Program-made: the position numbers and the translations under genes
Part shown: positions 1 to 64,000 of the stretch, in pieces
Layout: each line of letters begins with the position of its first letter
Position numbering within the stretch: the first letter of the stretch is position 1
Notes under the pieces: model-generated
Database searches by the model: none
What the model was told of the DNA's origin: nothing
The model's input: the letters and a program-made list of their open reading frames with translations, nothing else
NCBI GenBank assembly: GCA_001600635.1
Contig: BCKL01000029.1
Coordinates: forward strand, 144,434-208,433
Source of the DNA: Leucosporidium creatinivorum
Lineage: Eukaryota; Basidiomycota; Microbotryomycetes; Leucosporidiales; Leucosporidiaceae
DNA length: 64,000 bases
Reading direction: 5' to 3'

Positions 1-738
1 ACACCTTCGTACGACTCTCCGATCCCTTTTCTGTACCTCTTCAGCTCAGCGACCTCGCCCTCCTGCTCGCTCGCGCTGGTCTCCCTCTGTCGTCTCTCTT
101 CGTTTTTTTCTCTTTTCGACTTCTCGCCCGTACAAGTTTGGCTATCAAGCTACAGAAGGCTCTTAGGTCTTCTCTGGACCACGCTACACCGCTACAGGAT
201 CATCACCGGACGCGTAAGTTGCCCTCGTCGAGAGGGACGCGTCTCTTTGTAGGCGGGGAGGGTGCAAAGCTGGCAGGCGAGGCCTCTCGAGGGTCCGATG
301 AGGTGGTAGGAGCTGTATGATGCTCCCCACGGCCGGGTGAGCTGCTGAAGGGTACAACAGCGTTCAGCTACGGGTCAGACGAGTTGGGCTTTCCGTCTCG
401 CGCTTCTCATGGGATCTGGGCAGCGGTCTCAGGGCGCGCAGGGGAGGCTGTAGCTTAGCATCCGTCCCCCGCTGATTCCCAGCAGGCTTGACACCGTGGG
501 AGACGACATAGCTGACTTGCTCCTCGCTTCTCTCAACGCACAGTCGGCGCTTATCCTCGAGTCCTCGGTCGGGCTTTCTGAAGCGGAAGCTGCTAAGCTA
601 CAAGCCGTCATACACCCCTCCTACCGCCCCTCGACTCTCCTACAGCCATCCCGTCGCGCCCTCGAGCTCGACGCGTCTCCTTCGCCTCCCCCGCCCTTGC
701 TCGCCGCCCAATCCCAACAGCAGACACCGCTCAAAAGC
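1..738. other. Upstream region of the ATRIP/Rad26-like gene
   Basis: I see no convincing gene here. A frame open from a GTG at 496 runs into the downstream coding sequence without any in-frame ATG, so I start that gene at the ATG at 739. The stretch before it is pyrimidine-rich in places and most likely holds promoter and 5' UTR. Confidence 0.5.
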
Positions 739-3700
739 ATGGCCGACACCTCCATCGATTTCGACTCGCTCCTCGACGACGACGACACCTTTGACGCCTT
801 CGAGCTCGAGGCACTGGACTCCCTCCCCCCCTCAACGAGCTTCGCCAATGTCCCTCCTTCCCAGCGTCCCGCACCTCCCGCTCCTATCCCTCGACCACCA
901 CCTCAACGCCCACCACCCCAGCAGTACCAACAACCTCAGCCGCAGAGAAGACCCGCACCAGTCATCCTCCGCCCCCCTCAGCCTCCCTCGCGCTTCTCCG
1001 CCTCGCAAGCTCACCTTCCCTCTGCCTCTCAATCCCAAGCACACGCTCCTCTCCCACCCGCACGTCTCGCTCAAGCCCAACAACCCCCCGCCAAGCGTCC
1101 TCGAATAGTAGGCCAAGCCTCCGGCTCGGCGAAACAATGGGCCTCACCAAACCCCTTCCACCATCGTCCTCAGCCGCCTGCGCAACCGGTAGTGAGGAAC
1201 CCGAGTCTTGCCGTCTTACCGCCCCCTAGGGCAGTGCAGGATGAGGAAGAGATGCCGGAGATTACGCTTGGAGGGAATGGTGGGTATGAGGCGAGGCCGA
1301 GGGAGCCTTCCGTCGTGGGAGCGGCAGTAGGAGCGGGCGTGGCAGTGGGTGTGGCGAGGGATTTGGGAGCGCTGAGAGCTTGGGGCGCTGGTGGTGGGAC
1401 TGGTCCGGCGAGGGGAGCGGCAGGAGGGGCAGGAGCGGGAGGGGCAGCGGCTGATGAGGCGCTGAGAAGGGAGTTGGAGCAGATGAGGGCTGAAAGAGCT
1501 GCTGTACACGTCTCTCGACTTGCACTTTCGGTCGCGCCACGCTGACCCAGTGCGAATTCTGCAGCTCCAAGACTCCCTCCTCTCGACCGAGCAACGAGCA
1601 AAGGACGCCGAGACCTCCCTGCGGAGTAAACAGGGGGAGATCTCGATTGTCAGGCACAGGTTGAAGAAGGTGCGGTCTTCTCCCTACTCTGTCTGCCTTC
1701 CTCTCGCTGACTCTCTCCTCTCCCACCCTCTCCCTCCCTCATTTCCCGCCCTCTCGCCCATCCTTTCCACCCACCACCTCGCCCTTTATCGCCCCCTCCC
1801 CGATCGCTTGCCGCTCGCTCACCACCAGTCGGAAGACGAGCACCAACTCTCGATCCTCGAGGAAGCGCGCGTCAAAGCGGCCATGCAGGAGAAGTTGGAG
1901 AAGCAGGAGAAGGAGCATAGGAGGGTTGTCGAGGGGCTGAAGGTCGAGGATGCTTTCAGGGTGAGTCTCTCGCTTTCGTTCCCTTCCTTGCTCCCCTCAT
2001 CCGAACACGGCGCCGAGGCTTCCTCGCCGAGCGATTGTCGAACGAGCCCGCCAAGAGGAATGCTAGACCAGTTCTCTGACCGGTTGACTTCCGTTTACCA
2101 GAGACAAGAAGTCGAGACCTCCGCCCGCCGACCAAATGCCTCCTCCCAATGGTCCTCCTCTGCCCGTCGTCGAGCCGGCTCTCAAGGTCCTCCCGGTCAC
2201 ATGGGCCCACCACCTGTACCAGGCGCTGGCAGCCCTTCAGTCGGTCGCGGTGGTCGAAGTGGTGAGTCTCTTTCCTGCCTGCTGCGAGAGCAAGAGAAGC
2301 TGACGAGGTGCCCCGAGCAGGATCGCAACGACCGCCTCAACCGACGCCCAAAGCTTTCGGAGGGTTCAAGAACGCTTTCGAGGACTCCCCTTCCTCCGTC
2401 TTTGGACCCGGCGGCGACTCGTTTGCTTCCTCCTCTGCGGTGAGGCCGCGAGGACCGCTCTTCGGCGCTAAGAAGAGTCCGAATAAGAAGGGCAAGAATA
2501 TGATGCTGGTTGAGGAGGCGGTGGATGAGGATATGGGCGGTGGTGAGGGGATGGAATGGGAGAATGGGAGGGAGGAGCATGAGGAGCATGGAGAGGAGGA
2601 GGAGGAGGAAGAGGATTTGATGGGCGGGAGAGAGGGGAGGGATTGGAGGGGCGAGGTGGGTTTTTCTCGCTCTTTGCTCTGGAGAACCCAGAGAGAAGAC
2701 AGCTGACCTCCAGCGAGACACAGATCATTTCCGCCATCTTCACGCACACGACCTACATTCATCACGACGCCGATTCCTCGCTCGCCGTTCCCTTCCCCCA
2801 CTCCTCCCGCGCGCTCGGATCGACCTCCTCCTCCCGCCTCCTCACTCACTCGCACTCGACCTTCTCCTCAACACGCTACACCCATCCCAACTCCCACAGC
2901 AACTCGACCGGCCGACTCTCCTCCCTCGTCGAAGCGCCGCCCTCCACCCCCTCGGGCCCAATCCCAACTTTCCACGCCCTCACGAACCTCCGCTTTCCCC
3001 CTCAAACGCCAGCGACTATCACTGCAGCATACGAAGACCTCTGCCGCGACCTCTTTGGCATCCTCGGTCGTTCGCACCCTTCTTCCGCCTCCCTCCTCGG
3101 CGGCGGTGGGGGCGGAGCGGAGAGCGAGGCAGCCCTGCAGGGGTTCGTCAACCCCCTAGCTCATACGCTCGAATCCCTCGCTGCCCAGCTTGAGAAGGCC
3201 GGCGTGATTGGACCTTTGATCCAACTCCTCGCCCTCATCGCCGAGCTGGTGTTGCTCTTCCCGGGGTTCACGAGCTACTTCCTCAACGCCTCTCCCTCGC
3301 CCACCAACATGCCAAGCAAATTCCTCCCTCTCCTCGCCCGCCTCCTCCGCCGCTATTGTCGACCTCCTTCCCCCTCCTCTCGCTCGGACCTCGCTTCGAC
3401 CCCCGGAGGAGCTTCCCTCCCTTCCTCGCTCGGAAAAGGGAAAGCAAAGGAGAGGTCGAGGAGGGTGAGAGGAGTGGTGATGAGGCCGCAGCAGTTGTTG
3501 GGAGGGAATAAGGGCAAGGGTGTGGGTGGCGGTGAGGAGGAGAGAGTCGATTTGGAGGAGAGGAAGAGAGAGAGGTTGATAGAGTGGGTGTTGGAGTGTT
3601 TGGAGGGGTTAGCTTGGCGGGCGGGGGAGGGGGTGGAGGAGCAGTGAGTCTTCGCCTCTGCTTCTGCTTGCTCCTTTCGCTCGGCCGAGGCTGCGATTGA

Positions 3701-5038
3701 TGGAAGAGCCAGGCTGACCTCGCCGACTAATCTACAGGTTTGTCATCTTCCTCGAAGCCAAAGACGCTGTCGCTACTCTGCTTGACCCGAACCAACCTCC
3801 CGCCGTCCTCATCGGCACGATCCGCTTCCTCTCGCTTCTCGCCTGCCGTAAGTCGCGGGCGTGGTTCATCTCGTACTCTCGCGCCGAGCTGAATCGGCAG
3901 CTTCTCATTGCTTTCACAGGACCCACCCTGTTCCGCCATATCGTCGCCGTCAAGTTTTACGATGCGAGCGATGTTCGAGGAAGCAAGGTGCCCATCTTTG
4001 ACCGAGTGGGGAGCTTGCTCGTTCGGAATGGCTCGAAGGGACCTTTGCACCAGGTTCGTTTCTACTCCTCTGGCCTTCTCCACTCCTCGCGCTGACCCTC
4101 CTCCCCTGCCTCGCCCCGCCCTGTCTCCGAATCACCGAGCAGATCTTCGCCCTCGACGCCTGCCTCATCTCCCTCATCACCATCCTCTCGACCAAACACC
4201 CCGACGCCATCCTCTTCATCAGTTCGAGCTCTTCTCTCATCCCCGAGCTGCTCGAGAAGGTTTTCAAGGATGTGAGGACCGTCTGGGAGCATGATGGGAA
4301 GGAAGTCAGTGGGGGGACTAGGGAGGGGTTGAAGTCGTGCGTTCCTCTTCCTCCTCTTCGTCGCTTCGACTACCAAGAGCTGACAAGCAGGCGGTGTGAA
4401 ACAGTGTCGTCTCCCGCCTCTCCTCCACCGTGCACCTCTTCTACTACCTCACCTGCGCCCCTTCCTCTACGCTCAAGATCAACGAGTTCTTCTCCCAGAG
4501 CCCGTTCTTGGGACTGCATGATCGGTTTACGGTGGCGTTTGGGATGTTGAGCTTTGCTAGCTTGCCGGACTGGGCCGAGCAGGAGGAAGGCGACGGCGAG
4601 GGGCAGGGGGAGGAGGGGAGAAGACTGGTGGAGCTGGGGTGTGAGTTCGCTCTCCCTCGTTCGAGGTTCAGGAAGATGGGAGGAGTCCGAGAACTAACGC
4701 CGAGCTCTCCTCCTTCCTTCTTCTCGCCTCGCCCTGTCGTTGCCCACCCTCTCCCTCAACTCGCGACTTTCACCCCTCGGCTGCACCTCACCACACCAGA
4801 CCTCGCCCAAGAGATCATGGAGGACGTCTCGCCGCAAGAAGCAGAAGAGATGGAGCGCTGCTTCGCCACCGCTTTGGAGGATGGGTTGGACGGCGAAGGA
4901 GGCGAAGTGGGGGAGATGGACGTCGAGCAGGGAGGAGGAGGAGGAGGAGGAGGAGGAGAGGTAATGGTGATTGATGATGATGGAGAGGAGATGGAGGGGG
5001 ATGATGAGATGCTGCTGAGGGATTTGTCGCAGGGCTGA
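739..5038 (+). CDS. ATRIP/Rad26-like DNA-damage checkpoint protein
   Basis: Eleven exons: 739-1503, 1565-1669, 1829-1960, 2102-2261, 2321-2655, 2724-3643, 3738-3847, 3920-4053, 4143-4336, 4405-4640, 4800-5038. They join in frame to about 1109 residues. The N-terminus has an acidic-aromatic motif (FDSLLDDDDTFDAFELEALD) like the RPA-binding motif of ATRIP, Rad26 and UvsD. A Pro/Gln-rich linker follows, then a charged coiled coil at roughly residues 240-340 (ALRRELEQMRAERAA, KAAMQEKLEKQEKEHRR), a Lys-rich patch and a long leucine-rich helical C-terminal half. Family knowledge: ATRIP recruits the ATR/Mec1/Rad3 kinase to RPA-coated single-stranded DNA. The tail carries a Gly run coded by (GGA)n at about 4931-4960. 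The acceptors at 2723 and 4799 are the least certain. Assignment rests on domain order and motif, not on a search; another coiled-coil nuclear protein is possible. Confidence 0.6.
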
Positions 5039-5608
5039 GCATCAGTCGGAGGTAACTCGAGACAGTTCATCCACCTCTCTCGGCGAGTCCCTCGGTACAG
5101 CCTCGACATGGACAGGAGAGCCGGCGCCGAGTTGTCTGTCTCTACGCTTATGGGATCGTCCTTGGCGGAGGGAGGTGTCTCGTCTCTAATATCGTCGCTG
5201 AAACCTTCCCAAATCGTCGCCGAGCAGAGCGCCGAGCGGGAAAATGACAGGCAACGGGGCTCGGTTGATGGCGCTGTAGTGTAGCAGAGTACCTCGGGAG
5301 AAGAATGTGCATTAACAGGCGAAAAGAGAGAGAGCAACGGCCGAATGTAGCAAGAGTCGAGGACAACTCCCGAGCGAGACAGGTACGCCTTCGTAAGGGT
5401 CGCGTCGACGGGTCCCGCTGCTCTGGCGATTCTGCTCCCTCCTTGCTCTTTCTCCTTCGTCTCATTTCGCATCTCTCTTCGCATTTACACGTAGAATCGT
5501 ACAGCCCCGGGAGGAGCTCTCATTACACGCTCTACAAGGCTACACAGCACTCCAACGCTCGACGCGACTCTCTCTCCCTCTCCTCCTTCGCGCTCTTGCA
5601 GGCTTAGC
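5039..5608. other. Intergenic: 3' UTR of Rad26-like gene and promoter of next gene
   Basis: No exon-like structure seen. The last 100 bases before the ATG at 5609 are rich in CTCTCTCC and CTACA elements, typical of leaders in this window. Confidence 0.4.
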
Positions 5609-7749
5609 ATGGCCAACTCGCGCCCTACCTCGCCTTCGTCGACTGCGTTACTAGCAGATCACTCCCATCAATCTACTCCCCTGTTAACATCAACAGCAGA
5701 ACGCTCTGCCTCCCCTGGGCCATCCCAGCGCTCCTCGCACACCGTCTTCGACATGTCGGACGATCCTCAACACGACTACACCGAGAAGGAGCTCGACGAC
5801 GCCATGGCTTACTTGGATTCAACTCGGAGACGCTCCTCCCTCGCCGTCCCTTCTTGGGCACAACGGCTCACCGCCAACCTCTCCTCCTCCTACCGCCTCG
5901 TCGACCGCAAAGTCAACAAGTCGTTTCTCGCCCGGAGAGCCATCCTGTTCGGCGCGCTCGCTTTGATCGCCTTCCTCACCATCGTTACTTCCTTCGCCGC
6001 CGACGATGCGGTCGAGCTCGTCCAGCCTGTCAAGGGAGAGCTGCCGCCGACGGAGAAGGGCATCCTCGACACCGTCGTCAAGGCTCCTTCGCGCCTCAAG
6101 GGTGCCGTCAAGGAATGGGGCAGCTTGGCATGGGATAAGGCGCATGGCGTAGAGAAGGAGGTCGTCTACAAGGGATTGGATCAGCTACATGTGAGTTCAG
6201 CTGGGTTTGCGAGACAACGGCGGCCGAGAACCTAAATCGTTGACCTTGGGCGATCCCTACAGGTCATGAACTTTGGTACACCGCAAGAGACGCTCAAGAT
6301 GCAGCTCAAGGAGGGAGTGCGCTACGTGACCTCGATGGCATACGGTGGACATGGTGAGCTCGACTTCGCTCGTCGAAACGCGAGATCCTAACCTAACCAC
6401 TCCCCCTTCGCGCGATGTAGCCAACCAGTTCATCAGCATCCAAAAGATGCTCTACTTCGCCAAGCTTACCAATCGCGTCGCTATCGTGTAAGTCTGAGAG
6501 TCTCGCCTTCGTCGCCGAGCTCGGCTGATCTCTCTCTCATCCAATAGCCCCACCCTCACCCCCGTCCACATCGACGGCCTCCCCACCGACATCAGCGCCT
6601 TCTACGACCTCGACCGCTTCTACGACGAGTCAGGAATCCCCGCCCTCGCCTTCTCCTCCGCCAAAGCGATGGACTACGCCGGCGAGAAGCCTCAAAACGA
6701 GCACCTCGGCTGCTGGTCCGTCCAGGAAGCTACTGTCGGCTTTCCCAACCGCGAGGCCTGGTCGTTCGACCTCCACGACGTCTGGATCGACCATTGGGCG
6801 CTTCCTCCCCTCCTTCGCGGGCTCGGAGGGTTCGATATCGCCTTCGACGCGCTGAGGATGTTTGACTTCGATATCGGCGCCAAGGATCGATGGATCAACA
6901 AGGTCCGCGACGAGCTCCTTCCTCAGCAGCCGGAGCATACGGTCGGGATGGAGGACCCCGAAGCTCGGCTCAAGAACATCAAGGATGGCTTCTTTCCCAA
7001 GATCGCCGAACCCCCCACCGACCAAATCATGTGCTTCGACAACACCCTTTTCCTCGGCCCCGTCATGTTCCACGAGACCTTCACCGGCGAGCTCCCTACC
7101 GAGCCCGGCGTCCCCGGCGAGGGAACGAGTTGGATCGAGGTCGGCCAATACCTCCGCTTTAACAAGCAGGTCGAGACGCTCGCCGACGAGTACCTCATGC
7201 GCTTGTTTGACGTCGCCACCCCGTCGAGGATCCCTCCTTTCATCACCATCCATCTCCGCCGCGGCGACTTCAAGGAATTCACCGGCTTCACCCCTCTCTC
7301 CAAGTACCAAGAAGCCCTCTCCCGCGTCCGGACCGCCCTCCAATCCCGCTTAGAAGACCCCTACGGCTGGCAAGGGCCCGGTCGCGCTCATTTCCGTTCG
7401 CACGGCATTCGCGCCGAGCAGTACGCCGTCGTCGCAACTTCGGATGAAGGGAAGGAGAGCGATTTTGTCAAGGAGGTCAAGGCGCTCGGTTGGAAGGTGT
7501 TGGATCATGAGGAGATGGAGACCAAGGAGAAGCTGGGAGGGTGGTTCCCTACGATGCTCGATGCTGCGATTCTGGCGAGAGGGAGTAGCTTTGTCGGGAC
7601 GGACCGGTCGACTTTCTCCCATCTGGCGGGGCTTCGCGTAAAATAGTGAGTTTGTTTGTTCTTCCCTCTCTTTCGAGACCGACTCGCTGACCCACACCTT
7701 CCACTTCAGCTGGCGCGGAGGACTCGTCGAGACGGCCTGGCGCGAGTAG
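5609..7749 (+). CDS. O-fucosyltransferase-like type II membrane protein
   Basis: Five exons (5609-6190, 6263-6353, 6421-6487, 6548-7645, 7710-7749) give 625 residues. A Ser/Thr/Pro-rich cytosolic tail is followed by one membrane anchor at residues 111-130 (AILFGALALIAFLTIVTSFA) and a lumenal catalytic domain, the topology of a Golgi glycosyltransferase. Motifs match the fungal branch of the GDP-fucose protein O-fucosyltransferase fold: NQFISIQKMLYFAKLTNRVA near the start, HLRRGDF near residue 480 (donor-binding Arg) and GTDRSTFSHLAGLRV near residue 596. Introns have CTGAC, TTGACC or CTAACC branch sites. The last exon codes only 13 residues and the stop. Acceptor and donor are not known for most basidiomycete members, so fucose specificity is an inference. 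Confidence in the fold is good. Confidence 0.75.
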
Positions 7750-8137
7750 ATAGTCGTTCTGCTGTTTGCATGCGACGGGTTGGCTACATCGGCTCGTTCG
7801 CCCCCTTCATCTTCATATGTAGTGTTGTATAGTCGTCCCTTAAGTTATCGCATGCCGGTTCCCTCAATGTTCGGCGCTCGGTCGACGAGAGCTTGTGCGT
7901 GAGCAGCTGCGAGCTCGCTGAGCCGCCCGACGACGAGGGCACGGCTCCCTCGCTCGCTGTAGATGCTGCGCTCTCCGCATCCTAAAGCGTTGTGGTGAAG
8001 CATCGGCGCTCCTGGATCTCGCGCTTTGCGATTCGGACCGAGCTGCAAACTGCTCGGCCGCGCTCTGTCTTTCGTGGACAATCGAGGTCAAGCTTCAGCT
8101 CTCGCATCTTCCATCCCCCTCGCTACTCTACGTTGGC
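7750..8137. other. Intergenic, convergent 3' ends
   Basis: Lies between the stop of the glycosyltransferase gene and the stop of the minus-strand MYND relic. It should hold both 3' UTRs; I see nothing coding. Confidence 0.4.
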
Positions 8138-9250
8138 TTAGATGTCGAGTGGCTGCAGCATCGACCCGTCAGCATCGCGTTCAGCTCGAGCCGAGACTGC
8201 GGGTTCGAGGCTGACCTGGATCCCAACGGCAAGCAGCTTGCTTCTCGTCCTCATCTCGAAGCGCTTGACGACCTCCTTCCCAATCTCGGGGTCCTCGCTC
8301 TCCAAAAAGTCGAGGCGCGTGAGGCGGTATTGGCCGAGCGGCTTAGGGACCTCCCAAACTCGGCGGAAAAAGGCCTGCCAGTCGGGGTTGAGCTTCGAGT
8401 CCTCGAGCTTGACGAAGAAGTCGAGCGATTCCTCTTGAATGCCAAGGGGTACCGCTGTTGCGATTTGACTCGTTAGCTCCAGCTCGACGAGGCTCGGCGA
8501 GGGCAACTTGAACGACAAGGAGACTGACCGAGCTGATGGGTCAACCACGTTCGCTGCACCGGGATCCTGACTTGGACAACCGCGACGAAGTGCAACGTCG
8601 CCGCCGGTCTCTGCGCGCCGGGAATGAAGGACCCCAGCTCAGTCTGACTTCTCGCTCGGAGCAAGTTGCCCTTCTCGGTCTCCCCGGTGCGCTCCAGCTC
8701 GTCGGCATACGCAATAACCTCCCCGCCGGCGAACTCCATTCTTTTGCGGTACGTTGTCTCTTGAGGCTTGTAGGTGAAGCAAAGATGGACGAGATGAGTT
8801 TGGGCCAGCGAGTCGGGCTTGCCGAGCCGAAGAGCCGATCGAGCTGCAGTGATGGCTTCGTCAGGCATCTCATGGGGAAGCGAGAGGGAATCTTTCTGAG
8901 CTTGTCGGGTATTGAAGTCGAGAGCTTTATCGATGATTTCGCTGCCGAAGGTTATTTGGCGCTTCGCCTGGGCATTGCGAGCACAAGCATGCGAGTGGAT
9001 CGGCCAGTGCTTGATCTGTATCGTGTAGAGGCGGTTAATGGACTTATTTTCAATGCATCGAGGAGAATAGACGAGCCTGGCACTCCTTGAAACAGCGTTA
9101 GGGCGATGGTGCAGGTCAGCTCGCTCGTTCACCCTGGCCCCTGGGAGTGGCGACTCACTAAGACGGCGTCTCGCACTTTCCACACAGCAGCAGCTTTCTA
9201 GCTGTCCCTGGTCCAACGTATGCCACACAACTGACGCATTGGCGCGAGAC
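8138..9250 (-). pseudogene. MYND zinc-finger gene, apparently decayed at its 5' half
   Basis: The 3' part is clear. An exon ends in VKRFEMRTRSKLL..., with stop at 8138, joined by a short intron (donor GTCAGT, branch CTAAC, acceptor CAACAG) to a long upstream exon carrying the family signature AARSALRLGKPDSLAQTH. The finger is split as in its paralogues: CVSC...LLLCGKC near 9180-9230, then a 19-nt segment at 9077-9095 coding CFKECQ, then KHWPIHSHAC. The signals are damaged: the 19-nt exon is preceded by CTAACG instead of an AG, its downstream donor would be GC, and the frame holding CVSC has no ATG upstream. I therefore read it as a pseudogene of the same subfamily as the genes at 39911-41301 and 55002-56330. 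Noncanonical splicing and an unseen first exon are the alternatives. Confidence 0.6.
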
Positions 9251-9689
9251 CAGGATGTTCGAGGCGGGTTGAAGCGAAAAGTCGAGTTGGAGGAGAGTTG
9301 GAGGGTCGGGCGGACATGTAGCGGTAGTGTAGAGCTTTGTAGAGTCGACCTGTGCTTCCAGCAGAGCTTTCGAGCTGTAGCCGAGTCGACGAGAGCTGAA
9401 CGAGGAAAGATGCGGCAGGAGCAAGAGGAGCGAGCGACGGTCGGCTTCGAGGGAGGGTAAGGAAGGGCTCGAGCTGAGGGAGAGGGGGTCAGCGATTCTT
9501 CTGTAGGCGAATAGGGAGTAGTGAGAGATATCAGGGGAAGCTAAAGCACTACAGCTGGCCACTTGCACCCTCACACATCCTCAACAGCCCCTCACCCTCC
9601 CTTCTCAGCTCGGCCCCTTCTCGCCTCTTGATCTCCTGCTTCAACTTGCTCGCTTTCGTCTCTTCGCCTGCTCTCGATCTCGCTCTCGG
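9251..9689. other. Region between two head-to-head MYND genes
   Basis: Holds the presumed 5' sequences of the decayed minus-strand MYND gene and the plus-strand one. The frame linked to the minus-strand finger stays open to about 9574 but has no ATG. No shared leader motif is visible here, unlike the other MYND genes. Confidence 0.4.
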
Positions 9690-10698
9690 ATGGAAGCTAC
9701 AACAGTCCTCTCTCGCTGCTGTTTGCACTGTCATGCTACAGGTGAGCCCCCCTGCTCCTGCAGCGGAGGAGCGAGCGAGAGACGGGCGAGAGATGCTGAC
9801 GCCAGCGCTGCTGCAGCCTCTGACGGCGCGGTCGAGAAGCTGCTGCCCTGTGGAGGATGCACTAAGGCAGGCTACTGCTCTATCACCTGCCGTAAGCTCT
9901 ATCTTCTGAAGAAGCCGTCGGCAGTCAACTCCCGAGCGAACGCCACGCAGCGCCGAACACAAGCTGACCGCTCCGCCGCTCATAGAGAAAGCTGACTGGC
10001 CAAAACACAAGATCTTCTGTCAAGCTATTCAAGGGCGTCTCCTTGAGAGCTCTGAGACGATCCCCGTGGCCTCCAAATGGCCCGCCTACCAAGACCGCCT
10101 AAATCGTAGGCCATCTCTGTCCTCTGCCCTCCAGCCGCATCGTGAGCTCACCTTGTGAACCATCTCTAGACCCGCTTTTGCACGCCGCTCAAAAGGCCCT
10201 TCCCGCAAACCCGACCTCTCACCACCAAATCCTCGTCATCCGTTTCATCGCCGAGCTCGACCCCTCCGCCGAAAGCGCAGACTCCGCCAGCGTTACCTTT
10301 TACCCACCGAGGGAGAGGTGCTTGGCTGGGACTACCTCGCACAACACCTGGGCTGGGCTGAACTAGGTAAACCTACTCCCCAAGCTTACCTCCAAAGTCT
10401 CACGTCGCTCGACTCGATGGGCTTGACGGGCATGGGACCCGCCAAGTACATCGTCTTCCTGCTTCTTCGCATTGGCAAGGATAAGAACGTTGAATGGTTC
10501 GCTTTTGGTGGGGGATTGGGCGATGTCAGGACGTCGGGCGCGGCGCCCGGCGCCTCGGCTCGGCAGGCATCGAAAGACTGGTTCGGCGACTTCGTGCGCG
10601 AGGTCGAGACGTCTAAGGGAGGAAAGTCAGAGTTGAAGGCACTCGATACAAAGACGGGGAAACACCTCTGGATCTGCCCGAACCCCAAGTCTCAGTGA
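9690..10698 (+). pseudogene. MYND zinc-finger gene with a late frame disruption
   Basis: Exons 9690-9741, 9817-9891, 9986-10105 and 10170 onward join in frame. The product starts MEATTVLSRCCLHCHAT and has a complete MYND finger: C-x2-C, then LLPCGGC, GYCSITC and DWPKHKIFC. The first frame continues through LLHAAQKALPANPTSHH and stops at 10366. A second open frame, overlapping from about 10300, carries EVLGWDYLAQHLGWAEL and runs to 10698; it looks like the natural continuation, so one base appears gained or lost near 10290-10310. I cannot place an intron of the right size there. Either the gene is freshly broken, or it codes a shortened protein with only the finger and a brief tail. The 52-nt first exon equals that of the gene at 61273, marking them as one subfamily. 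Confidence 0.65.
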
Positions 10699-11205
10699 TT
10701 GGTGAGTTCTCTTACGCTCGCTTCGGCGCGTCGGCGATAAGTTGACCTTCGCTCTCCTTGTCCAACTCCACAGCTCGATGGAGCTAATACAATGTAACAC
10801 AGAGCGTCCTTCATCTTAAGCGGGCGCTTGCGCTTCGGCGAATCGTTTGCAGCAACCGGGGAGGCTGAACGACCAATCTCGAAGCTTCTCTCCACTTCTG
10901 CTTCGGCCGATGCCCATCTCGGAGACGAAGAATAAGCTGAGCCTCTAGCTGCTCCCGATGGCCGTAGCGAAGCCTGCAGCACGCCTACAAAGCCATTTAA
11001 GACGGAGCCGGGGCGAGGGAAGTCACGTGCCCTCCTGACGAGCCTATTCAGCAGCTCCGAATGCTGGTAAGCTGGGAGGATGGCGAGCCTCGCTGATGCT
11101 GCAGGTATAAAAGGTGAGCTGCTCGCCTCTTTTCGTCCTACCCAGCCATCCCTCCCACCCTCATACTCACGCACACCCTTCCCGAGCCCTTTCCTTTTTC
11201 ACATC
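10699..11205. other. Promoter region of the reductase gene
   Basis: About 500 bases with no gene seen. A TATA-like box lies near its right end and is listed separately. Confidence 0.4.
11106..11112 (+). promoter_or_regulatory. TATA-box-like element (TATAAAA)
   Basis: TATAAAA lies 94 bases before the ATG at 11206 and is followed by a pyrimidine-rich leader. The position fits a fungal TATA promoter and would suggest strongly inducible expression. Seen in sequence only; the transcription start is unknown. Confidence 0.5.
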
Positions 11206-12669
11206 ATGTCCAGTCAACTCGTTCTCATCACCGGCGGTACAGGATTCGTCGGCAGTGAAATCGCCCTCGAAGCTCTTCGTCAAGGATTCTCCATCCGCCT
11301 CGCCGTCCGCAAAGCGTCTCAAGCCGAGGCGTTCAAGGCCGCCTACCCCGAGTTCGCTTCTCGCACCTCGTTCGCCGTTGTGCCCGACCTTCAGGCTGAG
11401 AGAGCGTATGACGAGGCTATCAAGGGAGTCGACTATGTAGCTCACGCTGCTTCGCCTGCTACTTTCACGCCCGAGGTGAGCCGGTATCAGCGCCGAGATC
11501 ATCGCCGAGACTGACCTTTGCTTACTCGTCAGGACAATCGCCGTGATCTTCTCGACCCTGCCATCGAAGGAGCGCTTGCCATTCTCAAGAGCGCCAAGAA
11601 GGAGTCCTCGGTCAAGGCTGTCGTTTTGACCTCTTCGTGAGTCGCCGTCTCAAGCTCGGTTCTCGACTTCGCTTGCTGACCTGCCTTCCGAACTAGCATC
11701 GTTGCTCACCTCAACGTCTTGAGCCCTCCCGGACCCGAGGAGACTCTCACTGATGCCGACTGGAACCCCATCACTGTGAGAAGCCTCCCTCCGCTCGCTC
11801 GACCAGGATCGCCGAAACTGACCGTCCCGCTCTCGTGCAGTTTGAGATCGCCGTTGCGCTTCCCAAGGAAGCTGGTGCGGTGGTATACGGTACGTATCTC
11901 TTACGAACGCTTCTTTGAGGGACCACTCTCTGATAGCTTCCCTCACAGCCGCTTCGAAGGCTCTCGCTGAACGAGCCGCCTGGGATTTCGTCGAGAAGGA
12001 GAAGCCCAGCTTCACTCTCACCACGTTAGTTATGCCCACTCTTTGCCATCGTCGCTTGCAACAACCGACACGATGCTTGAGTGTGTAGCTGACTACTCTG
12101 AACTTTTGCCGCCCTCTCGCCCTCTCGCTCTTTCTTTCGCTCCCCACTCGCAACAGCATCGCACCCACATGGGTCACCGGGTTGAACTCGGAAGCCACTC
12201 TTCGCAGCTGGGGAGACCTTCGCTCAACCCACGGCATGACCGCCCAATCCCTCTACGACGTCAAGGAGTTCCCTCCCTCCGGCCTCAGCTCCTCCTTCGT
12301 CGACGTTGTGGACGTCGCCAAGGCTCACATCGGCGCTCTCAAGAACCCCGAGGCGGCTGGCAAGCGCTACCTTCTTGTTGGTGGTCGCTTCAGCTACGAG
12401 GAGGCGGCGAAGGCCATCGCAAAAGCCGTTCCCGAGGCAGCAAGCAGGTTCCCTTCGGTGGAGGGAGCTCCCCTCTCTCCTCTCCTCAAGGTCGATAGCT
12501 CGGCTGCAGAGAAGGCATTTGGGTTCAAGTGTGAGTCTTTCTGCTAGCGCTATCTTCACGCGAGCTGTAGCTGACCTCTCTTTCTCCCCCTTCGGCGATA
12601 GACACCACCCTTGACGAGTCGATGGCTCGCTTCGGCAAGCAGCTCGCTGCTCTTCCCGTCAGTGCTTAG
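11206..12669 (+). CDS. NAD(P)-dependent epimerase/dehydratase-type reductase
   Basis: Seven exons (11206-11475, 11533-11636, 11697-11775, 11841-11889, 11949-12024, 12157-12530, 12602-12669) give 339 residues, the usual size for extended short-chain dehydrogenases. The nucleotide-binding motif TGGTGFVG is at residues 9-16, a candidate catalytic Ser lies in VVLTSS near 124, and YAASK at 167-171 is the YxxxK pair. APTWVTG follows, as in Gre2-like ketone/aldehyde reductases and dihydroflavonol-reductase relatives. Predicted role: NADPH-dependent reduction of a carbonyl substrate in the cytosol; the substrate cannot be read from sequence. The leader has a TATA box. Confidence 0.85.
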
Positions 12670-14155
12670 GTTCGCGAGACAGTACATTCCGAACTAGCTG
12701 CACTTCAAGCCTTGAATATCTGTAGCAAAGCGAGCAGTGAAGCTCGGCGCTGGTGCGAAAGTGAATCCTGTCGCCGGGAAGCTCTTGCAAGACTACAGCC
12801 CAGTCTGTAGGAGGGTATCTTAATCCCTCTGTATTCCGCGGTGCATTCGGTAAGCGCCCAAAAGCTGTATTCGACATCTCTCAGCATCTCTCGCTTCCCT
12901 CAACCTCCTTCAGCCCTCAAGTCTCGGCTTGTCCTTCGCTACATCTCATCGTCGTGACTCTGCGGTTGGAGTGCTCGACACTACCGTCTCAGCGATACAG
13001 CATACTCTTCAACGACCTTCACCCCACCTAAAGCTCTGCAACGCCAGCACACAAGTCCCCTTCTTTGCGCCCTCTCTCACTTCTGCCTCGCTTCCCATCA
13101 CGCCCCGCTCGCTCGACAGGATCCTACTCAGCTCGCATGGCATCGCTGCACTGCTAGCGCCAACGGGCAAGCGAGCAGCATGGTCGAGGAAGGCGCTTTG
13201 TTGTGACCGGAAGCTGGGCTGGGAGCGCTGGCGGAGCTCGCTGGTGGGAGAGGACAAGCTAGTACGAGCTGGGCGATCCTTTGTAAGTCGGATGAGAACC
13301 CGGCTATGATTTGGAGGGGGGCAAGAAGGCACAGACAAGGAAGAGCGGGGAGGAGCTATCGTTCCCGAGCAGAGGTCGCTCGCGCTCGTCGCAGGCCGCC
13401 CGCACGGCTACTATGCAGCAGCAGGGACTCGAAGGACATGACACGATGTACTTGCTCTGTACCACAGCTTCCTCGATCCAGCAGCAGTCTGCAACCGCCC
13501 TTCGGCGCTGCTCTGCCCCTTCGGACTTCGAATCGCTGCTCTCCCATTGTCGACCCTCCATGAGGCGACCGCTCGCTGGCGAGGGGCACCATTGGTGCGG
13601 CGTCAAGCGTACAGCGCAGCTTCTTGAATGGCTCTATCGCTGAGACCTTCCGCCCAGATTATCGATCACCGAGTCCCGCTCCCTTTCTTCCTTTCGACTA
13701 CGACTCACTGCTTCCAGCGGGGCGGGAGGAAGCGCTATGAAAGGATGGAAGGGTGGGACTATCTTGGCACAGCCGAGAAGCGGACCGCCGATTGAGGACC
13801 TTTGTCTGGTGTTGGACAACGCTAGGCGACCTCTCTCGCTTGCTCCTCCTTTGTCCGAGCGACAAAAGCAACCGTTCCCATTTCACCATGATACTGATCT
13901 TCAGCGGGTGGACATCTCCTCTCACTGCTTTCTCTCTCCCTCTCTCACCAACAACAGCACTCTCCGCCTCTCCTTCTCACCTCCTACCTTCTTCACTCCC
14001 TCGGCGCTCCCTTCGCAGCAACAGCTCACCTGCCGGTAAGGTCGGCGACTCCCCTACGAGGACGAACTCCAAGCTTACATATCTTCCTTCCTCTCACAGG
14101 TCAGATCCACTCCTTTTCACTCCCTCATCATCAGCAAACGCTCCCATCCCTCACC
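12670..14155. other. Long region upstream of the C2H2 gene
   Basis: About 1.5 kb. Several frames stay open but lack an ATG, known motifs or paired splice sites, so I call no gene. The last 250 bases are CT-rich and probably hold the leader of the zinc-finger gene, with a possible leader intron at 14036-14099 (GTAAGG to CTCACAG, containing CTTAC). A long upstream region fits a regulated transcription factor, but I see no specific operator. Confidence 0.4.
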
Positions 14156-15733
14156 ATGGACCTCCTCGACATCGTCCACGACGACCCTTCCTCTGCTTCT
14201 CGACCCTACGCCTGCGCCGACGAGGGCTGCCACAAGGCCTTTGCTCGTCGCAGCGACCTAGTCCGCCATATGCGCATCCACTCTAATGAGAGGTAAGCTA
14301 GACTGGAGGAGCACCGAGCGGAGGGCAAAGCTGACCATCCTCACTCTTAGGCCATGGATCTGCACTTGGCCTGGCTGCCGTCGTGATTTCATTCAGCGCA
14401 GTGCGCTTACCGTCCACACTCGGGTACAGTAGGTCGGCCTCAGCTTGCATGCATCGAGACTCGGCGCTGACCTCGCTCTTCTCCCCTTCACAGCACCGGC
14501 GAGCGTCCTCATGAATGCGAGTACGATGGATGCGACAAGGCTTTCAGTGACTCGAGCTCCCTTGCTCGTCATCGTCGGGTGAGTCGCCTCCAGAGCGAGA
14601 CGCGCGTAGGCTCGGCGCTGACCCGACTTGCTCTCGCAGGTCCACACCGGCAAGCGCCCTTACAAGTGCCCAGATCACTCGTGCGGCAAGACGTAGGCTT
14701 TGTGTATCCTTTTCGCCTTCGACAGAAGCTGACCACCCTCTCGCATCTTAGGTTCTGCCGCAAGACGACTTTGACCAAGCACATCAAGCGTCACCACCCT
14801 TCCTCGCCGACCTTCTCCCACGGCAGCTGGGACTCGAGTGCACACTTCGAGGCCGCCTCTCCTTCCGCCGAGTACTCCCCCCCTCAGGCACACTACGAGC
14901 TGCCCGAACAGGACGACTACTACCACTCGACGCCCCTCCCTCTCCCAATTCCCCTTCCCGTCGTCGTCGAGGAGGAGCCTCGCTACCACACGCGCACCTC
15001 GCCTGGATCGTGGTCGGCTCCTGGCCATCTCGAGCGCCGCGACATCCGTGGTCAACTCGAGCGCAAGGACTCGGGCGAGTCGGCCTACCTCACTCCTCCG
15101 CCTCAGCACCCTCGGCAGATGTGGGAGCAGAGCCCCGAGGTCGAGGCCTATCAAAACTACCGGCTCTCGACTCCTTCCCTTGCTCTTCGTCACCACACTC
15201 CTTCGCCTGAACCTCGCTTCGTTCACCCTCGCCAATACCCCGCCTCTCCTTCACCCTCGGTCTACTCCTCCCACCGCTCCTCCCCTCAGCCTCAGCCTCA
15301 GTACGCCTACCCCACGCACACCATGTCGGCGCCCATCCCTCAACTCGAATTCATCGCCCCTCCAGCTCACTACCAGCACCAACATCACCAGCACGCTCCC
15401 CTCTTCGCCTCGCCGCTCCAGCACCAGCGAGCCCGCCGCGCCTCCTCCACTCCCGCTCTCGACTTCCACCCCATCTCGATGGGACCAAGTCCAGGCCTCG
15501 GAATCGAGTTCCTCACCAATGAGGCGGCTCACATGCGACGGTTCTCGGAGGTCGCTGGAGCGCAGGGCGAGGGATTGGGCGCCGCGCTCGGCTTGTCGAG
15601 CGAGGTCGACGACTACAGCGGTGGTCTCAACTCGCCAACTATGCTCTCGTACAGGAGGCCGTCGGTTGGAGGCTACAGCTCGTTCACGAGCGCGCACTTT
15701 GAGCGGATGGATCAGGAGGCGGGGCTTTATTGA
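14156..15733 (+). CDS. C2H2 zinc-finger transcription factor, four fingers
   Basis: Five exons (14156-14292, 14351-14428, 14494-14578, 14640-14692, 14752-15733) give 444 residues. Four tandem C-x4-C-x12-H-x3-4-H fingers lie at about residues 20-42, 50-72, 80-102 and 110-132, with TGERP/TGKRP linkers before fingers 3 and 4. The long tail is rich in Pro, Ser, Tyr, His and Gln (for example HYQHQHHQH), typical of a fungal activation or low-complexity region. Introns interrupt the finger array itself, three of them near the HTGERP/HTGKRP linkers. Expected to act in the nucleus as a sequence-specific regulator. Target and orthologue are not identifiable from sequence alone. Start chosen because CACCATGG gives a good Kozak context. 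Confidence 0.85.
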
Positions 15734-16103
15734 GGAGTAGCGAGAGTCTTGTTCATAGGGAGCCGGTCTCCTTTGCTGTTGTAGTAGCATACCCCTTCAG
15801 TCTTTACATCATCTTTGCATACCCTAAACTTATTCATTCATTATCACGTCTTTGCACGTCGAGTCTCGCGAAGCCGGTCAGAGAGAACAAGCGCCGAGCT
15901 CGCAGAAGATGAAGCAGGCAAAGCTTCCGACTTCTCCGAGCTTGAGTCGATCTGCGAGAGACTTAGCGGACGAGACAGAAACGACACGGCGTCGGTCAGA
16001 GAGCCTTAACTGGAGCGCGCCGAGCACCCGGAGCCGGCTCAGGTCAATTTGCAGCGTATAAGGACGAGTCGAAGCGAATGTCAACTAATCAGCTACTGAC
16101 AAC
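15734..16103. other. Convergent 3' UTR region
   Basis: Lies between the stop of the C2H2 gene and that of the minus-strand reductase. Contains AT-richer runs near 15780-15850 suitable for 3' processing. Nothing else seen. Confidence 0.4.
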
Positions 16104-17656
16104 TCAAAGCTTGCTGCTTGGCCCGTCCTCGAAGATCTTGACGCCCCAAGCCTTCGACGGGTTGACGGTCCTGCTTTCGCCGAGCTCCTTCGCTCGCGCC
16201 TCGAGCTTGGCTACTTCCGCGGAGGTCAGCTCGACATCTGTGCAAGGGGAGAAGGAGGTCAGCAAACATGAGGTGGGCGGTAGACGGAGAAAGTCGAAGC
16301 TCACCTTGGAAGTTGCTCTTGATGCGGGAGGGAGTGACCGACTTGGGGAGGACGACCAGGCCGCGCTGAACTTGCCATGAGATGAGGACATTGGCGGCGT
16401 CGACTTTGTGCGCCTTAGCGATCTCTTGCACGACCTTGTCCTCGAGCTGAGGCGCTCCTGTCGAGCCGAGGGGCGAGTAGGCCTCGAGGAGGATGCCATT
16501 CTCCTTGGACCACTGTCAGAACGGATGAAGATCAGCTAATGTACGATAAGGACGGCAGCAGGACTAGTGAAGACGTACAGCGACGAGCTCGGGCTGAGCG
16601 CAGCGCAGGTTCATCTCGACTTGGTTGACGACGGGCTTGATCTTGGCCTGCGCGAGAAGCTTCTTTGCCCTGCCGATGGTGAAGTTTGAAATACCAATGT
16701 GCTTGATCTGAAGACGGCAAAGGGCGGTTAGCGAGGCGGTTAGAGCAGCAAGGCAAGTGAGACGACCAACCTTTCCCTTCTCGACGAGCGCCTCGAGAGC
16801 ACGCCAGGTCGGCAAGTGGTCGTCCGTCAGAGCCCAGTCGATGACAGGCTTCCCGTCTTCCTGTTTCCCCTTTCCGAAAGCGACAGGCCAGCTGTGAGGA
16901 GAGGGGAAGTTGGTCAGCGTCTGCTCGGCGATGGTTGAACCGAGCCCCCTTGCGCAACGAGGGCGCATGCTGCTCTGCCGAGCACTACAGAGGTACGACA
17001 TATTTGAGCGAACGCGTAGCGCAATGTCTAACTCACTGCATGAGGTACAGGTCGAGGTAGCTGACGCCGAGGTTCTTGAGTGTCGCGTCAAGGGCAGGTT
17101 CCACACGGTCGGGGCTGTGCGACGAGTTCCAGAGCTATGCAGTAGATCAGTAGTGTTAGTGTGCCGCTCGAACGACTTGCACGGCGGCAGCTTGACGCCT
17201 CGAGGCCATCCCCGCCGCCTCCCCCGCGACGCACCTTGCTCGTCAGCCAAAGCTGCTCCCGCGGTACTCCAGCATCCTTGATCCCTTCCCCGACCTCACT
17301 TTCGTTCTGGTACACGAAAGCGCAATCTGTACGGAATCCGCAGATCAGCACGGCTCAGTACAAGACACGGCACTCGGCTCGGGAGCAAGCCGGAGACGCA
17401 CCAATGTGCCTGTAGGGAGCGAAGAGTCGGCGAGGAGAGCAGCAGAGTGTACATATAGAGCTCACCTGTATCCTGTAGCGATTGCGGCAGCTACAGCGGT
17501 CCTCACTTGACCAGGGGAGCTCTGCCAGGTGCTGGAGAGGCGGATGCCGTCAGCGAGCAGCAGCGGTCGAGCAGCTGTAGGAGAAGCTCACCCGAGACCG
17601 ACAGCAGGGATTTTGAGTCCTTGTGTACCGATAGAGAAGGTCCTTCCGAGCGACAT
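16104..17656 (-). CDS. Aldo/keto reductase with C-terminal SKL
   Basis: Nine exons, written in transcript order: 17656-17592, 17531-17466, 17409-17402, 17326-17235, 17134-17037, 16891-16771, 16707-16579, 16512-16305, 16237-16104. They give 306 residues. The aldo/keto reductase tetrad is complete: Asp47 (GYRHIDCAF), Tyr52, Lys77 (WLTSK) and His110 (YLMHWPV). NADPH-side motifs [23 protein letters not shown] and [14 protein letters not shown] are all present. The third exon is only 8 nt and completes the strictly conserved GYRHID, which is the proof that it is used. The protein ends SSKL, a canonical PTS1, so it probably works in the peroxisome, as the acyl-CoA oxidase at 48080 does. The substrate is unknown; glycerol-, xylose- and ketone-reducing members share these motifs. 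Confidence 0.9.
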
Positions 17657-18060
17657 GTTGAGGTGAGCAAGTGCGAGGGAAATAGGAGAGGGAGAGCGTG
17701 GAGCGTCGATTCGAGCGAAGGCAGCCTACAGTCAGCGAAGACTTCGATAAGCTACCGCGGTTGCATGGTACATGTAGAGCAAGCTGATCAGCGAGGAGAT
17801 GGCCGTAAAGTGGGAGGAACGAGCTCAGTTCCCCTCCGACCCTCAAGCGACTCGGAGTCCCGGGCTCGGCGCTCCCTTCTGCGTCGAGTGCGCTATTCCT
17901 CACTTGTCCTCACGTCTCGCTTGACTGTACGAGACTAGTATTCACTTGTGCTACGACGAGCAAGAGACGAGCAAGAGAGAGTCAGCTTTGCCCCTTCCAA
18001 CTCGCCGAGACGGAGCGCCGTAGTTCTCGGCGAACGGCAGCCGAGCGGCCCAAGAAAGCC
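17657..18060. other. Upstream region of the aldo/keto reductase gene
   Basis: Presumed promoter and leader of the minus-strand reductase. No separate gene seen; it runs into transporter-like relic sequence on its right. Confidence 0.4.
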
Positions 18061-18205
18061 ACTCACAGACTCCGTTGGGAAAGGTAATGAAGTCGTATCA
18101 TGTGGCATGCACCCTATACGTGGTAAGAGATCAGGAAGTGGATGCTTGGGAAACGGCAAGGAATCCCTGCTCACCTTGCCAACGCCCGCTGAGAAACCCG
18201 GTGGG
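18061..18205 (-). pseudogene. Scrambled relic of the neighbouring permease gene
   Basis: Two short stretches match exon edges of the permease at 18508-21030. One reads GFSAGVGK followed by a GTGAGCAGGG donor (permease: GLSAAIGK with the same donor and the same intron start). The other reads as a FITFPNGV-type edge followed by TGTGAGT (permease: FVVFPNGV). In the intact gene the FPNGV edge comes long before the GK edge; here the order is reversed and they are only about 100 nt apart. This looks like a rearranged remnant of a second transporter copy. Confidence 0.5.
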
Positions 18206-18507
18206 CTGCTTGTCGAGGGCTGACAGTCGAGCCAGAGAGCGTCCGAGATGTTGAAGAGCTCAAGGCTGTAGGTGCTAGCTCTCACGAGTATCCTCCGAGC
18301 ATGCGCGAGGCTCAGAATGACACACCTGCCTTCGCCGAGCAGCTCGCCACATCGTTGAGTGCCAGCGTGCTCTAGTGCAGCGCTCATTCTATGAAATAAA
18401 TACGAAGCTATGTCGAAGCCCAATCCCGACTCTCTAGGTACATTTTCTGCTCCCCCTGCAGCCTATCTTCCCCTCGACTCGGCGCGACTCGGCGCCGCCT
18501 CACCAGC
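18206..18507. other. Downstream flank of the permease gene
   Basis: A minus-strand frame is open through most of 17935-18423 without known motifs. I treat it as permease 3' UTR plus relic material. Confidence 0.35.
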
Positions 18508-21030
18508 TCAGAGCGAGACCTGCTCTCCCTTTTCGTTGGCGACGAGACCCTCCTTGTCGTCAGCTCCAACAAGGGACATGTCGAATCCGTTGGCAGCGAG
18601 GTAGGCATTGAACTTGGCATCCTCATCGGCGAGATCTCCGCCGAGGCTGCGAAGGCGAGAGGGGGAGGTGAGCGAAGGCGCTTAGAGACTTAAAAAGGGC
18701 TGCTCACTCGTTCCGAACAAAGAAGAAGGTGACAATCATGCCTGCGAGTCCACAAATGGCGGCGACAATCTGGGAAGGTCGAAGGGGGGAAGGTCAGCGA
18801 CGAGGCTCGGCGAGGGTTGCTGAACGGCTCACGAAAGTCCAGCGGGGTCCGAGGTTATTGCGAATGGGAGTGAAGGTTTGTGTACCGACCACAGCACCCA
18901 CCTGAGCAGTCAAAGGAGGTTAGCGATTGTCTTTCCTTCGGAACGGCGACGAATCCCTGCTCACCTTGCCAATGGCTGCCGACAGACCGTAAAGCGAGCC
19001 TCGTACCGAGGTAGCATACGACTCGGAGCTAATCAGGCCCAACATATCACCTGGTCCGGCATTGCTGCAGCTGTTCATCAGCCCGTAGAGGACGATGAAG
19101 ACGGCCGTATTCTTGATGACCTTGTCGTAGGCGCAGCCGACCGCGAGGCCGAAGATGAGGTATCCTGAGAATCCGAGCAGCACTGGAAGAGTAAGAGATA
19201 GACTCGGAATCAGCTACAGGTCCTCCTCTACTGCCCGTCAGCTTCTCGGAGCCCTCCCACTTCGTGGACTCGGCGCTCCCTTGGTCTCTCCTTTCCCCGC
19301 CTGCCGCTGTTGCACTCTGCCCGACCCCCTCCGGCGACCGATGAAAACGAGAACCCACTCGTGTTACGGCGACCTAGCCTGTTGACGAGAAAAGCGCCCA
19401 CGACACAGCCGGGAAGAGCGATTGTGCCGAGCAGGAGCTGGTACTCGGCGGTTTTGCGCACGAGTTCCACGCCTTTGGCCTTGACGACACTCGAGATGAT
19501 GACTCCACTGACTGTAGGTCTTCAGAATTAGAGAGAATCGCTTCAAATCGGCAAAAAACTCACAAACTCCGTTGGGGAAGACGACGAAATCGTAGAGGAA
19601 CCACGCCCCCGCTGTACCTATGAGACTCTTCCAGTAGAACCGCAGGGTTAGTCCATAGGGGACTTTGTGCTGGATGGCGCCCCTGCGGTAGAGCTGCGAG
19701 TTGAGCATGCGAAGGCGGAAGAAGAAGACGGCGAGGGGAGGGATGACCGAGATGCCAAAGACGGTACGCCAGACGGTGGAGAGGTTGGCATTGAGACCGC
19801 CGGCGGCTTGTAGGACGATGAGGTAGAGGATGCAGGCAAAGGGAGTGCCGAAGGAGAGCATGAAGTTCTGGGGCGCGGGAAGGGAGGTGTAGAAGGAGCG
19901 GGGAGGTCAGCTTGGTTCGTACACAGACCGATAGAAGGCGAAGCGAAGGTCCGTCTCTGTAAGGAAGAGGAGGAAGACTCCAAACGCGGAGGAAGCCTCA
20001 AAGGGGAAGGCAAGCCGAGTGCCGAAACGACTTACGGTGACCTGTGGCGGGGTCGGGAGGGATGTGGTCAGCTTCAATCGCAAAACAGGACACTGCAGGA
20101 ACTCGGTTCGCACCATAATGAAGGCAGGCCCCCTGTGCTTCTGCATCTTCTCGTTGGCAGCCTCGGCCGCCGAGGTCGACGACGACGGATACTCGCCGCC
20201 CACGCCCAAGCCTGTGGGCGCGAGCCGGGAAATCGTGTCAGCATCGGGCACCTCGGTGATCACGGCGCTCGATGCCTCGAAACAGCGAGAGCCCGACTCA
20301 CCGGTCAATCCGCGCGAGACGGTCAAGAACCAAAACAGGCCGACGGTCGAGCCGTGAGCTCCATGGGCACCGGTCGAGAGAATGATGCCCACGACGATGC
20401 AAACTGTGGAGAGGACAATACCCCATTTGCGACCCTGCGCGACGAGGAGTTGGAGGTCAGCTTCGGGCTTCTCGGCGATCCCAATCTCGGCCCCGAGACG
20501 TCGAGGCAGACACGAGGCGACATTGAGAGCCTCGTGAGGTCTAAGGAAGCCACATAACCGAGGCGCCGAGCTGGTAGGCGAGAGTCACGCACCTTCACGT
20601 CGCAGAGAACGCCGATGATGATTTGACCAAGAATGGTTCCGACGGTGAGCGAGTTGGAGACACGAGTGGAGACCTCGGAGGTGTACGATCCTTTGTAGAG
20701 AATGCCGAAGACGACGTTGGTGACTGAGGCAGGTGCACGCAGGGGTCAGCGAAGCTCAAGGAGGAAGCCGGTTTGAGAGCGCCGAGCTGGCAACTCACGC
20801 GACATGATGCTGCGAAGGATGGGATATCAGCTTCGGTCAGAGCGCTAGAGTTCAAAACAGACTCACTTGTTCTGCAGACCATCACTGATGAGAGCGAATC
20901 CAGAGCAGGCGATGGTGAACGCCGCAGAGAGCCTCTCCTTGCGAGACTGCTGCTCCGAAACGACGAGTTGGGAGGTGTGCTGTCCGGTCTCGATGGGCGA
21001 GTCGTCCAATGATTTGGCGTCGAGGCTCAT
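18508..21030 (-). CDS. MFS permease, phosphate/glycerophosphodiester (PHS/GIT1) type
   Basis: Twelve exons in transcript order: 21030-20867, 20809-20799, 20723-20593, 20434-20302, 20211-20114, 20041-20036, 19867-19564, 19511-19359, 19182-18965, 18901-18833, 18769-18708, 18646-18508. They give 495 residues. Many hydrophobic segments fit a 12-helix MFS carrier. The loop 2-3 signature GVLCDVKGRKWG is intact, and SRGLTGLGVGGEYPSSS is the conserved region of phosphate and Git1-like permeases. GRRNTMLLGFSGYL mirrors the loop before helix 8. Two exons are tiny: 11 nt (20809-20799) and 6 nt (20041-20036, coding VT); both are needed to keep frame and conserved residues. Expected to bring phosphate or a glycerophospho-compound across the plasma membrane by proton symport. 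Exact substrate uncertain. Confidence 0.85.
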
Positions 21031-21601
21031 GGTGAAGTCGGAGAAGGCGAGTGGGAGAGAGAAGAGCGAGAAAGGTCGCCGGCGAAGAGTCGTCCTCGCG
21101 AACTGTCGCCCTCATGCTCCTCCGCAAGACCTAATCTCGTACTCTCCTGATCAAATGCTGTATCCTGACCACGTATGCCGGCTCGGAGGCATCCGATAGG
21201 CTGGCTGAAATTGACCTAAGGCGCAGGATCTATCCTCGGCGCCCACGTTCAACGCCGGCCGAAGTCGAGCGGCAGGAGGCAGAACTGCTGAACGAAGCAC
21301 CAGCATTCACGTTGCGTCTGTGCTCTAATGCAGGAGCAGCCGACGAGTCGAAGTAGCTGCAGGACAAGCTTGAGGAGAGAAGAGAAGAAGCGCGAGCTCG
21401 GAAGCTCTCCCTTCGACGTTCACCTCGACGAGATTCTCGCCTCTCGCTAGCTCGCTGTACAGGTCTTGTGACGCTACCTTGACGCCTCAGGCTACACGTT
21501 CCGTAGCGCGCAGCTCTGCAGCAGCTCAGACGCCTCTCCCAGCGCCAAACAAGCAAGTCGGCCGACTCTGCGGGCGAACGTGGTAGAAGGCTACAGCAGC
21601 T
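21031..21601. other. Divergent promoter region, permease and MDM12
   Basis: 570 bases separate the two ATGs. No gene seen. Both leaders are probably here; no specific control site recognised. Confidence 0.5.
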
Positions 21602-22640
21602 ATGTCCATCGACCTCGACTGGCATGCTCTGGACGCCGAGCTCACCGCCTCGGTCGTCTCCTTTCTCACCGCCGCCTTCGATACCGCTCAACGACCATCC
21701 TTTCTCGGCGAGATTGCCGTCACCTCCTTCTCGTTCGGCAATTCGCAGCCAGAGTTGGAGGTGCTCGATATTCGGGATATCTACAAGGAGTTCCTAGAGG
21801 TGGATGATGAGGAACAGCTGCTGCCGCCGGAGATGCTGCCGCCGCATGGACGAGGAGCAGGAGGGATGGATGGAGGGGAACTGGACGACTGGCATTCAAA
21901 TCCACCAAACGACTACTACCAGCAGCAACCATCGCACGACTACCCGGACTCGTCCTCGCAGTACGGCGGCCCAGCACACCCTCTTCGGCGCCCTCCTCGG
22001 CCAAAACCTCACCTGCAGCCTTCCTCCTCTCTCTTCTCTCCCGGCCTGAACAACCGTTCTTACCTCTCCCCCTCACAAACCCCTCCACTCGACTCGGCCC
22101 ACCCTTCAAACGACTACGGCGCACCCTCCTTCTCCTCCGACCCATCCTCGGCGCCGCCAGCTTCCTCCTCCTCTTCCCCTTCCCTCCAACTTCACCTCCA
22201 AGTCACCTACTCCGGCAACCTTACCCTCGGCCTATCCACCTGCCTTCTCATCAATTACCCCTCCCCTCGGTTCATGAGCCTACCCCTCAAACTCAGCGTC
22301 ACTTCCCTCGCTTTCTCGGGTACAATGCTCGTGGCATTCGAAGGAGATAGGAAGAGGGTTCATATCTCGCTGGCGGACCCGGCGAGTGAGATGGGTGGAT
22401 TGGGAGGAGCGACGGCGGGAGCGAGGTTGCTGACTGGAGCGGTGGTGGAGAGTGAGGTTGGACAGGCGGAGAAGCATGTGCTGAAGAACGTGGGGAAAGT
22501 GGAGAAGTTTGTGCTGGATGTGGTGAGGAGTACGTTGGAGAGCGAGTTGGTGTTTCCGTGAGTTGCTTAGATGTTTCGGCGGCCTCGGCGAGAGCTGACC
22601 TTGCGCTTCTCGCAGCAACTTCCAAACGATTCTCTTCTAG
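21602..22640 (+). CDS. MDM12: Mdm12, SMP-domain subunit of the ERMES complex
   Basis: Two exons, 21602-22557 and 22616-22640, give 326 residues. The N-terminus MSIDLDWHALD is the characteristic Mdm12 start, and the end LVFPNFQTILF matches the conserved tail of the family. Between them is an SMP lipid-binding domain (FLGEIAVTSFSFGNSQPELE, then LQLHLQVTYSGNLTLGLST), split by a long Ser/Pro/Tyr-rich insert at about residues 75-195. Family knowledge: Mdm12 bridges Mmm1 and Mdm34 at ER-mitochondria contacts and carries phospholipids. The second exon codes only the last eight residues, so a model without it would lose the conserved tail. Confidence 0.9.
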
Positions 22641-22962
22641 GAGAGTTTAACACCAGTTGGAGCTTACACTCCCCTGCTATACACCCTCCGACATCCACCA
22701 CCAGCACGCACTGCCGACAGCAGCTGCTCGGCCATGCCTCCTCAAGAGAACGGCTCCGGCGGTGACGGAACACCAAGGCTCAAGCTTGTAGGGGGCTGTT
22801 AGCTCTTGTAGATACCCGAAGAAACCTGTTGTACTGTTTCTCAGATCCTTGCACGTCCGCTGCGGATCTCGGCGAACAAGCGCCACCCGGCTGCTCTTCG
22901 ATTCTTCGAGGTACCGTGCCAGCTCTCAGCACTCCGAGCACTGGACTTAAAGCGTAATCCAT
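22641..22962. other. Convergent 3' UTR region of MDM12 and RMI1
   Basis: About 320 bases between two stops. Nothing coding seen. Confidence 0.4.
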
Positions 22963-24860
22963 TCAATCATCCACTACAATCTCTTGCACCCTCCCCCTCC
23001 TTTCCCCATCCTTCACTCCCTGCTTCGGGCGGGCCTTCCTCTCCTGCTCCACCCTGCCCACAGGCGCCGGCGATTCATCGTCCGAGTCCGAGTCCAGCTC
23101 GAGGACGGTGATCCCTCTCTTGAGCTTGTCGGTTGCAGAAGTCGAGGCGGAAGAGCGGGAGGTAGGAGGAAGGTTGGGAGTCGAGCAAGAGCGGAAGGTT
23201 GAGGCGGTGGAGGGAGGTTCCTTCTTGACCGCGGCGGCGGGGCGGTCGACGACTCGAAGCACGGCCATCATCTCATCCTCGTCGTCTTCGTCGTCATCGA
23301 GGTAGGCGTCGTAATCCTCTGCCTTTTTCGGCGCTGCTGGACGCGCGGCATGGGCCTTCCCTGCTCCCATCGCTCCCCCCGCACCAGCTTTCATAGCTTT
23401 TGCTTTAGCCTTAGGAGCCGAAGCAGCAGCAGCCTCCATCTCTGCCTCTTCCAAAGCCATTGCCAAGGCAGCTTCGTCGTCGAATTGGTCAAACTCGTCC
23501 TCCTCCTCCGGCTCGGGGCCATCCTCGAACTCGGGCTCGGGTCTCCGTTTCGATGGAGGAGGCGGAGGGCGAGGAGCGGGCTTCTGAGCGGCAGCGGTGC
23601 GAGGTTTCGGTGCTGGTGGAGGTATAGGGCGAGGAGCGGGAGCTGGCGCGGGAGCAGGATCGAGGTCGGCCATGACGGCGTCGTAGTCGTCAAACTCGTC
23701 TTCGAACTCATCTTTGGGCCCTTGCTTGTTGGCTGCTGGTGGGGGTGGGGAGGGTTGGCGAGCTGCTGCAGGAGGAGGAGGACCGAGTCTGCTCGGCGAC
23801 GGAGGGAGGTCAGCTCATCGCCAGGAGGGCTGACAGACCTCGGAGCTCGGAGTGCGGACGTGAAAGCGTAACAGCCGTTTGAATGAGTAGATTGCCACTC
23901 ACCCGAGCTTGTCGCGCCACTTGGTCTCGAGGTCCTTCTCGGCCTCGGCTTCCATCTCCTCGACCTGATTGCCCTTTATGACGACTGAGCTCGGCTCAAG
24001 GAGTAGCATGCCGCGTACGAGGCGAACGTTGTGAATGAGGAGCTGTTGAAGATGCGGGAGAAGAGAGCTCGGTCAGTGCGGAGGCTCGAGAAAGCTCGGC
24101 CGAGCCAAGGAGCGGCGAGCAGTCGCGCCACATCTCCCTAGATTCTCCAGTACTACTCACCTTACACCCAAGCTTCAGATCCTCCAGTCCCAAACCCTGC
24201 ACCCTCTTCCACTCCATCGCATCGACCTCCCCCCTCCCATCGCTCAACCTCAGCCGCGTAGTCCCCCTCCTCCAAGTCGTCCTCCCCACCAAATCCTCCT
24301 CCTCCTTCTCATCGACCTCCATTCCCTCCTTCTTCGGCGCTTCCCCCCTCCTAATAGCCTCGCGCTTGTTGTGCAGGACCTCGAGCATCTCGAGAGCGGG
24401 ATAGGCAACCTCGTCTACCGCTACGACTTGGAGGAGCACAGCATCTTTCCGAGTGGGGTACAAAAGCGTTGGCTTGAGCGGGTAAGGGTGGGAGGGCAAT
24501 CGGTGAACTGGAGAGGAAGGAGCGACAGTCGAGTTGGCGAGGGAGGAGGCCAGCAGCTGGTATTCTACCTTCTTGATGAGGTCGTGCGGTGTAGAATTAG
24601 GGTAGTGGCCCTGTAGTGCTCTGCGTTAGCTTCTGTACCGCTTCACTCGGGCACCAGAAACGCGAGAACGCACGGCCAAGTACGCGTAGCAGTCTCTCAG
24701 CCAGCCGGGCTCGAAATGCAATGTTGGATAAGCTGCCGAGAAGAAGCGCAAAAGCGCTGGTGGTGGTGTTGGGGCGGCCAGGTTGAGTTGTAGTGCGAGA
24801 CGATGAAGCGGGAGAGAGAGGGGCGCGTCGAGGGGCGCGAGCTGCTCAGTCGGCAGACGG
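22963..24860 (-). CDS. RMI1: RecQ-mediated genome instability protein 1 homologue
   Basis: Visible exons in transcript order: about 24860-24674, 24610-24161, 24042-23903, 23788-22963. The first exon ends FEPGWLRDCYAYLA and the second starts GHYPNSTPHDLIKKVEYQLL, matching the helical N-terminal region of RMI1. An OB fold follows, with LPSHPYPLKPTLLYPTRKDA, LQVVAVDEVAYPALEMLEVL, LEDLKLGCK and LLIHNVRLVRGMLLLEPSSV. The tail is acidic and Pro/Ala-rich (EDEFDDYDAV, DSDSDDES). Family knowledge: RMI1 joins the RecQ helicase and Top3 to dissolve double Holliday junctions. The true start is unresolved: the first-exon frame is open to about 24897 but contains no ATG, so an upstream coding exon or a sequence change is likely. 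The 5' boundary given is approximate. Confidence 0.75.
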
Positions 24861-25388
24861 GGTCTACCAGGAAGTACTAGTACCCGGGTCGTGTGAAACG
24901 ATCACATGAACTTCGCCCGGCTGCTCTTGCTATCGTCCAAGCCTTCAGCTTCGGTGCAGAGCCCCGCTCGGCGATGCTGCGCCCCGTCATTCTGAACGCC
25001 AGATCGGCTCTGTTCTCGCTCGATGGCTGGCCTGCTGTAAAGTGAGCTTCAGAAATTTGTACAGCTAGTCAGGTCGAGAACTCTGGCCAGCCGCGCTCGT
25101 CATTCTCGCTGCCAGCAGGCTTTCTGCGCTGAGCTGGCTTCGCCGAGGGGGGCTGGCGGGCGCTTCGCAGAGCAGCAGCAGGTGTAAGCTGCGGCTTGCT
25201 GTAAGTGACTACAGGCTCAAGCTTCTGCTACTCTCTGTAGCTTCTTGAACTGCCTGCACGCTCCCCCTTGTCTCGCTGTCAACAGACGCTCGGTCCGTTT
25301 CGCCTCTCGTACTCCTTCCTCATTTTTGCTCGTCTAACCTTTCTCGCCCTCGCTGGAAGCTGCTAGCTCAAGGATCGCCAGCTCAAGG
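24861..25388. other. RMI1 5' region and MYND gene promoter
   Basis: Contains the missing RMI1 start, if it is in this window, and the leader of the MYND gene at 25389. The block around 25252-25306 is nearly identical to 54866-54920 before another MYND gene. Confidence 0.5.
25280..25294 (+). promoter_or_regulatory. Shared MYND-gene leader motif, copy 1
   Basis: CAACAGACGCTCGGT, 94 nt before the ATG at 25389. The same 15 bases occur before three other MYND genes in the window. It could be promoter, transcribed leader or simply a trace of duplication. Confidence 0.6.
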
Positions 25389-26414
25389 ATGGAAGCTCCA
25401 AGCTCACGCTCGAAGGGACGGTTCTGCTTCAAGTGTGGAGTGCTCGAAGGTGAGCTCAGAGCTGCTGACTGCTGGCGAGGGACATCGAGAGCTGACGAGG
25501 AGAGTGAGCTGTCTACAGACGACGGCGGCAAGGGCTCGAAACGGACTCTGAGGGTCTGCTCGAGGTGCAAAGCGGCGTGGTATTGCTCCAAGGAGTGCCG
25601 TAAGTCCCTCGGCGCCGCTGGCTGTTCTGCTGGGTCGAACATCAACGAGACGTCGGATAGCTGACTGTTTTACGGCTTTAGAGAAGGACGACTGGCGCGG
25701 CGAGCACAGAGGCATGTGCGAGATTGTCGCCGACGGCGTTTTCGCACGACGAGGGAAGAGGGCGGAGGATCCTCTGGCGCGCAAAGAGGCTGAGTTCATG
25801 GGTTTGTTCGGACGACACCGAGACGAGATTAAAGGTATGAACAAACCTGCTGCACTGGAGTAGCGGAAAACAGCTCGCTGACACGCCGTTCTATCTCAGA
25901 GGAGACGGCCGCCTATGCTCGCTTCCCCCTCAAGATCGACTCGCCCTTCCCGCTCAGCAAGTCCCATGTCCTCGTCCTCACCTTCGAGCCGTCGTCCACA
26001 TCCAACATGCTCTCCCGTGGCATACGGCACGCCTTTGAGCTCAAAAGCTGGCAGCTGCTCACGCCCGCCGAGCTCGGCGCTCCACCGGTTCAGCCTGAAG
26101 ACAGCTCTTACGTTGCCAATTGGCTCAACCTCCCCGAGTCGACGGCACCACCCCAACCTGGGGCTTTGCCGTGCAGAGTCCTCCATGCTGTCGACTCCCT
26201 CTGGCACAAGGATCCGACGCAGCCCACCTCCCTCCATCTCCTCGACTTGAGCTGGCTTTGCCCGCTTACCTCCGCCAGCCTCACACCGGCATTTTCTAGT
26301 GTTCCTTGGTTCCAGCAGCTCCAGAGGTCGCTTGCGGGACCCAAGCCGAGTCACGACGAATTGAGCGGTACCATGGGATACTGGCTGCGAGCCGAGGGAG
26401 CGGTGGACTGGTAG
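25389..26414 (+). CDS. MYND zinc-finger protein
   Basis: Four exons (25389-25449, 25519-25599, 25682-25834, 25900-26414) give 269 residues. The finger is complete: CFKC, VCSRC, WYCSKEC and DDWRGEHRGMC. The rest has no recognised catalytic domain; it contains FPLKIDSPFPLSKSHVLVLT, a loose match to the LxSLAQSHVxxxxF segment shared by the other MYND genes here. MYND fingers bind proline-rich peptides, so a protein-interaction role is likely. This is one of the two apparently intact members of the 52/61-nt first-exon subfamily (with 61273-62225). The shared leader motif precedes it, and a dead first exon of a relative lies 480 bases downstream. Confidence 0.8.
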
Positions 26415-26891
26415 TAGGCGGTTACAAGAAGAATACAGTGCACCTGCCGAGCGCCATCCAAGAAGATCGCATGGTATACGTCTTGAAGCGAACTGTGAAG
26501 GCCTCGACCTCAGCGCCGAAGCGACCAAGCCCGAGCCAGCGAAACGAGCTGCGTAGCGCTCTGGGAGATGAATCTGATATGCCTATTCTCGACTCATAGG
26601 CTCAGCCCTCTTTTGGCTGCCTACAGCCCACCGGGTCCGATCCTTGACGGCTCGGTGCGATCTCTGTCTCCTCCTCGGCGAAGTCAGGTGGGGCTCGAAG
26701 CGGGGTTAGGAGAGTGTTCAGCAGTTCGCTGATCCACTGAGTAGCTGGAGTGTTGTGTTGCACTGCATTAGCTCAACCCCCTCTTGCATATCCCTACAGT
26801 CACGCCCCTCGAAGTCGCTTGTCTCGCCTTTTGCTGTCCGCCGTTCGTTCGTCTGGCGCTGGACTCGTCTGCTCGGCTACACCGGCCGAGG

Positions 26892-26978
26892 ATGGAAGCT
26901 ACAGTAGAACCAGCTCGTGGCCGCTTGCACCATCAGCCTACCGGCCAGCCCCGTTTACTTGCAGAGAAGCGAGGACGC
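26892..26978 (+). pseudogene. Dead first exon of a MYND gene (start of repeat copy A)
   Basis: Begins ATGGAAGCTACAG like the MYND genes at 9690 and 61273, and remains alignable through the first intron to about AGAAGCGAGGAC. The finger cysteines are lost (reads RGRLHHQPT instead of CCLNCHAT). No second exon follows; repeat copy A starts instead. Confidence 0.65.
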
Positions 26979-27089
26979 GAGCAGTCTCCGGAGCCGAGCG
27001 CCGAACTTGACTAACTCTCGGGTCGTGCAGTGCAGCCTTGTTGGTCGAGAGAGCGGGCAAAGAGATGCTTGCCTAGGGCTCCAAGTAAC

Positions 27090-27182
27090 CCTCCCATCGC
27101 TTATCCCTGCTTCCTCTTCTCCTGCACCTCCTCCGTTCCTTTCGCTTCGGCTCCTTCGGCGATCATCATCATCTTGGTTAGC
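27090..27182 (-). pseudogene. DNAJC8 exon-5 fragment in repeat copy A
   Basis: Reads LTKMMMIAEGAEAKGTEEVQ after a GCAG acceptor, against LTKMTMIAEGAEAKRVEEAQ in the live gene (31036-31139). The IEDDKRWE end is shortened and the following donor is lost, so it cannot serve as the original exon. Confidence 0.75.
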
Positions 27183-29192
27183 CTGCGATGAGCACCGGGG
27201 AGGGAGAGGGTTAGCGCGCTGTTCTCGGTTTGCAGGGTGGGAGAACTTGGGCGGGCAGGGTGGAACGAAGGGAGAACTCAGCAAGCGTCGAGCAGCCTTG
27301 TTCGGCGAGGCCGCTCGAGTGACCGAGCCGTGACTGCATGGTCTCTGATGGCACCTGACCCTGGCAATGTTGTCCACGCGAACCAGCGCGACCTGTGTGA
27401 CGCTACCCGCACCTCGTGGAGACCGAGCGAGCCTCGATGAGAGCAGCGAAGCAACGGGAAAGCGAACCGCAAGATGTGCTGCTGGGCCAGCTGCACGGCA
27501 GCTGGGAGGCTCACAGTTGTAATAACACTCCGCTCACCATTCAGCTGACCGTCAGAGCCTCTCAGTGAGAGGCCCGAACGACTCCGAAGGCGAGACGCGA
27601 GCATCGCCGAGCCTGAACGGGAGCTAGCGTCGATTGTGCTCATATTGTCGACGACAGGGAGCCTGCGGCGAAGCTGCGTCAATCAACATCTGCATGCCAC
27701 AAGACGTTGAGTCCAGACTCAAGTCAGGCCACCCTCCTCGAAAGCGCAGCTCGAGCTCGGAACTCGATGTGAAGGAGAGCATGCTGGCGGTTTTGGAGCT
27801 CAGAGTTCACAGCCAGGAGCCCAAAGGGACCAAACACAACAGAAAGACCAAACTGTGGTCTTGCCGCTTGGACAGACCGAGCCACGCCTCACGCCTCGTC
27901 ATCCGGTGCTCGAGCGCCGAGCGCCAATCGAGCACAGCTGGACAGCTCGAGAGGACGAAGCAGGTAGCCGACAGTACTCGACTTCAAAGCAAACCGCACA
28001 GCATGCTCCTAAGCACGCCGAGCAATCCGATAGCGATGAGACATCGACAGCTGCTGCTCCCCTCGGCGCCGACGAGCCTGCTGCGCGGTTTCAGAAGCGC
28101 AGCAGCCTATGGGCAAGGGAAGGGGAGGACGAGACACATGAAAAACAGCCTCGCACCCGCGGTCTGTATCAGACCGCGAGCACGAAGACGATCGCGAGCG
28201 CCGAGCTTCCCCTCGCCTTCCCCACTCCGAGCGCGAGACCACACGACCAGTAACGACGGAGGTGCAAGACCCAGTTGAACTCTCCGTCGCTCATCCCACA
28301 GACGCAGCGCACCGGCAAGCACGCTACGAAAGCAAGAACGCGGGAGACGAGAGCTGCTCTCGCGACGCTGCGAGTCCTCAGCTGACTATCTGCGAGGTCC
28401 TTGACGAGAGCGAGAGACCAACTACTTCGGATCGAGTCTCGCACCCACAGCCGAGGCTCGGTCGCGAGCACACAGACGAGAGAGCGATCTCTCCCTCCCC
28501 TCAGCGTGCTGCCAGAGCCAAGCAAACTACACTGCTTCGGCAGATTATGTCGAGAGTTCCTGACCCAGTGAGCACAACCTCGAAGCTTCCTCGTCCATGT
28601 GTCGGCTCGTGCAGCACGTCTCGAGGAAGCGCAGCCCGAGTCGAACCGGGGGACCTGATCTCGACGCCGAATCGAGTCGAGTCAAGCTGGAGGTGCATCT
28701 GGAGCCCAAGCCTCGTGCAAGGGATCGAGTTCGTCATCCCTAGTCTCCCACCCACAGCCACATCATGACCATGAGCAAGAAGACACGAGCAAGCCCAAGC
28801 TCCCCGCGCCGAGCGGACCGAGCTGCTCTCCTCGCCTGCTGCTTCTCCAGAATCGAGCAACAACCAAACAGAAGTGACTGACGACCCTCATCCGAGCCAT
28901 GCAGTATGCTATCAGCACGCTACACGCGAACGGAGAGCCGGCGAAGACAGCCCGCTCGGCCTGACTTGCTCGAGCCGCCGAGCAAGGCAGAGGAGTTGAA
29001 CGAGGCTGAACTCGCTCGACCAGACCCTCCGCGAGGGCCCAACCGCGCGAGATGCTCCTCTCTGCTCTCTCTGCTCTGCCCTATCCTCCCTGCCCGTCCC
29101 GTCCCGGCCCTTCCCTCCCAGCCTACTCCCGCCAGTCTCCCTCCCTCGCAGCCAGCCCTCGCCTGTGCTAGGAAGACAGAAGGCCAACTCAC

Positions 29193-29270
29193 CTCCTCTT
29201 CCTCAACTCCTCCTCAATCAATATCTCCTTCGTCTTGCTCCTCACCCCCTCCTTGAGGTCGCTGTTGCCA
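29193..29270 (-). pseudogene. DNAJC8 exon-4-end fragment in repeat copy A
   Basis: Reads LKEGVRSKTKEILIEEELRK up to AGG-AG and a perfect GTGAGTTGG donor, as in the live exon 4 end at 33727. Upstream of KEGVRSK the sequence is unrelated to DNAJC8 but shared among repeat copies A, C and D. Confidence 0.75.
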
Positions 29271-30530
29271 CCCAGCGAGCGCAAATCTACGAATGTCCTT
29301 CGCCGAGGTCGGTCGTGAGGAGAGAGGTCGAGGCGACGAGTGAGGAGGGGTGGATGGGAGAGGCGGTTGCGACGATTAGGCGACTGCCCGAGTGAGGGTC
29401 GAAGGGTAAATTAAGGGTAGTGGGAATTGGAAGTAGGGTGGGCGGAAGAGCGAAAGCGAGTCAGCGAAGCGCGTTGGAGAGCATGGCGAGCATACTCTCG
29501 GTTGACCTTTTACAATGTGTTAGCAACGCCGACCTCTTCCAGACGAGTGTCGCTCCGCACCACAACGCAAAGCAGCAGCCTCGGCGAGCGGTTCGGCGAA
29601 GCTGCTCCATCCTGCGGCTTCGAGGAGGTGCGCACCTCTCCGAGTAGACCCTGAGCTTTTCAGCCGTCGACGAGACTTCCTCACAAGCATAGACGACCCA
29701 CCCCTCCGCTAAATGAGCAAAGAAGCGCGACCGTCAGAGAGCCGAGTTCGAGCCCGCCGAGCAGACTAGCGACATCACCTCGACACGAGCGAGGTGAATA
29801 GCGAGAATGAGATGGGATGCTGCTCAACTGCGCGATGAACGGAAGCCAAAGGCCCATCGCAACCTCTTCGAGAGCTCACACCGCCGCCTTCAGCTCGTGC
29901 GCGCCGAGCAGCCCGCCAGCTGCTGCCTCATCTTCAGCCGCTCAGCGCCGAGGCATAGCTACTAGCCTGCACTCTCAGCCCCACGCAGAGCCTAATCCGC
30001 TCCCAGCCATCTGCAGCCAGCCCATCCTCGCCCCACTGGAAACGCATCATCCAACTCACCTTTTCACCCCTCCGAGCTCCCTTCCCCCCCACTCAAGAGC
30101 AGTCCCATAGTATCCACAGCATCAGACGAGGTCCGCTGCTTGCCCTGCTCCTTCCCGCTCGTGCTCCTCCCGTGCAAGTCGAGTCGGAAGTTGAAGGAGC
30201 GTGCTGCTGGCGGTTGGAGGAGATGGGCGATGAGGTGGTCTAGGGTGTAGGGTGGTCGTGCTGAGGTGCACTGAGAAGCTGTAGCATCTTACTGGTGAGC
30301 CGGCGAAGTCGAGCTGAAGAGATGCGGTGAGTTGGCAGAGTCCAAGAGAGGCGGTCGGGCGAGCTGAAGGGGAGCGGGCTGGAGAGGGGACAACGTCGTC
30401 TGTAGCGCAGTGCAGCTCAAGTTCGAGACGATAAGGCTTCCTAATCACTGTGCCGCTCTGCTCCACTCCCCTTCAACCCCTCAAACGCACTACAGCGCTC
30501 AGCTCGGCGAAAAGCTCCCCTCCGCTGCCA

Positions 30531-30725
30531 GCTCCAGCTCGCCTCACAACTCACCGCGTCGAGCGTAAAGGTCACAGAAAATCGATGGTATAGTACTACA
30601 AGCTTCATCATCTTCGTCGACTATTCACAGCCCTGTCCTCGCTCACCCTCTCTCACCTCCCTCGCCTACTCTTCTCCCCGCCACCGCATCTCCCCCTCAC
30701 ATCTCGAGCAAACGATTCCACCGCC
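30531..30725. other. 3' flank of the J-protein gene
   Basis: Junction between the end of repeat copy A and the DNAJC8-like stop. Probably its 3' UTR. Nothing else seen. Confidence 0.4.
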
Positions 30726-33700
30726 TCAGCCCAACACATTCGTCTTGTTCTTCTTCTTCTTCGGCCCCTTCTGGAACGAGCGCCAATCCGTCACTCGGTC
30801 CTCGCGGGTGTCTGTTCGGCGAGAAGCCCGAGAAAGGCGGGGATTGAGATGCAGAGTGGAGTGAGCGGTGAAGGCGAGGAAGTGTGACGAGAGGGACATC
30901 GGTGGGGGGGCAAAGGGGAGAACGAGGGGAGAAAGAGATCAGCTCGGCTCTCGGCGGTCCAGCTTTTTCCTGCTTCAGCCACCAAGAGAGGCGGATGGTG
31001 ACGAGGAGAAAGAGGAGGGGAAAGGGGAGACTCACCCTCCCACCGCTTATCATCCTCGATCTTCCTCTTCCTCTTCTCCTGCGCTTCCTCCACTCGTTTC
31101 GCCTCGGCTCCTTCGGCGATCATGGTCATCTTGGTTAACCTAAAGATGGGAAACGGGGGAGTCAGCAGACCTTCCTAATGCGGGGTGAAGAGGGAGTGTG
31201 GCCATCTGTAAAAGGAGACCGTGCAGGTCAACGAGCGCTGAGCAACCCTCCGCTCGGCAGAACCGCTCGAGCGAACGAGCTGCTTGAGTCCTCTTCCACC
31301 AAGTGCAGCCAGCAACAGAATACTTGTTGCATGCTGCTGGTTACCCTCGAGGCCGGCGTTACACCCTGGCAAAGCGTGAGAGTCTACCCGTGTCAAGCCA
31401 CCCTCCTTGTGAGAGCAGCTCGAGCTCGGAACTCGATGCGAAGGAGAGCATGCTACCGTGGTGTTTGCACACACAAGCTTCAGCAGGGGACTCAAACGGA
31501 CTGAGTGCTCCCAGCTCGAACAACATCGTGTGCTCCAAGCCCATAGCGAGCTCGAAGGCGCACGAAAGGGCGAGGTTCGGCACACTCTTGTTGAGCCGAG
31601 CCCCCGAAATCCAAGAGTCGCGGAGCAATGATGAAGGGACAAACCTCGACTTCCTGCAGACACAAGGCAGCAAGACTACACAGTCCCGCTGCACCAGCGT
31701 CGAGCGAAGCGAACTCACCCCTCATCTCGTTGATCGGCCGACAGCCACGCGAGCACTCGCTAGCTAGTAAGCGACGTTTCACTGGATCGCCCCCATTAAC
31801 ACCATCGCCGCCCCAAAGCAACCTCAGCAGCTCCGAGGCCGAGAAAGGCGAGCGGAAGCGAGCCAGCGCTGTCAGCTCACAGCCGAGAGACACGCATACT
31901 CGAGAAGCAGCCAGAGGGACCATCAGCAAGTACACACCAGCGACCGAGCACTCACTGAGTGCTCGATCACTGAGGGGAGCGAAGCCGACGGCCCGTCTGC
32001 GCCGTCAAAGTGAGAGGCGAAGCTGGAGCTCTCACGTTGAAAGCTACTGGCGCCGACGAGAGTCCCAAGCCCGAAGAGTCGAGGGAAGACACAGCACGCA
32101 GGAGTACGCCAACGTCTCCCACTCACCGCCGTGTTCTGGCCGCGAGCGACAAGACGAGAGCCGGGAGCGACGCCGAGTGCTCCTATTTCCCTTCTCAGCT
32201 GCTGTCGCAAGGTAGCGAGCACACTCTCCAGCAATCGAGCGGCCCAATTCGTATGCATTCAGCTTTGCTCAGCATGCTCCAACACACCAAGCGAAGTCGA
32301 AAGCTAGGGAGAGCGTCGAGCCGCCGAGTCGCCGAGCAGCGGGCAGCGAGCGGCCGAGGAGGCAGCGTTCGATGCAGAGCAGGAACGGGTACACCATCGA
32401 GTAGTCAGAGATGCATAACCGGACTTCGGTAGTAGATCTCGGAGAAGGCGAGCCCCTCCCTCCGCCTCGTCAGCCAGGGCTCAAGCGCCGAGAGCAAGTC
32501 GAGCACCGGGCTGAAGAGCGACAGACGACGAGGTCCGCAGCTACCGGTTCTCGCCATCGGATCAAATCAAATCGCACAGCGCGCTCCGCAGCACTCCGAG
32601 CGAGTCCAATAGCGACGGGAGATCGGCAGCTGTTCTTTCCTTCGGCGCCGAGCCTGCTGCATGGCTTCCTCAGGGCAGCATTCTACGGGCAAGGGAAGAG
32701 GGGGGCGAAAGACTCGGAAAGCAGCCTCGCACCCCCGATCTGATGCAGACCGCGAGCGGCGAAGACAGTCTTGGGCGCCGAGCTCCCCCTCGCAAGGCCT
32801 ACTTAGTGCGAGCCCGCATGCGCAAGAACAGCTGCCCTTCCCTTCATTCTATCTGACCTACAGAACGCACTAGAAAGCGCGCTGCCCGAATCGGAAGATG
32901 GGAAACGTAGCTGCCTCCGGCGGCCAGCAGGGTGTTGGAGAGGGGGGCCAACGAAAGAGCTCCAAGTCCAGCCTTGCACGCACAGCCGAAGTTTGGCTGC
33001 GAGCGTCGAGACGAACGAGCATCTCTCGGCCCCTGCCCCTGCCCCAGGAGCCATCGCCGCACGAAGCCCGAGCCGAAAGCACTGCTGTGCACGAGCCTCC
33101 GAACAAGTGCCATAGAGACCGCTCCTCACAGCGTCATCGACTCGAGCAGCGCCCCCGTGAGAGTGCAGCACGAGCTGAAGCGAGAGACAGCGAGCTCGAG
33201 ACCTGCCCCCGAAGCTGAACCGACTTGAGACTCCTCGAGCTAATTCACGCGCGAGAAGACCCGAAGAAAACTATCAATGTCGTCCACCCACGACCATGCG
33301 TGGCCGTGAGCGAGAAGACACGATAGAGCGCCGAGTCCCCCTGCGCCGAGCGAGCACAGCTTCCCGCCCACTGCTTCAGTAGCGCACGACGAACGAGCGA
33401 GCAGCAGCCAGCTCCTCATCCGAGCCGCATAGCATGCCCAGAGCACACCGCACGACAACGGAGAGCACGGCGAAGCAGCCCGGTCGGCCTGCCTGACTAG
33501 CTCAAGCCGCCGAGCACGGCAGAGGATTGAACGAGGCTAGGCTGAACTCGCTCGACCAGACCCTCGACGAGAGCCCAACCGCGCGAGAAGCAGGCGGTTC
33601 CACTCCCTGTGGCTCCCAGGCAATCTGTCCGCCCATCCCAGCCCTTCTCTCCCAGCCCACTCCCGCCAGTCTCCCTGCCTCGCAGCCAGCCCTCGCCTGT

Positions 33701-34726
33701 GATAGGAAGACAGAAGGCCAACTCACCTCCTCTTCCTCAACTCCTCCTCAATCAAAATCTCCTTCGTCTTGCTCCTCACGCGTTCCCTCAAATCGCCCTC
33801 ACCCTTTCCCTCTATCCCACCTCCGGGCCTGCCCAGTGCAACGAGTCGGGGATCATCATCCGGTGTCGAAGGAGGAAGAGCAGGCTTGACTTGTTCCCGC
33901 AGGACGAGCATTCGGGCGTCTTCTATGGTTTGGTCGAGAGAGGAGCGCTTGAGGGGGTCGGAGAGCTCGACGGCGGCCTGGGAGCGAGTGGGAGGAGAGA
34001 GAGGGGAAAGAGGGAGGGAGGAAGTGGGTTGGGTTGGTAAGAGGAGGGAGGGGAAAGGAGGGCGAGGAGAGGGAACGGAAGGAGGAAGGGAGGGAGAGGG
34101 GGCGAGGGAGAGGGAGCAAACGCGCCGAGCAGCGAGGGCGGGTGAGCAAGGGGGAGGGAAGAGAGAGGGAGGATGTGTTCAGTACAGTACAGCACACGCG
34201 AAAGTAATGAAAAAGCGAGCCACAGCACAAATACCCCACCTTCTTGAGCAAATCGAACGCCTCGATGCCGCGCTCATGCTTGAGCTTGTCCGGGTGGATG
34301 AGGAGGGATTTCTTGCGGTAAGTCTTCTCTGTAGTCCATCCTTTGATTATTAGCAATGCTCTATGAAAGCACAGACGAGTAGGTATGAAGCGACGCACGA
34401 ATCTCCGACTCGGTAGGCTTGCCACTGGGCATCCAGTTCAAGTCCAAGATCTCGTAGGGGTTGAGTTTGAAGGCTTTGACCACCCTCAATACCTGTAGTG
34501 TATCCCTTCCTTTCGTCAGCTACTGCTCTGCTACAGCTCCGAGAGAGAGAGAGAGAGAGACAGCGCGGCGGACCTCTTGTTCCCTAGTGAGGAGGGACGC
34601 CTCAGAGGATAAGATGCGCTCGAGTTCACCTTCGTCGAAGAGAGCGTCTAATGTAGTATCATCTGTAGGTTGTTCCTCCTTCTTTGGTGGAGGTAACTTG
34701 CTCGTTGAAGCTGTAGCGGATGACAT
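30726..34726 (-). CDS. DNAJC8/Spf31-like J-domain protein
   Basis: Six exons in transcript order: 34726-34574, 34492-34399, 34328-34240, 33977-33727, 31139-31036, 30811-30726. They give 258 residues, a normal size for this family. The J domain is FKLNPYEILDLNWMPSGKP then TYRKKSLLIHPDKLKHERGI with the HPD triplet. A conserved C-terminal part follows: KTKEILIEEELRKRR, LTKMTMIAEGAEAKR, then EDTREDRVTDWRSFQKGPKK with a Lys-rich end. Family knowledge: DNAJC8/Spf31 is a spliceosome-associated nuclear co-chaperone of Hsp70. The fourth intron is 2587 nt (33726-31140), about forty times the local norm, and consists of sequence found elsewhere in the window as repeats. It keeps good GTGAGT and TTTAG ends and preserves frame, so the gene is probably live. 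The first intron uses a weak GTCCGC donor. Confidence 0.85.
31140..33726 (-). repeat. Repeat core forming the giant DNAJC8 intron (copy B)
   Basis: The whole fourth intron of the DNAJC8-like gene is homologous to the cores of copies A, C and D. For instance 33340-33560 matches 59190-59330, and 31380-31460 matches 27730-27790. The outer parts of the repeat family are absent here; the flanks are intact exons. Branch-like CTGACT lies shortly before the acceptor. No RNA gene or complete protein gene recognised inside. Confidence 0.75.
34541..34560. repeat. (GA)n microsatellite
   Basis: Ten uninterrupted GA units in the first intron of the DNAJC8-like gene. Confidence 0.9.
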
Positions 34727-34883
34727 GGCGCAGATGAGAGTCAGAAGCCAACCCTCGCTGAGATCTGAGACTGAGACTTGACCGCGCCTCTTGTCCTCCA
34801 ACGCTACACCTCGTCGTATCGCTTCTCGCCTCGACTCGTACAGTTACAGGCCGCTCAACCGCCCTACAGCCCTACAGCCCCTC
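34727..34883. promoter_or_regulatory. Compact divergent promoter, DNAJC8-like gene and GUP1
   Basis: Only 157 bases separate the two start codons, so the genes probably share control elements. CTACA and CCTACAGCCC elements repeat near the GUP1 side. No TATA box seen. Confidence 0.6.
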
Positions 34884-37800
34884 ATGGCCAGCTCGCCCAC
34901 TCCCTCGCCCTCGCGTCTACGAGCAGCACGCGCCTCCCACTCCCACTCCCTCTGGTCCCTCCTTCCCTCTCCCTCCTCCATCGTCGACCTAACAATCCCC
35001 ATCCCCGGCTCTTCTGTACCCTCCTCCCGGCCACTCTCCCCCAACGCTACCAGACGACCAGGATTAGCAGCAGCCAGAGCAGCACGCGCCAACTCGCCCT
35101 CGCCTCGGAGGGCTGGAGAGCCGCCTGCTGTGGGAGAGAGCAGGTGGAGGAGTAGAGAGTTCTGCTTCTATTATGCCGTGTTCATTTTGGTGCTGCCGAG
35201 GATGGTGGGGAGCGTGGTGAGATTGAGTAGAGGTGAGTGAGGGCTTGTGGACGCGTCGAGCTGAGATGGGAGGTCATGGGAAGGGATGGGGCGAGGCGCA
35301 GGCGCAGGGATATCAAGAATAGCGTGTGCGCTTTGGGGGAGTGCTCTACGATGCTCGGAGATCAGCAGGCGACGAGGGAGGGCAGGACAGGGCTGCTCGG
35401 CGCACGCGACTAAGGCAGCAGCGTGATCTCCGCAGGAGGTCGCGCTGGGTCTTTTAGCGCAGTCGCGATCGGGTCAGCTCTACTCAACCCAGCCACAGTC
35501 AGCTTTATACCAGCTCTCAGTAGCGTGAGCAGCGGCTCGCCTGCTCGGCGGGCTCGGACTTCGCTCCCTCTTCGACGGTCGCGCTTCTTCGCTTGTTAAA
35601 GCCGGTCTGTGGTGGAAGACTCGATCCTCCTCGCTCGTCTCGTGCTTCTTACAGCTGTGCAGCTGGTAGCAGCGCACGAGCTCGCGCCTCGCCTTCTCGA
35701 CCGCTCGGCTTCCTCGCTTGAGGCGGAGGGGCTCGCTGTCTGAAGTATGAGAGAAAGGGTTCTCTGTCAGAGTTAGCACTAGGTCTGCTCCAGGCATCAG
35801 GCGCTGGGGTGGTTGGAGCTTCTTGTGATCCGTCAAGTCGGGGGCTTCTTCGCCGACCTCTGCGGAGTTCGCTGTGCTGCGCTGAGTGCAGAGTGGCGCT
35901 CGGCTGAAGGGGCCCAGTCGTGGTGTTCGCCGATTCTCGCGACCCCATCTCCCGATGTGGTCTGGGCCCCGACTGGGACGGACTAGCTCGCCGAGCAGAT
36001 GGCAGGGGCTGCTTTCGGCGAGGACGAGGGGAGCTCTGCGTCTTCTCGTCACCCTGCTCGCTCCGCTCAGTAAACAGCATGTTCAACAATGCTGATGCTG
36101 GGGCAAAGGGAGAGAAGGCGGCTCGGGAGGGCGCTTCGGGAGCGGAGAGGCTCACCTGCTCTGCTACAGCGGAGGAGGTGGCTTCCTAAACTTCCAAGAA
36201 GACTTCCTCAGTACTTCAGCGTGCGTGGTAACTCCTCGCCTTGCCTCCGTAGCTTGTCAGCACGGTCGAGCGCGCAGGACTCGCCTGCCTTATCAGCTCG
36301 GGCTGAGCTCGTTCGGTGCTAGGCGGACGGGTTCGCTCGGCTAGCTCGAGCAAGCGGACTTGTCATTGAAGGGCCGGGGACGTGCCCTGGGACTTGTAGC
36401 GTGACGCTCGTCTTCCCGATAGATTGAACGGGAGCTCTTCGCCGAGCAGCTAGCTTCCGTTTCCGGCCGAGAGGCTGAGGCGCGAGGCTTGCTGTTGTTG
36501 ATCGTCGAGACTCTTTTCAATCTCGCCGCCAAGACGAGGATTACTTCCGTGACTTTCTCCTTCGTCGCTGTCTCGGGCTCACCCATGCTCGGCGCTCGCT
36601 CATCTTCGCAATGCGGAGTTGCCGCTGTGCTCTACGAGAGCGGCGGTGTGTCTGCTAGGCGTGGAAGGTTGAACGCCTTTTCATTCGCAAGCTCGTACGA
36701 GCTGCTCGCTTGTGCAGGCTGGCTCGCTCGCTCGCTGAGAGGTCGTTTCTCGGCTCGAGAGGATCGGGTCCGTCTCTCTGCGTCGAGACGAAGGGATCTG
36801 CATTGCATTCTCCATCTTGCCGCGTGACAGGTTGAGAAGCGTCGGAGGCGATGCCATGACTGCTGATGAGGCACCGAGCGATTGGGGAGCTCGGCTCCTT
36901 CTCGCGAGGGGAGGAGTGAGCTCCCCAAGGGCGTTGACGCTCTTACTCGCTGAGTCTAACCCGCCGGATCCGGCCTACGCTCGAGCCTCTCACCCTTATG
37001 TGTGGACCGCGAGGTCTGAGGCGCTGAGCGCGGTCGAGCGCGATCCGACTTCTCGGCGAAGGCGGGCTGTTCGCGGGCAGCGGATGGCGCTCCTCGCCTT
37101 ATCGATGAGCAGTACGCTCGTCCTCTTCGGTCCGATATCTGCAAGACTGACCTCTACCGCTAGTCTGGTCACATCCTGCTGTGCCGCCTAGAGCTTTTCG
37201 CTGACTGCCAAGCTCTCCCTCCTACAGTCTCCAACCCCAACTACCCACTCTTCGCGCATCGACTATCACCAGGATGGCTCTTTGGCTGGAAAGTGGTGCG
37301 TCTCTTCTCTCCCTTGCGCTCGCTCTCCCTCACTGACCCGCGCTCTCTCCCTCGCAGGACACCTCGGACCACCAGTGGAACACCTTCCGCTCCAATCTAC
37401 CGATGCTCATCGGTCTCCTCGGACTCTTCATGCTCTCCTCCACTCTCTTCAACCGCTTCTACCGTCCCTCTCCCTCGCCATCCTCGACATCCCTCCCACC
37501 AAAAGCCGTCTTCATCCTCTCCTTCGCCCTCCCGCTGCTCTTCCTCCTACATGGCTCATCGCTACTGAAGATCCTGGCGATCTTGAGCCTCAACTTTTGG
37601 GTCAGTAGGACCGCAAGATGGGGAGGGAAATGGACGAGAGCTGCGCCGGCGATAGGGTGGGCGGTGAATCTGGCGGTGCTGTTCTCGAATGAGCTTTGCG
37701 AGGGCTACAGGTGGGGGAGTCTGAGTAGTGGGTTGGCGTGGTTGGTGAGTCGTCTTCTCGCCGCTCGAGGGGAAGTGCAGAGCTGACCGAGTCGGCGTCG

Positions 37801-39690
37801 AGCAGGACGATGACGCCTACCGAGGGATTCTGCCGAGGTGGCATATCAATTGGAACATCACCATGCTCCGATTGATCTCGTTCAACCTTGACTACTACTG
37901 GGCCTGCACCTCAGCACCACCACCACTGCCCGCACCAGCATCCGTTTCGCCCAAGGTTCGTTTCTCTCACTCAGCTCGTCCTACCGCTGGCTGACCTTGC
38001 CCACCGCGAGCAGGCCCCAACGCACCCACCAACGTCCACCACCGCCACCACCGAACGAGCGCTCACCTCCACCTCCCACCCCCTCACCTCCTACTCCTTC
38101 CCCCTCTACCTCGCCTACACCCTCTACCCTCCTCTCTACCTCGCCGGACCGATCATCACCTACAACTCCTTCGTCTCTCAACTTCTCTCGCCTCTACACA
38201 CTCGGCCTGCACCTCCCCCACCCGCGCCCTCGGCGACTTCAACCTCAAGCTCAGGCCGACTCTCCCCCTCGCCTCGCTCCTCGCTCCAACCCGCTCCCGA
38301 GACGATGAGGCGCAAGCTCCTCATCAGCTACACCATCCGCTTCCTTGCTTGTCTGCTCACGATGGAAGTAGTACTGCACTCGATGTATGTCGTTGCGATC
38401 AAGGATGAGAGTAGGAGGGGAGCGTGGGAGGGAGCCAGCCCGATGGAGGTTAGTATGGTAGGATTTTGGAATTTGATTGTCGTGTGGTTGAAGGTGAGTT
38501 CTCCTACTGTTGCGTCATTGAGGTGGAGGGTGGAGCTGGGAGCTGGAGCGGCGCTGACCTGGATGCTCTCTCTTCTCTTTCCCTCTCCCGCTCGGCGCCG
38601 CCATTCACCTTGTGCTGCCCTCTTCATCTCCAACCTCCTCCACACACGCGCACTTCCCCCTCGCCCTCGCCCAACACACCACAGCTCCTCATTCCCTGGC
38701 GTTTCTTCCGCCTGTGGGCCCTCCTCGACGGCATCGACCCTCCCGAGAACATGGTGCGCTGCATGGCCAACAATTACTCGACGCTCGGCTTTTGGAGAAG
38801 CTGGCATCGGAGTTATAACCTTTGGGTCGTCAGGTGAGTTCAACTCAGCGTCTTGACTAGTTTCGTCAAGGGACGGGAATAGAGCTGCTCGGCGAGGGCT
38901 GAGTCAATCTCGAGGGGCCGAATAGCTAGCTGACGCTTCGCCTACGCTCGAACAGATACATCTACATCCCCCTCGGCGGCACCTCGCACGCCTGGCTCGC
39001 CACCCTCATTGTCTTCACTTTCGTCGCCCTTTGGCATGATCTTTCTCTCAAGCTTCTGACTTGGGGTTGGGTCATTAGCCTCTTTGTCTTACCGGAGATG
39101 ATCGCTAAGAAGGTCGTTCCGTGGGAGAAGGTGAGCTTGGGTCGTCTTGCCTCTGTCGTTTCGGAGCTCGGCGCTAACCCCCTACCTCCTCGCTCTTCCT
39201 TCTCCTCGTCTCCGCCCATCTTCTGCGCTCTAACGATGCCACCTCACTAGTACGGCCACCACTCCTTCTACCGCCACCTCGCCGCCCTCGGAGGAGTAGT
39301 CAACATCCTCATGATGCTCACAGCCAACCTCATCGGCTTTGCGATTGGAACGGAGGGGACGAGGTACATGTGGAGGAGTATGGTCGGGAGCTGGGAGGGT
39401 GAGTCTACTCTGCTCTTCTTACTGGTCGAGAGTACTGGTTGAGAGAATGATGGCGCAGGATGAGCGCTGACGACTTGGGTTCGGCGCCAAACAGGGATTC
39501 GCTTCATGGTCGTCGCTTCAGCGTGTCTCTTCGTCGCAGTGCAGGTCATGTTCGAGTATCGGTGAGTTCTTACACCGTCTTTTCTCGTCGCTTCGCGCTC
39601 GCCTCCACCCGAAAGCTCGCTGACCCCGCTTGACTTTGGCTCGCTCGCAGGGAGGAGGAACGGCGGAGAGGCATTTCCAGGAGGTGCTGA
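34884..39690 (+). CDS. GUP1: Gup1, MBOAT-family O-acyltransferase
   Basis: Ten exons: 34884-35232, 37228-37295, 37358-37744, 37806-37955, 38014-38493, 38685-38833, 38956-39130, 39251-39398, 39495-39561, 39651-39690. They give 670 residues. Conserved Gup1 blocks are all present: [100 protein letters not shown], the MBOAT His in [17 protein letters not shown], and the end [15 protein letters not shown]. Family knowledge: Gup1 is an ER multi-span acyltransferase remodelling GPI-anchor lipids. The first intron is 1995 nt and resembles the repeat family; without bridging it, the N-terminal exon would be annotated as a separate small gene. A Ser/Pro insert lies at about residues 385-425. Confidence 0.92.
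35233..37227 (+). repeat. Giant first intron of GUP1, diverged repeat relative (copy E)
   Basis: 1995 nt between GGTGAGTGAG and CCTCCTACAG. Rich in GCCGAGC/GCTCGGC words like copies A-D. Short matches in the same sense as the host gene include a segment coding [13 protein letters not shown] near 36690 (copy B minus strand near 31440: SFASSSELELLSQGGWL) and a stretch at about 35700-35745 resembling 43210-43255 in copy C. More diverged than the other copies; family membership is probable, not certain. Confidence 0.5.
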
Positions 39691-39910
39691 GCTGTTGTGC
39701 TGCAATTACGGCACTCGGAAGCAGTCTTACCCGACTAGGAGCGAGAAGCAATCAGACGAGAGAGCAGAGGGACGCGCGGCGAGCAGCGAAGCGAGAGCCG
39801 AGCTCGCCGAGCACTCGCCCGTCGAGTGTTGAAAACCGAGAGTACTATGGGTTCCGTTGCAGCTCGCTTGTCGTATTATGCTCGTACACTCGAGCGCTCC
39901 TCGCTTACTC
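39691..39910. other. Convergent 3' ends of GUP1 and a MYND gene
   Basis: 220 bases holding both 3' UTRs. Nothing else seen. Confidence 0.4.
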
Positions 39911-41301
39911 CTAAGCCGTGCCAGCGCCATCTCCTTCCCTCTCGCTCGGTCCATCCCCCATGAGCGCGCGAACGGCGGGGTGGAAGTCGTCCTGGCTGAT
40001 CACCGCTGTATGAGAGAACTGGGACTGTGGATTTAAGGAAGGTCAGCCCGTTTGCTGGAGTTCGAAGGCCTCAGCACTCACGTGCAAAGCCTTCTCCTCG
40101 TCCTTAACCTTCTTGCCGCCAGGATGTAACGCGCCCTCCCCGGTCCCGACCTCCGCCTTTACGAGCGCCATGGACCGTATCAGGCGATCCATCTCCTTTC
40201 CCTCGTGTTCGATGATCCCCTCGGCGATGACCTTGCCCTCGCTCATGTACAGATCCTCGAGTATGAGTAGGCTAAGGTTGCGGACCGGTCGAGAGAGCGA
40301 CCAGCGAAGAGCTTCTTGCCAATGAGGGTTGAGGTGGAGGTGATGATAGTCGTCGTAGATGCTGAAACTGCGGTCGGGCGAGATGACGAGAGGTAGGTCT
40401 GAGCGAGAACTTAAGAGTTAGCGATGTATTTGCTCGGCGCGGCTGACCGCACCTACGCTGAGGCATGTGCACCATTCTCCCGTCCATCAAGAACGTTGTC
40501 TCGTGAATCAGTCCGATATAGTAGCCATCTTTGTCATCGGGAGTCCAGAACGAGCGAGGGACAGTGTTGGAGCTGGGCATGATTCGGCGAATGCTCGCGT
40601 GCAGCGATTGGGGTGAGATCTTGAGGTGGTCCTCGAACGAGCGAACGACGACTTCCATGAACTTGAAGCGGTCGCGGAGGAGTAAAGGCCTCCTGTCGTA
40701 CTCGAAGCGGATGATGAGGACGTGACTCTGGGCGAGGGAGTCGAGCTTGCCGAGATGGAGCGCCGAGCGAGCTGCCACCATCGCTTCTCCCGAGATCGAC
40801 TGGAGATGCTTCTCACTATCCTGCTTAGCGTAGGAGACGACGGGATTCGCAAGCACTGTGTGCTCGGCTTGCTCGTGTGCAAGGGCGTTGCGACGGCAAG
40901 GCGCTCGGTGAAGGGGGTAGTGGATGAGCTGGGGGGGAGACGGGGTCAGCAGGAAGACGGTAGAACTCGCGGACCCTCAAGAGCTCGCCTGACACTCTTT
41001 CGAGCAGCTGCAAAAGAGTGCGGTGCGTAAGCGTTTGCTCCCCCGGCGCTGGCGGGCGGGCTCTGTGATCGACTCACTACCGTGTTTGCTTGCAACGCGA
41101 GCATACGAGCAGAGCCTTTTCCTTGGTCTCCTCCGATCCACACTGAACACAGCAGAGCTTGAACGACTCGGCTTTGAGGAGTCCTTCGTCTGCCTGGACC
41201 CTCTCGCCGTCGCTGTTCGGAGGGCGCTCGACGGCCTTGCTGGAGAATTCGGCCTTGTTGTCGCAGCTGCTGGTCGGGAAGGAGTTCTTCTGACTGCTCA
41301 T
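39911..41301 (-). CDS. MYND zinc-finger protein, 19-nt-microexon subfamily
   Basis: Five exons in transcript order: 41301-41078, 41007-40989, 40928-40457, 40398-40082, 40024-39911. They give 381 residues. The finger is CCVQC, VCSRC, RYCSKEC and LIHYPLHRAPC. The 19-nt second exon codes the YCSKECQ core, and the intron after it starts GC rather than GT (CAG|GCGAGC to CCCAG). The body has AARSALHLGKLDSLAQSHVL, then HLPLVISPDRSFSIYDDYHH, HWQEALRWSLSRPV and LLILEDLYMSEGK; these segments recur in the genes at 8138 and 55002 and define an unnamed C-terminal domain. No enzyme motif recognised. The only apparently intact member of its subfamily here. The shared leader motif lies 63 nt before the ATG. 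Confidence 0.8.
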
Positions 41302-41364
41302 GCTGCTGTAAATGAGTCGAAACGAGACGAGCAAAGATGGGGCAAGAGGCAAGAGGCGAAACGA

Positions 41365-41379
41365 ACCGAGCGTCTGTTG
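41365..41379 (-). promoter_or_regulatory. Shared MYND-gene leader motif, copy 2
   Basis: CAACAGACGCTCGGT on the minus strand, 63 nt before the ATG at 41301. See the other copies at 25280, 54893 and 61181. Confidence 0.6.
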
Positions 41380-43699
41380 ATGTGGGCGGAGAGGGGTGCT
41401 GTAGGAGGGCAGAGGCTGAGGGAAGCTCTGGATTGGTCTTGGGTGAGTGGCCAGCCTACAGCTCGGAATTGGACTTCAGAGCAGCCCCCCATTCCCTCTC
41501 GGCGAAGGCCAGCTCATCGCCGAACTGAGCGCTGCAGTGAGTCTGAGAGCTCGGACGGTAGCCAAGCAGGGTGGAAAGCGAGCAAGAAGCTGCAGAGTTG
41601 AACATCTGAGCTTCAGGGAGCTACAGCCGAGATGCAGCCCCCTCTTCAACTCTTCCCCTTCAGCTCGCCCAACTCATGTCGCTTCGCCCCTTGGACTCTG
41701 CCAACTCACCTCGCCTTTCAGCTCGACTTCGCCGGCCGGCTCAGCAGCAAAATATCACAGCTTCGGACTACACCTCAGCACTACCAACCTACACCCTAGA
41801 TCACCTCATACACTCTCCCATCTCCTCCAACCGCCAGCAGCACGCTCCTTCAACTTTCGACTCGACTTGAACGGGAGAGGCATGAGCGGGAAGGAGCAGG
41901 GCGAGGAGCGGAAGTCGTATAATCTGGTGCAGACTCTAGCACTGCTGTTGAGAGTGATAGAAGGGAGCTCGGAGGGTGAGCAGGTGAGTTGGATGATGCG
42001 TTTCGAGCGAGGGCAGGATGGGCAGGCCGCAGAGGGCTGGGAGCGGAGTGAGATATGCGTGGGGCTGAGAGTGCAGGCTAGTAGCTATGTCTCGGTGCTG
42101 AGCGGCTGGAAATGAAGCAGCATCTCGTTCGAAGGCTGCTCGGCGCGCGCACTTCGAGAAGCCGGCGTAACCCTTTGTTGAGAGGATTGCGCCGGGTCTC
42201 TGAAGCGCTATCCACCGCCAGACCACCAAAGTGTCTCCCTGCGTACCCTGGCGCTCTTGCTCAAGCAATGAGCGGCGTTCGCAGTTCGGCCCGAAGCTCG
42301 CTCATTGGCGGTACTGCTCCCACTCACAGAGCAGGACAGCGAGCCATCTGGACGTGCAGTTGTCCGGCTTACATGTGTCTCTGTGTGCGCTTCGTCGCTC
42401 CAGCTTTCGTGTCGAAGAGCAAGCCTCATTCGGCTCAGCGGACTCGGACTTGGCGGCTCGACGGTCGCGCTGCCTTGCTCGTCGAGCGAAGGGGTGCGTC
42501 GTCTCCATTTGGCCAGTATGCTCCTGATTGCTGGGAATCTTATGGCCTTCACGGCGTAGCGAGGCGCTCGCTGGACAGGGAGCGGTCGGAGGACCTTCGC
42601 CGAGCCTTACGTTGAGGTTGCCGCTTTGCGCTCGAGCGCGGGGCTCCACTTGTCTGAGGGAGGTCGACTAGATGAGGGAGGTCGACCAAATGGTTCCTTG
42701 GGTTCCCGGTTGTGCAGCTGTCGAACGACCAGCAGCTCAGAGGAGCAGGGAGCCCCTCGCCGAGCCTCACGAGCTCGCCGTTTCACTGAATGGTGCGGAG
42801 CGGGCCTCCTGTGAAGGACCTCGGCGATGTTGTGCTTCTCATCCATCTGGGTGGCGTCTTAGAGGCTACCTGTCGATCAGCTCTGGGCTGCTGAGAGGGG
42901 AGGAGACCTTCGCCGAGCTCCAGCCGCCTCGCTGTTCCACACCAAGGTGTGGAGTGGCTCCCGGCTGACTGGTGCGCAAGAACGGTGTCCTTCTGTATGA
43001 GTTCTTTTCTCTGCGGGCCAGACGAGGTCTCCTGAATGGGAAGAGGCCGAAGGGGGCTCGCTTACCGAACCTGATAGTCGGGACGCCTTCGCCGAGTGAG
43101 CTGGGGCTCTGCCGTCTGTGTAGGACGGGGAATCCCCGTCCAACCAGTGAGACACCCGCTTGGTCAGGCGTCGACGCGGGAGTTCGCGTCTTGCCTTGTC
43201 GCCTGCTCGACTTCTTCGCTCGAGGCGGTGGAGCTGTCTGTCTTGAAGTAGAAGGTCGAGCTCTTCTTCGCCAGTGCTACCGCTATGCAGACCCGAGGGG
43301 TATGCTGGTACTCGCTGGTGACCCTGTAAATGTTGCGCTCGAGTCGAAGGCCTTCGCCGAGCTCTGCTCGAGTTCGCAGCGCTGCACAGGGGTGCAGCAG
43401 GGGGGCTCGGCTGGAACTTCCAGAATGAGCCCACGGCTCCCCTACTGACTACGTCGAACAGCTCGTCCGAGCGCGACAGGCTTGCCATGCTCCTCGACGC
43501 GCTTCGCTGACTCGCCTTCGCTCTTCCGCCCACCCTACCAGCTTCCAATTCCCATTACCCTCAATTCACCCTTCGACCCTCACTCGGGCAGTCTCCTCAT
43601 CTCCCCACTCCGCCTCTCCAACACACTTCTCCCCACCCGTCGCCTCGACCTCTCTCCTCACGACCGACCTCGGCGGAGGACATTCGCCGATTTGCGCTC

Positions 43700-43783
43700 G
43701 CTGATTAGCAACAGCGAGCTGAAGGAGGGGGAGAGGAGGAAGACGAAGGATATTCTGATTGAGGAGGAGGTGAGGAAGAGGAG
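43700..43783 (+). pseudogene. DNAJC8 exon-4-end fragment in repeat copy C
   Basis: Reads LKEGERRKTKDILIEEEVRK and ends in AGGAG|GTGAGTGG, paralogous to the live exon end at 33727. The sequence upstream (RRLDLSPHDRPRRRTFAD) is shared with copies A and D but not with DNAJC8. Confidence 0.75.
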
Positions 43784-46726
43784 GTGAGTGGATTTTTGCT
43801 TGCTATCCTAGGCGGGGGCCGGCTGCGAGGGAGGGAGACTGGCGGGAGTGGGCTGGGAGGGAAGGGCCGGGACGGGACGGGCAGGGTGGATAGGGCAGGG
43901 CAGAGAGAGCAGAGAGGAGCATCTCGCGCGGTTGGGCTCTCGCTGAGGGTCCGGTCGAGTGAGTTGAACCCCGCCCAGCTCTGCTGCCTTACTCACCGAC
44001 TTGAACCAAGTCGACCGAGCGGGCTGGTTCACCGACTCACCGTTCTCGTATAGCATTCTGGGAGCATGCTGTAGCAATTGGGTGAGCGTCGTTGCCCGCT
44101 CTGCTCGACCGTGCGCGGCGCTGAAGCAGCAGTGGGCGGGAGGGTCGCCTCGCCTCGCCTCGCTCGGCGCAGGGGGGCCTCGGCGCTCTCTCTTGTCTTC
44201 TCGCCCACGGTCACGATGCGGCTGAGGGCGAAAGACTGTGAAGGTCGATCGGCTACTCTCGGGCGAGACGCCTGAGCTTCAGAGCGCTTTGCCGCCCCGA
44301 CGCAACTCGGCTCGGCTCGGCGTGGAGGGCAGGTCTCGAGTTCTCTCTCTCATTTCGGCTCGGGCTGCACTCTTCGAGAGGGTGCTGCACGATCCGATTC
44401 ATCCAGGAGAGATTCGAGGCTCGTAGCTGTGCAGGGGCTCTTGTGAAGCAGCTTCGCTCGGCGTGGAGCTGCCTCGGCGCTTGCTGGTCGAGCAGGCCAG
44501 GGGCAGGGAAAGGTCGCTCGCTCGTCTTGACGCTCTCAGCCGGTCCGCAGCTGTGGGTGCAAGACTCGAGGGAATCTTTCCTTCCCTTGCCTCTCGCCAA
44601 GCAACATGCAGATCGTCCTCCGAGCACTCGGCGGCGTGAGACCACCTGCCGTCTCTCCTTTTCCGACGTACGCGGATCACCCGTTGGTGCACTGCGTAGA
44701 CTAAATATCGAGTGGGCAAACGCTGCTCGTTTGTAGGGTGGAACCTCACTCAGCCGCCCATCTGGGCCTCGACGATGGCGTGCAAAGGAGAGCTCGGCGC
44801 TCGAGGGCTGTCTTTGCACTCTCGCGCCCGCGGTGGTTAAGGGCGTGGGATTGCTCTGGAGTCATCAAGTCTCTCCTCCTCCCTTCACGGAGCACTTGCA
44901 CGGAGGAAGCCGTGCAGCAGGCTCGGCGCCGAGGACAGGAGCAGCTGCCGATCTCTCGTCGCTATTGGACTCGCTCGGAGTGCTGTACAGTACGCTGCGC
45001 GGTTTAATCAAATGCGCATTCCTCGGTACCATGTCCGCCCCCTCATTTCTTCCCATCGGCCCCTCTCTCTCGCGCTCGGCGCTCCACTTCCGCACGAGGA
45101 GGCAACCGAAGGCGAGGGCTCGCTCTGTCCGAGATATGGGACCGAAGCTCGGGTTCTGCCTCTCTGACTGTGGGTCGAGCTCCTCGTGTCACGCTTTCGG
45201 TGTGAGCGCGATCTGACTCGCCTGCCCGGCGCTGCTCGGCGGCTGGAAGCTCGTCCTCGCTCCTCGGCTTTGCGTGGCGTGCTACATCATATTGAGCCTA
45301 GCTGAGTTGGTGCACAAAGGTGACTCAGCTTTCTCAACAACATAGATCGTTTCTCTGAGTAAAGCTGGAGCACAGGGAGAGAGAGGCGGCTCGCTCTCGG
45401 CGCTCATCTAGTCGTTCGCGGTCAGGAGCTGGCTGTGAGCAGGAGACGTTGATGCGACCCATGATGTCTCTCGCACGCTCTTGTGTCCTACTGACGGCGC
45501 TCTCGTCGAGAGTGATGGACTGCAAAGCGACAAGGTGTCGCTCGACTGAAGCCTCGGCAGCGCAGAGGACTCGGTAGCTCCTCGCTCTCCGTCCTCAGTA
45601 ATCGAGCGTTCGTTGAATGCTTGACCGCTGGGGTGAACTTGAGGAAAGCCCCCCTTGGCTGCGTCCGGAGCACGTGTGCCACTCAGCGGTGAGTCTACAG
45701 CGCTGGCTCTCTTTCGCCTCGCTTTCTCGGTCGTGGAGCTATTGATGCTGCTCTGGGGCGGAGATCAGGATCAAAGACCGTAGCTGGTGCTGCATGCTCA
45801 GCTGTACCACATGACGTTGCAGAGTACCAGCTGCCGGACGCTCCAGCACCGAGATGAGGCCAGCCTTTGCCTCGCTCGATGCTGGTGCGGCGAGACCACG
45901 GAGTCTTGCTGCTGCTCATATACGGCAGAAGGCGAGGAATCCTCCATGTGATCACGCACAGCTTCGCCCCAGCGGCCCAACTCGAGCCGAGTGTGCCGAC
46001 TCTTGCCCTTTCATTCGCCTTCGAGCGCGCGGTGGGCTTGGGGGCCGATGGCAATGTGGGATCGGATCACAGAGTCTGTTCAGGGTCAGTGCTGTGTAGT
46101 GGATGCACTCTCCCAGACAGCGTGCTCTCTACCGCAACCGAGAACCAAGCTCGCGCTGCCCTCTGCGGAAGGGTGGCTTGACTTGGGTGGACAGTCGACC
46201 CTGTAGAGCATGCAGATGTTGGATAACGCAGATTCGCCGCAGGCTCCCTGTCGTTGACAATATGAGCACAATCGACGCTACCTCCCGTTCAGGCTCGGCG
46301 ATGCCCTCGTCTTGCCTTCGCAGTCGTTCGGGCTTCTCAATGAGAGGCTCTGACGGTCAGATGGATGGTGAGAGTGGTATTCTTGCTACTGTGAGCCTCC
46401 CGTCCTGCCGTGCAGCTGGTGCAGCAGCACATCTTGCGGTTCGCTCTCCCGTTGCTTCCTGCTCTCATCGAGGCTCGCTCGGTCTCCACGAGGTGCGGGT
46501 AGCGTCACACCGGTCGCGCTGGTTCAGGTGAGCAACACTGTCTCGATCAAGTGCTATCAAAGACTGTGCATCAAAGGCTTGGTCGCTCGAGCGTCCTCGC
46601 CGAACACGGCTGCTCGTCGCTCCTGCTGCTCTCGGTAGTGGTCTTGTCCGCACACATTGCTCTCCATCAATTCACACGTCTCATAACAAGCGCTTACTCT
46701 CTCTCTCTCTCCTTTGTTCGACGTAG

Positions 46727-46815
46727 GCTAATCAAGATGAGGATGACAACCGAAGGAGCCGAAAGGAACGGAGGAGGTGCAGGAGAAGGGGAAGCAAGGA
46801 TAAGCGGTGGAAGAG
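46727..46815 (+). pseudogene. DNAJC8 exon-5 fragment in repeat copy C
   Basis: Follows an ACGTAG acceptor and reads LIKMRMTTEGAERNGGGAGE, a diverged copy of LTKMTMIAEGAEAKRVEEAQ. Truncated at the end as in copy A. Confidence 0.7.
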
Positions 46816-46924
46816 TCACTTGGAGCCCTATGCAAACATCTCTCTGCCTGCTCGCTCGCCCAACAATGCTACACTGCACGACCTGCGAGTGAGTTAAGCT
46901 CGGTGCTCGGCTCCTAAGACTGCT

Positions 46925-46999
46925 CATGCTCTCGCTTCTCTCCAAAAAACCAAAGCTCGCCGTGCAAGCAGCAGCGAGCAAGTCTGCTTTAGCTTCCAT
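46925..46999 (-). pseudogene. Dead first exon of a MYND gene (start of repeat copy C)
   Basis: ATG at 46999 followed by GAAGCTAAAGCAGAC, aligning with the first exon of the MYND gene at 61273. The finger cysteines are gone (LLAAACTASFG). As in copy A, the repeat begins right after it on the same strand. Confidence 0.65.
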
Positions 47000-47181
47000 C
47001 GTCTTCCAGTTGTGCGCGTATGCGAGTCGAAGAAGCGCGACGAGCGAGCGGGAGGAAGGAGAGAGTCGAGCAAGCCGAGCCGACAATGTCGAGCGGAGTA
47101 ACGAGGTCCGCACCTTGATCCAGCTCTTGTAGCGGAGTGAAGACACTCATAGATGATATTGAAAGCTGCCTAACAAGCTAC

Positions 47182-47717
47182 TCAATGCTCACAAAGGGAG
47201 AAGGGGCGCCTGCGAAACCCGAAGCGAGGTCAGCTCGGCGCTCGAATCAGGCGGCGAAACTTCACTTACTCGAATATGGCGATGGTGTTCTCCTCAACCA
47301 GAAACTTGCGCTCCTTCATCAGCTCGTCCCGTATGGCCTTCGTCTCCTTCAGCGATGGTAGCGAGCTCTCCTCTACGACATTGGCCCAAAGTTCATTCGG
47401 CATCGAAGGAGGGTTGAAATTGGCTTGCTGCCATCCCAAGGGGACCTGCGTTGCCAGTCAGGTCGGTACATGATTATGGCAACCTCATGTCGAGCCAGCC
47501 GAGGCTCCTTTGCAAGTTTCAAGCTTTGCCGAGCACGGCACTTGCGCCGAGAAGTCGAGCAAAGGCCCATGGCCGTGCAGTGCGCTGTGAGGAGCTGGCT
47601 ACGAGCTCATCCGTGGTCGCAATATCTCTACAAGAGCGCCGACCCACCCTTGCCGCCACGTTTGAGGTTCAGCTCACTCGCTCTGATTTCGACAATTCGG
47701 CGCCGAGCCTGAGCCAT
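47182..47717 (-). CDS. Small protein of unknown function, 114 residues
   Basis: Four exons in transcript order: 47717-47678, 47584-47484, 47445-47270, 47209-47182. They close in frame. The product starts MAQARRRIVEIRATHCTAMG, then RLARHEVPLGWQQANFNPPS, MPNELWANVVEESS and LMKERKFLVEENTIAIFE. The basic start and small size resemble mitochondrial ribosomal or respiratory-assembly proteins, but I do not recognise the family. The second intron is only 38 nt with a GTTGCC donor, the weakest point. The third intron (GTAAGT, GCTGACC, TTTCGCAG) is typical of this genome. Divergent from the acyl-CoA oxidase gene, 362 bases away. Confidence 0.5.
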
Positions 47718-48079
47718 CTCGTCCCTGCGGCTATGTACTGTTTGGGCGGTTTGTCTTCCGATTGCGTAGAGGTGTAGCCTGCCTATTCTGTAGCGTCTTG
47801 GAGGCCGTTAAACCCTTTCTGCTCTCGTACAGGCCGCGCTAACAAAGAAAATCCTCATCGCCGAACTCCTTTCTCTATCTCCCTTCTGCACCCCTCCCAC
47901 ACCTTCGCGCAACTCCATCTCCGGGCTCCAGACGAGCACCACAGATGAGCTTTCCGCCCGGCAAGCAAAGGCCGACTTGCCTCTCGGCTACTCGGCGGGC
48001 CAGACTGAACCGGTTTGCGCGTCTCGAAATCGCGAAGGCGGTTCCCCAGGGTTGGCTTCTGCAATAACCCTGAGCAATC
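47718..48079. promoter_or_regulatory. Divergent promoter region, unknown small gene and acyl-CoA oxidase
   Basis: 362 bases between the two ATGs. I see no clear oleate-response element. The acyl-CoA oxidase leader is probably within the last 100 bases. Confidence 0.4.
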
Positions 48080-50803
48080 ATGGCAGCACCACGCATCACC
48101 ATTGAGATTCCAGAGCACCTCTCCAAGCCGGTGGGCACCCCTGGTCCCCGCCTGCTCGAGATTGAGCGCTCGAAGGCCTCCTTCTCGTCGGATGAGCTCA
48201 AGACCTACCTTCACGGCAACGCTCACTTGGAGCGCATCCAGCGCATCCTTCCTATTCTTCAAAACGAGGTGTGTACTGCTCACGCGTTTGCTGTAGCGCA
48301 TCGCTGATCTTTGAACCGCCGCAGCCCGCCTTCGACAAGAGCCGCCTGCACTACATGAGCCGTACCGAGAAGTTCGCTGCCGGACTCGCCAAGGAGAAGC
48401 GATTGGCTCAGCTCCTCATTGAGCTCGAATGGGACCAGGCCGACCACACCCTCGCTGAATCCCTCCTCGGTAAGTTCGTGGCGGCGAGTGGGGAGACGAC
48501 GAGCAGCAGCAGCTGACCTCTCTGGATCGCAGATTGGCCCGCGGCTTTCGGTCTGCACAAGAGCATGTTCACCAAGACTCTTGCTGAGCAGTCTAACGAG
48601 GAGCAGCTCAAGCTCTTCTACGAGCCGGCTAAGCGATTCGAGATCATCGGTGCGTGCTGACCCGAGTCCCGCGTTTTGGCTTTCTGCAAGAAATGACCGC
48701 TCACCCATCTCCGCTCTGTCAACAGGATGTTACGCTCAGACTGAGCTCGGCCACGGATCTAACGTCCAAGGCCTCGAGACCACCGCCACCTACCAGCCCG
48801 AGTCGCAGACCTTCGTCCTGCAATCCCCCGGCCTCACTTCCATGAAGTGGTGGATCGGAGGACTCGGTCGTAGTGCCGACCACGCCGTTGTGATGGCCCA
48901 GCTTCACACTCCCGATGGAAAGAACGGCAGCCTCATCAAGCGCGGTCCTTACCCCTTCGTCGTCCCCCTTCGCGACCTCAAGACCAGGGAGTTGCTTCCC
49001 GGAAGGACCATCATGGACATTGGACCCAAGGCTGGATACGCCATGACTGATAACGGAGCCATGTTGGTTAGTAGCCCGCCGCTGAACGCCCACTTGAGCA
49101 TTCCTCTAACTCCGAACTCTCCTTTCGCAGCTTGACCAAGTCGAGATCCCCCACATCAACTTCCTCGCTCGCTGGGCCAAGGTCGACCCTAGTACCGGGA
49201 AGTTCGAGAAGCGTGAGTCGGCCTACAGCTTCGATTCGATCGACCGAGCTCGGTGCTGACGCTTACCTTCGCCATCTCAGCCGCCAACGCCAAGCTCTCC
49301 TACGGAACCATGACCTACATCCGCGCCAACATCGTCCAGGAGGCTCGCATGGTCCTCGCTCGCTCTGCTACCATCGCGGTCCGCGTACGTCGTCTTGTCC
49401 CGTCGTCGAATCATGCCACTTACTAACCTCCTCGCTCGTTGACAGTACTGCTCGGTTCGCCGCCAGTTCGCCGACCGCGACGCTCCCGTTCTCGATGGCA
49501 ACAAGCCCGCCGAGACTCAGGTCATCAACTACCAGCTCGTCCAGGCTCGCATCTTCCCTCCCCTCGTCCAGGCCTTCGCTTGCCACTACAGTGCGTCGCT
49601 TCCTCTTTCCGCCTTTCTCCTCGCTTACTCGATCACCCTCAACAGCTGGAAAGGAGATGTTCCGTCTCTACGCCGAGAACCAAACCGCCATGGCCGAGGG
49701 TGACTTCTCTCGTCTCGCCGATGTTCACGCCTCGTCTTCGGGACTCAAGTCGCTCTGCACCATCATGGCCTCGGGAGCTATCGAGGAGTGCCGCCGCGCT
49801 TGCGGAGGTCACGGATACTCGCTCGCAGGAGGACTCGCTTCGTTCGGACAGGACTACCTGCCCCAGGTCACCTGGTGCGTTCTCGCGCCCTTTGCGTTTA
49901 TCGAGAAGCGGTGCTAACTTATCGATGCGTCGCAGGGAGGGAGACTCGTACATGCTCACCCAGCAACTCGGCCGCTACCTCTTCAAGACCTTCCGCACCC
50001 TCCTTGCCGACCGCGACGCTCCCATGAGCTCCGAGAACCGCACCCGCGACTACATCCTCGCCTACATCTCCAACCCTGAGGCCAAGGCTTCGGCCAAGTA
50101 CGTCGGAGACCTCGCCGACCCTTCCTTCTTCATCGACGCGTTCGGACACCGCGCCGCTTACCTCACGGCTACGGCGCTCAAGAAGAGGGATGTGGAGAGG
50201 AGGACTTGGAACTCGCTGTTGATTGACATCTACCGATGCTCGTAAGTTGTTGCTACTTCCTTCTCGCTGAAGATCGAAGCTGACCTCGTCCTCGAATCCA
50301 CAGCGTCGCCCACTCGCAATTCGTCCTCGTCTACAACTTCGCTCAGGCCATCCTCCACGACAAGGAGCTCAAGGCCCAGCCCGCTCTCCACCGCATCATG
50401 ACCACCTGCTTCGAGCTGTTCGGTACGCCTTCCCTCTCTCTCTCTCGTCTCGCATGAACTAACGCCTAGCTCCCCTCGAACAGCATGCCACACCATGGAT
50501 ACCGAGGCCGCCGAGTTCCTCTCCTCAGGCTACCTCTCCCCCAAGCAGCACGAGCTCCTTCGCAACCGCGTGCACGCCCTCCTCGCCGAGCTCCGTCCCC
50601 AGGCAGTCCCCCTCGTCGACTCCTTCGGCATCCCCGATTTCGTCCTCAACTCCGCTCTCGGCCGCTACGACGGAGATGCTTACAACCACCTCGTCAAGTT
50701 CGCACAAGGAGAGCCCCTCAACCAGACGAGGTGGAACGTCGATATTAACGATCCCGAGTTGACTGTTGGACCGGAGGAGGGAACGCCCAAGTCGAGGTTG
50801 TAG
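48080..50803 (+). CDS. Peroxisomal acyl-CoA oxidase
   Basis: Eleven exons: 48080-48268, 48325-48469, 48533-48649, 48726-49066, 49131-49212, 49281-49384, 49446-49590, 49646-49874, 49936-50241, 50304-50422, 50484-50803. They give 698 residues, normal for the family. Recognisable parts: CYAQTELGHGSNVQGLETTA (FAD/substrate region), MKWWIGGLGRSADHAVV, YCSVRRQFADRDAPVLD, and IEECRRACGGHGYS, which contains the likely catalytic Glu. The C-terminus is KSRL, a PTS1 variant. Reaction: acyl-CoA plus O2 to trans-2-enoyl-CoA plus H2O2, the first step of peroxisomal beta-oxidation. With the SKL-ended reductase at 16104 it is one of two predicted peroxisomal enzymes here. Confidence 0.95.
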
Positions 50804-51142
50804 GTGGTGGATGGCGGCTCTAGATTGTGACTAGGGAGCTAGAAATGAGGTTGAAGCAGTATCTTTGCGGTTTGATGTAACATTAGCGTGCTCTTGTCTT
50901 GATTTTTGCGGCTGGGAGCGATTCGGCGAGCTGCTCGGCGAAGCCATCTCATAGCGAAACGCCCGTCTTCCGCAACTCTCTTCGAGCCCAAGATGCAAAA
51001 GTCTAGACTGAATCCGTGTTCTGCACGATTCCCACTCTTCTTCTGCTCCACTTCACCGCCAGTGAGTCGACCAAGCTGCTCGGCGCTCGCTTCTCTCGCT
51101 CAGGTCTTCAAGTTCAAGACCCGCTTGCACTGCTAAACCACG
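50804..51142. other. Convergent 3' UTR region
   Basis: Between the stops of the acyl-CoA oxidase and the TPA1 gene. Nothing coding seen. Confidence 0.4.
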
Positions 51143-53334
51143 CTACACATCCTCCTCCTCGTCCTCCTCCTCCTCTTCCTCCACCATTCGGACTTCCCAC
51201 TCCCCTCCCATGTCCCAACGACTCCCGGGAGCCTTGGCACTCAAATACTTGACAAATTTGAGCACGCCCGGATCCCGGAGAACGAGTGAAAGAGTGTTCC
51301 ACGAAGGTCGCATGGCAAGGAGGGGTCCGTCGTCCTCCTCCTCCTCCTCGGCAGCACCATCCCCCCTCCCCTCGCCCTCTCCCTCGCCGCTCGGCGCAGC
51401 GCTCTTCTCCTTTCCCCCAGCATCACCATAGGTAGCCTCATCCCCTCCACCCTCATCCGTAGCCAACCACATCTCCCACCCCCCACACTCTCCCTCCTCC
51501 CACAACTCCTCATCACTCTCACTCCTCGGCTTTGGCGTGAGCCCAAGTCCGACATCGAGCTTCACCTCCCCGTCGGAAGGCTCACCACGCGCAAGGGTGT
51601 AATCTAGTGCAGGACGGAAGCGGCGGATGTGGGAAGTAAAGGCGGTGCAGAGGAGGGAGGTGAGGGAGGTGAGCAGGGTGCGGAAGGCGGGAGTCTTCAT
51701 CAGGTCGTGAAGGGTGTTGAGGAGGGCGGAGAGGCGGGAGGTCGCTGAGGAGGAAGGGGAGAGGGAGCAGAATCGCTGAATGTGAGGAGGTCCGACGATA
51801 GACCAGCCCTCGCTTTCGCCTGCATCTTGAGCAGGGACTCGGTTCGTCGTTCGGCCTTCGACCACCTGCCCTCTCCTTCCCTTCTCCATCTCGGCGTCCG
51901 CTTCCCTGATCAGTCCCTCCAGCTCGTTGGCGACAGAAGGGAGCAAAAAGTTGCCGAGAAGAAGTTGCGAGGTCTCGATGAACTGAGGCCGGAGTTGGGA
52001 GAGGATCGAGGGGGAGAAATATTGGGGGTTGATGAAGGGGGAGAGGATCTTGAGGTCATCGGGAGAGGGGATGAGGGGAAGGGGAGCAGTGAGGTCGATG
52101 GAAGGGTAGAGAGTTGGGGGTTCGAGCGTCGTGGCGTACTGTTCGGCGGGGTCAAGTCCGAGGTCAGTTTGGGCGAGGAGAGGCAATAACGGCGAGAGAG
52201 CGTACCAGCTGCTGCAAACTACTCTTCGCGGCATACCCTTCCGTTCCCTCGAACCCGGGCTCCCCCTCGATGGGCTTATGGAACCAACCACTAAGGCTGA
52301 CCCTCGCGCCTTTGCCGCCTTTGACCCCATCGCCTTGGACGACGACCTCCTCGACCGAGTGAAAGGAGTGCCCGGGTTGCACTTCGAAGAAGGCGAATTG
52401 ATTGAAGGCGGGCTGTTTGCTTACGAGGGGTCAGCGAGAGAGAGAAGAGAGAGCAGGGAAGAGACGAACGGGAATGGACTTGGTCGGCTTGGAGTGAGGG
52501 ACGTTGGGGCGGTCGGGGTTGGAGTCGTCGGCTTCCAGGACGGGGTAGAGCTCGAGAGCACCTCCCCACTGTCAAGTATAGTCGCGTTAGCTATCGCTCG
52601 GTGCTTGAAATCGTCCTCGGCGCTCACCTCGGGCTGCCAAGCGGGCTCGTCCAAGACGAGGTAGAGGATGAAGCTGATCCTCCTCGTCCCAATCACATCA
52701 TCATGATTCAACAAGTAGCATCCCTCGCTATACTCGGCGCAGGACATGTCGGTCTTGATTCCGCTCAAAGGACCACAGCCGGTAACGGATTGGAGGAAGG
52801 AGCGGAAGGTCTGGGAGTAGAGGGCGTCGCGGAGGGAGAGCAGGGTCGGAAGGAGGGCGAGCTCGGATTCAGGAAGGCCAGAGAGGTTCGTTAGGTCGCC
52901 GGTTTGGTTGATCTGCGAAGGGCGGCGAAGAGGTGAGCGGCGGCGTCTTTTTCTCGGCGGAGGCAAGTGAGGACCTACGCGGTCTGTAGGGGAGCAGAAG
53001 CAGGGTTAGCTATATGAATTGCAGCTCTTGAACCTGCTGCCGACGTACAGATATCGGTCTCCTTCTCCCTAAAGCTAATCTGCTCGACAATCTCCTGCCT
53101 CGCCTTCTTCAAGAACGCTGGCTCAAACAGCTGGTTGATGACAGCATGCTTGTAGGGCGCTGACGTCTCATGCTCTTGGTGCAGACGGTGGATGTTAGTT
53201 GGGTCGAGTAGCGTCGAATGGAAGGGAAGCGCGGCTGCTTCGACTTGAGCGAGCGCTTCTGTAGTCTTTGTGCGCTTGGCTGCTGGGGATTCGGCACTTG
53301 GCGAAGCTGCTCGAGGTTGCACTGAAGCCGTCAT
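51143..53334 (-). CDS. TPA1: Tpa1/OGFOD1-type prolyl hydroxylase
   Basis: Six exons in transcript order: 53334-53049, 52983-52979, 52912-52628, 52568-52470, 52412-52206, 52138-51143. They give 625 residues. The first double-stranded beta-helix domain has the Fe(II) ligands: HxD in CYLLNHDDVIGTRRIS and the distal His in PGHSFHSVEEV, then RVSLSGWFH with the 2-oxoglutarate Arg. A second, non-catalytic helix domain and a very acidic tail follow, as in the family. Family knowledge: it hydroxylates a proline of ribosomal protein uS12 and affects translation termination. The second exon is only 5 nt; it supplies the Tyr-Arg that joins FREKETDI to INQTGDLTNL and restores frame. Start is the first ATG of the open frame. 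Confidence 0.9.
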
Positions 53335-53526
53335 GTCGAACGAGTGAGACGAGGTAAAGGTTGAAAGGAAAGGCGCGTTTCAAGATCTTGCTCTCAAACT
53401 GCTCGGCCAAGGTTGGCTCCCGCGCTGTTCTTCTGTTCTTGAGTATGTGACTCGGGGCTACTTCTGCCGCTTCAAAGTGAGTCCGGCTGCTCTGTAGCTC
53501 TTTACAAAGCTCACCGCCTCTCGCAG
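53335..53526. promoter_or_regulatory. Compact divergent promoter, TPA1 and Ada-type gene
   Basis: 192 bases between the two ATGs. The sequence just before the Ada ATG (CACCGCCTCTCGCAG) resembles an acceptor, so a leader intron is possible. Shared control of the two genes is an inference from spacing. Confidence 0.5.
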
Positions 53527-54435
53527 ATGACCACCAACCCCGTCTTGGACGCTCTCGCCGCGTTCGACTCATTCTCGCTGCCTTCATGGGCTACAGCAGA
53601 CACTCAGCACGCAGGAGACATACCGGTAGATGTTCATGGTGAGATCTCTGCTCTTACAGCCGTCGAAACATCTTGCTCACGCTGCTTCTCAGCAGCCCCC
53701 GCTCCCGGTCTCGAGCTGCCGGACTGGACATACACCACTCTTGACCCATCGCTGTGGCCTGCAAGTACCAGAGAACTACCGACACTGGACTACGGCGCTT
53801 CTATGAGCTCCAACACCGACCACGACTCGCTCGGCACACCTCCTTCGGCCTCCTCCCTTCCTCTCTCCCTTCCCTCACCGAGCCCTCCAGTCGTTTTCCC
53901 CGCCACTTCCTCAACTGCTCTTCCTTCGCCCACCCTCGCCTCCAACACCTCCCCGTCCTCCTCTACCTCGCCCATCTTCTCGGCCGAAGCCTGCTGGGCA
54001 GCCGTCCTCTCTCGCGACCCCACCACCACCTGCCTCTTCGTCTACTCCGTCCACTCCACCGGCATCTACTGTCGCCCCACCTGTCCGGCCCGTCGGCCCC
54101 TACGCTCAAACGTTACCTTCTACTCCACCGGCGCCGAAGCCGAAGCAGCGGGCTTTCGAGCTTGCTTGCGCTGTAAGCCTGGTGACGAGCAAGATCCGAG
54201 CGAGAAGAGGCAAGCCGAGGCGGTGGAGTGCGCCAAGAGGGTCATCAAGGAGCGAGTGGAGCAGGGAGGGAAAATGGGCCTGAAGGAGCTCGGCGAGAAG
54301 ACGGGGATGAGTGTCTTTCACTTGCAGAGAGTGTTCAAGAAGAGGGTGGGAGTGACGCCGGAGGGGTACGCTAAAAGGATGAGGGAGGATATGAGGTGGA
54401 CGAAGGGAACCGCGAGAGGGCAAGTGGGAAAGTAG
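53527..54435 (+). CDS. Ada-type methylphosphotriester/AraC-HTH regulator
   Basis: A single open exon of 302 residues, unusual among these intron-rich genes. After a Ser/Pro-rich N-terminal half come the Ada zinc site (GIYCRPTCPARRP, then FRACLRCKP: four Cys) near residues 180-217 and an AraC-type helix-turn-helix (LGEKTGMSVFHLQRVFKKRV, TPEGYAKRMR) near residues 250-290. Family knowledge: bacterial Ada takes a methyl group from DNA phosphotriesters onto the first Cys and becomes an activator; fungi keep such a part without the O6-methylguanine transferase domain, which is also missing here. Lack of introns and bacterial-type domains suggest old transfer from bacteria, but related fungal genes exist. 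Expected nuclear alkylation-response factor. Confidence 0.85.
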   Translation: MTTNPVLDALAAFDSFSLPSWATADTQHAGDIPVDVHGEISALTAVETSCSRCFSAAPAPGLELPDWTYTTLDPSLWPASTRELPTLDYGASMSSNTDHDSLGTPPSASSLPLSLPSPSPPVVFPATSSTALPSPTLASNTSPSSSTSPIFSAEACWAAVLSRDPTTTCLFVYSVHSTGIYCRPTCPARRPLRSNVTFYSTGAEAEAAGFRACLRCKPGDEQDPSEKRQAEAVECAKRVIKERVEQGGKMGLKELGEKTGMSVFHLQRVFKKRVGVTPEGYAKRMREDMRWTKGTARGQVGK

Positions 54436-55001
54436 GGCTGGGAGGGCTCGGTGATGCTGCGCCGAGATGTGGTGGTTTTGGGAGGAGTAGGCGAGGGCCT
54501 GCGAGATGTGTCATGGGAATCTGAAGTGCTGTATGTTGCTACTGTATCTGCCTTTGGGTGTAGAGAGCTGTGAGGCTCAAGAGCGCGCCGAGCCGAGGTT
54601 GAGTCTGAGCCGAGGGAAGGTCCGAGAGCCTCTAGCTTCATATGAAGTTCTCGAGGGCACGCCGTACAGTCCATTCTAGTCCTGGACAAGCTCTCGGCTC
54701 AGTGGAGCTCGTTTCTGTCGCTGCTCGTATCCACGGGCGCCGGGTAGCTTTCGCCGAGGGGGCATCAGGACCGCTTCACAGAGCAGCAGTAACTTGAGGC
54801 TGATACTAGCTTTACAGTACAACATCGCTGTAGTCTTGTGCTGCTCTCTGTACATTGCCAAGCACCCTGCACGTTCCCCCTTGTCTCGCTGTCAACAGAC
54901 GCTCGGTCCGTTTCGTCTCTTGGCTCTTGCCACATCGTCTCGTCAGCGTCGACTCGCCTCGGAACAGCTCAGCACCTACAGAAAGAACTCTCTACTCCTC
55001 G
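54436..55001. other. Upstream region of a MYND gene
   Basis: No gene seen. Its right part (54740-54920) is alignable with the sequence before the MYND gene at 25389, so the promoter was duplicated with the gene. Confidence 0.5.
54893..54907 (+). promoter_or_regulatory. Shared MYND-gene leader motif, copy 3
   Basis: CAACAGACGCTCGGT, 94 nt before the ATG at 55002, the same distance as copy 1. Confidence 0.6.
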
Positions 55002-56330
55002 ATGACCGGCTCTAGACCCACCTCCGCACCCTCGACGGGGCAGTCCTACAATTCCCTCGCCGCCGCCGCCTCGCAAATTTCCGAGAGGAGCGTCGCCAAT
55101 CCCATCTGTCAGCAGTGCAGCGCACAGAAAGGACCCAAGGGAGAAGCGTTGCTCATCTGCTCGAAGTGCAGACACTCCCGCTAGTAAGCTAAACCGCTGC
55201 GCGAGTCCGACATTGCCGAGCCGAGGCTGACCGCGCGCTGCGACTTACAGTCGCTCTAAAGCATGTCAGGTGAGCTTGCGCTCGTACAGATCTCTCACCT
55301 GAGCTGACCATCACCTTTTCAGCTGGTACACTGGCCCGCACACCGAGCAATGTGCCGTCGAAACGCTCTCAGCGCCGACCAGGGTGAGGCGATCGGGCTC
55401 GCTGCGCCCGCATCAGCGATGCTCTACCAAGATGCGGACAAGCTTCTCAAAGACATCTACTTTGACCTCGTCGTCACCCTCCGCTCGGCCATGCTCATCG
55501 GGTCCGCCAGTCCCCGCCACAAAACCCTCCTCCTCGCTCTTCAACTCGAATACAACCCCAAGCCTACTCTCCTTCGCTAGCGCTTCGCTCTCGGAAAGGT
55601 AGAGCTCCGTACGCACGAGCAACAGATCGCCCTCAGTGCGGCGCACGAGGCGAGTGTTCGACGCCTCCAGGCGCGAGCCAGGGCCGAGGATGGGTACAAA
55701 CCGCCGGCGCATGCGCTAGATGCCATCTGTTGCGGTGTGGTACTCGAGGCAATACTCCCTTTGGCCACTCCCACGTCTGACGGCAAGAGGTTCCAGATGA
55801 TTCGCAAGCGTACGTCGTTTCCCTCTTTCCGCCATGCGAACTTTGAAGCTCACGCCTGACTCCCTCAACAGATTGTCCCATCGGCATCTCCCCGCAGTCG
55901 CACTACGGCGCTCTTGCGGACTATCGCTCTCTGCGCCCGAACCCTGGCTGGGAGGCCGCCCTGCGCTTCTCGCTCTCGCAACCGACCGCGCGCGACCAGC
56001 AGCTCCTCGCTATGGAGGACCTTCTCGCAAGCATGGGAGCGGATTGGTTCATGGAGGCTCAGGAGAAATGGGAAGCAGGAGAAGGAGAGGCACTAGCTAA
56101 GGCAAGGTCAAAGAGCTGGGAGAAGGGGAGGCAGCAAGAGCGCAAGCGATCGCCGAAAGTGAGTTACGAGCGCTGCGCGACTGCAGGAGACGGAGCTGAC
56201 TATCGAAGCCCCACAGACATCGGCCAAGTCGTCTTTGGAGAAGGCAGTCTTTAGTGTTGACGAGTTGAACCCCGCTCTCAAGGTCGTTTTTGAGGCGGCG
56301 TCGTGGAAGGGCAATGAGCTGAAGAAGTGA
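55002..56330 (+). pseudogene. MYND zinc-finger gene with an in-frame TAG
   Basis: Exons 55002-55183, 55251-55269, 55323-55809, 55872-56158 and 56217-56330 join in one frame over 363 codons, with a single TAG at 55578-55580. Before it: CQQC, ICSKC, the 19-nt exon coding YRSKACQ, and LVHWPAHRAMCRRNA. After it, in the same frame: RFALGKVELRTHEQQIALSA, then HCPIGISPQSHYGALADYRS and LLAMEDLLASMGADW, clearly the same C-terminal domain as in the gene at 39911. The finger also has Arg where its relatives have the Cys of YCSK. So it makes either a 192-residue truncated protein or nothing. Continued frame after the TAG shows that the change is recent, or that some read-through product is made. Confidence 0.75.
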
Positions 56331-56576
56331 GTCTAGGGCCAGGCAGGGACTTGCTAGTCAAATAAAAAGGAACTGTTTCATACAGGTTGATGCTCAGCAG
56401 CTTGAATTCCTTCCGAGAGCGGCGAGCTTCACGTTCCCCGCTCGCAACGCTTGTTCGCCAAGATTCGCCGCTGGAAGCCGTGGGCTTTCTTAAAGAGGCT
56501 ATATCCTTTTGTGTCACACCTTCCGATCGTCAACAAGCCCGTCTCATCTCCAGCAATCAACGAAGCGAAGCCTCTC

Positions 56577-56642
56577 TCTTCTCCTGCGCTTCCTCCACTC
56601 GCTTCGCTTCGGCTCCTTCGGCGATCAGTCATCTTGATTAGC
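56577..56642 (-). pseudogene. DNAJC8 exon-5 fragment in repeat copy D
   Basis: Shortest of the three: retains IAEGAEAKRVEEAQEK-like sequence next to the degraded acceptor GCTAATCAAG, then joins non-homologous sequence at about 56576. Confidence 0.65.
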
Positions 56643-59566
56643 CTGAGGAAGGGGGAGGGAGAGGGTTAGGGCGCTGTTCTCGGTTTGCAGGGTGGGAGAA
56701 CTTGGGCGGGTAGGGTGGAACGAAGGGAGAACTCAGCAAGCGCCGAGCAGCCTTATTTGGCGAGGCCGCTCGAGCGACCGAGCCGTGACTGCACGGTCTT
56801 TGATAGCACCTGAGCGTGGCGATGTTACTCACGCAAACCAGCGCGGCCTGTGTGACGCTACCCGCACCTCGTGGAGACCGAGCGAGCCTCGACGCAACGG
56901 GAGAGCCAACCGCGAAAGGTGCTGTTGCACCAGCTGCACGGCAGCATGGGAAGCTCACGGTAGCAAGACCACACGCTCACCATCTATCTGACAGTCAGAG
57001 TCTCTCATTGAGGAGAAGCCCGAACGACTGCGAAAGCAAGATGAGAGCATCGCCGAGCGTGAACGGGAGCTAGCGTCAATTGTGCTCATATTGTCAATGA
57101 CAGGGAGCCTGCAGCGACGCTGTGTCATCCAACTTTTACCTACTCTTCGACGTCGAGTGCCCACCCAAGTCAAGTCACCCTCCTCAAGGGAGCGGTCCGA
57201 GCTCGGGACTCGATGGAAGGACAGCAAGCGGCGAAGGTTAGCCATACAGATCCACAGCGACCAACCCAGATGAGCCCAGATGGGCCAAAGAGCTGATCTT
57301 GGTCGACCATTGTCAGCCCTCCAGCCCACAGCGAGCTTGAAGGCAAACGAAAGGGCGAGAGTCGGCGCGCTCGGCTCAAGTTGGGCTGCTCGACGCTAGA
57401 CGTCTCAAAAGATGTGGGGAGGAGAAAGAAAGCCGCCGCCGCTGATAGACGCAAGGCAGCAAGAGCTCATCATCCTGCTGCACCAGCGTCAAGCGCAGCG
57501 ATCTCTCCCCCTGATCTCGGTGCTCTGGCCCACAGTCGACTGCCGAAGCCGATGTTTACCACCACAGCAGCGAGTGATAGGACACTAGGTTTCCACGTCT
57601 ACGTTATCCCCGCCCCAGAGCGATCTTGCAGCTCCAAGACCGAGGAAGCGCGCGCAAAGAGCCGCCAGCCTCGGCTTCACAGCCGAAATTCACACGCGCA
57701 CCGCAAACAGTCAAGAGCACAGCGTATGCACGGCATCTCTTCAGCTGAGAACCTTGGGAGTGCTGAGCTGGGAAGGAGACGGACGCCAGCGAGCTCCCTG
57801 CGCTGGTCAAGGTGAAGTCGAACCCCGAGGTCCCCTTGCGGAGACTGCTCAAGGACACGGCGTGATGCAGTTATGCAGGCTCGGCCAACGGAATACAAAG
57901 CGCTCGCCCCAGGGCATCTACATCCCGAGCTCACAGCCAGTCTTTGACCGCAAGCGACGAGACGAGCAACGAGAGCGAACGCCTCTCCCAGTTCGAGGAG
58001 ACGCCGCCTCCTTCATTGAAGAGCAGGCGCGTGGCTCATGAGCCAATATATCGCCGTCTACGCACTCGGACTTGACTTAGCATGCACAAGCACACCGAGC
58101 GAAGCCGAGGAGCGAGTGAGCATGTCCAGCCGCCGAGCAGCGAGCGAGCCCACAGTTGACGAGGCAGGTCTGGAAGGGAGAGACGGCAAAGCTTGGCATC
58201 ATGCAGTCCAAACAGAAAGACCAGTCTGTGGTCTTGCCGCTTAGACAGAGCGAGCCCTACCTCCCGCCTCGCCGCTCGGCAGTCGAGCGCCGAGAGCAAG
58301 TCGAGTACAGCTGGAGACCTCAAGAGGATGAACCAGGTAGCTGACAATCAAGAACTTCGAATCAAACCGCATGGCATGCCTCTGAGCACGCCGAGCAAAT
58401 CCGATAGCAACGAGATCGGCAGCTGTTCTTTCCCTCGGCGCCGAGCCTGCTGCACGGCTCCCTTCGTAGACGTCGTTAAAAAGAGGTGAAACTTCCGCAG
58501 TTGGTCGACAGCCTTGCACCCTCAAACCCCCCGAGACCGAGAGCGCGAAGACAGCCCTTGAGCGCCGAGCTCCCCTTCACGACATCCTCGAGAACGAAGC
58601 GGGGATGGACTGCTGGAGCACCTCCGTGTGTGCAAGCCAGCAGGTCGATTGGCATGACGTATCCAGCCCACGCAGCGCGCTCTGAAGCGCGCCGCAAGGG
58701 TACGAAAGGGAGAGACGACAGCTGCTCTTACTCCGCCGAGTGCTCGGCTGACGATCTGCGAGGTGATTGACGAAGAGCGAGGGAGGTCTACTCCCACGCA
58801 AGTCTGGCACCCACAGCCGAGATTCGGTCGCGAGGAAAGCGAGCGGACTCCCTTCTCCTCTGCGAGCTGGCAGCGCGCAGCACCGTCCGCTTCTCGGGCG
58901 AGTGCTGCCGAAAGACCGACAAGGAAGGACAGTTGATGATCCTCCTCTACACGTATCAGCTGAAGCAGCGCCCTCCTGGAGAGTGCGCAACGAGCCGAAG
59001 CAAGAGAGACGAGCGCCCTCCGCTCAACGCCGATTGGGAGCCGAGTCGAGTCACGCTGGAGGTGCGCCTGGAGCACAAACGTTCCGCAGAGAGAGACGTT
59101 TGTCTTCCATAGTCTCCCGCCTACAGCCGTTCGTTGACTGCGAGCGAGACACGAGCGAGCCCAAGTCCACCCCTGCACCGAGCGAGCCGAGCTTCCCGCC
59201 CACTGCTTCAGTAGCGCACGTCGAACGAGCGAACAGCAGCCAGCTCCCAATCCGAGCCGCATAGCATACTCCGAGCACACCGCACGAGACCGGAGAGCAC
59301 GGCGAAGCCGCCCGCTGGGCTGACTAGTTCGAGCCGCCGAGTAAGGCTGAGGTGACAGAGGACGACTACATCCGAGTCGACCAGGCCGTCCTCGAGGGCC
59401 AAATCAATCCAGAAGCCCCGTTAGCTCCCTGCCTCCCAGCATCCTTCCCACGCATCCTGCCTGGCTGCCCCGCCCACGCCATCCCAGCCGAGCCCATCAC
59501 CTCCCCTCGCAGCCCTCACTCGGAGCTCTCTCCACTCCACTCCAAGAACGAGAACCAAAAACTCAC

Positions 59567-59650
59567 CTCCTCTTCCTCAACTCCTCCTCAATCAAAATCT
59601 CCTTCGTCTTCCTCCTCACCCCCTCCTTCAAGTCGCTGTTGCTAATCAGC
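59567..59650 (-). pseudogene. DNAJC8 exon-4-end fragment in repeat copy D
   Basis: Reads LKEGVRRKTKEILIEEELRK up to AGGAG|GTGAG, followed upstream by the shared non-DNAJC8 sequence RRLDLSPHDRPRRRTFA. Confidence 0.75.
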
Positions 59651-61050
59651 GAGCGCAATTGGCGAATGTCCTCCGCCGAGGTCGGTCGTGAGGGGAGAGG
59701 TCGAGGCGACGGGTGAGGAGGGTTGGATTGGGGGGGCAGAGTGAGGAAAAGAGGTGACTGCGCGGGTGAGGGTCGAAGGGTGAAGTAAGGGTAGTTGGGA
59801 TTGGAAGCTGGTAGGGTGAGCGAACGAGCGAAAGCGAGTCAGCGAAGCGCATTGGAGAACATGGCGAGCATACTCTCGGTTGACCTTTTACACTGTGTTA
59901 GCAACGGCAACCTCTTCCGGACGAGTGCCGCCCCGCACTCTGGCGCGAAGGTGCAGCCTCGGCGTGAGGTTCGGCGAAGGTCCTCCTACCGTTCGCCCGG
60001 ACCGGGGGCTGGCTACGCCGAGAGCGCATAGCCTTCCTGACCATGAGCCAGCTGCTGGCCTACGACGTAGACAACGCACCCCTCCTCCCGTCGAGCGAAG
60101 AAGCGCGACCGTCAAGCCGCCAAGTCCGAGTCCGCTGAGCCGAATGAGGCTTGCTCTCTGACACGAGAGCTGGAGCGATGAAGCGCAAACAAGAGACACG
60201 CGTAGGCCAGGCAACTGCACATACAGATGGACCGCTCTCCTACTCTGTCAGTCGGGGAGCAGTACCGCCAATGAGTGAGCTTCGGGCCGAGCTGCGAACA
60301 CCGCTCATTGCTTCAGCAAGAGCGGAGTATGACGCAGGAAGACACTGTGGGGGATTGGTCGTAGTCGGCGCTGCAGCGCTTCAGAGACCCAGCGCAGCCC
60401 TCTTAGAAAAAGGTCACGCCGGCGGCTCGAAGTGCGCGCGCCGAGCAGCCTTCAAACGAGCGGCCGTCTGCTCTACAGCTGCTCAGCATCGGGAGGTCTC
60501 TACCACTCTTACAATCCTAGCCCACGCGTATTCCATTCCGCTCCCAACCTCTGCAGCCAGCCCGTCCTCGCCCCGCTTGAAACGCATCATCCAACTCACC
60601 TTCCCTCCCTCCGAGATGCCTTCTGTCCCTCTCAGCAGCAGTTCCATAGTATCTAAAGCATCACACAAGGTCCGCTGCCTGCCCTGCTCCTACTCGCTCG
60701 TGCTCTTCCCTTCAAGTCGAGTCGAAAGTGGAAGGAGTGCTGCTAGCGGTTGGAGGGAATGGGAGGGTGCAGGTGCTCTAGGGTGTAGGAAAGTAGTCTT
60801 GAGGTGTAGTAAAGAGCTGTAGCATCTTGGTGCTGAGCAGGCGAATTCGAGCTGAGAAGACGAGGTGAGTTGGCAGAGTCCAAGAGGCGGGCCGAGCAGG
60901 CGAGACGAAGGGGAGAGGGCTGGAGAGCGGTGAACGTCGTCTGTAGGAACTCAAACATCAGTGAGAAGCTACCTAGATGCTACTGGGCCCTGGTCTAGCA
61001 CCTCCCTAGCCCTGGAACACGCTACAGCGCTCAGCTCGGCGATAAGCTGA

Positions 61051-61272
61051 TCGTCGCCGAATAGTATCGGGGAGCGCTCTGTAGCCTACGCTTGAGCTGC
61101 GAGTTCGAGCGACTCCTACTCTCCAGTTAGCCGCTGTAACAGTCCCACCACCCTCCTACAGCACCCCTCTCCTCCCACATCAACAGACGCTCGGTCCGCC
61201 GTTTCGCCTCTTTCCCTCCTCCCGCTCACTCGACCCGCTTGTCGACACGCCTGCTCGCTCCACTGGACTAGG
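61051..61272. other. Upstream region of the last MYND gene
   Basis: Joins the end of repeat copy D to the MYND gene leader. Contains leader motif copy 4. Confidence 0.45.
61181..61195 (+). promoter_or_regulatory. Shared MYND-gene leader motif, copy 4
   Basis: CAACAGACGCTCGGT, 77 nt before the ATG at 61273. Confidence 0.6.
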
Positions 61273-62225
61273 ATGGAAGCTACAGCAGACCTCGCTCGCT
61301 GCTGCTTGAACTGTCACGCTACTGGTGAGCCGTGTTTCGCTTCAGGGAAGCGAGGACAAGGGGGGGGCTGACGCCGTTGGTCTCGAGCAGCTGCTGCTGG
61401 AGGAGGGTCGCTGAAAGCTTGCGGGGGCTGTAAGAAGGGGCGCTACTGCTCTCCTGAATGTCGTGAGTCCTTGTAGCCGTCTGTAGCGAGCTCAGACCGG
61501 TATCGGAGCTGACCCTCACTTCGCTTCGCAGAGAAGCTCGACCGCGCTAAGCACAAGGTCTGGTGCCCTGCCATCGCTCAAGCCGGCGTTCCACATGAGC
61601 AGTACATAGCTCCCGAAGAGCTCGATGCTTTCTACCAAGTCGTTGCAGGTGCTCGCTCACCGCTATCTCGACTTTTCGGCGCCGAACTGACCCTGTGACG
61701 ATGCGATCCACAGATACGCTCTCCAGGGCGGCTGACTGCGCACTCCTCCTCGAGTCTCCATCATCACTCCACAAAACCCACGTCTTCGTCTCCACCTTCT
61801 CTCTCAACCCACACGAGTCGCCGATGACTCGAGCTCGAAAGGCCTCGGGCGCCCACCTCCTTCACCATCGCTTCGAGTTCGAGACCGCTTCGGTCCAGCC
61901 ACTCCCTTACGTTGGTCAGCATCTCAACTGGATCAAGAACGAAACAGTTCTCGGGACGGTGCAAAAGCTACTCGACCCAAATCGACCCTTTCGGGATGAG
62001 ACGAGGAAGCCAGGCGCCAGCGTGTCTGGGGGGCTGACCCTTTACCGGGTAGTGAACGAGAAGGTTCCGGACGACTACCTGCTTGAGGCTAGGATCTTCG
62101 AGCTGGACGATCACATTGAAGCGCGATACTCTGAAGCCGACAAGGAAGAGTGGCTGCCGATGTTGAGGGCGACGTTCAATAACAAGCCGGGTGGCTTAGT
62201 TGTGGAGGGACGTAGGTCTGTGTAG
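61273..62225 (+). CDS. MYND zinc-finger protein
   Basis: Four exons (61273-61324, 61391-61462, 61532-61648, 61714-62225) give 250 residues. The finger is CCLNCHAT, KACGGC, RYCSPEC and LDRAKHKVWC. Behind it: EELDAFYQVV, then HKTHVFVSTFSLNPHESP, a relative of the SLAQSHV segment of the other members, and PYVGQHLNWIKNE. No catalytic motif recognised. First exon (52 nt) and start MEATADLARC match the gene at 9690 and the dead exons at 26892 and 46999, so this or a close relative is the likely source of those relics. Confidence 0.8.
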
Positions 62226-62381
62226 GCTCGTAACACCTTCCCAGTAGTCGCTGCGATATCGGCTTCGGCCTTGGATGCTCGCTCGCTCAGCGAGATTTCT
62301 TCCCGGCCACACGCTCTGCACTCTGTGAAGCTCATGAGATGCGCATAGCAATATCTCGATGCACTTCTACCCTTCAAATAC
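62226..62381. other. Short convergent 3' region
   Basis: 156 bases between two stops; both 3' UTRs. Confidence 0.4.
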
Positions 62382-63959
62382 TCAGCTCTCATCACTACTA
62401 CTCCCCGCCGTCCCCTCGCTACCCGTCCCCCTCCCTCGGCTCTCATCTCGCAAGCTCCTCAACCTCGCCGCTTGACTCCGTAGCCGCTCGCCTCGTTCGG
62501 CGCCGTTCCCACCTGGCGAGGCGAGGGAGGAGATGGAGGGTGAAGATGGAAGGGAGCTGGGAGAGAGAACGAGTCGGTCGGAGATGGCCTGTGTCGGCGA
62601 GAGACGCGCATCGAGGAAGGACAGCGAACGGGAGACGATTAGTTCGGCTCATCCTCGCGTCTTGGCTCAGCTTCTCTGATGCGAGAGCAACTCACCGCCT
62701 CCCTCTCCAGCCTGCCCATCAACTCCTCCACCTCCCCATCGCCCTTCCCCACTCCCTCCCCCTCAACACCAAAGAGCCACTCCCTCAAATCCCCACCCTC
62801 CAACCTCCTCAGATACCCCTCTCTAACCGTCTCTCCCGCCCGATCCATCCTCTCATGCAGCCATGATGCGAAGTTCGGGGATTGCAGGAATTTGGCGTAG
62901 AAACGCTCGAGTGCGGAGGTTGAGGGTGAGCTTAGGGACGGGGCGGACGGGCGGAGAGGGAGGGAGGAGCCGTGTGTCCGGAGGGAGGTGAGGAAGGCGG
63001 AGGGAGTGAAGGAGCGGGAGGAGGGGGGTGAGGAGAGGGAGCTGTGCGCCGAGACGAAGGGCGGGTTAGCGCGAGGAGGAGGAGGTGGAGAGCTGAGAGG
63101 ACGAACGTATCGCTTGATGGAAGAGTGCCAAAGTACCGGTTCAGCGGAGCGAGGAAAAGCTCAGTCAATCGAGCAAGATGCTGAAGGACGATGGCGTCGG
63201 CCGCCAGATCTGCTCGGTCCAATCTTGTCAGCTTCCCTTCTCCCTCTCCTGCGCTGGAACTCACAATCCCCCCTCCCCTCACACCCCTCCACCAGCGCCC
63301 TAACCTTCTTATCACACTTGACATGCCTCTTTCTCGTACTCTGCAACCCCCTCGTCACGCCCGTTCCTTCCTCCGTTGGCCCGACGTGCAGGCGGAGGAT
63401 GTGTGGGTAGGTTTTGGAGCAGAGGGAGAGTATGTGTGGGGAGGTCGTGGAGAGGAGGGTAGAGGGCGGTGGCTGTGAGGGGAGGAGGGAGAGCCGGGTT
63501 AGCGCCGATGAAGGTGGAAGAAGAGGGGGAGATATGGACCTTGCTACCGCTTGTTAGACGAGCAAAATCGGCATCGTGGAGGTGGAAGTACGGTCGGTAG
63601 TCGCCGGCGAAGAGGATCTGCTCGGCGCAGGCGAGGACGAGGTCAGCTCCGTCCGGCGAAGCGAGCTCGAGCGAACTCAGGGAGGCAAGGATGGCGGAAG
63701 CGCTTGAAAATGGACTCGGAAGAAGAAGTGAGCAACTCACCGGCCGAATCAACCCCCTCAACCACTCCACCACCTCCCCTCCCTCTCTCGGGTTGCCCGA
63801 AACGACCAATATAGGTTCTCCGAGCAGCACAAGCTCCCACAGTAGTAGCAGTTTGGTAAACGAGATGTTGGGAGTTCGACTCGACTTCGAGAGAGCGGTC
63901 GAAGGAGGTGACGGTGAGAGGAGGAGGGAGAGGGGAGTGGGAGGGAGGGAGGCTGGGAT
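62382..63959 (-). CDS. DENND6-like DENN-domain protein, 5' end outside the window
   Basis: Six exons seen, in transcript order: 63959-63741, 63617-63540, 63472-63265, 63209-63107, 63041-62696, 62588-62382. They give 386 residues; the first visible exon starts at an AG acceptor, so more lies beyond the right edge. Matches to DENND6/AFI1-type DENN proteins: LLLLWELVLLGEPILVVSGN, LFAGDYRPYFHLHDADFARL, SPHILSLCSKTYPHILRL, LTELFLAPLNRYFGTLPS, and LERFYAKFLQSPNFASWLHE near the end. Family knowledge: DENN proteins are exchange factors for Rab GTPases in endosomal or secretory traffic. One intron uses a GTCCAT donor, chosen because only it joins the frames carrying the conserved TSGSK and PHILRL parts. 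Confidence 0.8.
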
Positions 63960-64000
63960 CTGCTCGGCTTTCGACATTAGCATCATCCCTTGCTCTTACG

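Follow-up and report, generated by a model that had tools for sequence, protein, structure and literature searches.

The window, that is, the whole stretch of 64,000 nucleotides of Leucosporidium creatinivorum DNA analysed here (G+C content approximately 60%), contains a live DNAJC8-like gene on the minus strand (30726..34726). It has six exons (34726-34574, 34492-34399, 34328-34240, 33977-33727, 31139-31036 and 30811-30726), and the spliced frame is open throughout, reading 258 codons plus a stop. The translation used for domain and structure-chain comparisons, which was typed by hand and is one residue longer than 258 amino acids, contains a DnaJ domain (36.2 bits against a Pfam cut-off of 27.8), and residues 41-256 resemble the human DNAJC8 chain 7vpx_J (E = 6e-10). 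Because the alignment with human DNAJC8 covers the products of exons 4 and 5, both exons belong to the gene by descent; the product is probably a splicing factor. Intron 4 (31140..33726, minus strand) is 2,587 nt long, whereas the remaining four introns measure 70-262 nt. It begins with a GTGAGT donor and ends with a TTTAG acceptor, ahead of which lies a CTGAC word resembling a branch-site motif. The donor of intron 1 (34573-34493) reads GTCCGC, which is required for the frame and is unlike the GTGAGT of introns 4 and 5, and this border may be misplaced. An exon of an MBOAT-type acyltransferase lies near the gene (37876-38853; 54.6 bits against a cut-off of 27), and a gene at 53443-54432 encodes an Ada-type metal-binding domain (99.9 bits) together with AraC-type helix-turn-helix matches below the cut-off.

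Three copies of the DNAJC8 intron and its exon edges

Self-BLAST located three copies of a unit related to this intron, in agreement with the places and orientations proposed by the first-pass annotation: copy A (26862..30531, plus strand; also seen with nhmmer), copy C (41348..47069, minus strand, inverted) and copy D (56571..61215, plus strand). In each copy, approximately 70 nt of exon 4 adjoin a GTGAGT donor, followed by a relative of intron 4 that measures 2.0-2.9 kb and ends in an acceptor, and then by exon 5. The exon 4 end, intron and exon 5 are collinear in all three, so the copies have retained the intron of their parent together with its genomic context, unlike a processed (retro) pseudogene, from which the intron is removed. 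The donors start at 29192 (A), 43784 (C) and 59566 (D), corresponding to 33726 in the live gene, and exon 5 starts after the AG at 27182, 46727 and 56642, corresponding to 31139. Donor and acceptor are both retained in every copy; branch-like words are CTAAC in A and D and a weaker CTTAC in C. The earlier description of a 2.0-2.9 kb core bracketed by DNAJC8 exon edges, with its donor kept, was thus borne out in A, C and D. The part of exon 4 common to the copies is only about 70 nt, however, and the repeated unit is longer than the core, spanning 3.7-5.7 kb and extending beyond it on both sides. The core of copy A is shorter than the others, lacking approximately 0.9 kb that is common to C, D and the live intron.

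The homology of live intron 4 to these cores is well above chance. With exons omitted, BLAST scores against the live intron were 274 bits for A, 237 for D and 196 for C, whereas the best of 300 dinucleotide shuffles (100 per copy) reached 34.6 bits. As a second control, we compared 16 pieces of 2.5 kb, with starts outside the copies, against the copies. The piece holding the intron scored 274 bits, two pieces with the starts of MYND-type genes scored 78.8 and 66.2, the piece upstream of DNAJC8 scored 62.6, and the remaining 12 scored at most 38.3. Counted over alignment columns in which the live intron has a base, the intron is 63% identical to A (1032/1638), 59% to C (1501/2524) and 58% to D (1476/2525), and the copies are 64% (A-C), 68% (A-D) and 58% (C-D) identical to one another. 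Because identity over the intron columns is 58-68% in all six pairs, the copies are not assembly duplicates of one locus.

The two exon fragments differ in their state of preservation. The exon 4 end matches the live gene at 62 of 70 nt in A (29193..29262, minus strand), 59 of 70 in C (43714..43783, plus strand) and 64 of 70 in D (59567..59636, minus strand), or 84-91%, and its reading frame is open in the copies. Between copies, 62, 66 and 64 of the 70 nt are identical (89-94%), which is as similar as the copies are to the live gene; protection of the live gene alone is therefore insufficient to explain the conservation of this piece. The encoded peptides contain K-E-G in all copies and R-E-R in the live gene, a change that, with no outgroup, may lie on either side. 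Exon 5, which is 77-90% identical to the live gene, is open in that gene and broken in every copy: it has an early stop in the live frame in A (27094..27182, minus strand, far end approximate), is frameshifted with a 5-nt alignment gap in C (46727..46812, plus strand, far end approximate) and is truncated and frameshifted with a 2-nt alignment gap in D (56571..56642, minus strand), whose left border falls within the exon 5 homology.

The exon 4 homology ends at a shared point in all copies (33779, 33796 and 33796 of the live gene by BLAST), past which all three continue into the same sequence, described below as block B2. Beyond exon 5, A and C also share sequence, D being truncated there. A breakpoint common to all three copies points to one capture followed by amplification. 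Judged from the sequences, this suggests a single capture event, not an intron that repeatedly picked up its edges.

MYND-type genes and the outer ends of the repeated unit

The first-pass annotation did not mention the MYND-type genes around the copies or the shared sequence outside the exon edges. We found five such genes, only one of which passes the Pfam zf-MYND cut-off of 22.7 bits: the gene left of copy A (25389..26411, plus strand), with 27.5 bits in its first exon. The gene right of copy D (61273..62222, plus strand) scored 22.2 bits in a hand-joined reading. Both were recovered by a motif scan, as was a fifth gene, at 9690..10029 (plus strand), which was also found by tblastn and has the same 5' start as the gene at 61273. 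The scan missed the genes adjoining copy C (40275..41301, minus strand) and left of copy D (55002..56550, plus strand, 3' end approximate), which were recognized by a cysteine motif seen by eye and by similarity of their bodies; the body of the former resembles open reading frames at 55308-55841 and 9018-8656. By eye, the gene left of D seems to enter the antisense of the exon 5 fragment (56450-56642), and its C terminus may be partly repeat-derived. Together with intron-rich genes and GTGAGT-type donors, the MYND fingers are in keeping with a basidiomycete of the red-yeast kind. MYND fingers can be numerous in such yeasts, with 26 zf-MYND proteins in Rhodotorula glutinis, 11 in Sporobolomyces roseus and 7 in Microbotryum in the excerpted Table 3 of PMC4469406.

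The repeated unit bridges neighbouring MYND-type genes, taking in the 5' end of one and reaching the region upstream of the next. Beyond exon 5, A and C terminate within the 5' portion of such a gene, with a ATGGAAGCT start as at 61273 and 9690. The left end of A (26862-26976) matches 61244-61357, the start of the MYND-type gene beside D (E = 1.6e-15), and the left end of C (47069-46962) matches 61204-61311 (E = 7.5e-22). On the other side, C and D run past B2 and a further block, B3, up to the MYND-type genes at 41301 and 61273, and copy A stops at about 30531, adjoining the 3' end of DNAJC8. The right end of C, 41348, is the place equivalent to 61215 in D. Because C starts (47069) and ends (41348) at equivalent MYND upstream places (61204-61215 in D), it represents approximately one period, 5.7 kb long, between successive MYND upstream regions. 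The right ends of the units also match the regions upstream of the genes at 25389 (25123-25336, E = 9.8e-10) and 55002 (54749-54969, E = 2.2e-7). The duplication thus covers sequence of more than one gene and has variable ends, as expected of segmental duplication.

Upstream of DNAJC8, an inverted region (34968..37292, minus strand) may be the decayed right half of a fourth unit. It consists of three pieces in the order of copy C, namely B2 (E = 2.7e-4), the insertion of copy C (7.6e-14) and B3 (0.0045). Its nhmmer E values were 5.5e-16, where the bias correction amounted to 35 bits, and 1.7e-19 for a match to A, and BLAST gave 62.6 bits against a best shuffle of 33.7. Profiles of single copies gave scattered weak matches at other places in the window, the strongest of them at 62673-63067 (E = 2.4e-8), and for this reason only the 7.6e-14 piece and the 1.7e-19 match to A carry weight.

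The outer ends of the copies do not resemble those of a mobile element. The left edges (26862, 47069 and 56571) fall at different points of the unit, and on the right A stops at 30531, short of the points reached by C (41348) and D (61215). All of these positions are borders of BLAST alignments and may be off by some tens of bases. At the copy edges, inverted words of only 9-10 nt were found (E = 0.12-0.47), nothing beyond chance, and the longest words shared as potential target-site duplications were 5, 7 and 6 nt, different for each copy. On these borders, the terminal inverted repeats and target-site duplications of cut-and-paste DNA transposons and MITEs were not seen. Helitrons are marked by a 5' TC, a 3' CTRR with a hairpin and insertion in AT. 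In introners, the ends of the element are the ends of the intron, whereas here homology continues into both exons, which argues against this class. The absence of target-site duplications or inverted repeats would not by itself exclude introners, because many introner families are without such marks: in the available part of PMC9860276, target-site duplications were found in 49/130 families and terminal inverted repeats in 72/177. As in the introners described there, a sequence-similar intron occurs at several places in one genome. However, the family medians given in that part are 30-654 nt, compared with 2-3 kb here, and within the window only one of the four places is the intron of a live gene.

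Conserved blocks and shifting nearest pairs

Three blocks of the unit are more similar between copies than the sequence around them. B1 (A 27340..27700, C 46205-46565, D 56800-57150) is 84-88% identical between copies, and a profile search of the window at E = 0.01 found the three copy sites and no other. It lies in a stretch of approximately 300-380 nt (about 27340-27720 in A) that is present in all copies and mostly missing from the live intron, which has approximately 90 nt that do not align at this position. B2 (A 29262..29495, C 43480-43715, D 59636-59870) is joined to the exon 4 end at the common point, and the two together are 87-88% identical between copies. B3 (A 29930..30360, C 41680-42115, D 60465-60900) is 77-85% identical and holds GGTGAGTTGG, on the minus strand of A, in all three copies. 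Between the blocks, identity is 58-64% from B1 to exon 4 and 62-75% from B2 to B3, with some single windows high for one pair (A-D 78-80%, A-C 89%). Neutral decay of a passenger, without conversion tracts or constraint, does not explain blocks of 77-88% beside intervals of 58-75%; B1-B3 may represent tracts of conversion or spacer under constraint.

Copy C has an extra stretch of approximately 790 nt between B2 and B3 (42670-43460) that is absent from A and D, part of which recurs in decayed form at 35908-35668 (E = 7.6e-14). The words CGCCGA/TCGGCG and GCTCGGCG are strongly over-represented in the window (CGCCGA, 233 against 57 expected, both strands pooled), as is the palindrome TCGGCGCCGA, whose 12 pooled counts correspond to six places against 0.3 expected. 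These words occur at 4.6 per kb in the units and the intron and at 3.3 per kb elsewhere.

A protein-coding gene within the core was rejected. At E = 0.1, no Pfam match was found for any of the 30 stop-to-stop open reading frames of at least 150 amino acids that overlap the units or the intron, nor for two frames of 70 amino acids, and indels of up to 30 nt were not in multiples of three (58/317 over the six pairs). Long frames mean little in this G+C-rich window, because it contains 113 stop-to-stop frames of at least 150 amino acids. A structured RNA in B1 was likewise unsupported: the copy C block folds no better than its shuffles (z = 1.22 and -0.30); a two-sided change was seen in 1 of 92 predicted pairs among the three sequences. 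Rfam gave nothing in the window at the gathering threshold, and at E = 0.5 the sole match in copy A was to a miRNA, at 25.6 bits where the gathering score is 62. An exact 29-base B1 word was absent from viral_contigs and a 22-base B1 word from genome_contigs, which carries little weight as these collections are bacterial, archaeal and viral; similarly, the core of copy A had no match in a plasmid collection, which again says little. Among the open-licence papers searched, we found no related account of a DNAJC8 intron in fungi.

The closest pair among the copies shifts along the unit, from A-D on the exon 5 side to A-C beside the exon 4 donor and C-D between B2 and B3. Neighbouring informative sites agreed on the pair 593 times, compared with a mean of 412 and a maximum of 473 in 2000 shuffles. 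With the live intron as a fourth member, 93 sites agreed against a mean of 62, a value reached in none of 5000 shuffles. At 33316-33450, the live intron is 86% identical to D, whereas the other five pairs are 57-66% identical; beside the donor, its identity is 82% to A and 76% to C but 48% to D. The simplest cause of these shifting pairs would be ectopic recombination or gene conversion, although part of the signal could be misalignment in poor columns. Ectopic conversion with decay of paralogous regions has been described in Aspergillus, and the portion of that account available to us (PMC12844118) reports, as here, patchwork similarity of nearby copies with point changes and deletions. Unlike that case, as far as the same portion describes it, the affected DNA here is spacer and a live intron instead of whole genes, and the exchange would be one deduced within a single sequence.

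Origin of the copies

We consider it probable, at roughly 70%, that the directly observed features, namely the homology, the shared breakpoint, the broken exon 5, the MYND setting, the lack of common ends and the conflicting pairs, reflect known processes, with a DNAJC8 fragment carried as a hitchhiker between the genes of a MYND cluster. A DNAJC8 stretch, running from approximately 70 nt before the exon 4 end through intron 4 to exon 5, would have been copied a single time and joined to the 5' end of a MYND-finger gene at one border and to the unrelated B2, B3 and MYND upstream region at the other. As the MYND gene cluster grew, the chimeric spacer would then have multiplied with it through segmental duplications in either orientation, probably via non-allelic recombination between the repeated MYND upstream regions. 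Later, stretches may have been exchanged among the copies, and in places with the live intron, by ectopic recombination or gene conversion. The order of these events, the recombination mechanism and the role of the live gene as donor are what we infer. The first-pass annotation had proposed, as one alternative, a dispersed repeat formed from the DNAJC8 intron and its exon edges; the fragment is indeed present three times, but apparently as a passenger of segmental duplication without ends of its own.

Some observations count against the hitchhiking explanation. B1, the exon 4 end with B2, and B3 are conserved in all pairs above the level of the intervals between them; the exon 4 end is equally similar between copies and between copies and live gene, which would be unexpected were constraint confined to the live gene; every copy retains its donor and acceptor; and just one of the five MYND-type genes passes the Pfam cut-off. 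The conserved blocks would be accommodated if the units were selected, expressed chimeric or non-coding RNA genes whose exons would be B3, B2 plus the exon 4 end, and exon 5. This would also suit the high identity of the exon 4 end between copies, the GTGAGT that follows both this end and one point in B3 in all three copies, and the frames running into the exon 4 end, which are open for 73, 112 and 91 codons. We nevertheless regard such genes as very unlikely, given that the exon 5 frames are broken and that the frames in B3 and upstream B2 differ among the copies. In addition, changes in B1, counted by position class without net frameshift (5, 22, 12 for A-C; 11, 20, 18 for A-D; 10, 9, 16 for C-D), are uneven with no single consistent class and no consistent third-position excess, and the B1 folding and pair-change results given above lend no support to a structured RNA. 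There is also a small chance that the DNAJC8 intron and the silent copies form one recombining pool, in which the intron would be rewritten again and again from spliceable cassettes close by, with B1-B3 under selection.

Readings that invoke a mobile element have to account for the outer ends. A non-autonomous gene-capturing transposon, either a Helitron or a Pack-type DNA element, could have taken up and dispersed the pieces of DNAJC8 and MYND genes; the repeated unit does combine fragments from two genes or more, and it occurs in both orientations. The excerpted text of PMC4469406 gives Helitrons as 10% of transposable-element sequence in the basidiomycete Microbotryum. However, the ends vary, the inverted and shared words at the edges are as short as described above, and all three copies adjoin MYND-type genes; the lack of Pfam matches in the 30 frames is compatible with a non-autonomous element. 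On balance, we find such a transposon improbable. We think still less of the possibility that the core was originally an element inserted into DNAJC8, where it lengthened or displaced a formerly short intron 4, with the exon-edged copies arising later. The length of intron 4 relative to its neighbours would be explained in this way, but the core is bracketed by DNAJC8 exon edges in all three copies, the window holds no gene-free copy, and no insertion ends were recognized inside the intron. The earlier suggestion that an element captured the exon edges and replaced the intron, though conceivable, likewise gains no positive support from the differing outer ends, the absence of inverted termini and the lack of Pfam matches.

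The copies therefore appear to exemplify known processes and not a new mobile element. As in segmental duplications that carry an unprocessed pseudogene fragment, the intron is retained, an exon fragment has decayed and pieces of several genes are joined; as in segmental duplication of multigene clusters, the unit is repeated between members of a gene family. Unlike known pseudogene fragments, the one here comes from a nearby, unrelated gene, and the live intron of that gene has kept its resemblance to the copies; conserved blocks also lie inside the units. The locus shows how a gene fragment carried between the members of a growing gene family can produce a pattern like that of a new intron-borne element. 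If sequence does pass between the live intron and the copies, the locus would lend itself to testing, in a natural setting, how ectopic conversion shapes a long intron among short ones.
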